Of a DNA stretch of 64,000 nucleotides, positions 1 through 64,000 are shown piece after piece. Position 1 is the stretch's first letter. Every line of letters starts with the position of its first letter. This DNA comes from Magnolia sinica (lineage: Eukaryota > Streptophyta > Magnoliopsida > Magnoliales > Magnoliaceae), in contig NC_080586.1 of NCBI RefSeq assembly GCF_029962835.1, positions 71,611,001-71,675,000 on the forward strand, read 5' to 3'. The position numbers were made by a program, and so were the translations under genes. The notes below the pieces were generated by a model. That model was not told where the DNA came from. It saw nothing but the letters and a program-made list of their open reading frames with translations, and ran no database searches.

Positions 1-110
1 ATTGGATAAAAAGATTACATCAAGGTGGGCCACACAGAGCCCTACCCGGACGGATTATTGTCCAGGCGGGTAGGACGAAATCTGCTTCCGAGAATCATGC
101 TCACGGCATA
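1..110. mobile_element. Terminal remnant of a GGGCCCACC-family MITE
   Basis: The first bases (about 8-90) read as the right-hand end of the inverted-repeat family seen whole at 49592-50123: a 'gataaaaagattacatcaag' type segment, then a 'gtgggccacacagagc' block, then a 'cggacggattattgtccagg' stretch. The left part lies outside the window. It ends only about 65-80 bp upstream of the TATA box of the hydrolase gene, so it forms part of that gene's proximal upstream region. Family membership is by eye. Confidence 0.5.
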
Positions 111-170
111 AATCAACGAGCCGAGGACGAATTTACTTCAGTGGTGCGCGGTCTACCGCATCGACGTTGC

Positions 171-215
171 CTCTATAAAAGTCTCCCGCTCTACCACTCT
201 CTCGTAGCAGTGAAA
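171..215 (+). promoter_or_regulatory. TATA box and short leader of the hydrolase gene
   Basis: A clear TATA box (tctataaaag, core 174-180) lies 36 bp upstream of the ATG at 216. If transcription starts about 30 bp downstream of the TATA box, the 5' leader is only about ten bases. The ATG context is gaaaATGgc, with A at -3 and G at +4, which is favourable. The start site itself is inferred. Confidence 0.6.
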
Positions 216-3200
216 ATGGCAAGTTCTCAGTGCTGTGAAAATCCTCCCACGTTGAGCTCCGCATGCGGTCAGGGGTGCGTAGAAGACTTCGGTGGCCTCA
301 AGGCCTACATCACCGGCCCTTCCGATTCCAAGCTTGCTGTTATCCTCGCTTCCGATGTTTTCGGTACATGTCGATTTCACCTCCTTTCATGCACTATGCA
401 GATTTTCTACCAAATTTATTTCTCTCTTTGTTTTTTTTTTTCCATCTGGGTTTTCAGAATTTGATGTGTTTGATGATTGCTATGTGCGAATTCGATGTTG
501 GTTTGCTGAAATATTGTTGTTTTTTTTTTCTTTGTTTTTCTATTGATATGTGGATGGTATTTTTGGTTCTTTCATGTAGTTTGATGTTTGATGTTTGTTG
601 TTGTTGTTGTGTGTTTTTTTTTTTGTTTTTTTTTTTGTTAATAAAAAAAAATTTTAAAAAAATTGGATGCTTGATATGAGTGTGTTTGATATTGGATTTT
701 GGGGGTATTTGGTGGGTTTCTAGTATTTATTTCCTTTGATTTTTTTTATTTTTATTTTTATTGATATGTAGTATTTGGGTTTCTAGTATTTATTTTTATT
801 TTTAATGTTCTTTCATGAATTTGAGTGTAATTATTCTTTTAAGGGTCGTTTGGAAGTGTGGATTAAAAATCCCTGTGGAATTGAGAGGATTTTGCATATC
901 AGCTTTGAGGTGGGAATGGTAAAAGGCTCTTTGGAGGGATCAAAGTCCAAATCCTTAGAAATCCTTGCTACCTAATATCCCAAAAAACTAAAATCTTCAC
1001 AAATCCCGAATCGAAGCTGCCAAACGATCCCTAAGTGGCCTTTTGCATGTGGGTTTTGGTTGTTTGTCACTTTTGATGCATGGCATGAGAGTATCTGATG
1101 TTGAATTGTGGAAATATTGGTGGGTTTTTTTGTATTTCTCTTTAGAATTCTTTGTTTAAAATTTTCTTTCATGCAGCATGTTGTTCTTTGTTTGAGTGTA
1201 ATTCTTTTTTAGTGGACTTCACATGTGGATTTTGATTTTATTTATTTATTTATTTTTTCCCCATTCAAACTGCTTTTGATGCTTGGCATGAGGTTAGTTG
1301 ATCTTGGTTTGTGGCAATATTGGTGGGCTTTTGTTGTTTTGCTATTGGAAGATGATACGGTGGAGTGTATGAATTGGAATATCATAGAACCATTTCTGCA
1401 AAGCATATGCTGCCGGATGAAGTATTAAATCTATTGATCGAGTTCAGCCATCTAATTTCATGTATCATGGATGGCAACTGTCATACCCCAAACTCGGGAA
1501 TCAGGCTCACAAAATTTTCAGCTGCCGAATCCGGTGCCGACAGCCTCCGTAGTACCCCATTCTCGGCTCCCAGCTCACATGCGTTAGGTTCCGATCCTGG
1601 GATCCTATAAGGAGGATTTTCAGGTTGATTTTTTATTTTTATTTTTTGTAAAGGAGCATAATCATAAGTGTACCCAAGTCACCAAAACATGATCACATAT
1701 CCATTAATATAATATTTGAATACAATGCTGAAAGAGAAATATATCATATAAAAAAATTTCAAAAGATCGGGCACATGCTCCTACCTCAATGCTGCTGCGG
1801 TCTACCATAACCTGCACATAACGAACATGCATAAGCTTACTACGAAGCTTAGAAAGTATGTGCACAATGCATGTGCCAAGCATATAAATGCCAAAGTAAG
1901 CAGAAATGATAGAATGCTAAACTGGCAAGTCCATAAATGATGTTAACCATACCAAGCTATGCAATGCAAGGCCTACATGGCCGAATGTCATATGTTAGAG
2001 ATGCAATGCAAGCATGCCAATCCTCAACTAATCCACGTATCTGTATGGTTCGTCACTGGAAACAACACCGGAGTCTAGTACACTCCAACACTGGTTACCG
2101 CCCCATCTCCCACATGACCAAGTAAGTGGAAGAGATCTCACTATCTGCCTTACCAGTGGTATACCAATGCCGACCCAGCTCGTCGATAACAGACCCATTT
2201 ATGAGCTAGTCAAACTCAACCTAGCTTACGATCCCCTACCCTTGGGCGGATAAGGTCACACCCATTTTCAATCAACCATGACACAATGAGAGACGTGGCC
2301 TACTAGTATTCGACACTTGGACGCTCATGTTATCCATTCGGTCTCGACGTTGAAGCATCCTACTGGTACCACAAGGGTTTAGGGACTTCACCTAAGGACA
2401 TCCATAGTGCCCTAATGCTAGAACAGATATTTCCAGTATTTAATCTGGCAATCCATAATATGACTGTGGAGGGCATAACCCTGATATCGCTAGGGCGTAA
2501 AGTGATCGTGACATACAAGATGCGAAATGTATAAGTCATACCATTCAAATCATGCATCAACCTGCGCGTACAGCGCGATTATATGGGGCAACCCTATCTC
2601 ATATAGGCTCCCCTAAGTATCTCAGCCCAATGGCATATGATATGATCGATCACCACCCACAACATGCATACAAATGATGCGTATGGGCATGTCTAGGCAT
2701 GATATCATTATACTGAACATGCTATTAGTGTGTCCTATCAGGCTAAGTACACTAGCATATTATCAGACATACCAGACAATAATCGGCACATCATATACAG
2801 AGAGTGAGAACTGAATGACATGCCTTACTAGAAATATAGAAGTTTATGTGGTATGGCCCACGTTAGACTAACATCAGCTCCTCATGTAGCCTGCAACACA
2901 TGGATAGGATATATATAAAAGGGCGGGGTCCATTGGGAGTGACCCGGATGGACACCCACATGTACACGTGCGTCACTAGGCTACCAATCCATTTGGGCAT
3001 ATGGCCCACTAATGATGTCCCAAAATGATCAGATTATCAATGGCATCACTATAGTTACTTTGGTAGAATGATCTACATCGTTTGATCATTGCTAACGTAA
3101 ATCGACGGATATAGATCATTGGTTAGTCACTAGGATGTGATCATATACTCATGGCCCATCTGAGTTTTGTGATTTCATCAGTTCAGGCAAGGTATATGCA

Positions 3201-6200
3201 TAAATGGATTTAATAAAAACATAGTTTCAACATTCACACGTCAACTAATTTAAAGATTTGAATTAAAGATGCCAAATATAACCAAAGACCTAATGAATCT
3301 CGATTTCAGAGATTCCCAAGTCCAAGGGATCCCAAGACCAAGAAATTCCAAGTCTAAGCGATTTCTACCCCACATTATCCTCTGGTACGACCCACCTTAG
3401 ATCTGGATTAACCTGAGTTTTGGGTCCATGGCCTAACACGGTATGATAAGAAGGATGAACAAAGTGGATATGATAAATACATCATGTAGGGTCCCACGTG
3501 TGAAGGGAGGCCAAGGAGGCTTCCTCCCTCACGTGACACTTTCATTTTTCTTTATTTCTCTCCTTTTTTTTTCTTTTTTTTTATGCACCATTAATGTGTG
3601 CCCCACGTGAATTTTTTACTTTATTCACCGTGTAGTCCATCTCGAGAAGGTCTAATGGGCTCTAATTTGGGTTAATTTGGATGAACATGGACTCCACAGT
3701 GGGCCTTGGAAGATTTCAACAGCAATGGTTAGTTTCCCTCATTGCGTCCCACTTGAGACCCGAATCTGTCTCATCTTTTGGCCCAAGGTGTAAAATAATC
3801 TTGAAAAGACGGTGGATGGTATGGATTCAATATAAACATCATAACAGGGTCTTACTTGTGAGACCCAAATTTGGCCCGGAATGGGTCACCGCCCAACGAC
3901 ATTCATGCATTTTTCATGTTATTATTATATTCATTGTATGTTTTACATACACTATTAATGTGGGCCCTAAGTGGATAATCTAATTTGTTCACCATCTTGG
4001 CCATCTCGAATGAGGTTAAATAGACTCTGACTAGGATTGGTTTGGATGACCAGGGACTCCAAAGCGGGCCCTAGAGTGTTTTAACAAATGGAATTAATAC
4101 CCTTAGTACGGCCTACTCTAGACTAAGATTTGCCCTAAAATTTAGCACATGGTCTAAAATTATATGGAGAAAATGGTGAATGGTGTGGATTAAAAAAATT
4201 CATCATAGTGGGGTCCACGTGTGGGGGCAGCCCAATGAGGCTTCCACCCTCACCGTCACTTGGCAAAAACGTCTAAGTGACATGCTTTTTCTTGTTTTTC
4301 TCTTTATTCCTTTATTTTTATTTTATTCTACTACGTGAGGTCCACTAGTGGATAATCCATTCCGTCCATTATATTGGCCAGCTCTCTATGGACCAAAGGA
4401 GTCCAATGATGGGTAGGTCCATTACCTACCCACACAACAGTCGGCCTTAGAAAGTTCCAACCGTGGGACTTTGTTTCCCTTGTTACAGTCCACTAGAAAC
4501 TCAAATTTATCTCATTTTTAGTCTCATAGCCTAAAACTACATGGGGAAGGTGGTTGACGGCGTGGATTAAACAAATACATCAAGGTGGAGTCCATGGTTG
4601 GGACGCCCCCACCTTAGTCCGCATGGTTGAGGTGAGGGGGTGCTCCCACTCCCACCATCGGTTGTGGTGTGGTCCACCTGATGGTTGGATCGGTTAGATT
4701 TTTGGGCTCCACGGATAAGATGAGCCAACAGATAGATGGATAGTTTGGATATAAAAAATACATCAATATGGGTCCCACGAGTGAAAACTCACTCCAAACC
4801 TTCCATGCAAAAAAAAGTAAGAAATGAGGTGGGTAACACAACCCCTTAGCATTTGTGGTATGGCCCACCTGGTATTCATATTAGCTTTATTTTTTAACTC
4901 AACGCCTAAAATGAAAAGGGGAATCAGATGGATGGTGTGGATGATTTATATATACATCATGATGGGCCCACGAAGGAAGTCCACATGGTGGCTTTGGAAA
5001 GTACTTGTGCCAACATGTCTCAGGACACTTTGTGTCCAGCCACTATGGTGCCACTACCCCTCTTACTCCACTCCATCCATTTGAATGTCTAACTCATGGT
5101 AGGGCCAAGAAGCTTTGGATCACATTCATTTTTGGTATATTTTCACCATCCAAGTGTACTTACACAATCAATTGGTTTAAAAAGAAAATAAATATCACGG
5201 TGGGCCACACAAGGTGGTTCACGCTATGATAGCGTGCTGGACATGCTCTCCAATAGTGTGGCCACTTATGGGTCCCACAACACCATGAGAATAAGAAAAG
5301 AAAGGAAAATAAATCAGGCCATCGGGGTGGCCCCCGGCCACTATTAGGTCCACCACATATTCAATATATGATCAAGGTGGGTCCCACCTTTATGGGCCCA
5401 CCAAAATAGAGAAATCACAAAGAATGGGAGAGTTTTAACCCTCCCGTGCACTCACTTAGAAGGATGGATTGTTGGATCGGCGATCGGATGGCCCACCAAG
5501 CTCCTATTCACCCCTAATATTCTTAAATCTCACTTTTCCCTATTACTCTCACAAGTTCTCTTTCTTTTCTCCTAATCTTTGTTTCTTTTCTCTCTTTCTC
5601 TCTTAATTTCTCCCTAATCTTTCTAATATTTCTCTCTCTTAATCCCTCTCTATTCTTTCTAGGACATGGTAAAAATGAGAGGGAGTTAGAGTGTTTTTGT
5701 GGTAGAGATTTTAGAATAGGGAGGGAATAAGGGTAAAGTGGGGAGAAAAAGAAGAAAGGAATCATGGCTAGTATAGGTAGGGGTATGGGCTGCATGATAA
5801 TAACATGGGTTTGTTTGACTAATGGGGAGAGAGTGACATGAGTGATGGATGACTTGATTGATTGATGGATTGATTGATTTGACAATATGGGGATTTGTGC
5901 AAGTGGGGCCCGCGTACATTGCACGGCCCATCTTGGATCTTACCAAAATTGTAACTTCTAATCTAAGGGTTGAAATGGGACGTGCCACGCGGCGTTAGAA
6001 TCGTAACGCCCGCGCTTTCGCTAGGGTACAAGTCTCGGGGTATCGCGGTACAAAAATAAGGTAACGATTAAAATTTGTTGATCTGGTCTACCGGAAACGT
6101 ACCGTTATTTAAGTAGAAGTGTACGAATGGTCTCGCGAGGTTATGGGTCTTACAACAACTGATTCAAAATTCGCATCCATCAGATGATGCCTGATCAGTG

Positions 6201-9200
6201 GCCTTTGAAATGATTCTAGGAAACGAAAAGAGTTAATGGTCAGCATGCATTGTTCGATAGTAAAGAAAGGTGATGGATATGATTAGGCCGGCATGCCTGT
6301 TTTTTGATAAGTAGGTCATCCATTGTAGTCATCACTAGATGGAAGGCTCTGTTTGATGCATCACCCTACAAGAGTTAGTGCTTTACCGTAATTGTCCTTT
6401 TATTTGTAGATGCATGGTCCTTTTATTTTCATTTATGCAATATTTAGACTTTTGTCTGCATGTTGTCTGATGGTGGGTAGTATTGAATATTTGTTATTTT
6501 GGTGCTTACAACTACCCTTTTTGGTACAAACACCCTTTTTCTACTTTAAGCAGTGAGAAGGTGTTTGTTGTTATTGCCAGTGTCATTTTCGTTGTTGCTG
6601 TGCTTTCTTTGAAATTTGAATGCTTAATATGACATATTTGATTGTGCGTTGTGATAATTTTAGTGGCATTTTGATATTTTCCTTTTGGATTTTTTTTCCT
6701 TTCTATAAATTCTTCTTGTTTGGGGTGGGCATATGTATTTATAGCGAATTATCCTTTTAAAACAAGCATTTATAGTGAATCAGAGATTTTTTTTTTCTTC
6801 CTATAAATACTTCTTGTTTGGGTGGGCATATGTATTTATAATTTTATAGCGAAGTATCCTTTTTAAAAAAAGCATTTATAGCGAATCAGTAATGTCATCA
6901 TTGTGGCTGTTGCAACTTGCAACTTTGAGTACTTCCATCCTCGTCATCATCCTCACAATCATCCTCAATGTTGTGTTGGCATCATTGTAATTTCACTTGC
7001 TTGTTTGCCTATTGCCTTTTCCGCTGGCTTCCAACTTTTTTCGGTAGCCTCCTATGATAGTTCACCACCACCATTTTGAAAATGGTGGTGATTCATCCTC
7101 CTCAAATGTGGTACTGTGTTTGGCAGTCTACACCTTCCAAAACTTTTGGAGGGGGCATTGTGAGTGGAGCATATATGTAAATTCACACTAGTAAAGAAGT
7201 CCCATCAATCCAATGTTGCTATCAAAAGGATGGTTAAGTATAAATTCCATGGGAGAAATATTATATTCTCAGTGTAATTTTTGGTTGAAAAGGGTGCCAA
7301 TTTGCATGTTTTTGTTGGTTATATAGTTTTTAACGGACATTCTATAAATAGGAGTGTGCCCAGTACTAGATACAGACTACAGAAACTTCCTACAATAACG
7401 GCACAACACGCTCTATAGGAGTACTGTTACAGTATGCTATTTAATTTTATTTTTATTTAAAAAAAAAAAATAGGGATAATCATTTATTGGTTTTGTAATG
7501 ACATATGGCTTGGAATATTGATATCAAGAAAAAATAGGTTTTTTAGAGAACAGGTTGTCTTGCAAACAGAGACCACCCTAAGAAATCAATCTTTTCTATT
7601 GAATTTTGTGAAATGCATGTGATCTAATTTCTTCTTTTCTTCGTCCTACATTCTCAAATCCATCCACCAGGCATCAAGTTGGTATCGGAGCAAGTTCCGT
7701 CCATGGATAAATGGCTACTGAGGAAATATGCTGGAGGAAGTAATAAGGAGACAACCAATTTGAGGGAAGTATAAGAGATTTAAAGTCGATTGGATAAGTT
7801 GACACTGTTGACACAAGATCAAGGAGAGGCTTCTCGTCCACGCCAAGGTGTTAGCATCGTGTAATTGTGTATTGGTGATTGCAACACTGTTCTAGTTGGT
7901 CATCCTAATGATAGAAGAGATTAACGATTGGAGGATCATGACTGCAAATATGGTGTAAGAGTTGAGATGCCTGGGTCCAGTGAAGTGCCTAAGAATTTCA
8001 AAAAGCACAAATCCAAGTCTCATATTAGAAGAATTATCCAACAATTACATCACAAACAAAGATGATAAAGACGCTGGTCGATGGCTGGATCGCAGATGGA
8101 TCAACAGACCGATTGGCAAAAGTCGATGAGGTTTATTTTGAAGCATGTATGGCACATTAATCATTGCACAAAGTTCAAAATAGGCAGTTCAAGATTCAAG
8201 AGTGAGATGGAAGACACGACATTGAATATGGTCCACAAAAGGAGAAGGAAAGCAACGATGCACAATAATATGGGGTGCCTCAAAGATCATTGCAACTGGA
8301 CAGGTGAGCCTACATCATAAGTTTCTAGCAACGCTGAAACTGCACCTTGACAATGGTGGGTCCTATTTGGGGATGCATGCGGAAATTGAAAGTGCACTTA
8401 TTGGCATAACTGGATGAGGTGTATTTTAAGGCATATATGACACATTAATCATTCTACAAGATCAAAATAGGCAATTCAAGATTCAACAGAGAGATGGAGG
8501 ACACAACATCGAATTTGACAACGAAAGCAACAACGCATGATAATATGGGATGCCTCAAAGATCACGGCAACTCGATGGGTGGGCCTACATCACAAGTTTC
8601 TTGCAAAGTTGAAAGCCCACCTTTACAATGGTGGGCAAGGTTTTCCATAATGGTAATGGTGGCCGTAACGGCCACCGACGTTACTGTTACATTTCAGGCC
8701 GTTACAACCATTACGGTCTTTCTTTCTTTCTTTTCTGTTTTTTTCTTTTTGAAAAAAAAAAAAAAAAAACTGTTTCGGACCCATTATGGGACCATTGCAG
8801 GTTATTACGTGACATTTTTTTCTCAACAGCTGTTACGGCCATTTCTACCCCTCAATGCGTGACGGTTGCAACCGTTACCATTACCATTATGTAACGGCCC
8901 ACAGCCGTTATGTAACTGTTTTGGCATAACATGATGGTGGGTACTGTTTCTAGCAAAGCCGAAAGTGCGCCTTTACAATGGTGGGTCCTGTTTGGGGATA
9001 CAATGGGGGCTGTGTCAAACAACCATTTACTCCAAAAGCTTAAGTTGTCAAAGAGTGTGGTGTATCAATGTATATCAAGGGACTTTATCACTTTAACACT
9101 CCCCCGCACGTGCGAGGTGGGAACTCCGCACGGGAACATATTGACGAAGGTAGAGGGACACTCACACCATAAATAGGCCGGGCTTAATTTCCCAGCCCTG

Positions 9201-12200
9201 GGCCAGACCTGATTTTCCTGACCCCCCGTGGGAGAATAATATATTAGCGAGGCATATTTGCTGCTCTCGAGATTCAAACATAGGACCTTCCGCTCTGATA
9301 CTATATCAAACAACCATTTAATCCAAAAACTTATGCTGTCAGAGTATGGTGTATCAATGTATATCAAAGGACTTTATCACTTCAACAGGCTGCCCGTTAT
9401 ATGCATGCATCGAGTCTGGTTTTTGTGGTTTTAGAAGTTTTTAAAAGAGTTTCGACAAATAATTATGAGCTAGAAAACTCACTACAGTACTTGATACCAT
9501 ACTGCATTATAGTAAATGCTACATTATGCCCTGCAGTACTGCAGCTGAGATTTATCAGAGTTTGAAACTAAATTCAGGTTTGTATATCTTTCTAGACATG
9601 CATGGTTTTGTAGATGACATATGGCTTGGAATATCAATGAAGGAAAAGTAGGTTATTTTATAGAAGAGAGTCTTGCAGAGAGAGAACCCAAAAACATCAT
9701 TGTTTTTTTTTTTCTTGAGTCGTGAAAATCATCAATGTTTCCTAATGGAATCGTGTGAAAAGCGTGTGATTTAATCCCTATCAATTCTTCTTTTCTGCTT
9801 CCCACAATATCAAATCTATCCTTCCTATGTCACGTGGATTTTTGTTTCTTGAATTTTATTTTTAATTTTTTTATTGCTGCCATGGCTGTTGAGGTTATAA
9901 TCATATTGTTGTCATGTTTGCCATTGTCATCATTTTCATGTGTGCACCTGCTTATTATCATGGCTTACATGTTTGACTTGAACATTTTACAGGATATGAA
10001 CCACCAAACTTGAGGTATGGCCATCTATGTTCTTGACCTAATTGTTTAATTTTATTATTGATATCATGAGATGATAAAATGATTTCCTTATATTTCTCCT
10101 ATGGTTATACATATTAGAGGTTATAGGGTCCAGTCGTTAGTGTTTTGGTGAAAAGATAAGATCAAGATTTAAATTTTTTCACTTAATAAGTTTGTGGTCC
10201 AAATGATCTAAAATCATATTATGTCATTTTGTTTGTTTGTTAAAGTTGTGCTGCATGTGCGTTCATTTACAAACGCTTGTGTGATTTCAGTAAGCATATT
10301 CAATATAGCTCCCATTCATTATTAACATATTTGCTTGTACCATTTTATTTATAGAAAGGAGACCTCGCTTAAGCTTTTGATCTACAAATGGTGAGGGAGG
10401 TCTGGGGGTTTCTTCTTTAAGTTACTCAACATTCATCGTCATTCCAAAGTTGGCTGTGGATCTTTTAAATGGTGGGATTGTAGGGTCCTCCCAAATTAAG
10501 TTGGTGAGTTGTATGGAGGTTGCTCCTTTTAGCTCTTATGTGGGGATTATGGAAAGAACAAAATAGATGAACTTTTTTTTTTCTTTGGTAATATCTTGAC
10601 ATTGATATTTGTACTGAAGGAAAGAACTGAACCCTTCATCATAAGTTAGGATTAGTACTGAAGCTTTTAAGGTACCATTGTCTCAAAATTGGGTGGTAGT
10701 TGGAAATTGGTCATTTTTTATTATGTCTAGCATTGGGAGAAGACTGACTGATTGGTACCTAGGCTTGTGAAAATTGAATATGGAAGTTCAAGGGGGGATC
10801 TGGGTGACTTGGTAGTTGAGGGTGTCATTAGAGAAAAAGCTTGTTGGGTTGGTGCGGCTTGTTTTTGCAGTCCAGTGGAATTGGTGAATCCAGTTCCATA
10901 GAATTGGGGGCTATAACAAAGGACTATATCAGGTTATAACAAAGAACTACAACTTTTGTTCAAATCTCTAAATGGGCTCGTCGTGGTGGAAATAGACTTG
11001 AAGGCAACCATCTCTTGGGTCGCTACTTCGTAATATCCTGGTTTTGTGGAAAGGAGTATCTGTTGTAAATGAGATTAAAGATATGGCTGGTTGTGAGAAA
11101 ATTTCCTTGATGCAGGTGTCTAGTGGGGTGAACTCCTTAAGGCTTGTTTGGATTGTGAAGAGCATGAGAGAGGAAATGGTGTTTTTTCGAAAACCTTATC
11201 TCTAAATATTGTGGGGAAGGACCGTGTTTCCCCATTTGTTTTTTGTTAGAGAGAAAACTGTTGAGATATGGAGCCACATGCATCTGGGGGCCGCACGACC
11301 GGTCGTGGCCCCTGCTCGACCGGTCGTGAGCAGTCGTAGACTGGCTCGACTCAAAGTCCAGCGAGAATCAGATTTTTGGTTCCGAGGTGCTCGACCGGTC
11401 GTAGCCCATGCTCGACCGGTCATGGGTTCCGCTCAACCGGTCGTGCAGTCTGCTCGATTGGTCGTGGTTATACAGATTTATTTCTGAATTTGATGCGGAC
11501 TGTGGATTTTTTAGTCGGCTTTCGCAAGGGTGCGAAAGGGAAGTTGCCTAAACTATATATAGGTGTCCCTAGGGCTTTTCTAGTGTATTGGAAATTATTG
11601 GGAAATAATTCTAAGATATTAGCAAAGGATTTTCTATGTACTTTCAAGGGAGAGGCTAGTATTTTGCCTTGTAATTTTCATTTTTCTTCATAGTGGAAGT
11701 TTGCATCCGTGGTTTTTTACCCTAGTTTGGGACTTTTCCACGTATATCTTGTCTTGTGATTTGTTTGGATTGCTTTAATCTATTTCTAGTTTATATTTTT
11801 TCTTGTTTATTGTTTGTAGGTGACACCGGAGATTGGATCTTGGTTCACTGCATTGTTGGCATGCTGCGCAACAACTGGTATCAAAGATATTGGTTTAATT
11901 CTATTTGGAGAGATGACAGAAGAAGGGAAAACTAGAATTGAGAAGTTTGATGGTTCAAACTTTGCCTTATGGAAGATGCAGATGGAGGATTATCTATATC
12001 AGAAGGACCTGTATATTCCTCTAGGAGGAAAAGAGAAGAAACCAGAAAAGATGACAGATGATGAATGGTTTTTACTGGATAGGAAGGCTTTCGGAACGAT
12101 CCAACTCTCTTTGTCTAAGAGTGTCGCCTTCAATATATCCAAAATGAAAATAACAAAAGAATTAATGAAAGCCCTAGCCACCATATATGAAAAACTCTCT

Positions 12201-15200
12201 GCGTCTAACAAGGTTCATCTTATGAAACAGCTATTTAACATGAAGATGTCAGATGGTGAGAGCGTGGCTGAACATCTAAACGAGTTCAACACAGTCACGA
12301 GCCAGTTGAAATCCGTTGACATTATTTTTGAGGATGAGGTCAGGGCGTTATTGATCTTTTCTAGTTTACCAGACAGTTGGGATGGTTTAGTGATTGTTAT
12401 GAGCAATTCTTCAGGGTCGACAAAGTTAAAATTTGATGATGTAGCCAGTCTAATTCTTAGCGAAGAATCTAGAAGAAAGGCATCAGGAGTTTTAGGGGAT
12501 TCAGGAAATGCTCTAAACGTTGAAGGAAGGGGAAGATCGCTGAACAAAGGAGGCAACAAACATGGGCGTTCTAAGTCAAGGAAGAAGTCCAAGGGACCGA
12601 AAGACAAAAATGGGTGTTGGCATTGCGGCAAGAAGGGGCACATGAAACGTGATTGCAGAGCGCTTAAGAAATAAGAAGGAAACTCTCAAACTGGGAAGGA
12701 TTCAGTAAATCTATCTGAGGAGAGTGACACAAAGGCGTTAATCTTTTCTCTTAATGTGAAGAATGAGTCTTGTGTTATAGAATCGGGTGCTTCGTTTCAT
12801 GTCACTTCGTGTAAGGAAGTTTTGCGTAACTATGTATCAGGTGACTTCGAGAGAGTCTACCTAGGTGATGATGAGCCGTGCAGTATTGTTGGAAAGGGAG
12901 ATGTTCATATAAATCAGAAAGACGGAACGATGTTGAAATTGAAGGATGTCAGACATGTACCGAGTTTGAGAAGGAATCTTATCTCAGTGGGGCAGTTGGC
13001 AGATACCGGTTATGTGACGACATTCACCAGTGATTTTTGGAAGATCACAAAAGGTGCCTTGGTGATATCTCGAGGCAAAAAGAAAGGTACTTTGTATGTG
13101 ACTTCAGGATTGTATAGTTCATTCACAGTCGCATCAACTGGAGTGAATGGGCAGTTATGGCATTAAAGGTTAGGACATATGAGTGAGAAATGGATGAAAG
13201 TGTTATTTTCAAAAGGAAAGCTACCAGGGCTGAAGTCTATTGACTTGGAATTCAGCGAGAACTGCATATATGACAAGCAGAAGAGGGTAAGTTTGAAGAA
13301 GACAGGACGGGCTCCAAAGATACATCTATTGGAGCTTGTACAAAATGATGTGTGGGGACTGGCACAGGTATTATCACTTGGTGGCTCACATTATTTTGTT
13401 TCTTTTATTGATGATACTAGTAGAAAACCGTGGGTCTATTTCTTAAAGCATAAATATAAATGTATTTGATGTATTTAAGAAGTGAAAAGTTATGGTAGAA
13501 AACGAGACAGGTAAAACAGTAAAATATCTTAGATCTGATAATGGGGGGAGAGTACTGTGATAAGAGGTTTGAGGAGTATTATGTAGCAAATGGAATCAAA
13601 CATCAGAAAATGATTCCAAGGACACTGCAGCAGAAAGGTGTGGTAGAGCGCATTAACAGGACCATCCTTGAGCGCGCCAAGAGCATGAGGTTATATGCAA
13701 GGTTACCCAAGACGTTTTGGGCAGATGCTATGAATACTGCCACATATCTTATCAATAGAAGTCCCTCAACACCATTGGATGGTGGGCTATCAGAAGAAGC
13801 GTGGACTGGGAAAGAAGTGAACCTTACACATCTCAGAGTGTTCGATTACACTTCATATGTTCACATTGATGCAGAGTACAGAAACAAGCTGGATGTGAAG
13901 TCCAGGAGGTGCACGTTTATAGGCTACGGGTAGCAAGATTTTGGCTACAGGTTTTGAGATATAGAAAACAAGAAAATCATCAGAAGTAAGGACGTAGTTA
14001 TCAATGAAAAAGTGATGCATAAGGATAGTATGCAAGGAAATAAGGCCGAGGAAAAAGAATTCGTAGAGTTGGAAGAGTTACTGGACACGGGTGTTACAGC
14101 GCCACAGGATGATCATGTACAGGAGCATTATGAGGCAGAGCCACAGACACCGGTTGTGAGAAGTTCTACTCGGGAGAGGAGACCAACGGTCCGATACTCA
14201 CCCTCCTTACATTATCTACTACTGACAGATAATGCTGAACCAGAGTGTTTTGAAGAGGCGTTATAGTTAGATACACGGATTAAGTAGGAGCAAGCCATGG
14301 ATGATGAGATGGACTCTCTTGAGTCTAATCATATATGGGAGCTAATCACTCTACCTAAGGGTAAGAAAGCTCTTCATAACAAGTGGATGTACAGACTGAA
14401 GGAGGAGCACGATGGTTCGAAACGGTATAAGGCAAGACTGGTTGTGAAAGATTTTCAACAGAAGGCAGGTATCGATTTCACCGAAATATTTTCACCTGTG
14501 GTGAGAATGTCTACGATTCCCATGGTTTTGAGTATAGTGGCCAGAGAGGACTTACATCTAGAGCAGCTAGATGTTAAGACAACCTTTCTTCATGGGGACC
14601 TTGAAGAAGAGATATACATACATCAACCGATAGGATACGTGGCTCCAAGAAAGGAGAACAAGGTGTGTAGACTGAAGAAAAGTTTATATGGCCTGAAGCA
14701 GGCCCCGAGGCAGTGGTACAAGAAGTTTGACAGTTTCATGTCGGGAAACGGTTTTAGGAGATATCATGCAGACCACTATTGTTACTTGAAGAAGTTTGAT
14801 ACGTCGTACATCATCCTTTTTCTATACGTTGATGATATGCTCGTGGCCAGTTCAAGCATGAAGGACATCTTAGATCTCAAAAGACAACTGTCTAGAGAAT
14901 TTGTCATGAAGGATTTGGGAGCTGCAAAACAAATCCTAAGCATTAGGATAAAGCGTGACAAGGAAAACAAGAAACTGATTTTGTCACAGGCAGAGTACAT
15001 AGCCAAGGTACTTGATCGATTCAATATAGGAGGTGTGAAGCTGGTTAATTCTTCATTAGCCAACCACTTTAAGCTATCTAAGGAGCAAGGTGCAAAGATG
15101 CAGGAGGAACGGGATTACATGGCTAAAGTCCCATACGCATCAGTTATTGAGAGTCTCATGTATGCTATGGTGAGCACGAGGCCAAATATTGCTCAAGCAA

Positions 15201-17060
15201 TAGGAGTTGTTAGTAGGTTCATGAACAACCCCGGGAAGGAACATTGGGAAGCTGTGAAGTAGATCCTTAGATACCTAGTAGGTACTAAGGATATAGGGTT
15301 GTGCTATGGTGGATCGAAAATCAAGTTACAGGGCTACGTGGATTCAGATTTGGCAAGAGATCATCGACAGCAGAAGAAGCACTACAGGTTATGTCTTTAC
15401 TTTAGGTAGTGTTGCAGTCAGTTGGGTCTCTCAGTTACAGAAGATAGTGTCTATTAGTACGAAAGAAGCAGAATATGTTGTGGTTACAGAAGCATGCAAG
15501 GAGATGGTATGGATGTAAGGTTTCATGGAAGAGTTGGGTAAGAAGCAAGCAGATTGCAAGTTGTATAGTGACAGTCAGAGTGCAATACACTTGGCTAAGA
15601 ATTCAGCCTTTCATTCAAAGACCAAGCATATTGCCATCAAATATCACTTCATACGTTCGTTACTGGAAGATGGATTGATCGCTCTGGAGAAGATTCATAT
15701 AAGTGAGAATCCTGCGGATATGCTAACCAAGGTAGTCACACGGGAGAAGTTGAAGCTCTGTTCAGCTTTAATTAGTCTTCAGGCTTGAAGACGGAGAGGT
15801 GGTGCACTCCGGATGTAGAAGACGAAGGTTTATAGCGATGTGTCTCCAAGAAGGAGATTGTTGAGATATAGAGCCACATCTGGGGGCCGCACGACCAGTC
15901 GTGAGGTCTACTCAACTGGTCATGAGCAGTCGTAAACTGGTTCGACTCAAAGTTCAGCGAGCATCAGATTTTTGGTTCTGAGGTGCTCAACCGGTCGTAA
16001 CCCATGCTCGACCGGTCGTGGAGTTCGCTCGACCGGTCGTGCAGTCTGCTTACCGATCATGGTTATGCAAATTCGTTTCCGAATTTGATGTGGACTGCGG
16101 ATTTTTGAGTCGACTTTTGCAAGGGCGCGACAGGGAAGTTACCTAAACTATATATAGGTGTCCCTAGGGCTTTTTTAGTGTATTAAAAATTATTGAAAAA
16201 TAATTCTAAGGTGTTGGCAAAGGGTTTTCTATGTACTTCCAAGGGAGAGGTTAGAATTTTATCTTGAAATTTTCATTTTTTTTTCATAGTGGAAGTTTGC
16301 ATCTGTGGTTTTTTACCCTAGTTTGGGGTTTTTTCATGTATATTTGGTCTTGTGGTTTGTTTAGATTGTTTTGATCTGTTTCTAGTTTATATTTCTTCTT
16401 GTTTACCGTTTGTGGGTGAGACCAGAGATTGGATCTCGGTTCATTGCGTTGTTGGCGTGCTGCGCAACAAAAACCTCATCTCCATTTCGACTGCATTTAT
16501 TGTGGTTTGTGAAATCATGATTACCTTTTCTAACTTCCCACAAGAATCATCGCTAGAATTTATCGTGGATTTCCCTTGGAAGAGAAACCATGATTACCTT
16601 TTCATCAAAATTACTGTTTTCCGTTGTTTGGACTGCAAGAATACAATTTCCCTGAATTTATCGTGATTTGAAAATCATGATTACATTTTTCCACGTCCTC
16701 ACCTTGGATTCCTCAGGCAGGGAGGGAGGTTGGGAAAAATGGGGTTGTTCTTCAAATGCATTCCTTGTTTGCATTATATAATACCTCTTCCCTCTACTAC
16801 AAGTGCTCTTCCTCTTTCATTCTGTGAATACTTATATGATTACTTGGTACATAGGAAACTTCTTCTTTCTTTTTTTTTTGGTTTGTTTGTGAAAGCTAAT
16901 ATTACCTACATTTTACTATAAAGGAAGCTCGCAGACAAAATTGCAGCGGCTGGGTTCTATGTGGTGGTCCCTGACTTCTTCTACGGGGAACCATACGAAA
17001 CCGATAATCCTAATAGACCCGTTTCGGAGTGGTTAAAAGATCATGGAACGGTTGGTTTCT

Positions 17061-17112
<52 letters not shown>

Positions 17113-20100
17113 CTTTGTTTAGAGTTTATTATTGATTTTTGAATCAAAAGGTCACTTATCAATGATTGATTACAAGGAGCATTATGCTTTTGTGGTTTGT
17201 TTTCAATCGGTAAGTATTTATTTAGGTTAACAAAGCAGACATGTTGTGTATAGTACATCAAGACCATATGATTATTTCTGGCCGCTTGTCTCTTCATGTA
17301 GTAGGTTAGGGAAGCATACATGAGTGTACGGTTCATGCCTACATGCATGATTGCCAGGGGCTACTCAAAGGGGTAGGCAGGTGATGCAATCGCCTAAGGC
17401 CCCCTAATTATGAGGTCCTATATTATAGCAAAATTAAAATTAAGAAGAAGAAAAAAAACCTGAATTTTTTGAAATAAAACTTATTGAAAGGCCTACAAAA
17501 TAGGAACATCTAAAAATTAATTTACGAATTTGAAATTGAAAATAAAAAACAAATCCTAGAAACTAACACTATCAATAATAACAGTCTAACTCTATCGTCT
17601 CTTTTCAAAATAATAGCATCATTTTCAATAAATTCTTCTCCTAAAACCTAGGACCACAACTACCTACTTTATTGCTAATTAAGTTCTCAAAAAATTAAAT
17701 TCTAACATCATTTTTCTAAATTAAATTCTAACTTCAATTTTGCATCTAAAAAGGCAAGAAGCAAATTTATGGTTTAATTTTGAATTTATTATTATTTTAA
17801 CTAGAAGGCCTCATTTTTATGACCTGCCTAAGGCCCCCAAAAATGTTGAGCCACCCCTGATGATTGCATGGTTGTTTGTATATGGTATGTATGCTTATGT
17901 AGGTTAACAAAACATACTTGCACGTATATCTTCAGGTGTGCATGTATTAATTATTGCATGGTTGTTTGCGCATTATATGGATGGGAGAGATTCTTGCAAT
18001 GATACAAGCAAACTCATTGAACTTTGCTTCTGTATGGATGGGCTCGTTCAACCAAAATGGAATGCTTTCACCTTTTGGTGCACAGCATTCAACTGAAAAA
18101 AGTCCAGACTTGGTGGCTAGGAGTCCAGACATGGTGGCTAGGATCTTGCAACCTGGTTACTTTTTAGGCATGTTCCGCTGAAGGTGGCATGCAACAAACC
18201 AATTTTCTGATTGCTGAACCGTGAGCCCACTTTTTAGAATTGAAAACCCATGTATATTGTGCAAAGATGAGGGTTGTGTTCCACTTGGTTTCTCTAATAG
18301 AACCGGCAAAAGTTATGTCTAGGGGAAAAGGTCACACGTGGACTGGTGCACCTGGATCTGCCAAACATCTCCCACTATCCAGTGTTATCGGGGGAATACC
18401 TACACATCTACCACCAGCTTCTCAAAATTTTGTTTAGAAATGTGCAAAGGGTGTGATGAACATGTGTGGTGATCAGGACTGTTCATCCAGTGGGCTACCT
18501 GTTGGATCAGCTGGAGGCAATTATTGCAGTAATGGGACAATAATAACCATTCAGTTGTTGTGAGTTTTTCCATTGCAAGTGGACCATTTCTCCATTTTGA
18601 GCGATTTGGCCCCTTTCCTAGGCCTCTGATCAGATGGGCCATCAAGCCATGGTCTACCAAACCTACAGTCCTGATCACTGTTCAATATTGTCATATGTAT
18701 GGCAGAGATTTCTCAGTGGCATATCCTGAACTCCATGATGTCCATGTGTCATAGCAGCATTCACTTTCATATATCCCTTTAATGCATCAGATATGCAAAG
18801 GTTTTCTTTCTAGAAGTGCCTGTGTTGGACATGAAGTTATCCAAATGGTCCCTTGGTTTTTCTCATGTTGATATTTGTTGCTATTTGAAGATGTCACTGT
18901 AGCCTTCTTCCATACATATTTTGGAGTTCGTTCTAGGTTGAGGCGTGTCCAAGTGATAGCACTATGGGAAAAACAAAAACAAAAAAAGAAAGTCAAAAAC
19001 TAGATATGTGCGGATGTAACATTGTGTCACGCAATAGGCATTTTTTGAACCATCATCTGAATATTAGTCTGCTATTCAAAACCCCATTTTAGGCCTTGTA
19101 GGGAAAAGATAAGAGTCATTTATTTTTTAACCTAGAGACATTTTGCTTTTCAGTGTCAGTAACTCAAGTACACTTATCATGGCACAGCTATCTGTATTCA
19201 TTCCTTCAAGGATGCATCCTTCTGCTATGAATTAATTGCAATATTATGATAAGAATTCAGCATCCAACACCTTATAACATTCTTACAGGATAAAGGAACT
19301 GAAGATGCAAAAGCAGTTGTTGCAGCTTTAAAAAGTAAAGGAATATCTGCAATTGGGGCTGCAGGCTTTTGCTGGGGTGGTGAGATTTTCTTGTCCTCTT
19401 TCATTGATGCAAGCTTCCTTCTATGGAATATTTTAGCACATTAACGAGCTATAGTAATGGAGGTGCGGTTAGCAGAAGGCTGGACAATGTTAATTCAGTC
19501 TTATTGGGGAAGTGGGTGTGGAGATTTGGGGTGGAAGAGGACAGCCTTTGGAGAATCATCATTGTCGTAAAATATAGCACCTCTTCCAAGGGATGGTGGA
19601 CAGAGGATTCTTCCCTATGTTGTGCGTTGCACCTCTTGAAGGCTGTCGCTTATTTGGCTAGCAAAGTGTTCAAGAGCGTGGGATTCTCCGTTGGGGACGG
19701 GGAACAATTGGGAAGATGTCTGGATCAGGGAGTCTCTCCCAAGGTTGCGGCTTTCGCTTGGCTTGTTGACAGAAACAGGGTCCTTACTGTTGACAACCTT
19801 CGCAAAAGGGCTATGGTGCTTTCAAATATCTACCTCCTGTGCAAAAAAGATGTGGAATTGGTGGATCATGTATTCATCCATTGTCCTTTTCTAGGGGCGT
19901 TTGGTTTGGAATTCTGGTCTATTTTAATGTTCCCTGGGTGATGCCGAACTCTATAGAGGGGCTCTTCCATTCATGGCATGTTGGAGGATTTGGGAAGAAG
20001 GGAAGGTCGAGGTGGAGAGTGACTGTGCTTGCCATTCTTTGCACCCTGTGGGGTGAAAGGAAAAATCATTGTTTCCAGAGTAGAAGCGGCTCTCTTGGGA

Positions 20101-23100
20101 ACTATTGATTGGGCTAAAATGTTCATTAGGGAGTGGCCGAGTGGGTGCCCTGATTTTGCTGCTTGTTTCTTGGTTTGCTTCGGCTTGCCTTTGTTTTTCT
20201 TGGCCTCTTGTCTCTCTTAATAAACTCCATTACTTTTCAAAAAAGAAAAAGATGTCCCATTAAAAATTCTATTGGTATTTTATTTTCTTAGTACTGTTAG
20301 TCATGGCTAACGTTCAACTTCCTACATCTTTTTTTCAGCAAAAGTAGTTGTGGAATTAGGGAAGCACAGTCTCATCAATGCAGCAGTGCTTTGTCATCCT
20401 GCCTTTGTCACTGTTGATGATATTAAAGGCAAGTGTCTAGTTGCTCAAACACTTTCGAAACAGAGGAATCATATGATCATGGTTGTTGTACATTTTGCGT
20501 CTTGAGGCTGTGCCTGTGGGATTCATGATTAGTTCACTGATCTGATGGGCCTGGGAGATTTATGGTGCGTGGTCTATGTGGCCTGTCAGATAATTGTCTG
20601 GATCACCAGACGATGGGCCCCACTTGTACAAACTCACTTATAATATCTCTTCAAAGCATTTGTAAATTTCATTAAGCTCCTATGCTTCTGTTGAATCCTG
20701 ATTCACTAGAGGTTTTCTTTTTATTTTAATCTGTTACCTTTTATATTTTATAAATAATGATTTATATTTTTTCAGAGATTAAAACTCACATTGCCATACT
20801 TGGAGCCGAGGTTGACCATACTGCACCACCAGAGCTGGTGAAACAGTTTGAGGAGGCTTTATCTGCGAAAGCTGAGGTAAGGGATCTCCAAGCTTTTAGA
20901 ATTACAATTGCAGGCTAAGCATTTTTTTTCTCTTATGCTTGATCATGTGTTTTGGTGAAACTCTGTGGATATGACCGAACCCCTCTATATAGATTGGAAC
21001 CATTTCTAATATCAAATACAGGCGAATGGAAGTTGGCATGCTATATCATCCGCCATCAGTATATTTCGCCTATTTTACCCTGGTACGGGTGCTCTGCATG
21101 GGTCTAGTTGTCAAACTTGCTCCACATGTGAGAGTATGATGACACATCTATGTATTATTAAAATATTTATAGCATATTCTATTAAGTTTTAAATATATAA
21201 TCATTAAACTATTTTTTGGCATAAAATATTGGTTATTGCCAAGCTACATGCCTTTTCATGTCTAAACATTGCTTTGAGGGATTTGAAGGATCCAAGTGTC
21301 ATAATATTTATAACAACGGTCTGAATATCCGCTAAAATGGACACTAAACCAAAGCCCTGGAACTGCTAAGCTTATGTATGACATGGATCCCATGTTGTGT
21401 CACATGACTCTCATCTGACACTGGTGCTTCGAAGGTTTTTGAGGGATTTAATGAAGATACTATTCAGCATTCCCTTTCTGTATGAATTTCCCAAAAACCA
21501 CTTTTCCTAGAAAGAAAGTCTGGGCCCACAATACTGCAAATCTCTCCCATTCAGTCTGTTACCATTTTACCCACATAAGGAGCTTGATCAGAAGCAGTGT
21601 TACCTAAATAGCCAAACACCCTATTTTTTCCCTTCTGAATTTTGTAATCCTGATTGTGGGTTATTTGCGATCCGGATTGCTATTGTTGTAGACCTGAAAT
21701 TATGGATCTCTAAGTGTTTGATTAAGATGAAACCTAAATTTATATTTAGGGTGTAGAGGTTTTTAATTTGATTTGCGCAATAAGATAATAGAATGCATGC
21801 CAAATCTATAATAACAACATCATTTCATATATAGATTACTAATGTATAAAAGTATATTGCATATACTTCGTAGATGTGTTGGGAGTAGCATACACGGTGT
21901 TGGAGGAAGTAGCGTACCCTCTACCAGTTTCTGTACCACATACCGGAGTGTCCCACAATCAAATAACCTTGATGAGGTGTGGTTCCGAAGAAGTCCCAAA
22001 TCCAGAGATGTAAAGGCAAGAGTCCTTACACATGCACAATTGGTCACTATTAATTTGATACTGTGTTCTCCATATAATTGAAACACACGTCTTTGTGAGA
22101 AGTTTTACCAAGTCTCATCAGGTTTTTGTTCAAGGCTGCAATCGGCGCACATTGGCAATCTGTTGAAAAATCCAGACCAATGATTTGAAATGCCACCTTA
22201 TTAGAGCTGCAACTTGGGTTCGAGTTCGAGCCAGGTTGGATTGGTGTAGGTTTTGAAAAATCTTAACCGAATTTGAAACCGGGTTGTGTTCCGGTTGAGC
22301 AAATTCGGCCAGGTTAGATAGGGTTGGGAATAATCAGGCGTATTTGGGTCACAAGAAATTCCAAAAAAATTTAAAAATTTTCCCCGGCAACGGCGCCAAA
22401 AACTTGTTCACTTCTCAAGCATAGACCGAGGTCGAATCCCAAGGGACTGAAACCTGTACGTTATCTGAAACTAAGTAGAACTAGAACTAGACTAAGACGA
22501 AATCTAAATCGAATAAATTTAAGGAATAATGGTGAAATATTTATCTAAAATCTAAAATTCAAAGGTGGGGAACTAGGGTGTCAAGGATCCACTTGTAGCA
22601 ATTGGGAAGTTACCTTGTATTGATTCAGGGACACAACTGGAATTAGAGTCCTATTTTGTGCAGTTGGTAAGATGAGATTTGTTAGATCTCTGAACTTCTC
22701 ATGGATCTAATTATCAACGGATAAGATTGGTGAAGATTTGGAAGTGATTCTGTCACCTAACCATTCCTAGGAGACTATGGCAAACATCAACAATTTACCA
22801 ATCTCACAGCTAATCATGAGAGAATTGTGAAAGTTAGGAAGGGTTTCTTCACCCAACCATGCCCATGAGATGATGGTGAACAACGGGCCTCCTAAGTTCA
22901 CAATCTCATAATGAAAAGAACATACTTAAAGCTATTGCAGACCTACTGTAATTTGAGTCACAATAAACCATTAAAAACTAAAAGCATTCCTTAATAATCA
23001 AACTAGAATCCATAAGAGTTCAATGAAGCATGAATTAAAACAAAGCAACCATCCTAATCACGCTACAAGCTTCTCCTCTTAGCCATAGTTAAGAAGTTTA

Positions 23101-26100
23101 ACTTAGCAAAATGATTAAGCTAAATCCTTTAAACAAAAATAAAATAAACAAAAAGAAAAAGAAAAATAACTCTACTCTCTCTCCCCTATGCTTCACGTCC
23201 AGCCCAAGATGATCTCCTACACGTCATCTCTCCTTCTCCTTTTATAGCAGATATGGTCGATAGAATGCTGGAGTCGGCGTGCGTGGAGAGATTTCGTAGC
23301 AACAGTAGGTTTGCGCAGGTCCTGTTTACGCAGTCACAAAAACAGCGCCGACACTCCCGCTTCCCTTACTTTCTTTCCAAAGAAACAACGTCCCTTAGGA
23401 CATTTTGGGATGTCCTACACGATGGACGGTTCAGATTGGCCATCTGACCATCGATGGTGGGCCAGGACGATCCGGAACGTCCAGTTCTTCCGGACTGCGC
23501 AACAGAGCCAGCGCTTCTTGCACTGGCTGTCGGTGGGGCCCACTCCTTCTGATGTCTGTAAAATCCACTCTGTCAATTGGATTCAAGACGAAAAATCGTT
23601 TGGTTAGACCGAGACCAGGTTGATTACGGTGTCCCACAAGACTTTTCATTCCACCGTCCATCTTACTTTTAATCACAATCCACGTGCGTACACGTGTATA
23701 GGGCAAAAAGGCCACCTAGACGAGGGTTGTAGCTACCCCACGGAAGTAATGGACGGTTCAGATCATTTCTATGGGCACGAGTGGGGCACACTAGTGAAAC
23801 CTAATCAGACGGGGACCGTCCCGACATGTTTTGGAAACTTTTTAAAAAAGCATCGATCAGCGATTTCTTGATTTTTTGGTGCCCGTCCAGTGCATGTGTG
23901 CTATGCATATACACCATGTAAAGTGAATTACATCTTAATGTAAATGAAGAATCCGCTCTATCTATTCCTTTCCTCATCCCATTTAATGCGTTGAGACCAA
24001 GATTAATGCATATCCAAATATCAGGTGGGCCCCACATTAGGATTTAAGGGGCTAATATGTCCTTTGGGCCATTTCCACAGGGGTCCAATGGTTCAAATTT
24101 TACTTGTACGGTTAATTTATGGTCCTCGGGCTATGTATGAAGTTTCAAGCCAAATGGATGGTGGAAACCCTGTGATCTTGCATTCTGGCTGACTTTCAAG
24201 CCACTTGAGCTTCAATTTCTCGATTTTCTCGGATCTCTGGCATGTAAATCCGTCGATCTTGGTCCCCTGGGGTCCATCCCTTGCCTTGGTGACTCATGAG
24301 CGTTAAATTCATGCTTTTAACATCCTATTTCAATCTAAGCTCGTAAATACACCCTACATCACAAACACGATTAAATCGGGCTGTTAAACAATACCATGTT
24401 CGTAAATCCAGGCAATAACTAGGGTCTAATATGCAATATTTGACCCTCAACACAATCTCCAACCAGTATCTTGCTAGTCTCTAGCAAAGTATGCGAAAAA
24501 TAAGTTGAGACTTACATGACGATTTCCATAAACTCGAGTGATTTATGAAAAACAATCCAGATCCTAGAATTCTAAGATTCATGAATGTTGGGCATTATTT
24601 TCTCCTAGCCTCAAGCGCACGGTAAATTTCATAGTCAAGTTCAAAGTATTAATCCATCAATCAGAAAAATTCTAAACATTGAGTTCTATAGGTGTATAGT
24701 GTAATCTCGGCTTACCATCATTAAGAGATCTAATTGTCAATTTCCATGATTTATTGATGATCAAATGAGCATTCAAGACAACCAAAACCTAAACTAGAAC
24801 TTGCTTTATAGTTTTTTTTTTTTTTTTTTCATTCTTCTAGCTTTTGATTTTTCCATCGAGGGGGAGGGGAATCAAATCTGCACCTATAGGGAGCAAACTT
24901 GTGGTGAAAATTGTACACCCAACCCTTTCCTGATGATCACTGTTTCTTAGCTGGGTATTCTTTTTCTTTCATTCATTCTTTCTTTTTTCTCTTCTTTTTT
25001 TTTTCAAAAACTTCGTTTTCTTTTTCTATATTCTTCGTATTGAACAAGATGGACAAATTCCCTAGGTTGGTTCCTTCCATGCTTAATGATCACCAAGCTA
25101 AAACTTTAATGTGCAAGCAAGATGTGTCCTGTAAATTCATGACTCAATCAATGTTTAAAACTTCTAATCATGGATTAACTATTCGAACGTATTGTGAAAT
25201 CTAATAGATAACTGAATCCAAGAGTCATAAATTACCAAAACCACGTATCTTGCAATTATAAAATCACAACTATTCCTCAAAATCACTTCGAATTCACAAG
25301 AAATTTCAGAAAATTTTAAAAATTTTCACAATAAACTATTTCGAATCCACGGAACTTCTCTAGACTCCTCACAGAGACATTCGAATCCACGAGAAAAGAA
25401 AGCAGAAAATAGAAATAATTCCTAATAAATTCGAAATTGATTAATGAATCCATAAAAACAAGTTCACAACCCTTTGAATAAGGGTACCAAGCAATGGGAA
25501 AGAAATCAGAATCAAACTACAACTAAAACTCCTAAAAATCGCGACTTACTATAAGTAGTAAAGTTTCTATTTATAGACGGTCATGATGTCTACTAGTGCG
25601 CAAGGTTTTCGGCCAAAAATAGTAAGTGTCCTATTTGGCTTCACCAAACTATTCTCCTAATTTTTCTAAGCTATTTTCATGTTGGACACAACTCCTAAAG
25701 CCCAACGGATGAAGAGTTATATACTCAAACTAAAACTTACTATTTATAGTAAAAATGAAATTAAAATAGGGAAACGACCATTGATCCAGGGGTATTTCGC
25801 AAATCCGGCTTGCGCAACCTTGCGTAGCAGGGTTGGTTGGCTAAAGTAGTTCATTTTACCCCAAAATCATATATTTTACGTCAGATAACTCATTCCGGAT
25901 TGTGAGATACGCCCGATTTAAGGTCTGATGGTCTGAATCACTTCTGTCGTCGACCGGGCCTTTTTTGATCCATCTTGGCCATGTAACTGTCCACGACCCG
26001 CTCTACATCATTTGAGGTCAAGTAGAGAGGAATTCGGGTCAGGTAAGGTTTCGGGTTGGGTCTTCTTGAGGTTGGTTTGGGCTCGGTTTGACCCTCAACC

Positions 26101-27052
26101 TGACCCGACTGGTCCGAGCGGATGGGACACAGGTTTAAAGTTTTCAACCATTCTGGCTACATATTCTTTCCAGGTCTTTGCTCTGAACATTTTTTAATCT
26201 TCCAAAAGGCTGGTCATGGATAAGAGTATCGAACTTCCAATGACAGATTTTTAGCTAATGGTCTATCCAAGAGATTGCCACTGAATGAACACCTTAGATC
26301 CATCACCATGTGCACAAATTTGCGTGTTTGTAGGATCAGTACCCTCTTCTAAACGGTACCACATGTGCTTTGACATCTAAGCCTCGGATGCTGGTTTCTT
26401 TCCTCGAAGTAGTTTCAAAGATTTCTCATACAAAACAGCTCCAAATGTGCAAAATCAATCCATCTGCCTCTTTTGGATCTCAATTTTCTTAAATGCCATT
26501 AGTTTATATGAGCTTTGCTAAGTCCACATGAGCGTGCAAGTCAGCTAATGCACATGCCACCACATGTGCTAGTGCGGCAGACATGATATATCCAAGCCAT
26601 TCATCAGGTGGAACTCACCGTGTAGATGTTGCTGCCCGAGGATAGAGGCGGTCCACTCGGTAGGCATGCCATGATATTAGAAATAAGTAGATGGATTAGA
26701 AAACTTCCTCCAGTTTTTAACAATTGTGCATTTGTTAATTTAAATGTGGCCCACCTGACTAGTGTTCCGACCTGATCTTGAAATAATGAATCTACATATG
26801 TAATATTAGCTTGATATCAATCACTGCATTCATGAACATTCCCACTTTCAGAAATAGCATTCAAATGTGTTTACTTCGATCAACGGCTGAGAACTGCTGG
26901 TCTATCGATAGGTGGATGCTTTTGTGAAGATCTTCCCGGGGGTGGCTCATGGATGGACGGTGAGGTATGGTGTTGACGATGAACCAGCTGTGAAGAAGGC
27001 GGAAGAAGCGCATCAGAACATGTTGGACTGGTTCACAAAGTATGTCAAGTAG
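216..27052 (+). CDS. Dienelactone hydrolase family protein, seven exons over 26.8 kb
   Basis: Alpha/beta-hydrolase of the dienelactone hydrolase (DLH) family, like plant proteins labelled 'endo-1,3;1,4-beta-D-glucanase-like'; the plant substrate is not settled. Coding exons: 216-363, 9993-10014, 16924-17050, 19289-19379, 20339-20428, 20776-20876, 26912-27052 (stop TAG). They total 720 nt, 239 residues, the family's usual length, with all phases agreeing. The DLH triad is visible: nucleophile Cys127 in GFCWG (exon 4), Asp173 in GAEVD (exon 6) and His206 in VAHGW (exon 7), close in number to Cys123/Asp171/His202 of the bacterial enzyme. No signal peptide or membrane segment is seen, so it is probably cytosolic. 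Introns are about 9.6, 6.9, 2.2, 0.96, 0.35 and 6.0 kb. Intron 5 starts with GC rather than GT. Exon 2 is 22 nt and supplies G-YEPPNL-R. No break is seen, so the gene looks functional. Upstream: TATA box at 174-180. LSM2 lies tail-to-tail downstream. Confidence 0.93.
364..842. other. Intron 1, first part: no gene
   Basis: T-rich intron sequence with a (GTT)n run near 595-615 and poly-T tracts. Nothing else is recognisable. Confidence 0.6.
843..1031. mobile_element. Tourist-like (PIF/Harbinger) MITE in intron 1
   Basis: A 189-bp element begins GGGTCGTTTGGAAG and ends with the inverted form CTGCCAAACGATCCC. It is flanked on both sides by the 3-bp target duplication TAA (840-842 and 1032-1034), the hallmark of PIF/Harbinger MITEs. 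It has no coding capacity. Confidence 0.85.
1032..1478. other. Intron 1 stretch without features
   Basis: Ordinary T-rich intron DNA. It repeats the 'ttgcatgtgg..ttggttgtttg' flavour of its surroundings loosely, but no gene or element boundary is recognised. Confidence 0.5.
1479..6154. mobile_element. Putative large solo LTR or non-coding LTR-element relic in intron 1
   Basis: The block starts TGTCATACCCCAAACTCGGG and ends ATGGGTCTTACA, a TG...CA pair of the kind found on plant gypsy-type LTRs. It is flanked by gcaac (1474-1478) and acaac (6155-6159), an imperfect 5-bp target duplication. It is 4.7 kb, holds no retroviral reading frame, and contains several degenerate GGGCCCACC-type stretches (about 3350-5420). 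A solo LTR of a long-LTR family or a LARD-like unit fits best. An unrelated patchwork between chance ends remains possible. It is a fossil with no coding capacity. Confidence 0.45.
6155..7484. other. Intron 1 stretch, no gene
   Basis: A+T-rich intron sequence. The only structure seen is the tandem duplication described at 6689-6888. No open frame of note. Confidence 0.5.
6689..6888. repeat. Two-copy tandem duplication of about 100 bp
   Basis: Two adjacent copies (about 6689-6781 and 6788-6888) share 'cttcttgtttggg', 'gggcatatgtatttata' and 'gcatttatag.gaatcag'. The second has an extra 'attttata'. Slipped replication or unequal exchange in the intron is the simple explanation. Confidence 0.75.
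8081..8640. repeat. Two diverged tandem units of about 300 bp inside the LTR element
   Basis: Unit 1 (about 8081-8380) and unit 2 (about 8400-8640) share a series of phrases: 'gatgaggt.tattt', 'cacattaatcatt', 'caattcaagattcaa', 'aatatggg.tgcctcaaag' and 'ctttacaatggtggg'. A third, partial unit resumes at about 8938-9000 after an inserted MITE. Confidence 0.7.
8640..8935. mobile_element. Inverted-repeat MITE rich in CCGTTACGG motifs
   Basis: The left side reads 'aatggtaatggtggccgtaacggcc'-like sequence and the right side its inverse ('ccgttaccattaccattatg', 'acagccgttatgtaac'), with an A-run in the middle. It interrupts the third tandem unit. A relative lies at 45185-45345. The superfamily was not determined, because no clean target duplication was found. 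Confidence 0.55.
9013..9387 (-). mobile_element. Complete TRIM retrotransposon, 375 bp, with perfect target duplication
   Basis: Terminal direct repeats lie at 9013-9098 (86 bp) and 9304-9387 (84 bp), about 88% alike by eye. The flanks are GGCTG (9008-9012) and GGCTG (9388-9392), a perfect 5-bp duplication. On the - strand the interior starts with TAGTATCAGAGC (9303-9292), one base from the initiator-Met primer-binding site and directly abutting the LTR. It ends with a purine tract, GCGGGGGAG, against the other LTR (9099-9107). There is no coding capacity. It sits nested within the LTR element 7485-9832. Confidence 0.9.
9993..10014 (+). other. 22-nt micro-exon (exon 2) of the hydrolase gene
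   Basis: The 22 bases are flanked by a textbook acceptor (cattttacag) and donor (gtatgg). They enter with two bases completing Gly50, encode Tyr-Glu-Pro-Pro-Asn-Leu, and leave two bases that make Arg57 with the first base of exon 3. Plant homologues have a FEAPNLR- or YEAPNLR-like segment at this place, from memory of the family, so only one residue differs. Skipping it would shift the frame and would also remove the segment just before the KLADK helix. Confidence 0.9.
10015..10400. other. Start of intron 2, no gene
   Basis: Unremarkable T-rich intron sequence between the micro-exon and a LINE relic. Confidence 0.5.
10430..11190 (+). mobile_element. Degenerate LINE 3' fragment with RNase H-like domain
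   Basis: Broken + strand frames read '[12 protein letters not shown]', the typical end of the RT-associated zinc region of plant L1-like LINEs. Further on comes '[20 protein letters not shown]', which resembles the RNase H-like domain (D-G-S-x-R-G-x-x-G motif). Many stops and shifts interrupt it, so it is an old relic in intron 2. The limits are approximate; no target duplication was seen. Confidence 0.55.
11259..11873 (+). repeat. 5' LTR of the Tnt1-like element
   Basis: 615 bp. U3 carries five or six copies of a palindromic CGACCGGTCG-type motif (about 11294-11470). A TATA box, ctatatatagg, lies near 11553. Ends TGTTG/CAACA. Confidence 0.92.
15859..16469 (+). repeat. 3' LTR of the Tnt1-like element
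   Basis: 611 bp partner of the 5' LTR. It keeps the TATA region and fewer exact CGACCGGTCG motifs, several having decayed by C-to-T or G-to-A changes. A purine-rich tract (aagaaggaga) lies just before it. Confidence 0.92.
16475..16923. other. End of intron 2, no gene
   Basis: It includes two similar 'gaatttatcgtgatt(t)' phrases (about 16555 and 16655), probably a minor local repeat. It ends in the acceptor before exon 3 (ctataaag), which has a weak pyrimidine tract. Confidence 0.5.
17063..17108. repeat. (TC)n microsatellite next to the exon 3 donor
   Basis: A run of 23 TC units begins 12 bases after the 5' splice site of intron 3 (donor GTTGGT at 17051). Confidence 0.95.
17355..17859. mobile_element. 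hAT-type MITE in intron 3 with perfect 8-bp target duplication
   Basis: A 505-bp element begins CAGGGGCTACTCAA and ends with the inverse of CAGGGGTGGCTCAA. The flanks are ATGATTGC at 17347-17354 and ATGATTGC at 17860-17867. The CAGGGG ends and 8-bp duplication are typical of hAT. Near both ends a CCTAAGGCCCCC block is inverted. The interior is A+T-rich and non-coding. Confidence 0.92.
17868..19288. other. Remainder of intron 3, no gene
   Basis: No recognisable element. A short tandem 'agtccagac(t/a)tggtggctagga' pair occurs near 18100-18145. The intron ends in a good acceptor, cattcttacag. Confidence 0.5.
19440..20252 (+). mobile_element. 5'-truncated LINE (L1-like) in intron 4
   Basis: The first frame reads '[10 protein letters not shown]', 'DSLWR' and 'GWW', followed by 'PKVAAFAWL' and '[10 protein letters not shown]', the zf-RVT region found after the reverse transcriptase of plant L1 elements. 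It ends 'ttaataaactccattacttttc' followed by an A-rich tail (20239-20252). It fills most of intron 4 in host-gene orientation, has at least one frame change, and lacks EN and RT, so it is dead on arrival. No clear target duplication was found. Confidence 0.8.
20429..20775 (+). other. Intron 5 with GC-AG boundary
   Basis: Exon 5 ends ATTAAAG and the intron begins GCAAGT, the strong consensus known for plant and animal GC-AG introns. It ends ttttttcag. Only this boundary gives Glu160 (G|AG) and the conserved DDIKE-x-K run. The nearest GT, four bases on, would shift the frame. Confidence 0.88.
20877..22380. other. Start of intron 6, no gene
   Basis: Ordinary intron DNA up to about 22200. Then 'tagagctgcaacttgggttcgag' and further CGAG/CCGG-rich phrases resemble the subterminal part of a hAT element (about 22205-22330), possibly cut by the neighbouring LTR insertion. 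Confidence 0.4.
22381..24466 (-). mobile_element. Gypsy-type LTR with tRNA-Asp primer site on one side and polypurine tract on the other
   Basis: The LTR spans 22405-24452 (2.05 kb; on the - strand TGTTGAGGG...GTGAACA). Just past its 3' end lies TGGCGCCGTTGCCGGGGA (22398-22381), the primer-binding site complementary to tRNA-Asp used by Athila/Tat-like and some LARD elements. Just before its 5' end is CTGGTTGGAGATTG (24466-24453), a polypurine tract. So one LTR has internal sequence on both sides. No coding remains. A fossil. Confidence 0.75.
24467..25259 (-). other. Probable non-coding interior of the same gypsy-type element
   Basis: On the - strand this leads into the polypurine tract at 24453. 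It contains A/T runs and the phrase 'gagggggaggggaatcaaat' but no reading frame. Assigned by position only. Confidence 0.35.
25260..25925 (-). repeat. LTR-like fragment with TATA box, related to 60775-61160
   Basis: On the - strand it contains GTCTATAAATAGAAAC (a TATA box), then a transcribed-looking stretch ending with 'tctcgtggattcgaa' and 'gaagttccgtgga'. The same order and many of the same phrases occur on the + strand at 60775-61160. It looks like part of an LTR (U3-R-U5) of a second family. It has no coding capacity and its boundaries were not found. Confidence 0.5.
25926..26911. other. End of intron 6, no gene
   Basis: It starts with GACCCGA-rich sequence (about 26010-26135) reminiscent of hAT subterminal repeats. 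The rest is plain. Exon 7 follows the acceptor tctatcgatag, which has a poor pyrimidine tract. Confidence 0.4.
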
Positions 27053-27672
27053 GAGATGATACTCCACATCATATGATTAAGAACAACATTTGATATGATA
27101 GCTCAAGTATGAGTTGTGTGTATAATCTGCTTCTCTGTATTATTAGTGGGACTTGGTGAGTAATTCTGATGGGTCTTTGGACGCCGTAGTCAAGGTGTTT
27201 GTCGGGTTTGGATATTACTTGACAAATATCTATTATAAATCATAACTCATAAAGCTGTCCACAGGTCTGTCCCTTGCATACCATACCCAGATCCTGCCTC
27301 AAGAAGGCTGTGTTTGGGTCCAGGTACTATATTTGTAGACTTGGATCCAAACCCTGTCAAGTACCCATTGGGTCTTACGTTTCTCTGGGTTGGGTCCGTC
27401 CGGATAGGGACATCAAGCCGGTTGGACCCATGGTGTGTAGATGGGCCTTCTTATATGTTCGTGGCCTAACAAACGTCGTTCGATCACTAGGACACTCCTG
27501 CATGCGCACCATCATATCATAGCAAAGAACCCAAAAACTCGGCTTGACTTGATGTTCAGGTGGGTTCGATTGAGTCGAGGACTTGGACTCCAATGGAATG
27601 GATATTTGATTTATTATAAATTAGAAATGTTTGGAAGAGTAATAAATATTTCAAATAGTTTTGTATGGGGTA

Positions 27673-27712
<40 letters not shown>

Positions 27713-27984
27713 GCAATCTGCGCAGAGCACAGTATATGCTCTGTTTATGGAGATTCTTGCTTTTGTAGTAAACTTTTTGGAAAAAAAAAAAAAAAACTTT
27801 GATTGCATTATATGAGTTGGCTTCAAGTCACTTAAAGTACGAAGTCTTCTCCCAGTTACTCGAATCAAAACTCGGCTGATGGGGGGTGTCAAGTGGGTCC
27901 CACTTGTACAAACTGAAAAACCTGAAATGGGATGTGGCTTGTAATGCAGTTTTGTGTATGATCTGTTTTCTTGATTTTATTGGT
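27053..27984. other. Intergenic and 3' flank of the hydrolase gene
   Basis: The 3' UTR should start here; no single clear poly(A) signal stands out. Contains the (TAA)n run described separately. Confidence 0.5.
27675..27710. repeat. (TAA)n microsatellite
   Basis: About twelve TAA units downstream of the hydrolase stop codon. Confidence 0.95.
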
Positions 27985-28801
27985 GGGACCATGGTTAAAT
28001 GGACTTGTTTCGTCCTGAGTTGAGTTTGGGGTTTGTTGGGAGAAGGATTCCTTCTTCACCACACACAGCAATAACAATCGAAAGATAAATAAAAGAAAAA
28101 AGATGCAAACCATCACACAGATTTACATGGTTCCCTTTCGGCATGTCTACGGATTCATGCCATCTATTATATGCTCAAAGGCAAAAATGAAACATCTCCT
28201 TTCAATACAATGATGTATGGTTTCCAGACCATTGATTTCATGGGCTTTTCTGTGAATGGACCATGCTCTCAGAGGTCTCTTCTGTTATGTAACCTCTCAA
28301 GCCCTTTCCAGGGCAATAGTTTGTTAGCCCATCAATATCGCCATCCGTCATGACTCATTTGGACTCATGATGGATGGATTGGGCCAAGCATCTGATTTGT
28401 ACATGTTGTTGCGAATCAAATGGATGGTTTAATCAAGTTGCTAACAGATGACATTAAGCATCCTGGGTCCCTTGATTGAATGATTGGGATAAATCGCTGG
28501 GACCGCAAGATATGTTCGGTCTTTTGTGACTAACAGGGCTTCCGCCCCAACGGTTAGTAGGAAACAATCCAAAAGCAAAGATGAATGGAGCTTTCACCAA
28601 CTGAATGATTTGAGTAGCAAATCAATGATCAAGATTCTTTCACAAATTTCAGTTTGAAATGGGCTGCAAAAAGAAACAATGAAGAACCATTATAGATAAA
28701 GATGGTCATCTAACTATTCATACAATGAAAGAATCCAAAGGTAGGGACTTTTCTTTGTTTTTCTTCTCTTTTGGGAGCTGAAAAAGAGCGATGATCAGAT
28801 A

Positions 28802-28922
28802 TCGACCACCACGAGCTTCTCTCCGTGTAGCATCATGAAGTATATCGATGTCGTCCCCATCCGGGGGAAGCTGAACATACCTCACTACTGACCCCCCTGA
28901 TGAAACAGTTTCTTGCTGACAT
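28802..28922 (-). pseudogene. Decayed second copy of the LSM2 terminal exon
   Basis: It reads like the real exon at 35969-36088: VVRYVQLPPDG and DIDILHDATRREARGG are recognisable. A G-run that is five long in the real exon is six long here, which puts RNCFIRG and VVRYVQ in different frames. The stop TGA has become CGA. Two extra bases (AG) lie at the acceptor. It lies about 7 kb downstream of the real exon in the direction of transcription, so it is not needed by the gene. Interpreted as a non-functional by-product of the duplication; use as an alternative exon is unlikely. Confidence 0.85.
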
Positions 28923-29980
28923 CTCTGCAATTGGAGCAATGAACAGGAAAAAATAAAATAAAAAATCAAATCCATCTGCATACACACAAAGGTAAGATTT
29001 CTTCTTACTCTAATATGGAGCAAATTCAAGTGGGGCTCCGTGAGGCCCACCATCGATCATGCCGGACCCTTTGGTAGGAGGGTCCTGCCTCAAAATTAGC
29101 TTCGATTGGATGAGATGACATCCATCCGATTAAGGGCTTGTAAAATGGATGGTGACCAGATTTTAGTAGGCCGTTAATCAAGATGCAAATGATCAACGTG
29201 TAAGAATTCTATGTGGTGGGCCTTACTGATCAACGGTCTAGATTGATCTGTATGTTGGACTGTGTGATTATGTAAACTAGTGGACCCCACTTCTTGTGAT
29301 TTACGCAGATACTCTGCGTTAGGGGTGGAGTGCTATAGCCTTTTGCAGGGCTGCACAAGGCGGTTTAAGTTGAACTAGGACACAGCAATGCGGAGCAGTG
29401 GGAGAGAGTTACGATGGGATTCAAACTCTCATCTCCTATCTATCATTTTGTATATTGGTGTGAAGGAGAGGAAGACTACAGCATTGGTATTCTGGTATTC
29501 TAATCTAGCACGTATGGCGTCTCAATTAGGTAAGTCATTCGAACCCTAGATCTCCATGTCCTATTCACAGCTGGGATAACCTGGGCGCCCAACAAAGAGA
29601 TATACACAATATTATAGTAAGAAAACGATATAGACCATGGTTTGAAAAATCAGAATCATCCAAGTCTTATGGTTTTGGTCTGAAATTAAATGGGTCACCA
29701 CATTGATACGTGACCAAATAAGATAAAGAGTCTGAGCGAGTTGCATCGGTTTACGTTCCCAGGCGAACCGCACACCAATACCATTACTTAAATCTAGAGC
29801 CGGGCATTTTATACCCGAACCGGTGGATCCGGCCCGATCAGACCCGATATGACCCGATTCGAACAGATCCGAATTATTTTCGGGTCGAATCCGGATAGGC
29901 CTTGTTCCGAACCGACCCGATCCGGAACCCGATCCGATTGGATCCGATTCGGACCGACCCGATCCGGACCGCATATATTA

Positions 29981-30002
29981 GTGTGTGTGTGTGTGTGTGT
30001 GT
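29981..30002. repeat. (GT)n microsatellite
   Basis: Eleven GT units just inside the left subterminal repeats of the hAT element. Confidence 0.95.
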
Positions 30003-30239
30003 ATTTTTTTTCTTTTTACTTTTACCTTTACGTTCAAGCGCCAAAAAATCCCGCCCAATTTACACTTTGGCCCGTCCCTATCTCTCTATCTCTCTCCTTC
30101 TTTCTATATTTGTGATTCTTTCTGCATATCTGCTTCTCTATTACTATTGAAGAAGAAGGTGAGAAGAAGGTTTTGGAGCTGGGATTTATCTGCTGGAGAG
30201 AGATATACAGAGAAGGAGGGAAAGAGAGACCCTGCTTTG

Positions 30240-30745
30240 ATCGAGTTACGAAGTGAATGGACTCAGGTACCGTTAGCATATTTTGTGGGTATGATCACAA
30301 GGTATGTGTTATATCCAAACCGCCCATCCAGTTGGCGAGCTCATTTTAAGGCTTGCCACAAAAAATAAGACAGATCTAACCATCAACTGGACCACACTGC
30401 AAAAACTAAGAAGGAGATTGAACGTCTACCATTGAAACCCTTTTTAGGGTAACAGAAGTTTTGGATCAATATGAAATTTGTTTTTCCTCTAACCTTATGA
30501 AATATGTTTTTTTCCAGGTACTTGTAACCTTATGGACAGTTTGGATGTAAAATAAACGTTATGGTGGGCCTTACAAATTTTTTAACAGTGAAAATCATTA
30601 TCTCCGCTGCTATTTATGGTGTGGTCCAGATGATCTTTGGATATGATTCATTTTTTGAATAATGCTCTAAAATGATCTCTAAAAATAGATGAACGATGTA
30701 GATATAGTAAATACGTCACCATGTGGCCATGTAATGCGGATCTCC
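30240..30745. mobile_element. Diverged GGGCCCACC-family MITE nested in the hAT element
   Basis: It shows the family's inner phrases: 'aaaccgcccatccagttggcg', 'agacagatctaaccatcaac', 'aacgttatggtgggcctta' and 'atgatctctaaaaatagatg' with a 'tacgtcaccatgtggcc' end. The terminal repeats are degraded, so the limits are approximate. Confidence 0.5.
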
Positions 30746-30866
30746 TTTGAACCGTTCGTACAACTCGGAGCTCGAGGACCGTCGGTGCTCGTCTTCGCAC
30801 GACATGTTCCCTATATAGCTGGTGCTAGGCTGCTAGCTACAAACAGCAAGAATGACATCTCCCGTG

Positions 30867-31328
30867 GCTGATGGTCGGTGCTCTGTGGGCCCCACCATGA
30901 TGTAGGTGTTTCATCCATTCCGTTCATCCATTTTTACAAATCATTATAGGGCTTAATATAAAAAAAATAGGGATATAAATCTTAGGTGGGCCACACCACG
31001 GAAAAACAATAATGAATGGATATTCACCAGTAAAATCCTCAGAAGGCCCACTGTACTGTTTATTTGAAATCCAATCGGTTGATTTGGTCATAAAGACCCA
31101 GATGAAGGAAAACAATAAATATCAGCTTTATCCAAAACTTTTATTGCCCCCGAAATGTTTTTAATGGTCAAAATTCATTCGACACTGTTTCCTGTAATGT
31201 GGTCCACTTAAGATTGAGATATACTTAATTCTTTTTCTCATATCATAAAATGATATATAAAAATAGATGGACGGCATGGATGACACACATACATCATGGT
31301 GGGCCCCACAGAACACCGACCACTAGCC
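30867..31328. mobile_element. GGGCCCACC-family MITE nested in the hAT element
   Basis: The terminal inverted repeats run from 'ggctgatggtcggtgctctg' plus 'tgggccccaccatgatgta' on the left to the inverse of 'ggctagtggtcggtgttctg' on the right, about 45-50 bp. The interior is non-coding. Confidence 0.8.
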
Positions 31329-31334
31329 ATACAA

Positions 31335-31408
31335 AGCTTCTTCAAGAAGCTATTGCTGTGGTGTAAAGCTTCTTCAAGAAGCTATCTACCAAGCTTCTCC
31401 AGGAAGCT
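31335..31408. repeat. Three spaced copies of a 17-bp palindrome
   Basis: AGCTTCTTCAAGAAGCT occurs at 31335-31351 and again exactly at 31367-31383. A variant, AGCTTCTCCAGGAAGCT, lies at 31392-31408. Each exact copy has 8-bp self-complementary arms around a single base. They lie immediately beside the nested MITE, inside the hAT element. Confidence 0.95.
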
Positions 31409-31867
31409 AACCGTCCGATTTTTTCATACTGAGTAAATTATGTGGGCCCATCTTGGACCTCTTTTGGTTTATCCACACCGTCCATTAGTTTTTATCCGAA
31501 CCTTACTTAATCCGATCCGACTCGGTTTTTCTGACCGAGTCGGACTCGGATCGATTCAGGCCGGCAGGAGTTCGGGTCTGTTCGAGTTAAATGACCCGGA
31601 TCCGGTCTCTAATCCGGGTTCGGGTCGGGACCTACAAATTTCGAACCTAGTCAAGTTGGACTAAATCTGATCCGACTCGGTCCGTTGCCCAGCTCTACTT
31701 AAATCCATAGGCCCAATGAACAGAAGTGAAGGAATACAAGAGCAAGAGCAACGAATGGTCATTCAAGCTGTTCGTAGACTACGCATAATCATAACGTCAG
31801 CAACAGGTTCACAGTAGCACCCCATCCTAGAAAATATCAGTTTTGGCATGAATATAGCTGTGGGCAA

Positions 31868-31868
31868 C

Positions 31869-31899
<31 letters not shown>

Positions 31900-31900
31900 A
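31868..31900. repeat. (TA)n(TG)n microsatellite
   Basis: An 'atatatatat' run passes directly into a 'gtgtgtgtgt' run. Confidence 0.95.
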
Positions 31901-31904
31901 AGGT

Positions 31905-32935
31905 TCCATGCGGTCGAGCTCATGGGAACTTCCCATGAAGTCGAGTTGTGTGGGCCCATCGTGATTTGTGTCGAACATCTACCCCATTAGACAGATGCAC
32001 CATTCCATGGTGGACCTAGGGCTTAAAAATCCAGTAAATCCGTGACTTGTGTGGGCCACACCACATGCAAAATTTGAGAGGGGTTACCCTCCATTAAAAC
32101 ATTCGTAATCATTTGTTGGGCCCACCGAGATGTGGTTCACAAATCCAACCCATCCATTATGTGTGTCCCACTTGGATGAGGGGTCAAACCAAGTTTCAGA
32201 CGCATCAAAATTTCAGGTGGGCCCCACTAAGTGCTTTTATATGTTTTAGGATGTCTTCACATGATTTTAGATGGTATGGCCCACCTGAGTTCCGTATATG
32301 GGTGATTTTTGGGATATCCCATAATTTAAAGGGTACCCATCAAATGCACGGTGTTGATGTTCGACATACATCACGGTGGGGCCCACACAGCTCGGAAAAA
32401 GTTCTATGCTACTGAGCTCACGGGAACTCCCCATGAGGTCGAGCTATGTGGGGCCCACCATGATGTATGTCAAACATCAAGACCATGCATTTGATGGGTC
32501 CCCTTTAAATTATGGTATATCCCAAAAATCAGCTGTATACGGAACCGGTGGGCGATATCATATAAAATCATGTGAAGACATGCCTAAAACATATAAAAGC
32601 ACTTGGCGGGGCCTACCTGAAATTTGGATGCGATTGAAACCTGGTCTGACCCCTCATCCAAGTGGGACACACATAATGGATGAGCTGGATTTGTGAACCA
32701 CATCTCGGTTGGCCCAAAAAATGATTATGAATGTTTTAATAGAGGGTAACCCCTCTCAACTTTTGTATGTGGTGTGGCCCATACAAGTCACGGATTGACT
32801 TGATTTTTAAGCCCTATGACCACCATGGAATTGTGCATCTAACTGATGGGATAGATGTTCAACATACATCATGGTGGGGCCCACACTGCTCGACCTCATG
32901 GAAAGTTCCCATGAGCTGGACCGTATAGAATAATG
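31905..32935. repeat. Inverted duplication of a 500-bp MITE (head-to-head pair)
   Basis: The left half (about 31905-32408) and the right half (about 32410-32935) are reverse complements at roughly 90% by eye. Shared phrases, inverted in the right half, include 'cttggatgaggggtcaaacc', 'agtgcttttatatgtttta' and 'gagaggggttaccctc'. Each half is itself bounded by 'gagctcatgggaact..ccatga(a/g)gtcgagct' and GTGGGGCCCACC ends. The structure would fold into a hairpin with a stem of about 500 bp. Confidence 0.85.
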
Positions 32936-33569
32936 CAGCAACTTTTGGACACTTTTGCCCCTTACAATTAGTCGTGGGGAGGGAAAACAAGCTTCAGTTT
33001 TTCTTTCATGTAGCCCTTCAACCAGAGGGCATTTGTCTTTTCAATTCCTTCCTGGGAGTAGCCCATACTTCTCTTGTAGCATGTAGCCACGTGCCCACGT
33101 GGAGGGCATGGCATTAGGGAGCACATATGATAAAGGCTCGGTGGGGGTGCACAGTAATGAATCTGCAACGTCCACGCCATGCATTGGTTGTGCAGGGTCA
33201 TGTTAGGATGTGGGTCCAAAAGTGAGATTGAAAGCTCGAGTGAGTCCTCGCACATGAAAAGCGTACATGGATAGCCTACATTGAAATCCTTCTCTCTGTT
33301 TTCTTGCCATACTCTCTCCACGTGTGTTGCACATGCCATAACCCCTAACTTTTATAGCTATAACATCAAAGAAATAAATCAACCAATGCTTGAATACTCA
33401 GTGCAAGGAGAGATGTCTAACATTATGGTGGACAGCGAAAATTCTGACAATTTTGTGCCGGAACAAGTGGTGAAGAAGTTGCAATTCTGAGATACAAGCA
33501 AGGCCAAGCAGTGCAATGCATTATGGGGTGGATGAAGAGAGCAAGCCAGTACATTCGTCTTGAAAATTC

Positions 33570-33945
33570 ATTTTAAGTTATGATTCCAAAAATGAAGCAG
33601 ATCCAAATCTTAAGTGGACCATAATACATGAAATAGTGATAATCAACCACTCATAGGCTACAAAAGTTTTGAATCAACCTGATATCTATGTGGTCTCTTC
33701 ATTAGGTCTTTGTGACCTTATCAACAGGTTGGATGACAAATAAACATTTCAGTGGCCCATAGTGGCCTCCATGAAGTTTTTAATGATGGGGATTCAATCA
33801 CTACTGTTGCTTGTGATATGGTCCATCTAAGATTTAGATCTACTTCATGTTTGGTATCATGCCCTAAAATGAGCTTTCAAGATGGATGGACGGTGTGGAT
33901 GTAAGGCACATATATCACAGTTGACCCCACAGTTTGGGTTCCACC
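33570..33945. mobile_element. GGGCCCACC-family MITE, left end lost
   Basis: The inner family phrases are present ('aagcagatccaaatcttaag', 'tggtccatctaagattt', 'gatggatggacggtgtggat'), followed by the right end 'cacatatatcacagttgac'. No complete left terminal repeat. Confidence 0.6.
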
Positions 33946-34092
33946 AAACCATACACTAGATATTCATAGACACCTTAAGCCAAGCATGCCAGGTTAGGAT
34001 AACATTACCTGGGCCGGGCCCACTGCCAGCCCTAGCCTAATGGATAGCCCAGAATCAACCGTTGTGATTTTTAAAACAGGCCACAGCAGATC

Positions 34093-34478
34093 ATGGGACG
34101 CGGCTTAGGTGGATCCTTGACTGTGGGGACTGTTGTGATGCATATTCCTTATATCTGTGCTGTTCATCTGTCTCAAAAAGCTCATTTGGGCATAATCTCA
34201 AAAATAAAGTTGATTCAAGTCTCAGGCAGACCACACCACAAGAAATAGTAATGATTTAGTATTGACCATTAAAAACTTTTTGAAGGCTAATCCAAAACTT
34301 TTTGACTCACGTGAAGATTTTAATGGTCAATCATCATTTTTTCCCATGGTGTGGTCCACCTGAAATGCAGATTTATTTCTTTTTTAGGATCATGCCCAAA
34401 ACTGAGTTGTCAATGAACATAAAGTACATACATCACAGTAGGACCCATAGTCAGGAATCCACCCACCTCAGGGACGCG
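34093..34478. mobile_element. GGGCCCACC-family MITE with GGGACGCGG ends
   Basis: The left end 'gggacgcggcttaggtggat' is matched by the inverse of 'aatccacccacctcagggac' on the right. The family's 'gtggtccacctgaaatgcag' and its inverse lie inside. Confidence 0.6.
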
Positions 34479-34482
34479 GATT

Positions 34483-34905
34483 TCCTCCCAAAGACTTTCC
34501 AAGGAAGTTTATGGGCAAGGATGCTCTGTGGGGCCCACCGAGCTGTTTGTGAGGAATCCATCCTGTTCATCCGTTTTTCGAGCTTATTTTAGGACATGTA
34601 GTACAAAATGAGTTGGATCCAAGACTCAAGTGAGCCATATGAGAAGAAACAGTGGGGATTATGTGAGCAAGCACCATTGAAACATTCTCGTGGCTATAAA
34701 AATTTTATATGAGACTAATTTTTATTTTTATTTTTCACTTCAGCCCAATGGGAATGACCTTATAAATGGTTTGGATGGTATATAAATATCAAAGTGGAGC
34801 CCATAAAAATTTTAATAATAAGTATTTATTTCATAAATTTCCTTCTCATGTGATCCACTTAAGTTCTAGATCCACATCACTTTTTGTTGCATCTCTTAAA
34901 ATGAT
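34483..34905. mobile_element. GGGCCCACC-family MITE, right end lost
   Basis: The left end 'gctctgtggggcccaccgag' and inner phrases are present, but the element runs out near 34905 without the matching right end. Confidence 0.55.
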
Positions 34906-35009
34906 GTAACGTCCTGTCTAATCAGAACAATGTCTTGAGGTGTCCACGTAGGATTTGCCGCAGGACCGTTAACTTAAACCACTCGTAGGTAGGTACCATA
35001 AATAAATTA

Positions 35010-37476
35010 GTGGGACCATGGTTAAATGGACTTGTTTGGTCCTGAGTTGAGTTGGGGGTTTGTTGGGAGAAGGATTCCTTCTTGACCACACACAACAATA
35101 ACGATCCAAAGATAAAAAAGAAAAGAAAAAAAGATACAAACCACAACACAGATTTACATGTTCCCTTTTAGATCGTCCATGCCGTACACTGCAAAATTCT
35201 GAAAAATAAGGCATGAGCTCACCTGATAACCGATGGCCGGCCCATGACATTGCCTGGCCCACCCAATCCTAAAACAAGCCTAATTTCTGCCAATGATAAT
35301 GGATTGTTTTGATCAAGGCAGGTCCAACCCACCCAGGCCTGATAAACAAGAGAAATCATTCCCAGCCCTGCTAGCCGAATCATCTTCAGGATGTAAGTCT
35401 TGGCCCAGCGTAATGGACCTGATGACAGCTCTAGTACAATTATGCTAAAACTGTCTGATCTTGATCGGATGGTGATCCGCTGTGGCTCATTTGTACCCAT
35501 GACAGACGGATTGGACCACGCACCTGATTTGTACATGCTGTTGTGAATCAAATAGATGGTTGAATCAAGTTGCCGACATACGACATTCAGCATCATGGAT
35601 TCCTTGATTGAAGGATCAGGATAAATTGTTGGGACCTCAAGACATGTTCGGTCTTTTGGTTCGAGGCCCATTACAGTGGAGCACAAATCCTAAAGCGATC
35701 CAATCAGTAATGAATGGAGCTTTCACTGACCGAATGATTCGAGTAGAAAATCAATGATCTAGATTCTTTCACAAATTTCAGTTTGAAATGGGCGAATCTA
35801 GATTCTTTCACAAATTTCAGTATGAAATGGGCCACAAAAGCCACAATGAAGAACCATGATAGATAAAGATGGTCATCTAACCATTCATACAACAAAAGAA
35901 TCCAAAGGCAGAGATTTTTCTTTCTTTTTCTTCTCTTTTGGAAGGTGAAAAAGGGCGACGATGGGACATCAACCACCACGAGCTTCTCTCCGTGTAGCAT
36001 CATGAAGAATATCGATGTCGACGCCATCTGGGGGAAGCTGAACATACCTTACTACTGACCCCCTGATGAAACAGTTCCTTACTGACATCTGCAATTGGAG
36101 CAATGAACAGGAAAAAAAAATCAAATCAATCTTCGTATTCACAAAGGTAAGATTTCTTCTTACTGTAATATGGTGCAAATTCAAGTGGGGGCTCAGTTGG
36201 GCCCACCTGTGATCATGTTGGACCCTTGGGTAGGAGGGTGCCGCCTCAAAATTAGCTTTGATTGGATGAGATCACATCCATCCGATTAAGGGCTTGTAAA
36301 ATGGATGGTGACCAGATTTTAGTGGGCCATTAATCAAAGATGCAAATGATCAAGGGCCATGTGCAACCCGTAGCAGACCCCCATCCAAAGGTCACTGCTG
36401 ATCATATGTGGGATAACCTGGACCCAATGAAGGGATCTACACAATAATATAGTAAGAGAAAACGATATGGACCATGGTTTTAAAAATCGTCTGGTACGAT
36501 TCAGAATCATCCAGGTCTTATGGTTTTGGTCTGAAACTAAACGGGTCCCCACATCGATACGTGACCAAGTAAGATACAAGTTGGAGCAATCGGTTTAGGT
36601 TCCCAGGCGAATCGCATGCCAATACCACTACTTAAATGATGGGCCCAATGAATAGATGTGAAGGAATACAAGAGCAGGAGCAACGAATGGTCATTCAAGC
36701 TTTTTGTAGACTACGCATAATCATAACGTTAGCAAAGGGTTCACATTAGCACCCCATCCTAGAAAAGATCAGTTCTGGCATGAATATAGTCATGGGCGAC
36801 ATTTTTGAAAGGCTACAGGGCCTTACCATTGATAATCTATTTTTCACATTAAGGATCTTAGCTATATATATATATATATATATATATATGAAGCAGCTTT
36901 TGGAGATTTTTGCCCCTACAATTAGTCGTGGGGAGGGAAAACAAACTTCAGTTTTTCTTTCATGTAGCCTTTCAACCAGAGGGCAGTTGTCCTTTCAATT
37001 CTTCTTGGGAGTAGCCCACACTTCTCTTCTAGCGTGTAGTCACACAGAAGGCATAGCATTAGGAAGCACATATGATAAAGGCTCTGTGGGCTGCACAGTG
37101 ATGAATCTGCAACGTCCACACCATACATCTGTTGTGCAGGCTCATGTTAGGATGTGGGCCCAAAAGTGAGGCAGATCGAAAGCTTGAGTGGGTCCTAGCA
37201 CATGAAAAGCGTATATGGGTAGCCCACGTTGAAATCCTTCTCTCTGTGTGTAACCGCACCCTTTCCCTCAATCTCTCTGTTTTCTTGCCCTACTCTCTCC
37301 ACGTGTGTTGCACATGCCATAACCCCTAGCTTTTATAGCTGTAACGTCAAACAAAAAAAATCAGCCAATGCTTGAATACTCAGTGCAAGGAGAGATGTCT
37401 AACAGTATAGTGGACAGCGGAAATTCTGACAATTTTCTGCCGGAACATGTGGTGAAGGAGTTACAATTCTGATATA
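35010..37476. repeat. Segmental duplication, copy B (holds the functional LSM2 terminal exon)
   Basis: The compact partner of 27985-33500. It carries the intact last exon of LSM2 at 35969-36088, the unoccupied hAT target at 36631-36638, and the 'gacaattttctgccggaaca' end at 37427. A 50-bp local tandem repeat (tagattctttcacaaatttc) sits at about 35758-35830. Confidence 0.88.
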
Positions 37477-40400
37477 CAAGTGGGAGGGAGGAGCTGATGC
37501 AGGCTTCTTCTCTTGTTATTTCCACTTCTTTCTCCATTTCAACCATGAAGGAGGATTAGATACTTCATTCTATACTATATCTATGCCTGTTTTGGGGATC
37601 AAAACAGAAGATTTGAATGGGATTTGATTAATTGAAGTGGAATGGATCCTTTAAGGAAAAAATTAGAATAAGGGTATACCATCACTTTCTTTTTCATTTT
37701 TCTTCTTTTTGTTGTTTTTCTCTTTTTGTTGTTTTTCAATGTCTTGGGCACTAGTCCACCAAATCATGCTTGGCTAATGTTCAAATAGGTACTATTTGGT
37801 TGACTTCCAGTAGGTGTAGCAGGTTGACTTACTAGGTGAAGCAGACATACAACATTCTTATCAAGTATGGTCTATGGTTACACAAGAAGCATGACGCGAA
37901 GCGGCAAAAGATTAGGTGCAGGAGTGGGGGATAAAGCGTCTATTTTAAAAAGTTATGAAGTATAAACAACTAGGAACCTGGAGCGGGTGTGCGGGCAAAG
38001 GGATTTGTGTTAGCTCAGGTGGTTGGTAAAGAGGGTTTGGGGGAAAAGGTTCATTGGGTCAAAGATGCGGAAAGGCAGAAGATGGAGAGAGAGTTGAGAA
38101 GTCAATAGCTGAGAGGTAAGCCATAGGTTGGAAAGCAATTGATCTGAATGGTTGAAAAAAGAGCTTCAGCTGATGAAATCTTGAAGTGGATGGTACAAAT
38201 GTGGGAAGCCAACATTAAACTCAGAATCAAGAGCCTTAACCAGAATTAGGACTGAGATGGGGTCGCAATGAATAATTGAGAAAGGTTCTACTAGGAGGAT
38301 GCTTCATCTCAGATAATTCTATCATCAATCTATTTCAATAGAAAGACTTTGCCATATGAGGCTGCAAACCACTATGGGTGAGGTTGTATTGGATCCTGCT
38401 TCATGTCTGATGCTCAGAGGTGTTATGGGTTGTGGGGTCTTGCTAGGGGATGAAGATGGTCGTCGATGAAAGGTATGTGAATCTAGATATTGTTGTGTTC
38501 GCAAGATTACAGTTGTGGTGTAGAAAGCCAGAGTTCATTACAAAGAAGGTGGTTGTGGATAGGACTAGGAGTGGAGCAATACAATGCATTCATCTTCTGC
38601 ACTCTGTCATGGGGAAGGAGAGTCTGATATTAAGTGCAAGAGGTGATGAGGTATGCTACAATAAAGACTAGAAGAAACAATAGAGCACCTTGCAAGGCAG
38701 AGGACAGTAATGTGGTAGGGGGAGGAGGGGCAACTAATGAGGAAGGAGTGGAGTGGTCAGGATGGGGAAGTTGTGTCTTGCCTACATGATGCGGCACATG
38801 GCACATGGGGGGTTGGGAGACAGTTGACCTAATTATCCTAGTTCCACGATGATAATGATGTGAGGATACATTGGCAATTTCCATCTGTAAACTACATCAA
38901 GCCAAGTCGAGTGAGTTAGAGAGGGGATTTCTAAGTACTCCCAAGGGTAGTTTCATCCAGCAACTAAAATAAAAGAGCATTTAAGAGCTTTAGCGACCAT
39001 GGGGAGGGTACTCTTCTGAGATCAAGCATCCCGATAGAAGAATGAATTGGTTTGCCAGTTTCACACAAAGATGGATGGTGATAAGCATGGATGTCACAAG
39101 TGGGTGTAAGTTAGAAACTTACAGGTTGTTTGGCAGCTCAGTTTTGGAGCTATTTGGGGGTAAATGGATTCCTCATGGCTGCTTTTTGCTTTTGGTACCA
39201 TCGTTTTTAGAGGTAAATTGAAATACATAGTTTTGGTGTGTTTTGAAATCTCACCTTTCTGCTATGATTTGGGTGTAATTGGAGTTAAATGCTTTCTTAG
39301 CTCCCTTTCTAAAGGCCGGAGAGTCACATGTTTAATAAAGGAGTCGCTAGGCTACTAATCCGTTGTACATGCGGCATGCTGATAATACCCCAAAACAATC
39401 CAATTATTGGCTGCAACACTAAAATCACATCAGTAGAATAATCTGAACTGTCCAAACTTGGCCATCCAAATGGACAGATAGAAAACATCACTGAGTTGCA
39501 CGTTTGTGGCTCACCCAAGGATCAGAATTTCGTTGTTTTTGGTCAAAGTATATATTGCAATGGACTTATTACAATCATTCTATCACATATCACATATGTA
39601 CACTAATTCGGGATATTAAAGCTGATTTAGTTAATCAAATTCAAGTTCCTGTGAATATATTAAAGAATTCCAACGCATTCCAATTACAGGCATCCAAACA
39701 AGAATTTTAGATTCTAGTGCATTCCAATTACAAGCTGCCAAACACAACTGAGAATTCGGAATCACCGTGATTCCAATGTAATTGTGATTCAGCTTCCAAC
39801 GCATTCCAAATACAAGCCCTTAGTGAGAGAGCTGGGGGATAGTGAAGATAGGTAGACTAGAGAAGCATCGTTCAGGACCATAATTTTGGGATGAAGGAAG
39901 CTTGAATGGAGACATTCCAAATTCCTTGTAGGGAGGAAACCATAGAAAATTCCAGCCTACTTCTGTTGTTGGCCATCTTGATGAGAGTCCAAAATCTAGC
40001 GATGACTCTTTGGAAGGGATGAGTGGAAGTGTTGGGTTGATCAGGTGGAGGAAGGAAAAGAGTTTTGATGTGCTAGTAGCATGAGCAAAGCCAACAAAGG
40101 TCAAGGCAATACAGAAAGGGGAATGAGAAAGATTGGACTAGAGAGATGTTGGAAAGCGTGGGGGAGTTAATGAGTGTCCTCCAGCAGCTATGACAGTGAG
40201 GACTTCCATATCATCTTCGAATTCCTAAAAGAACAGGAAAGATTGACGCAAGACATGGGTGTGAAGTATCAAGGAAACACAGGAAAGACCAAAGCAAAAC
40301 ATTGGGGTTGTTGTCAATTTTTGTAATCATCACAGCAGCCTGTATGTGTCACTTCAACGAAATGAACGGTCTTCATCAAGAGGAATCAAAGAAGAGTGAT

Positions 40401-43400
40401 GCCTAATGTGACCGATCCAGCTACCCATCTGGCCTTCATTCTTCCATCATCTCATTGTCATCATCCACCACCACTTGCTATCAATACCATCATCATCCAT
40501 TGCCCCTCACCATCAGGTCCATCTAAGCCATTCATCAAACCATGAATAGATAAGTCTTCAATCTTGAAGATCTGCCTGATAACTATGGTGATGCTCTAGA
40601 TCTCAACAAAGAACCCATCTTCAACAAGGAACACAGAGATCATCCCAACCATCAATGACAACGGCCACCAAGATTTGAAATTACATAATGTATCGTTCAC
40701 CACCGATATTGTATGTATTGCCCTGTATCAGGCTGTTTCGGGCCAATACAAGACCAACACAGCAGTATCGTTCATAGGCGATACTAGTACATATCAGGCG
40801 ATACGTGCTAGTTTCGGACAATACATTAAACCTTGACGGCCAAGAGGACATCATAAATGTCATCAGAAGTACGTTCAATGTGCGCACATCCTAAACATCT
40901 TATTGGAGCAACCATTGATGTCTACATTCAACTGTGTAAGGGCTCCAAATCTGATGAGTGACTCAAGCACAGAAAAACAGAATCCTCCAAAGATGGCGAT
41001 CTGCGAGCAACTCAAGCAAAGATTAGAGCCAACTTCAAGAACATGGGAAGGGAATCCACCTTCTTCTTCTTTCTTTTTCTATGCTTTAGATCACCCATAT
41101 TGCCACCCATCTTATTACGCATCTAATACCTTGCTACCTGTTAGATAACCCATCCTCTTATACCAAACTTGATGCAGGACAATTAACCACTTGCTCTAAA
41201 AGCTTGAATTGTTAGAGTATGGCGAATTAATCCCTTTATCTCATAGCCCAGGCTCCACATCTCATGGGTTTAGGACCTCGGCCAAACCCTCTTCATGGGC
41301 CCCAAATCACATGGGCCGCCCCACCCCGAGTGTGTCCCCGCATCCCACGAGCTACCCTACTTGAGCCCGGTGTGAAATGCGCATTAATCACCCCTGGTGA
41401 GGAGTCTCAAACATGAGACCTCCCCCGTGGACCCCACCCACCCCGAGTGTGCCCCACTCAAGCCCAGTGTGAAAATGCCCCTGCATTAATCACCCCCAGT
41501 GAGGAGTCTCGAACACAAGACCTCCCACTCTAATACCAACTTGATGCAGGACAATTAACCACTTGCTCTAAAAGCTCGAACTGTTAGAATATGGCGAATT
41601 AATCCATTTATCTCATAGCCCAGGTCCCACATCTCATAGGTTTAGGACCTCGGCCGAACCCCCTTCGTGGGCTCCAAATCACATGAGTCACCCACCTCAA
41701 GTGTGTCCCCGCATCCCACAGGCTACCCCGCTCGAGCCCGATGTGAAATGCCCATTAATCACCCCCAGTAAGGAGTCTCGAACACGAGACCTCCCCCGTG
41801 GGTCCCAAATCACATGGGACACCCACCCCGAGTGTGCCCCTGCATCTCACAGGCGACCCCACTTGAGCCAACTCGAGCCCAGTGTGAAAATGCCCCTGCA
41901 TTAAAACTACAATTCTACTATTACTCTCTTCTATAAAAGAGGCCCCTTTCTCCAAGAGAGGGGTCTTCCCTCTTGAAATTATAAGTGTGAGAGACTCCCG
42001 TGGAGAAATTTCCTGTGTAGAAAAAAAATCTGCAAAAGTTATGGAGAAGGAGACTTTGAGCTAGGGAATCCCTTCTCCCCCAAGGCCACGAAGTATAGCT
42101 CTACTCTTTCAACAAGAATTGAGCAAAAATTCAAGGAGACCCAAAATAGAAGTCAAGTCCACCCAATTTGAAGATTGAGGCATTCAAGAGACCCGAGGAA
42201 GATGTTTCAGCACCTTCTCCACACTCCCTATACACCATCTCTAGCTTCTTTTCCTTCCCACTAAATTCTCAAATTTTATATTTTCTTTTTTGAAGAAATT
42301 CCAAAGTTTGGAATTTCACTTCTCCTAAGGGCATGTTTGATTTTCCAAACCCCCAGTAAATACATTGCGAATGGGTAATAATTATTTCCTTGAGTAATTA
42401 CAGCAGTGATACCAATGATTGACTTGACGCTTTTTTTAGCGCTAAAACCGAGGATGCTGTCAAATATATGTGGGGCCCACCGTGATGTATGTGGCTTATC
42501 CACACTGTACATTCGTTATCCCAGCTGAATTTAGGGCATGACCAAAAAGATGAGGCAGATCTAAAGCTCAAGTGGACCACACCACAGGATTTAGGGAATC
42601 AAACATCTACCTTTAAAAACTTCTTGGGGCCACTGTTTCCTTTGGTGCGAGCCACTCGAGTATTGGATCTGCCTCATTTTTTGGCTCATGCCTCAAAATG
42701 TTACACTAAAACGGATGGACGGCGCAGATACATCATATATATCACGGTGGGGCCCACAAATTTAAACTAGTCTTTTTGGACTGGTTATCGAAACAGAAAT
42801 ACAAGTGCATTTTCAAACAAGGTGGAAGAGTAATAATTACTTATTCACAGAGCATTTACATTGGATTTGTAAAATCAAACAGGCCCTAAGGGGGTGTTTG
42901 ATTTTTCAAATCACCTTGCAAATACACTTAAATAAGCAATTATGATTTCTAATGCCTGCTTGCCAAGAGAGGGTAATCAGTGGTATTTCCTCCTTGAAAA
43001 TCAATATAGAAAGGGCTTATTTAAATTTATGAGCCCCACCTAGATGTATGTGACTTATCCATGCCGTTCATCCGTTTCATCGGGACATTTTAGGGCATGA
43101 GCTGAAAAATGGGGCAGATCTGAAGCACCACACCACAGGAAATAGTGGGAATTGAATGCCAACCGTTGAAAATTTGTGGAGGGCCCCTGAAGCTTTAGAT
43201 CAAGCTGATATAGGTGTTGTCCCTTTATCCATGTCTATGTGGCCTTATGAATGGTTAAATGATTTTAAAAAAAAAAAAAAAAAATCAATGTGGGCCCTGT
43301 GGACAGAAACAATTTTCAATGGTGGAATGTTTCCTGTGGTCTAGTCCACTTGAGCTTTGGATCTACCTCATTTTTCGGTTCATGCCCTAAAATGAGTTGG

Positions 43401-46400
43401 TCGAATGGATGGACAGTGTGGATAAGCCACATGCATCACGGTGGGCCCCATAGTTTTTACCTTTTTTGCCTCGATTTTGGAGTTCAAAAAGCTAGCCTGT
43501 CAACATCGCATGGGGAATGCTGTTGTAATTATGGATGTAAATAATCATTATCCATTTACAAGTATTTACACCAGGAAATGAAAAATCAAACACTCCCAAA
43601 GAGAAGAGACCATATTTACAGATGAATAGGGTGCCTAACCTTGCTAACTCCATAATCAAGGTGCCTACCGAAGCTTTGGTTTCAAGTATCAATTGGAGTC
43701 AAATCCCCTAAATCGAGAGAATTAGCACTCTCTTAATTTTAAGGGTCCAAAACAAGGGGCTCTATAGCCATCCTTGAAATGTAATTTGAATTGGCTAGTG
43801 GTGACGCCAAAATTGTGTGGCTCTACAACACCTGGGTAGATCTTGTTACTTTGTTGAAAAAATGGAAACTCCACTAGGAACTAAAGGGTAGCAAGGTATT
43901 GGATGGGTGACCCAAATGGTAACAAGTTGTCGGATGGGTGATAAGTGGCTAGTTATGTTGTTGATTCGGTGGTTAGAGGGTAAATTGTAAAGAATTGAGG
44001 GGTAATTGGTTTACGAGAAGATGTTGCAAGGATTCTAGAGGGTTGGGAATTGAATGGTTAGATGAAAACATTTAAAGAATCATAGAGCTTGGGGAGGGGT
44101 AGAGTGGGGATTTCACTAAGGTAGTTAAGGGGGCAATTTATTAAAAAGATGATGGGTTGGGTCAAACTAAGGCTCCTAGGGATATTTTTGTTTTTTTTAA
44201 AAAAAAAAAAGGGTAAAAGGAACTTGGGATTTGTGTTTTTGATTTCCATGCAAGGAAGAGATGATAATTTCATAAATTGTCTCCTGCACACAATCCACTC
44301 TGTGCATCTCTCAGTTTTTCGAGTGGATCTCAATGCTTAGGTGTCGGATTTAGGTGATCTATAGCTTGTTAGAAAGCTAATTCAATAGGTTAACTAAGGG
44401 TTAAGGATAGTGATGCAGGACGAGTAACCACTTGCTCTAAACGCTCGAATTGATAGAGCATAGCGAATCAATCCCTTTATCTCATAGCCCAGGCCACACA
44501 TCCCATGGGTTAGGACCTCGGTCAAACCCCCCTCGTGAGCCCCACTTCACATGAGCCACCCACCTCACACGGGGCGCCCACCCCGAGTTTGCCCCTACAT
44601 CCCACAGGCCACCCCACTCGAGCCCAATGTGAAAATGCCCCTACATAAGATAAGGTCCGCAAGTTGGGCAATTTTCTGTTCTGCAACAGCCAACCAGTCT
44701 CGCGATTATTTGGATTTTTTATCAGAAGTTGGTGATCGTAGGTCAGATTGAGTTGAAACTAGACCAATTGGAAAGTCAAATTGATTGGTTAGAAAACAGA
44801 CTCATGGGTCAAGGAAATTGGGTTTGGGAAGCCTGAGGTATTAGAGCCCAAGCCAGGGCTGTTAAAAGTTCTACATTTTAGTCATGGATGTGGAAAGAAT
44901 TTTTCCACGTTAAGGGTGCTTTCATTAAAAAGGGGGATCCAAGATGTACTCCTGCAAAGGCGTGATAGGGACTTCGAATATGCATTGATTTTGCTATCAA
45001 TGTGGACCCCAACCTTAGCAAGGCACATCCTGGATTAGTCTGGGCATGATTCCCTAGGTTGAGAAGGGGTTTTTTTGAGGTTTTGGGTTCGAATCTAGGC
45101 TAGGCTTAGGTAGGGTGGGCAAATTCTGCAAGTTGTCCTAAATTGGTGTAGGACCCTCGTTAATTGTGGTTAAGGTATTAAAAAAATGGTTACATGATGG
45201 TAACGGTGGGAACTGCTGTGCACTGCGGAAAAAATGGACCGTAATGGCTGTTACGGGGCTGATTCTATTTTTTAAAGAGGTTGTAACGGCCATATCGTAA
45301 TGGTAATGGCGATGGCCATTACAGCCATCATTACTGTTATTGAATACCCACTGGTTGGGTTAATTGGCCTAAGCACTCTGTTGAGTGGGATGTCAGTAAC
45401 AAGCAATACAAAAACCAAACCTCATAGCACCATCTTTAACTAACTGATCAGCAACTTCTTTTGCTTCCCTCACCAAATGGTTGAAGGTAACATCATGATA
45501 CTCCAAAGTCGTCTCTTGGGTATCACATTTCATCATACAGACTAAGATTAGATTAGACCCGAGAGGTAGTCGGTGACTTAGGAGTGATTGTAAAAATGCA
45601 TTGAACCATAGACTATGAGATTGATTTCCCTACTCTTTTCAAGAACAACTAAAATTACCTTTCTTTATTTTCTTTATTTTATGCGTAATCATGGAACTTG
45701 TTAAAAAATTATCAAAGCCTCAAAGGCAGTTTACACTACAACGAAGAAAGAAACAAAGAAAAAGCAGCAAGAAACTGCACTAAAAAACCACCACATCATC
45801 TGTACCCACTTCATCCCTCTTCCACTATTTGACACAATAGAACTACTAGCGCCAAATTTGCTAAACATTTCACTTCCAACGAGTAGGATAACTAAAATAT
45901 TCTCTAAATTGGCATAAATCTCGCAAAGCTTACTATCAATTATGATCCCCCATCCGATGAGTGGGATGAAATACTCTAAACCCAAAGACTTTGAATTTCA
46001 CATGCCCGAGAACCTGTTGTCCTGTATTATTATCCAGCGGCATCCTCATCAATCAAGACGAAAATGCTAAAACCCTTCTACCACAAGGGCAATTACCGCA
46101 GTCTCTAGAAAGTTCTAAACCCTAAGCCTGGATTTTCCATATTCTTTTTCCATCACAATCATGAATTGACTTGATTCTGAATGTTTTTTAAGAAGCAAGT
46201 TCTCATAGTCCTCAACCAAATTAAGAAAGAAGAAACCCCAAATACCCTTTCCTTTTGCACCATCGTGTTTCAACAACTGACTTCTAGATCAAGTTGTCTA
46301 AAGAGGAAGTATCAATTGATTTATTTAAGTTATATATCAAGCACTCAATCTCCATAAACATGGCACATGTGTACAAGATCCAGGCAATTCATCTGTCGGG

Positions 46401-48766
46401 GCCTACCAGGGATGGGGCACACCACGCACCCTGAAAATCACACCCATAACCCTCAATCGGATGTTTTTTTCCAGACTACAATTGGGTGGTGGTTAGAACT
46501 TAGAAACAAGAAAGTCCAAGAAACACTTTGTATACAATGTGCAAATGCAATTTTGAAGGAACTTCAATGATGAGAAGATTGAATCATGTGCCAATTTTCT
46601 ATCCGTTCTTGAGGTGATTTTCATTCCGATTAATGGGAGAGAGAGAAGATTACGGATGTCGGAAGCTCTTGGAATGTTTCCAGTTTGATTATTTCAACAG
46701 TTCTTATCTGGATGACTAATCTCAAAGCACACCAACATAGATGATCTGTAAGACTAGTTGCCCACTGAGGGTGGCTGGGTTTTGTTGGCCAGCTAGCCTT
46801 GATTGAATTTAAGTTTCTAACCATAGACTATTTAAGAAAGAAAAAAAAAACTTGCTAATGGGTGCTACTAATGTTTGGAAGAGTGGGAGTCAATGAGTCA
46901 TCTTCTGATCCACTACCACTTCACTCAGGAAGTCTGGTGCTCTCTGCCCAGATTATTCGAGGTGCCATGGATGATGCCAAAGTCAGTTAAAAAAGTTGAT
47001 AGAAGGATGGGAGATTGGCTTCCACCTCCAGATGGGATGTGAAAATTTGAACTTTAATGTGAGTGCTAGAGGCGATCCTGGACAGCCCAGAATTGGAGGG
47101 ATCATCAAAGACGACCAGTTTGTAGTTCGTAAAGCCTTTACTGGTCTTTTTGGGATCACTAATTCAAATGATCCTGAAGTCCAAGCTCTTCGGCAGGGGC
47201 TTAAGTTATTCTCTAGCCTTCGGGCCCATCCATCTGTTACAGAAGGAAAATCGGTATCCCTCAGTCCTTTTCTGTGGTGTTTCTCACGATAATTGCAGGT
47301 ATTAGAGAGTTGAAAGAGACTTTGATTTCCCATTCTCCTGTTTCCAAATAGCAATACAATGTAGCATATGATCTTCCTAAAAATGGATCTTTGCTCTGTT
47401 CTCTTGTAATTGGAACTCCCTCTCTGTTGTATGATATTTTTCCTAACTATAAAAAATGAGTTTTGCTAATGTTCCCACCTTCATGGGAAAGTTACCATCA
47501 TCTCCAAAGCTTTGAAATGGCACATGGGATGATCTATTGTTGATTTAAACTGTGCATTCATCTAAGAGCAAGCCATGGTCCAAAAATCATGCCAATCAAA
47601 TGATCCTAAACATCCGATCAATTGCATAAAAAATGGACATTCAAGATTGAGCGGAGAAACAAAATAGGTCAAATCACCATCTTGAAACATCTATTCGATA
47701 GATTCCACTTTGTACTACTCATGATTTCAACGCACAACTTCGGTTTAATGATTCTAACCATGTGATCTATGGCTTGAAAACAATGGACTGTTGTAAAAAT
47801 TTGGCCCCATTCAAAGGATTAGGATCATCTTATCAACATGATACTTGCATCATGGCTTACTCCCAATAGTACTATTGAATGAATCGTCCCAATTGATGAT
47901 TGGGCGTCCCACGTGTCATTCAAAAAGTTTGGGCACATTGCTTGCGTCCGCATAAAGGTCGGAATGCTAGCAAAACCCAATAAAAGTTTTTATTACCCTT
48001 TGAAAAACTACATACAATGTACCAAAATTCTTCCAATTGGACCAGCTAACAGTTGCAATTTTTGGCTTATGGACCATCCAGAAAGGGGCCCAACAAACGA
48101 ATGGTCAAAATCTCGAACGTGTGTGCCACACATACATGTTCTCAAACTAAACAATCACCACACAATAGTTCTCAAGATAATCGATAACGACACCAACCCA
48201 ACTGACAAAAACACCCATTTTTTTTTCTAACTTTGGAGTAAGAAAACACTACAATTTTGAACCACTGTAGAACCAAATCTATAAAGCAATGGGTCTGTGA
48301 ATCAGTTGGGGAGGGTGTAAATAGCAGCTCCTATAATATTCAAAACTAAAATAACAGGAAAAAGGGAAAACCATGTAAATCAAATAAGAATAGATTGAAA
48401 ACAGCATCAAATACAACGAAATAAATATCGAAGGAGAAACTGAGAAAGAAAGAAATCGAAGGAGAAGGAAGAAATACCATGTGGGGATATTTGTGTTCGT
48501 CGACAACACGGGTGTTTTCGAGCTTGATGTTGAGGTATTGATCGACGGAATGAAGGGTACCTGTGATTGCAAGGTCGTTCTTCAGCTCAACTGTAACCTG
48601 CTTTCCTACCAACTCCTTGAAATATGAGAAGAACAGCTGCCAAAAACCAAATAAGAAACAGAGATTGAACAAGGAAATGAGAAGGAGAGATTTAATGGAG
48701 AAAACCCATTATAGGATTTTAAGAAAAAAAAATAAAAATAAAATCAAGATAAAAAATTAATACCAT
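35969..48766 (-). CDS. LSM2: U6 snRNA-associated Sm-like protein LSm2, three coding exons
   Basis: A subunit of the heptameric LSM1-7 ring (cytoplasmic mRNA decapping and decay) and LSM2-8 ring (nuclear U6 snRNA binding and splicing). Coding exons on the - strand: 48766-48764 (ATG only), 48636-48478 (53 codons), 36088-35969 (39 codons plus TGA), giving 93 residues, the length of plant LSm2. Exon 2 begins LFFSYFKELVG and holds Sm motif 1 (ELKNDLAITGTLHSVDQYLN; Asp33 and Asn37 fit the RNA-contacting D..xN pattern). Exon 3 holds Sm motif 2 (FIRGSVVRYVQLP, with Ile62-Arg63-Gly64) and the tail DATRREARGG. All boundaries are GT-AG and phase 0: intron 1 is 127 bp, intron 2 12,389 bp. The large intron holds MITEs, TRIM-like repeats and a LINE relic. 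A damaged copy of the last exon lies downstream. No break was seen, so it is probably functional. Confidence 0.93.
36863..36889. repeat. (TA)n microsatellite
   Basis: About thirteen TA units in LSM2 intron 2, where copy A instead carries the inverted MITE pair. Confidence 0.95.
37477..41154. other. LSM2 intron 2 stretch without genes
   Basis: Plain sequence. 39500-39820 carries several 'gcattccaattaca(a/g)gc' phrases and ends 'acaagcccttag', suggesting the end of a Tourist-like MITE whose other end was not pinned down. Open frames here are short and resemble nothing I know. Confidence 0.5.
40675..40842. repeat. Small inverted-repeat patch rich in GATAC/GTATC
   Basis: Repeated 'cgatac', 'gtatcg' and 'ggcgatac' motifs on both strands within 170 bp, in the style of the CCGTAACGG MITEs. 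The family is unknown. Confidence 0.35.
41155..41910 (-). repeat. Tandem pair of TRIM-like repeats, about 370 bp each
   Basis: Two copies start 'ttgatgcaggacaattaacc' (41171 and about 41541) and continue through 'cttgctctaaaagct' and 'tttatctcatagcccagg' to 'gaaaatgcccctgcatta'. Between them lies 'ccactctaataccaac'. Inverted, this is GTTGGTATTAGAGTGG, close to the initiator-Met primer-binding site, so a TRIM on the - strand is likely. A third copy lies at 44412-44646. Fossil and non-coding. Confidence 0.65.
42329..42886. mobile_element. Tourist-like MITE with TAA duplication, carrying a nested MITE
   Basis: The ends GGGCATGTTTGATTTTCC and, inverted, GGGCCTGTTTGATTTTAC are flanked by TAA (42326-42328 and 42887-42889). 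A GGGCCCACC-type inverted-repeat unit occupies 42469-42758 inside it. Confidence 0.8.
42469..42758. mobile_element. GGGCCCACC-family MITE, 290 bp, inside the Tourist-like element
   Basis: Starts TGTGGGGCCCACCGTGATGT and ends with its inverse (atcacggtggggcccaca). This is one of the best-preserved pairs of ends in the window. Confidence 0.85.
42890..43597. mobile_element. Second Tourist-like MITE, directly abutting the first
   Basis: It begins GGGGTGTTTGATTTTTCA and ends with the inverse of GGGAGTGTTTGATTTTTC, and it shares the central TAA (42887-42889). The right-hand TAA has become AAA. It too contains a GGGCCCACC-type unit (43029-43452). Confidence 0.75.
43029..43452. mobile_element. GGGCCCACC-family MITE, about 420 bp, inside the second Tourist-like element
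   Basis: The left end 'atgagccccacctagatgta' and the right end 'gcatcacggtgggccccat' are inverted relatives. The inner 'gtccacttgagctttggatc' and 'tcattttagggcatgagc' phrases match the family. An A-run (43267-43285) interrupts it. Confidence 0.75.
43598..44411. other. LSM2 intron 2 stretch without genes
   Basis: Plain intron DNA with a T/A homopolymer stretch near 44190. Nothing recognised. Confidence 0.5.
44412..44646 (-). repeat. Third, single copy of the TRIM-like repeat
   Basis: 'tgatgcaggacgagtaacca' through 'gcgaatcaatccctttatct' to 'gaaaatgcccctaca' matches the tandem pair at 41155-41910. Its size suggests a solo copy. No clear target duplication. Confidence 0.6.
44647..45184. other. 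LSM2 intron 2 stretch, nothing recognised
   Basis: No open frame or repeat of note. Confidence 0.5.
45185..45345. mobile_element. Short inverted-repeat MITE with CCGTAACGG-type motifs
   Basis: Left 'aaggtattaaaaaaatggtt' and right 'cattactgttattgaatacc' are imperfect inverses. 'gtaatggctgttacgg', 'gtaacggccatatcg' and 'gatggccattacagccat' lie inside. A relative of 8640-8935. Confidence 0.55.
45346..46849. other. LSM2 intron 2 stretch, nothing recognised
   Basis: Several short open frames, none resembling a known protein. Confidence 0.5.
46850..47300 (+). mobile_element. LINE 3' fragment with zinc and RNase H-like regions
   Basis: The first part, in one frame, reads 'SHLLIHYHFTQEVWCSLP' and 'VPWMMPKSVKK', a decayed zf-RVT end. 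After a frame change come 'NFNVSARGDPGQPRIGGII' and 'EVQALRQGLKLFS', the RNase H-like domain of plant LINEs. It lies antisense to LSM2 within its large intron. 5'-truncated and broken. Confidence 0.7.
47301..48477. other. LSM2 intron 2, 5' part, no element
   Basis: Ordinary sequence leading to the exon 2 donor (GTATTT on the - strand). Nothing else recognised. Confidence 0.5.
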
Positions 48767-48904
48767 GTTTTCTTTTTCTGGATTTTGCTAAAGAAAAGAA
48801 GTTTTTTTTTCCTACGCTCTCTCGTGTGGGCTTCGAAGAGGGAAGGTGGGAAGTATTGGGATACAGTGCAGTGCCCTGCTCCACAGATCCCGTGCAGCAT
48901 AAAA

Positions 48905-49575
48905 TTCTGTGGGCCTACGGCAATGTCCGTGTGACATCCACTCCGTTCATCAGGTTCCCATAAAGTAGGCCACACTATAAGAAACGGTGGGGATTGAATG
49001 TCTACAGTTAAAATCTTATTCGATTCGTGGTCGGAATTGAGAATAGGGTTTATGATTGGAATTGACCGAAGCCACTGAAACTCTTTGAGTCCTACAGTGA
49101 TGTAGTGTCTTATCCAGGCCGTCCATCGGTTTTAACAGCTCATTTAAGTAAATGAGCTCAAATTGAAAGCATATCTGAAGCTCAAGTGGACCACACCATA
49201 GGAAACAGTGTGAATTGAACACCTACCATTGAAGGTTTATTGGGCCACACAAGTCTTCGATTAAGCTGATATTTGTCCATTCTCTTCGGTCATGTCTATT
49301 TAACCTCTTAAATAAGTTGGATAATAAATAAATATCATTGTACGTACTGAGAAGGTTTTCCAATAATAGACTTCGTTATCCCCGTTGTTTCTATGTGGTG
49401 GTACACTTGAGCTTTGAATATGCTTCAATTTTAAGCTGTAGCCCTAAATTGATATGGAAAAAGGTTATTTTGGCTCATGTCATAGAATGACACGGTTGTC
49501 CTAGAATGACACGGAAAAAGGATGGACCACGGGGATATGTTACATACATCCTTGGTGGCCCAGAGAGTTTACTCC
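48905..49575. mobile_element. Two fragmentary GGGCCCACC-family MITEs upstream of LSM2
   Basis: A partial copy (about 48905-49020) is followed by a fuller one (about 49085-49575) with 'gtgatgtagtgtcttatcca', 'agctcaagtggaccacacca' and the right end 'acatacatccttggtggccc'. They start about 140 bp upstream of the LSM2 ATG and so lie in or near its promoter. Confidence 0.6.
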
Positions 49576-49591
49576 ACCTGCTATACTTGGG

Positions 49592-50123
49592 TGGGACGCG
49601 GATTGCGTCCTACCCCCGCTCAGCCAGTAATCTGTCCGGGCAGGGCTATATGGGGCCCACCATAATGTAAGTGTTTTATCCACTCCATTCATCGTTTTTC
49701 TCAAATCATTTAAAAATATAACTCAAAAACCGAGGCAGGTCTACAGCTCCAGTACACCACACCAAAGGAAGCTGCAGTGATAATAACACCCACCATTGAA
49801 ACCTTTCTAAGAGCCACCGTGATGTTTTTTTACCATCCAACTTATTAATAAGGTCACGTAGACGTGGATGAAGTGAAAAAATAAATATCAGCTTGATCCA
49901 AAACTTCTCCAGCTCTCAAAAAGTTTTTAGTGGTAGAAGTTAAATCCCTACTTTATGGTGCATTTAATCCCTTCACCTGTCTCATGTTTTGACTCATACC
50001 TTAAAATGATCTGAGAAAAACGATTAATGGCATGGATAAAACACTTACATCATGGTGGGCCCCACATCGCTCTGCCTGGATGGTAATCCTCACCGTGCAG
50101 GGGTTGGACGCAATCCGCGTCCA
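49592..50123. mobile_element. GGGCCCACC-family MITE with long terminal inverted repeats
   Basis: The left end 'gggacgcggattgcgtccta' is matched by the inverse of 'ttggacgcaatccgcgtcca' on the right. After a variable patch, 'tggggcccaccataatgtaa' plus 'gtgttttatccac' on the left is matched by its inverse (about 50035-50070). The inverted repeats are about 95 bp. This is the most complete copy of the long form. No clean target duplication was read. Confidence 0.8.
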
Positions 50124-50928
50124 CAATATTAGCGAGGTTTGTTCCCCTTTCGTGGCTTGTCTGTGTAGGGTGTGGCTTCATGCCTCAATGGTAGAGAAAC
50201 TCTTTTTCAGTCCTGTGATCATGAGATTAACTATACACATGGGGGGTATGGGTGCGTGTGTAAAAAAAATTAAAAAAGAAAAAGAAAAAGTTGTTGTAAA
50301 TTTCATCTTGGGAATGGTATGTTGGTACTTACATATATTATTTAAGTATCTAATGTAATGATCAAGTATTAGTTTATAATTATGAATATTGACTTAATGT
50401 GAACCTTCGGTTGGGGCCTTAATTTTTTTCTCAATTCTCCGTTAGCCACCCCCACTAGGGAATTGATACCAAGACCTCACCGTTGAAACTGAGGTATCTT
50501 TCACTCCATCTACCCCTGGAGCTAGTGTGATCCTTGGGCTGGGCCTTGAAACCAGTCCTCTCTAAAGTTGGCTTGGCTTGGATTGACATGAACCTGACTT
50601 ACGAGGTACATCCCAACCTCTATTTGTCATGTAAGGCAGATCCAACGTCATAGTCAAAGGCTACAATAAGCAAATTCCACCCGAGTGAGTTTATCTGGAT
50701 TTGGAGGATGAGCTTGTGCTCTAAATTAGTTGGCTTCGAATAGATGAAGAAAGATAATTGTTGAATTTTGGATCATTGGAATCTTTTATATTTTGTGCGT
50801 CTTTTATCTAGCTTTGAATTTGGATAAAGGTAATTATGACCAATGAGAGTCGGATGGGTCCATATCATGAGGCCGTTTGGACACGCTATGGACAAAACAT
50901 GCATAACAATTTCCAATTTTGAAGATAG
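50124..50928. other. Intergenic stretch, nothing recognised
   Basis: No gene-like frame. Left flank of the second copia element. Confidence 0.5.
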
Positions 50929-51917
50929 TGTTAGAAATCCAGTACACAACGGAGGATAGAAGAAAACGATCAGATCTATCGGGTTCAAGGCTTGACTTGA
51001 ATAGTCGATTTCTCAAGACAGATTTGCTGCCCTTTTTCTGGAAATTCCAGCAAGTACAAATGAAAGAAATCTGCAAATTGTCTTCAAGATACAATGAACT
51101 CTCAATCCAATTTTCAACACGAAAATTTGCACATTTAAGTGTTGAACAGATCTCTAGTTTTGACACCGATATGCCTTAAAACATTTAGAAAAAACTCAGC
51201 AAGAAATTAGATCGAGAGTAATTGCACAGAAGATGATATAATGTTAAGAATTAAGAGTCTGTCCTTCCGGATTATAGTATCCAGGATTTATATCAACTGA
51301 AAGGTTATGAATTTCTTCCTGAAGAGGTGCTAAAGAGCCTCTTCAAGAAATCCATACCCATTCACAGCAAATAATTGCCTTTCCATGAAAGGACATAACT
51401 CTATGTCCTATGGCAGTTATTTCTGTACCCATTCAGACAGGAGCAGTTATCTAACAGGAAAAATTGAATCCACATAAGCGACACATGGCATAGGTGCCAC
51501 ATGTACAATCATGTCACAATTACTCTTAATCAACAAAGGTCATAAATCATCAGGATAAACCCTCGTTCAATTCCAGTTGTACCATGGCCAAAATTAAATA
51601 TATATAAAAAATGAACTATGTGCCACAAAGACTATCTTTTTGCTCCTTGCGACGATGCGAACGTGCTAAGTGCGCCTAATAAAGCGTCAAAAAGTGCCCA
51701 AGCAGCTCTATAGCCTACGCCACGTGCGCGCGTGCGCGGACGGTGCTTCGCACCGTCTTCGGGGAGATTTGAACCCTGGTTGCATAAGCAAAAACCCTTT
51801 CTCTTATTGACTGGCTATACACACTATTTATGGAAATTTTAAATAATTAATATATTTATTTACTCTCTAAAAATAACTTTTATTTTTAAAATTTATTTTT
51901 ATCTAAAACACACAACA
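50929..51917 (-). repeat. 3' LTR of the second copia element
   Basis: 989 bp, partner of 56401-57363. Near one edge lies a CpG-rich stretch with alternating 'gtgcgcgcgtgcgcgg'-type sequence (51725-51742), decayed in the partner. Confidence 0.92.
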
Positions 51918-54900
51918 ATCCCCCACAATTTCAAAAATAAAATCAGATTATATAACGAATGGCATATCAGTATAAATAGGTGCATAAGTAAAGGTGTCTT
52001 TTGGATTTGAACATTTACTTTAGTATATATGTATCAAAGTTATGCCAGGTACTTAGTGACTCATTAGTCTTGAACAAAGGACCTTAAATGACTCACCGGA
52101 CACATAACACACATCTATTTATATATAACTGGAGATCTAAAAGTTCGCACATTTCTGGCCTTGTGCGTATCCTTATTTCATGAGTATTCTAGAGACGATC
52201 CCAATCTCTTCAAAAGCAGCCTTACTTCTCTACTCATATAGGTAGATCTATCAAAGATGATTCTGCTTCATTTCAACAAAGTCTGCTTATAAATTTATTA
52301 AGAATTAGTACTCAGCCTCTTATGAAATGAAGAACCAAACACTAGACTTTTAGGAATGAGACTTAAAATTTCTTTCTTCTAGTGTATATTTCAGTCACAT
52401 ACTTGACTTGTTTGTCCCTTTGAACCTAGCTTATATTTCAAAACATAGGTAGAGTTGCTATCAAGAGTGAAAGTTACATCTTTATGGATCTTAGTCTCAT
52501 TCCTTTAGTGGTTCTTCTTATCTGATCTCTTAATAAAACTTTTGTCAAGGGATCTGCTAAGTTCAGGATGGATTTAACATATTCCACTGTGATTACTTCA
52601 TCTCTAAGCAATCCTTTAACAAAGTTATGCTTTACACCTACATTTCTAGACTTACCATTATAAATCTTACTCATAGCACAACAAAGAGTAGCCTGACTAT
52701 CACAAAAGATAGATATGACAGGAGTAGGTTTTGGCTAATATGGGATTTCCATCAGTAAGTATCTTAGTCATTCACGCCAAGTGCAATAAACTGACTTTCC
52801 ATTGTAGAGTGAGATATGCACGTTTGTTTTTTAGATGCCCATGATATTGCTCCTCTTCCAAGAGTGAATTTCCAGCCACTTGTAGATTTAAATTCTATAC
52901 TATCTACATTCCAGCTTGCATCGTTGTACCCTTCAAGTACAGTGGGATATGATTTATAATGCAATCCATAGTCTATAATTCCTCTTAGATACTTTAAAAT
53001 TCTGAAAATCACATTCCAGTGTACTTGTCCTGGATTACTGGTATACCTACTTAACATTCCTATTGTGAATGCTATATCGGGTCCAGTGCAATTCATTGCA
53101 TACATTAAATTCCCAATAGCACTCGCATATTCTTGTTGTGCTTTACATCTACCAGTATTGTTAATCAATTTAATACTTGGATCAAATGGGGTTGAAACCG
53201 GTTTATCATCATAATGATTAAACTTCTTTAACACTTTCTCTAGATAATGAGATTGTGTTAAGGCTATTCCATCATTATGATTATAAATTTAATACATAAT
53301 ATTATATTGGCTTTGCCCATATCCTTCATGTCGAAGTTGATATTTAGAAACTTTTTAGTTTCTTTCACACAGTTATCATTTGGTCCAAATATTAGCATAT
53401 CATCTACGTATAGGCAGATAATGATTTGAAATTTAATATATATGCACTGCTTAGTTTACTCTAAAACCATTAGATTGTACTACTTGATCAAACTTCTCAT
53501 GCCATTGTTTAGAAGTTTGCTGGAGCCCATAGAGAGATTTAACCAGTTTACACACTTTCTTCTCTTGCCCGGGTTGAACAAACCCTTCGAGTTGTTTCAT
53601 ATAGACTTCTTCATCTACATCACCATTTAAGAATGCCGTTTTGACATCCATTTGATGGATTACTAGGTGGTAAATTGCTGCAAGAGCAATTAAAGTCCTA
53701 ATGGTAGATATTCGAGCAACAGGAGCATATGTATCGAAAAAATCGATACCTTCCTTTTGTCTAAAACCTTTGGCCACCAATCGAGCTTTAAACTTATTTA
53801 TAGTTCCATCAAGATTGAACTTTCTTTTAAAAATTCATTTACATCTTATAGGCTTTGAACCTGGTAGAAGATCGACTAAACACCATGTGTTATTGGAGAC
53901 TATGGAATCCATTTCATCGTCAATGGCTTCCCTCCAAAACTGTACATCAGGAGATGAGAGAGCTTCACTAAGTGTTGATGGATCATTTTCAATACTAAGT
54001 GGTAGAGTAATCTCCTTTCTTATTTCATTTTTATCCCCTTCTATAAGGAACATATAGAAATCTGGGCCAAAAGATGTTTCTTTTCTTGCCCTTTTCAATC
54101 TCCTTGGTTCATTTTCTTCTGGATGAGTATTAGATTTATCATGAAAGTTGTTAAGCTCTTCGTTCATTGGTTCTATTATATTTTCATCAACCTGCCTTTT
54201 TAATAATTATTCATATAGTCTTTGTATACTGTGTTTTCAAAAAATATAGCATCCTTAGACTTTATAATCATGTTTTTGTCAGCAAAAGAAGTTTGTTCTA
54301 GAACCAGTAATCTATATATGGGACTATTAATCCCGTAACCCACAAAGGCACACCTGATTCCTCTAGGACCTAATTTTACTCTCTTAGAATCAATAATCCT
54401 GACTTCTGCTATATTTTCCCACACTTTGAAGTAATGAAGATATGGTTTCTTCTTTTTCAATAATTCATATGGAGAAACATTCAATTTTTTTGTGTAGGAT
54501 AATATTTAAAATACGGTTTGCTGTTAATAATGTTTCCTCTCATAAATTCAGTGGTAACCCAGAATTTGATATCATACAGTTGATCATCTCAACTAATGTA
54601 ATATTTTTGCGTTCCGCTAGGCCATTTTGTTGAGGTGTGTAAGGTGCCGTAAATTCATGGATTATACCATTTGATTCACAGAATTCATTGAATTCATTAG
54701 AAGAGTACTCACCTCCTCTATCACTTTTGAGGGCTTTAATCTTTATATTCAACTGATTTTTCACTTCGGCCTTATAAAGCTTAAACTTTTCAAAGATTTC
54801 ATCTTTAGATTTTATCAAGTATACATATGAAAATCTAGTGAAGTCATCGATAAATGTGATAAAATACCTTTTTTCCTCCACGAGTTAATGTATTATTTAA

Positions 54901-56400
54901 ATCACAAATATCAAAATGAATTAACTCCAAGGGTTGTGTTTTTCTCATGCCAGTCCCAAACGGTTTTCTGGTTATTTTAGAATGGGCACACACATCACAT
55001 TTTTCTTTTTGTTGTATTTCATATTTAGGTATAAGTCCCAGGATCATCATTCTTTTCATTGAATGATAATTAACATGACCTAGTCTAGCATGCCATAAAG
55101 ATACTGAATCCACTATATAAATGGAAACATCATCATTATTATTAATATTTAGTTTAATCATACCATTACATGAATATCCTTTGCCAACAAACATACCATT
55201 CTTGGTAATAACCAACTTATCAGACTCAATCACTATTTTGAATCTTCTCTTCTTGAGAAGATCGCTTGACACTAGATTTTTAGACATGTCAGGTACATGC
55301 AATACATTTGTTAGTGTCAGTCTTTTGCCTGATGTAAACTGAAGCTTGACTGTTCCTTTTCCAACAACGTTCCCATGAATGTTATTACCCATCTTTACTT
55401 CTTGTCCAGTTGTAATACCTTCATAGGTCTTGAAGATGTTTCGATCCTTTGATATGTAAATGGTTGCACCAGTATCTAGCCACCATCCACCATCGAATAT
55501 TACTGTGTTAGCTTCAGTAATCATTGTTACAAGTTGGTCTTCTATCATGTTAGCCTAAGCTTTTAGTTGCTTCTTCCTGTGTCGACATTCCTTTATATGG
55601 TGTCCTGGCTTATTGCAGAAGTGACACTCGCCCTTTTTCTTTCCCTTTTTCTTAAACTCTGTATCTTTCTTTGGGGGAATAGATTTGGAGTTCTGAATTT
55701 TTGGCTTGTTATCTTCTACTATATTTGCTTTGGAATGATTTTCTGAAGCACTTTCTTTCTTGTCTCGGTTTCTGGACTCTTCTTCTATATGAAGATGTCG
55801 TTGAAGCCCTTCAAGATTGTACTTTCTTTCATCATGTTTCAATTTCTTTTTACAATCAAACCATGATGAGGGTAATTTTACAATTACTACACTAACTAGG
55901 CATTCTTCAGGAAGATCTATACCACAAATCTTCAATTCATCAACCAAGTTCTGTAGTTCGGTTACTTGGGAGAGAATTGATTGATCATTTTTAAACTTGA
56001 AGTGGACAAAATTGTTGATCAAAAATTTCTGAGTACTGATCTCTTCGGTTTTATATTTTTCATCTAATTTTGTCCACAGATCTTTAGCAGAGGATATTTT
56101 AAGATATCAGTACTCAGAAAGGGCGTTTAAGATATGACCTTTGCATAGAAAATCGTCCTCTTTCTTTTTCTTCCGTTCTAACTTCACTTATTCTGAGTCA
56201 TCGTCTTTTGGCTCGGTCAGAGAAGGCAGATCATCATCTAGGATGTAAGATAACTTAAGAGTTGTCAGAAAGAAAAGCATGTTCTGCTGTCATCTTGAGA
56301 AGAATTGACCGTCGAAACGATCTAGTCGTACAAAGTCTTGGTTCATAACTTGAATGGAATGAATTGTCTCCATTATGACTAAAGTTAAATCTATCTTGAA

Positions 56401-57363
56401 TGTTAGAAATCCAATACACAACGGAGCATATAAGAAAATGATCAGATCTATCGGGTTCAAGGCTCGACTTGAATAGTCGATTTCTCAAGACAGATTTGCT
56501 GCCCTTTTTCTGGAAATTCCAGCAAGTGCAAACGAAGGAAATCTGCAAATTGTCTTCAGGATACAATGAACTCTCAATCCAATTTTCAACACGAAAATTT
56601 GCACATTTAAGTGTTGAACAGATCTCTAGTTTTGACACCGATATGCCTTAAGACGTTCAGAAAAAACTCAGCAAGAGATTAGATCGAGAGTAATTGCACA
56701 GAAGATGATATAATGTTAAGAATTAAGAGTCTGTCCTTCTGGGTTATAGTATCTAGGATTTATATCAACTGAAATGTTATAAATTTCTTCCTGAAGAGGT
56801 GCTAAAGAGCCTCTTCAAGAAATCCATACTCATTCACAGCAAATAATTGCCTTTTCATGAAAGGACATGACTCTATGTCCTATGACAGTTATTTCTATAC
56901 CCATTCAGACAGGAGCAATTATCCAACAGAAAAAATTGAATCCACATAAACGACACATGGCATAGGTGCCACATGTACAATCATGTCACAATTACTCTTA
57001 ATCAACAAAGGTCATAAATTATCAGGATAAACCCTTATTCAATTCCAGTTGTACCATGGCCAAAATAAATAAATAAAAATTGAATCATGTGCCAAAAAGA
57101 CTATCTTTTTGCTCCTTGCGACGATGCGAACGTTCTAAGTGCGCCTAATAAAGCGCCAAAAAGCGCCTAAGCAACCCTACAACCTACACCATGCACGCGG
57201 GTGCGCGGACAGTGCTTCTCACCATCCTCGAGGAGATTTGAACCCTGGTTGCATAAGTAAAAATCCATTCTCTTACCGACTGGCTATACACACTATTTAT
57301 GGAAAGTTTAAATAATTAATATATTTATTTACTTTCTAAAAATAACTTTTAATATACACAACA
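56401..57363 (-). repeat. 5' LTR of the second copia element
   Basis: 963 bp. It begins (on +) TGTTAGAAATCC and ends ATACACAACA. The length difference from the partner is mainly near the outer edge. Confidence 0.92.
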
Positions 57364-57872
57364 GTAGTAGTCACTAGGTGCGTGTTTGATGTTAGGCCAT
57401 GTGTTTACACCTGATTTAATTCTGGTAGCTCTAGTGACTCAAATACTGCCATGTGGCAGTGAAATCTCACCAAGAAATAAATGGTAGATCTCTTCGGTTG
57501 CCCTCATGGCCAAATGGGATAATAATTCAAAAGGTCATGAGTAACCCAAGCATGGTAAGTTCAGCTGGCTACAATGATGAGACATTTGTTGCATATTCTG
57601 CTCACATGGTAGAGCCAACTATTCACCATAGTGGTCTCATGATCGAAATGGGTATGACCAAAACATAGTCGTGGCAAGGGATAGATTCTTATGATACACC
57701 ATCGTATCTTGTAGAAGCCCTTACGACCAAAACATTTAAGGCAGGGAATAACAATAATGCTAAGTTGGCTGAGTTTCATGACGCACTACACACATTTATG
57801 CTAAGAAAGAGATAATATAACCAACAAATGACGTCTCAAGTGAGACTCTTGTCCATGTAATAGGATCATGAT
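57364..57872. other. Intergenic stretch between copia and hAT elements
   Basis: Short frames only; nothing recognised. Confidence 0.5.
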
Positions 57873-58477
57873 TAGAGGTGTACACGAACCGAGCTAGCTC
57901 GGTTAGCTCGCTCGACTCGACTCGAAAAATGTTGATTCAACTCTGTTTGAAGCTAAGTTCGAGCCAGGTCGAGATGATTTTTTAAGCTCGAAAATGAGTT
58001 TGAGCCGAGTTTGAGTTGGCCCCAGTTCAACTCGACTCGGATCAAACCCAGCTTGAATCGAACTAGGATCAAACCAGTTTGGTGACTCGGTTACTTTGAT
58101 ATTGATATTGCTCACCAAGTGTTTGATGAAATGACTCAACGAAGTGTGGCTGGTGGCAAGGAAGATATGTATATAAAACCAATACCCTTTTTTTCTTGAT
58201 TTTTATGTCGCTTAAAAGGTGTTTGACAAAATACCTATAAAACCATTGTTGTTGTCTTAAATACAGTGAGATTTTGAAGATGCAGTCCAGGTGTTCGTGA
58301 AATTGTTGCACAGACGAACTCAGCTTGAACTGGCCCGAGTTGCTGACCGAACCGAGTCGAGCTGGCCAGTCAGGCTCGAGGACCGAGCCGAGCCGAGTTC
58401 GAGCTGAGGTCAGCTAGTGGCCGAGCCAAGTCGAGCTGAGGCTAGCTTGACTCGGTTCGACTAGATGTACACCCCTA
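57873..58477. mobile_element. hAT-type MITE, 605 bp, with perfect 8-bp target duplication
   Basis: The ends are TAGAGGTGTACACGAACCGAG and, inverted, a form beginning TAGGGGTGTACA. The flanks are ATCATGAT at 57865-57872 and ATCATGAT at 58478-58485. Subterminal regions are packed with CTCGA/TCGAG and CGAGCC repeats, as in many plant hAT elements. Non-coding. Confidence 0.94.
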
Positions 58478-58485
58478 ATCATGAT

Positions 58486-60770
58486 ATAAGTGCAACTAAT
58501 AGCCAACCCACGACAACTGACTAACATACATGGTGTTGCTTGATAGGTCATAACTGTCTTTAGGCCTAAATGGTTATTTCTACATCAACAGACCTGAGGA
58601 TTGGTTACAAAGATCTCTTTCCAGCTACTACCTTCAACTTTTATAAATAGGAAAAAGATTAACGAGGTTCGAGCCCTTGCCAACCCAACGCAAATCAAAT
58701 CTATAGTGCACTGATGCCTATACTTTCTTTTTTTTAATCTTAGCTTCTCCTAGATTAGGAGTCGTGTAATCCAATCCGTCTATGCTATACCAGTTTTAGC
58801 ATTGGAGTAGTGTAATCCAATCTTTGCTTTTCTATTAGTGTAATTATCGTCATTTATGCCTAAGCCGTTAGATCAATGAGGACTTAGATCTAGGGCCTTG
58901 TTATTTATGCCACGGATGTTGGATCATTGATGGATGCTTCTGTAAGTTATTATTATTTTTTTTAATACCTCAATTAATACAATTGAGTTCCACCTACTCT
59001 TATATTGTACGAATTAGGTTATATCTAGTATCATGGTGAGAAAATATGATTTCGGCTGAAAGAAAAAAAGAACTCATTCAAAGGATAAACCATTAGTATT
59101 AAGAAATTACCTGATATTACTTACAAGTAGTTGACTAGACAGTTGAACTACTTCAGCTCTCGATCATAGACAACCGTCTATCTCAATGCTCGGAATCACG
59201 AGGGTTTTGTTCGGATTGAGCTGTACAAGGCTCTGGTATGCTTGGCCTCATATGCACGTGAATTTCAAGCCAAACACATGGTCTAAAAATCAGCTTGATC
59301 GGGAACTCATGTGGGCCCGACCCCATGTAACAACTGAGAGGTGATGACCAATTAAGGGCCCACCATGTTGTGCATATGTCATCCAACCGGAGATATGGTT
59401 CTTCCCAAAGGATGAAGGGACAACAAAAGTAAGGCCTTTCTAAGACTCAGGTGAGCCACACCACAAGACCGTAGAGGTTTTAGGCATGATAGTAGATTGC
59501 CATCTTCGGTGTAGCCTAACCGAGTTTTGGATTGACCCACATTTCAGTTTGTATACATATGAGTCCCATGTGTACTAATCCTTGCCATTTATCTGTTGGG
59601 ACCGCTGATGAACCATGCCCATAAATCTTCAAGTCAAGAAGATTGGCCCATCAATATTGGACCGTTCTCCTTTTGAATGCAGGCAGCAGCTCTTGAATGT
59701 TTATTTTCAGGCCAAAAATGATATGTTAGGGTTGTAATATTGCAGATTTTTGTGGGCATGGTCCATCCATGGTGGGGTCCAACAAACCAATAGTCTGAAT
59801 TAATGGATTGCTAAAACACAGCCCTACAAACTGAAAAGTAGGGTAAAATGTGCATTGCCCCATGTGGAGGATCAGACATTAATTCCTCAACCTTCTAATT
59901 CTTCATGGCCCACCACCTCATGATATATATGGAAAACCTTATCTGTATTAATTCCTCTCAATATTCCTACCAGTTGGACAACAAGTTATGATCCACCCAG
60001 AGGATAACTCCCAACCTATTAGGTGAATGCAACATCTAAGTCTTCCAGTGAGTAATTGGCCCACAATGAGGATTGCTTAATATAAAAATCTGCACCATCT
60101 ACTCAGTGGGTGGGCCACATTTGATTGCTAGAAAACAATGTCTAGCAATTGATAAATAGCATAATAGAGTGTGGTCCAAATTATGAGTTGATATGGCTGA
60201 TTTTTGCATATCAATCCTCATGGTCTACCAAACTTATTGGATGGATTGGATGTCGCGTGCACACGAAAGGTCTAGAGTTATCCACTAGGTGGTCGAGACC
60301 TCTAATTTGTCTATGTGCTTGGCTAACTTGTAAAGTGTTTATAATGTATAAAATAGGCATTCACCCTGATAAATTCCATTAGAAGCTTCAAATGGTAAAA
60401 GGTGTGTTTTTTTATGGGGCTTGGGAGAACATCAAGGGATGCACATGTTAGATGAATTGGTTGCACAACACCTATCACACGAGGCATTTTTCACAATTCG
60501 AAAGGTTTTTAATGGTCGACATCCCATCCCAAATATTCCCTATCATGTGTGCGCTTGATGATCAATCAAGTGTTTTTTTAGGGCCGTAGGAGAGCACTAG
60601 GGGACACACGCCTGATGGATGAATTGGATGTACCATATACACATCAAGGTCGGCCCCATGCAACATTCTTGTGTATCGGCCATATTGCTCTGCCATGTAT
60701 AATATATTTTCAGGTTTAAACAATTTAAGGCAAATTCTATAAGTGCTATTATCATCTAACTAAGGAAGTG
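58486..60770. other. Intergenic stretch, no gene
   Basis: 2.3 kb of A+T-rich DNA with no gene-like frame. Parts at 59225-59560 and 60120-60680 carry 'gtgggccca' phrases suggestive of worn MITE remains. No boundaries found. Confidence 0.45.
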
Positions 60771-60774
60771 ATCC

Positions 60775-61160
60775 AGGCAATGCTATCGGATGTACCAGAT
60801 ATGATTTTGAGGTATGACGAGCTACTTTAGCCACCCAACTTGTTATGCCGGGTTGCCCATGTCAAATTTACGAAATACCATCATATCCACAGTCAAATTC
60901 CTCTTTTAATTTCTCGAATCACAACTGTCTATAAATATTAAGTTTACTACTATTTATAGTAAGTCACCAATTCTACGAGTTTTATTTGTAGTTTAATTCG
61001 GAAACTTTTTCCGTGGCTTAGTATACCTATTTAAAGGGGTGTAAACTCATTTATTTCAATATCAATTAAATTATAAATTTTATAGAATTATTCTATTTTC
61101 TTTTTTTTTTCTCGTGGATTCGAGGCATCTCTATGAGGAGTCTGAAGAAGTTCCGTGGAA
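60775..61160 (+). repeat. LTR-like fragment related to 25260-25925
   Basis: Same order of phrases as the - strand copy in intron 6: 'gagctactttagccacccaa', 'actgtctataaatattaagt' (TATA), 'tactatttatagtaagtca', 'gagttttatttgtagttt', 'tctcgtggattcgaggc', 'gaagttccgtgga'. No coding sequence. It is cut off by the fold-back element at 61166. Confidence 0.55.
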
Positions 61161-61165
61161 TAAGA

Positions 61166-61533
61166 AATGCTCACCTGTGCGCCACTTCTCGCGAAAACTC
61201 GTGAAAACTTTTTAAGTACTCATCTCCCATTATATGAATTCAAAATTTGAACAGTCCATGTGATGCAACATCCTATGAAACTCCTTCAGCTCAACTTTTA
61301 CATTGATCCAAAACTTTGGTGGGCCATGGCAAAAGAGAAAGGCAAATCAAAGAAGGAAACTGTTTCCTTCTTTGATTTGCCCCTCTCTTTTGCCATGGCC
61401 CACTAAAGTTTTGGATCAATGTAAAAGTTGGGCATAGAAGGTTTCATGAGGTGTTGCATCTCATGGACGTTTTGGAGATGAGTTCTCAAAAAGTTTTTAC
61501 GAGTTTTCGTGAGAATTATTGTGCACCTGAGCA

Positions 61534-61535
<2 letters not shown>
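61166..61535. mobile_element. Fold-back element with near-perfect arms
   Basis: The left arm (61166-61360) and right arm (61362-61535) are inverted copies meeting at a single base ('gaaggaaac t gtttccttc'). The inner 80 bp or so is almost perfectly paired. Outward there are mismatches and one indel of about 20 bp ('attatatgaattcaaaattt' on the left). Outer ends are AATGCTCACCTG and CACCTGAGCATT. No target duplication is obvious. Transcribed from either side it would form one long hairpin. Confidence 0.92.

Positions 61536-61537
<2 letters not shown>

Positions 61538-61588
<51 letters not shown>
61538..61588. repeat. (TC)n(TA)n compound microsatellite
   Basis: A TC run of about 30 bp passes into a TA run of about 20 bp. 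It sits exactly between the fold-back element and the next MITE. Confidence 0.95.
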
Positions 61589-61998
61589 GAGGTAAACTTC
61601 ACGAGAGCTTCTCATGAGGTCGAGTATTGTGGGGCCAGTGGTGATGTGTGATGAATAGTTTCCCTCTAGATTATGGGATGTCTCAAAATTCAGCCTTATT
61701 TGAACACATGAGGTTCATACCATTTAAAACCACGACAAATCGTGCTCAAAATATCTAAAAACGCTTATTTTTGAAATGATATAAAATTTGGTGTGACCCC
61801 TCGTTCAAGTGGGACAGCACAATGTATAGGCTGAATTTATAAACCACATTTCACTGGCCCTATATAATTAAAAGGTTTCAATAAGTGGATTTCTATTCTC
61901 AACTATTGCTTGTGGTGTACCTAAGTCAGATGGATGTCCATTACACATCATTGTAGAACTCAACCTCATGGAAAGCTTCCCATGAAGTTGACCTCACC
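61589..61998. mobile_element. MITE related to the inverted pair at 31905-32935
   Basis: The left end 'gaggtaaacttcacgagagc' with 'tctcatgaggtcgag' is matched by the inverse of 'catgaagttgacctcacc' with 'tcaacctcatggaaagcttc' on the right. Inner phrases ('cctcgttcaagtgggacag', 'aaaacgcttatttttg') parallel those at 32160-32240. Confidence 0.75.
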
Positions 61999-62416
61999 AT
62001 GTATAAGTAAAAAAGATGAATAGGTGCACTTATATAGCTAGTTTTCCATTTACACGTGAGTTCCAAGCCATGCATGTAAAGCTCACCTTAACATCTCTCT
62101 TAGCCCAAAAATCAATCTTACGAACATTCATCCGGTGGGCCACACATTCACAACGAATCTAGAACATCCATCGTCTTTTTTTCTAACCATCCATTTTCCT
62201 CTGTCCCCTGATGAACAACCAGCATTTCTCAAATAAGAAACTACAATCCTGAAATTTTCATTCCATTTAAATTATTTCCAAACAAACTACATTCTATAAA
62301 TTTCAATTCCTCATACACTCGAACCCCTCACCTTCACACATATAACTATCCAAATCGCAGTAAGTTTCACTACCATTTTCTGCACATAGCCAAACAGAGC
62401 ATCCTCCCAACTCTTC
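61999..62416 (-). other. 3' flank of the receptor gene, including its displaced tail frame
   Basis: On the - strand a frame other than that of the main ORF runs from about 62463 to a TGA at 62313-62311 and reads like an RLP membrane helix and short cytoplasmic tail (FGVGFLGVHVVLFLKKSW, then further residues). See the LRR gene. Below 62310 nothing is recognised. Confidence 0.55.
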
Positions 62417-64000
62417 TTAAGAAACAGAACAACATGAACTCCCAAGAATCCCACTCCAAAATCTCAATCCAACACTAACATAATACCATGGAATTTCTGA
62501 TCCATCCCCACCATCGGTCGGCTCAGATCTTCCTGGTGGCAGCCGTTCATTACATTCTCTTAAGATAGGTGGGCCACAAAGATCTGGATTTCCATTATAC
62601 ACATACGCTTCGAATGTCGAGAATTGATTACCCGACGGAATCCTCCCAGAGAAGTTGTTGCTAGAAAAATTCACATCATTCAAGAAAGTTATTGACACCA
62701 TGCTCGAAGGAATTAGACCTGAAAGCCGATTCCTGGAGATATCGAAAGTCATCAATTGCTGTAAATTTCCAATCCGATCGGGAATGTGCCCACCCAAACG
62801 GTTATTCGACAAGTTCAAGATCAGCATCCCTGATAGATTCATCAAAGAATCCGGTATTTCTCCAATCAAGCGATTGCTCGAAAGATCCATGCTTGTTACG
62901 AGCGAAAGAGTCTTGCTATACTCGAACATCTTATCTTGCATCGACACAAGCAATCTCTCAACATAGCTAATAATGTAAATTCTCTCATTGTAGTAAACCC
63001 CATAAGCTAGTAAACGGCTCTGCTTCTGTGGGGTTTGCATGGCGGTGAGATTTCCGATGCTTGATGGAATGAGACCCGTTAGATGATTGTTTGCAAGATC
63101 AAGGACTTGTAATGAAGTAAGATTTGATATTTGAAGTGGGATTTCGCCGGAGAATGTATTAGACCGTAGACGGAGAATTCGGAGAGATGGGAAGCTTTTG
63201 CCGATCCAGGTAGGGATGCAGCCGGAGAATGTGTTCTCTCCAAGGTCGAGAGTTTCTAAGCTGGAGCAGTTCTTCATCGATGAAGGGAGTTCTTGTGAGA
63301 GATTATTTTCATTCAGATGCAGTGTTCTGAGCTGGGTGAGAAGGCCTATGGATTCTGGGATGGGTCCGGATAGATGATTTCCGCTCAGATCGAGCGCTTC
63401 CATTTGCGTGCAACCACCCAAGGTCGGTGGAATGCTGCCATGTAGATTGTTCCTGGAAAGATCAAGAACTCTCAAATTCTTCATTTCTCCTATGGCCGAT
63501 GGAATCGTGCCGTTTATCTGATTACCTGAAACCAAGAGCAGAGAAGCGAACTGCAGTACATGGGTGATGTTCTCAGGGATCGGCCCGATGAGGTGGTTGT
63601 TGGAGAGATCGAGTTGTTGAACTTCATTTACTGGAAGGGGAAAGGGGCCTTGAATGTGGTTCGAGCTCAAATCGACCAGTCCTGAAATCAATAACCGGCG
63701 CGGAAGCTGGCCATGGATGTAGTTGTTGGAGAAATTCAAGTGTTCGATGTGGCTAGCAATGTCCCAAAACCAGTTTGGGATTGTATCTGAGATGGTTGCA
63801 TTTGAGAGGTCTAGAAACCAAGTTAGATTCTGTTTCTGAAGCCACGAAGGGAACGAGGACCCAAACGGCACGAACCCAAATCAATGAATTCGAGTCGGAA
63901 AGGAGGAACCCAGGTGGGGCTGACATTGAAAATCAATGAATTGGAAGATAACATCAATGTCTTCAATTCGAAGAGCTTCTCGAAGTGGGATTCAGATACA
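62417..64000 (-). CDS. LRR receptor-like protein (RLP), 5' end beyond the window, two apparent frameshifts
   Basis: Cell-surface receptor-like protein of the EIX2/Cf type: extracellular leucine-rich repeats, no kinase. On the - strand the main frame runs from 63871 (no real ATG there) to a stop at 62417, 484 codons. It shows about 15 plant-type LRRs (LxxLxLSxNxLxGxIP), an island region rich in Tyr (SRLLAYGVYYNERIY to FEYSKTLSLV), four more LRRs, and the cap GNPDLCGPPI. Upstream, 63999-63860 continues the same protein in another frame (HFEKLFELKTLMLSSNSL, VPPFRLEFIDLGSCRLGP), so a one-base shift lies near 63858 and the gene extends past the edge. Near 62458-62475 a second shift replaces the expected membrane helix (GVGFLGVHVVLFLKKSW is present in the other frame) by a short SSCCSVS ending. 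As it stands the product would be split and lack its membrane anchor, so it is a pseudogene unless these are sequencing errors. Confidence 0.85.

Follow-up and report, generated by a model that had tools for sequence, protein, structure and literature searches.

A dienelactone-hydrolase-type gene of Magnolia sinica lengthened by intronic transposon insertions: one copy of a seven-gene tandem array

The stretch of Magnolia sinica DNA analyzed in this work (hereinafter the window: 64,000 nucleotides, C14:71611001-71675000) contains, at positions 216-27052, seven widely spaced exons. We suggest, with a probability of about 0.87, that they form an ordinary protein-coding gene for a plant dienelactone-hydrolase-type (DLH) alpha/beta hydrolase, that this gene (copy G) is the last of seven genes arranged in tandem, and that insertions occurring after the tandem duplication explain most of its size. 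The seven-copy architecture is part of a larger picture that the reading of a single window could not show. The idea of a gene stretched to 26.8 kb by transposons, put forward in the original prediction from the window alone, is in agreement with the paralogs, the empty sites and the retention of the reading frames reported below.

All the exons of G lie on the + strand. Exon 1 (216..363, 148 nt) carries the start codon and is followed by exon 2 (9993..10014, 22 nt), the skipping of which would shift the frame, exon 3 (16924..17050, 127 nt), exon 4 (19289..19379, 91 nt), exon 5 (20339..20428, 90 nt), exon 6 (20776..20876, 101 nt) and exon 7 (26912..27052, 141 nt), which carries the stop codon. 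Joined in frame they give 720 nt, that is, 239 residues plus the stop, and the coding share is 2.7% of the 26,837 bp span; these values coincide exactly with those originally predicted. Introns 1-6 measure 9,629, 6,909, 2,238, 959, 347 and 6,035 bp, respectively, and are bounded by GT-AG throughout, with the exception of intron 5 (GC-AG). A TATA-box-like element (174..180, + strand) was read by eye about 40 bp before the ATG; the same reading recognized tataaa before the ATG in six of the seven DLH copies, the motif being degenerate in copy A.

The assignment to the DLH family, also part of the original prediction, was borne out by the Pfam DLH profile (PF01738), which matched the G protein with an E-value of 1.7e-35 (123.1 bits versus a cut-off of 21) over positions 2-216 of 217. 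The best solved structures were those of a putative dienelactone hydrolase (3f67, 3.2e-7) and of an uncharacterised protein (4zv9, 6.7e-6). The coding alignment revealed that the Cys in xCWG (exon 4), the Asp in AExD (exon 6) and the His in HGW (exon 7), which we take to be the Cys-Asp-His catalytic triad of the DLH family, are kept in all seven copies; the G protein presumably has enzyme activity. Protein searches gave no relatives among the 17 pattern matches in viral_contigs and none among the 44 in genome_contigs, and the scans of the window with Rfam (gathering thresholds) and for tRNAs gave no matches.

The search of the 1.84-Gb genome to which the window belongs retrieved 43 DLH matches, 42 of which on the contig of the window (C14) and one, weak (26% identity), on C2; only the best candidates were scored, so that more distant copies could be missed. 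The 42 matches correspond to six exons of each of seven genes (A-G) lying on one strand between 71,066,803 and 71,638,052; hence, six further DLH copies share the contig and the strand of G within 571 kb. All seven exons were found in the DNA of each of A-F, as in G. Indeed, when introns 1-2 of the seven copies were searched for exon 2 (22 nt) together with the flanking AG and GT, exactly one candidate per copy was found, with 0-5 substitutions, the mean at up to 5 substitutions being 0 in 20 Markov resamples per copy. This search, together with the Pfam match and the identical architecture of the six paralogs, shows that the exon structure of G is not due to chance. The frames are open in all seven copies (720 nt each, 723 in F), and introns are GT-AG in all of them except for intron 5, which starts with GC in seven out of seven.

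In spite of this common structure, the spans of A-G vary, being 20.4, 16.9, 38.9, 32.1, 21.7, 17.4 and 26.8 kb, respectively. Introns 1, 2, 3 and 6 range from 2.3 to 23.7, 1.8 to 8.2, 1.6 to 7.6 and 2.3 to 16.0 kb among the copies; intron 5 measures 347-390 bp across all seven, and intron 4 is 160-164 bp long in A-E versus 959-963 bp in F and G. The trees constructed using the coding sequences recovered the sister pairs A-B, C-D and F-G, every one of these splits having a support of 100, and placed E with a support of 73.

A large fraction of the intron DNA of G has no counterpart in the same intron of another copy. At an E-value of 1e-6, 14,421 of its 26,117 intron bp (about 55%) had no same-intron alignment in any of the other copies, and this private DNA corresponds to five insertions, for a total of about 14.4 kb: a 4,676-bp solo-LTR-like repeat, a 375-bp TRIM, a 5,211-bp copia element, a 505-bp hAT MITE and a 3,659-bp gypsy-like composite. 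Four of the five are flanked by target-site duplications (8/8, 5/5, 5/5 and 4/5 bases), the composite lacking a clean one; empty sites were recognized in F, E and D for the solo-LTR-like repeat, the TRIM and the hAT element, and in F for copia. The private intron DNA of A, B, C, D, E and F amounts to 5,641, 977, 21,005, 13,296, 8,138 and 5,087 bases, respectively, so that the private share is 29-55% in six of the seven copies, B (6%) being the exception; having only 977 private bases, B must have grown mainly by DNA common to A or to others. Much of the extra DNA of the other copies is likewise common to pairs rather than private.

The solo-LTR-like repeat of intron 1 (1479..6154) has TG...CA ends and the flanks GCAAC/ACAAC (four matching bases out of five). 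The 400 bp at its 3' end recur at many dispersed places in the genome (730 candidates, of which 40 were scored); in all 12 places inspected among these 40 the sequence ends in CTTACA, ten of them run into different flanks and two share one, with no common primer site seen. Further along the same intron, an older TRIM-like element (7488..9706, + strand) is bounded by repeats (7488-7595 and 9603-9706) that are 79% alike and has a Met-type primer site at 7680; parts of it can be aligned with intron 1 in each of the six other copies. Inside it lies the TRIM/SMART-type element private to G (9013..9387, - strand), with 86-bp LTRs, the duplication GGCTG (5/5) and a Met-type primer site with a mismatch, on the minus strand, at 9292. 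The copia element of intron 2 (11259..16469, + strand) is full-length and stop-broken; it has LTRs at 11259-11874 and 15859-16469 and the duplication AAAAC, and separate stop-to-stop pieces match Pfam gag, Pol_BBD, pre-integrase, SH3 and RVT_2. The paired LTRs, the 5-bp duplication and the gag and RVT_2 matches in copia order place it in Ty1/copia. The MITE of intron 3 (17355..17859), flanked by ATGATTGC in 8/8 bases, has CAGGGG-type inverted ends, which we take to be hAT-like, and with 505 bp is too short for encoding a transposase.

The LINE relic of intron 4 (19456..20253, + strand; Pfam zf-RVT, 5.4e-12) is common to F and G only: its absence from A-E follows from alignment and intron length, and empty sites were shown for A, D and E. 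The greater length of intron 4 in F and G is thus explained by its entry in the F-G ancestor. The gypsy-like composite of intron 6 (22352..26010, - strand) is absent from F, which has about ten other bases at the insertion place; a 677-bp part of it recurs in intron 3 of copy C, and it contains at 22381, on the minus strand, a motif that is presumably an Athila/Tat-type primer site.

The nine elements named in the original prediction, which counted at least eight, fared differently. The solo LTR (better described as solo-LTR-like), the TRIM, copia and hAT are all supported by ends, target-site duplications and empty sites in the paralogs, and the older TRIM-like repeat pair of intron 1, with its Met-type primer site, is present. 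The gypsy LTR of intron 6 stands as an insertion absent from F, but as a composite without a clean duplication; as for the two LINE relics, the one in intron 4 was recovered and a second one in intron 2 was not supported, since none of eight stop-to-stop fragments of at least 45 residues matched Pfam at E 0.01. The Tourist element was not confirmed, no sign of it being seen. The nesting of transposons holds for the TRIM inside the older TRIM-like repeat and not elsewhere, the other large inserts lying side by side. Once the five private inserts are excluded, the introns contain 102 stop-to-stop fragments of at least 45 residues, 42 of them in intron 1; of the 60 beyond position 9990, which were compared with Pfam, one matched. 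A CPP1-like match at 8449-8859 (25.1 bits, below the cut-off of 28.4), in the TRIM-like repeat region and with a low-complexity end, was set aside.

Subtracting the private DNA from G leaves about 12.4 kb, and subtracting the 4.9-kb LTR-type insert of intron 3 from F leaves about 12.4 kb as well. On this arithmetic, the common ancestor of G and F was probably about 12.4 kb long; after the split, five transposon insertions would have added about 14.4 kb to G, and one LTR-type insert about 4.9 kb to F. More generally, tandem duplication and, after it, independent insertions into introns 1, 2, 3 and 6 most likely account for most of the size, whereas intron 5 did not lengthen in any of the seven copies, nor did intron 4 in A-E. 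Selection presumably purged those insertions and frameshifts that affected an exon or a splice site.

As to whether copy G is still a working gene, it might be dying, or be a recent pseudogene, if the transposon load and a weakened last acceptor blocked the full-length mRNA and the frame were open merely because the loss is recent. The last acceptor of G does look weakened: the final 15 bases of intron 6 are identical in A-E, with two differences in F and four in G, three of the latter being G-only, and the pyrimidine tract is interrupted; efficient splicing, part of the original prediction, would have to be achieved with this acceptor. The dN/dS of F-G is 0.74, and the G branch, polarised by outgroups, has eight nonsynonymous and five synonymous changes (p 0.19 versus neutral; five ambiguous F-G differences were set aside), a neutral-like ratio; both values would fit a gene in decay. 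However, the dN/dS of G versus A-E is 0.30-0.41, the AG of that acceptor is kept, as are the presumed triad residues, the other splice sites of G match those of the paralogs, and neither a stop nor a frameshift is found in any of the seven copies. From the intron indels, 3.9, 3.2 and 3.8 frameshifts would be expected in F-G, C-D and A-B, respectively (about 11 in total, a generous expectation, since introns are richer in simple repeats than exons), and none was observed; for F-G alone the probability of finding none is 0.02. Hence, we consider the loss of G unlikely, even though it is the alternative that survives best, and we retain the reading of G as an ordinary protein-coding gene.

In the three pairs, the exons accumulated substitutions (41, 36 and 31 of 720 in F-G, C-D and A-B) at nearly the intron rate. 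Compared with the intron divergence, dN is equal or slightly higher in F-G and C-D and lower in A-B (0.030 versus 0.051). Pooling the six recent branches gave 65 nonsynonymous and 30 synonymous changes (p 0.05 versus neutral), B (5:8, p 0.003) being the only branch significant alone. The lack of frameshifts, combined with substitutions near the intron rate, implies that frames were held while amino acids were weakly constrained. Variable residues are densest at columns 76-100, though not significantly so (p 0.18), and one G-specific change, A53P, falls in exon 2. In the C-D pair we observed 29 nonsynonymous and seven synonymous changes (dN/dS 1.21), which might reflect relaxed or diversifying selection. 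This ratio, the near-intron rate of coding change, the pooled branch counts, the A53P change, the weak last acceptor of G and the sharing of much extra DNA by pairs of copies all weigh against our reading.

As to the force(s) that might have kept such long introns, a regulatory role (delayed transcription, or the hosting of silencing signals) could be invoked, and in Chloranthus a higher expression of long-intron genes, declining above 40 kb, is reported (PMC8626473). Nevertheless, among the copies intron 1 differs about tenfold in length and intron 6 about sevenfold, and the private share of intron DNA given above (29-55% in six of seven copies, 6% in B) is that expected for neutral insertion, which makes a regulatory explanation improbable. 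The wide spacing of the exons might, by itself, suggest parts of separate genes or a misassembly, but both can be dismissed, the identical exon order, phases and splice sites of six other loci ruling out a chimera and four of the five private insertions having target-site duplications and empty sites.

The comparison of the copies also allows the LTR clock to be checked. Since F has the empty site, the copia insertion should post-date the F-G split. However, the two copia LTRs differ by 68 transitions and 10 transversions in 610 sites (K 0.145) and are about 2.7 times more diverged than the F-G introns (309 transitions and 224 transversions in 10,839 sites, K 0.051; 0.054 with a second selection of alignments). 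The transition:transversion ratios, 68:10 versus 309:224, are different (p 1.8e-7), and the excess concerns the non-CG transitions (odds ratio 4.3, p 1.7e-12) and not the CG contexts (p 0.40); transversions alone, 0.016 per site in the LTRs versus 0.021 in the F-G introns, agree with an insertion after the split. The simplest reading of the excess is that methylated cytosines of the element were deaminated. The copies may also have undergone gene conversion, but this by itself would leave the mutation spectrum unchanged. The TRIM private to G has LTRs with a K of 0.10 (eight differences in 84 sites), also above that of the F-G introns.

In the whole array, five of the 13 repeat rows were taken as element pairs, the other eight being matches between different elements, old intron repeats and a tandem array of copy E. 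The pairs of C (0.038; C-D split 0.049), E (0.118; E-G split 0.122) and F (0.023; F-G split 0.054) are not older than the corresponding copy splits; that of D (K 0.078) exceeds the C-D split (0.049), but its ends are not LTR-like. The transition:transversion counts are 65:10 in C, 50:22 in E, 4:4 in F, 51:23 in D and 68:10 in G. Thus, the claim of overdating rests on G (copia and the small TRIM); the other copies show no overdating, although the spectrum of C is alike. The ages in years of the LTR pairs, calculated with three rates, one of them published, were set aside because the LTR clock is doubtful here.

We can speculate that the array represents a natural experiment: a single gene structure expanded to 16.9-38.9 kb, mostly through insertions restricted to one copy or one pair, with frames and splice dinucleotides held and the coding sequence diverging about as fast as the introns. 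The array could be a diversifying enzyme cluster with methylated intronic transposons inside transcribed genes, in which an LTR clock would overdate the G copia nearly threefold. Taken as a whole this is a tentative and rather doubtful proposal.

Other features are found around G and in the array. An LSM2-like gene (35972-48636, - strand; Pfam LSM, 4.1e-13), named for its likeness to the LSM2 protein, has exon matches near 48636-48469 and 36094-35972, with about 12.4 kb between them; in its C17 counterpart 25 kb separate the corresponding exons. A duplicate of its last exon, with a frame break, lies at 28805-28922 (- strand), within a duplicated block (27979-33498 versus 35006-37480), and a further match to this exon (C14:71493348-71493431) was observed 2.3 kb beyond the 3' end of DLH copy F. 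The F/G duplication thus probably carried the LSM2 tail. The window also contains a palindrome (31904-32930) that is self-complementary over about 1 kb with 86% identity, a second copia element (50929-57351, - strand), whose LTRs measure about 950 bp (K 0.068) and which contains gag and RVT_2 pieces, and a 487-residue stop-to-stop frame (62420-63880, - strand) with many leucine-rich repeats, perhaps receptor-like. Finally, in intron 6 of copy E (L025 1575-3523) a unit of about 324 bp is repeated head to tail about six times, some units being 99.7% alike, which points to a recent expansion inside the intron; the unit matches positions 26270-26581 of G.

The search of the same genome with two other genes showed how usual such lengths are. 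Triose-phosphate isomerase gave 18 matches in seven loci, the three multi-piece loci spanning at least 7.9, 11.8 and 15.2 kb; adenylate kinase gave 19 matches in ten loci, seven of which multi-piece, spanning 0.35-7.5 kb, some of them partial. Hence, long genes occur elsewhere in this genome, though not everywhere. Some large plant genomes contain many stretched genes, but how these grew is difficult to reconstruct when only one copy exists; seven tandem copies provide matched empty and filled sites, so that per-intron insertion, the extent to which a 22-nt exon between long introns is tolerated, and the bias affecting LTR dating become testable on one structure. No paper found by our literature search joined long introns, transposable elements and dienelactone hydrolase, and among the titles and abstract beginnings listed none described such an array.

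Alongside the exons, common structure, empty sites, open frames and copia transition excess observed in G, we infer that this copy is transcribed, spliced and methylated: a transcript would presumably be made from the conserved TATA promoter, the introns would be removed by normal splicing, and the intronic transposons might be kept silent by DNA methylation, as for IBM2-dependent genes. EDM2 is linked to IBM2 in the handling of intronic heterochromatin. The loss of IBM2 in Arabidopsis and rice is reported to lead to premature termination or polyadenylation in heterochromatic introns (PMC7145194). The resemblance lies in the presence of a full-length LTR element in the intron of a coding gene, the G copia having in addition a non-CG transition excess; unlike those genes, G is known from its DNA sequence only.

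Like plant microexons, exon 2 is internal and very short, and the frame is broken if it is lost; according to a microexon study, introns upstream of microexons tend toward late splicing (PMC8831610). With its 22 nt, lying between introns of 9.6 and 6.9 kb, it is nevertheless above the 15-nt limit of that study. Jatropha esterase B is a plant dienelactone hydrolase with a Cys nucleophile (PMC8533429); the two proteins share the DLH family and, presumably, the cysteine nucleophile, G being known here through its sequence alone. As for the introns, genome reports describe long, LTR-filled introns in Chloranthus and long introns also in six magnoliids (PMC8626473), a mean intron of about 2.8 kb with a median of 525 bp in Magnolia biondii (PMC7917104), and a few long introns in the genes of white spruce (PMC4108047). 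The DLH gene G is thus a good example of a known phenomenon, the lengthening of introns by transposable elements: like the long-intron genes of Chloranthus and the magnoliids (PMC8626473, PMC7917104), it has conserved exons and introns of several kb, and, unlike in those cases, its history can be read, with empty sites, within one seven-copy tandem array.
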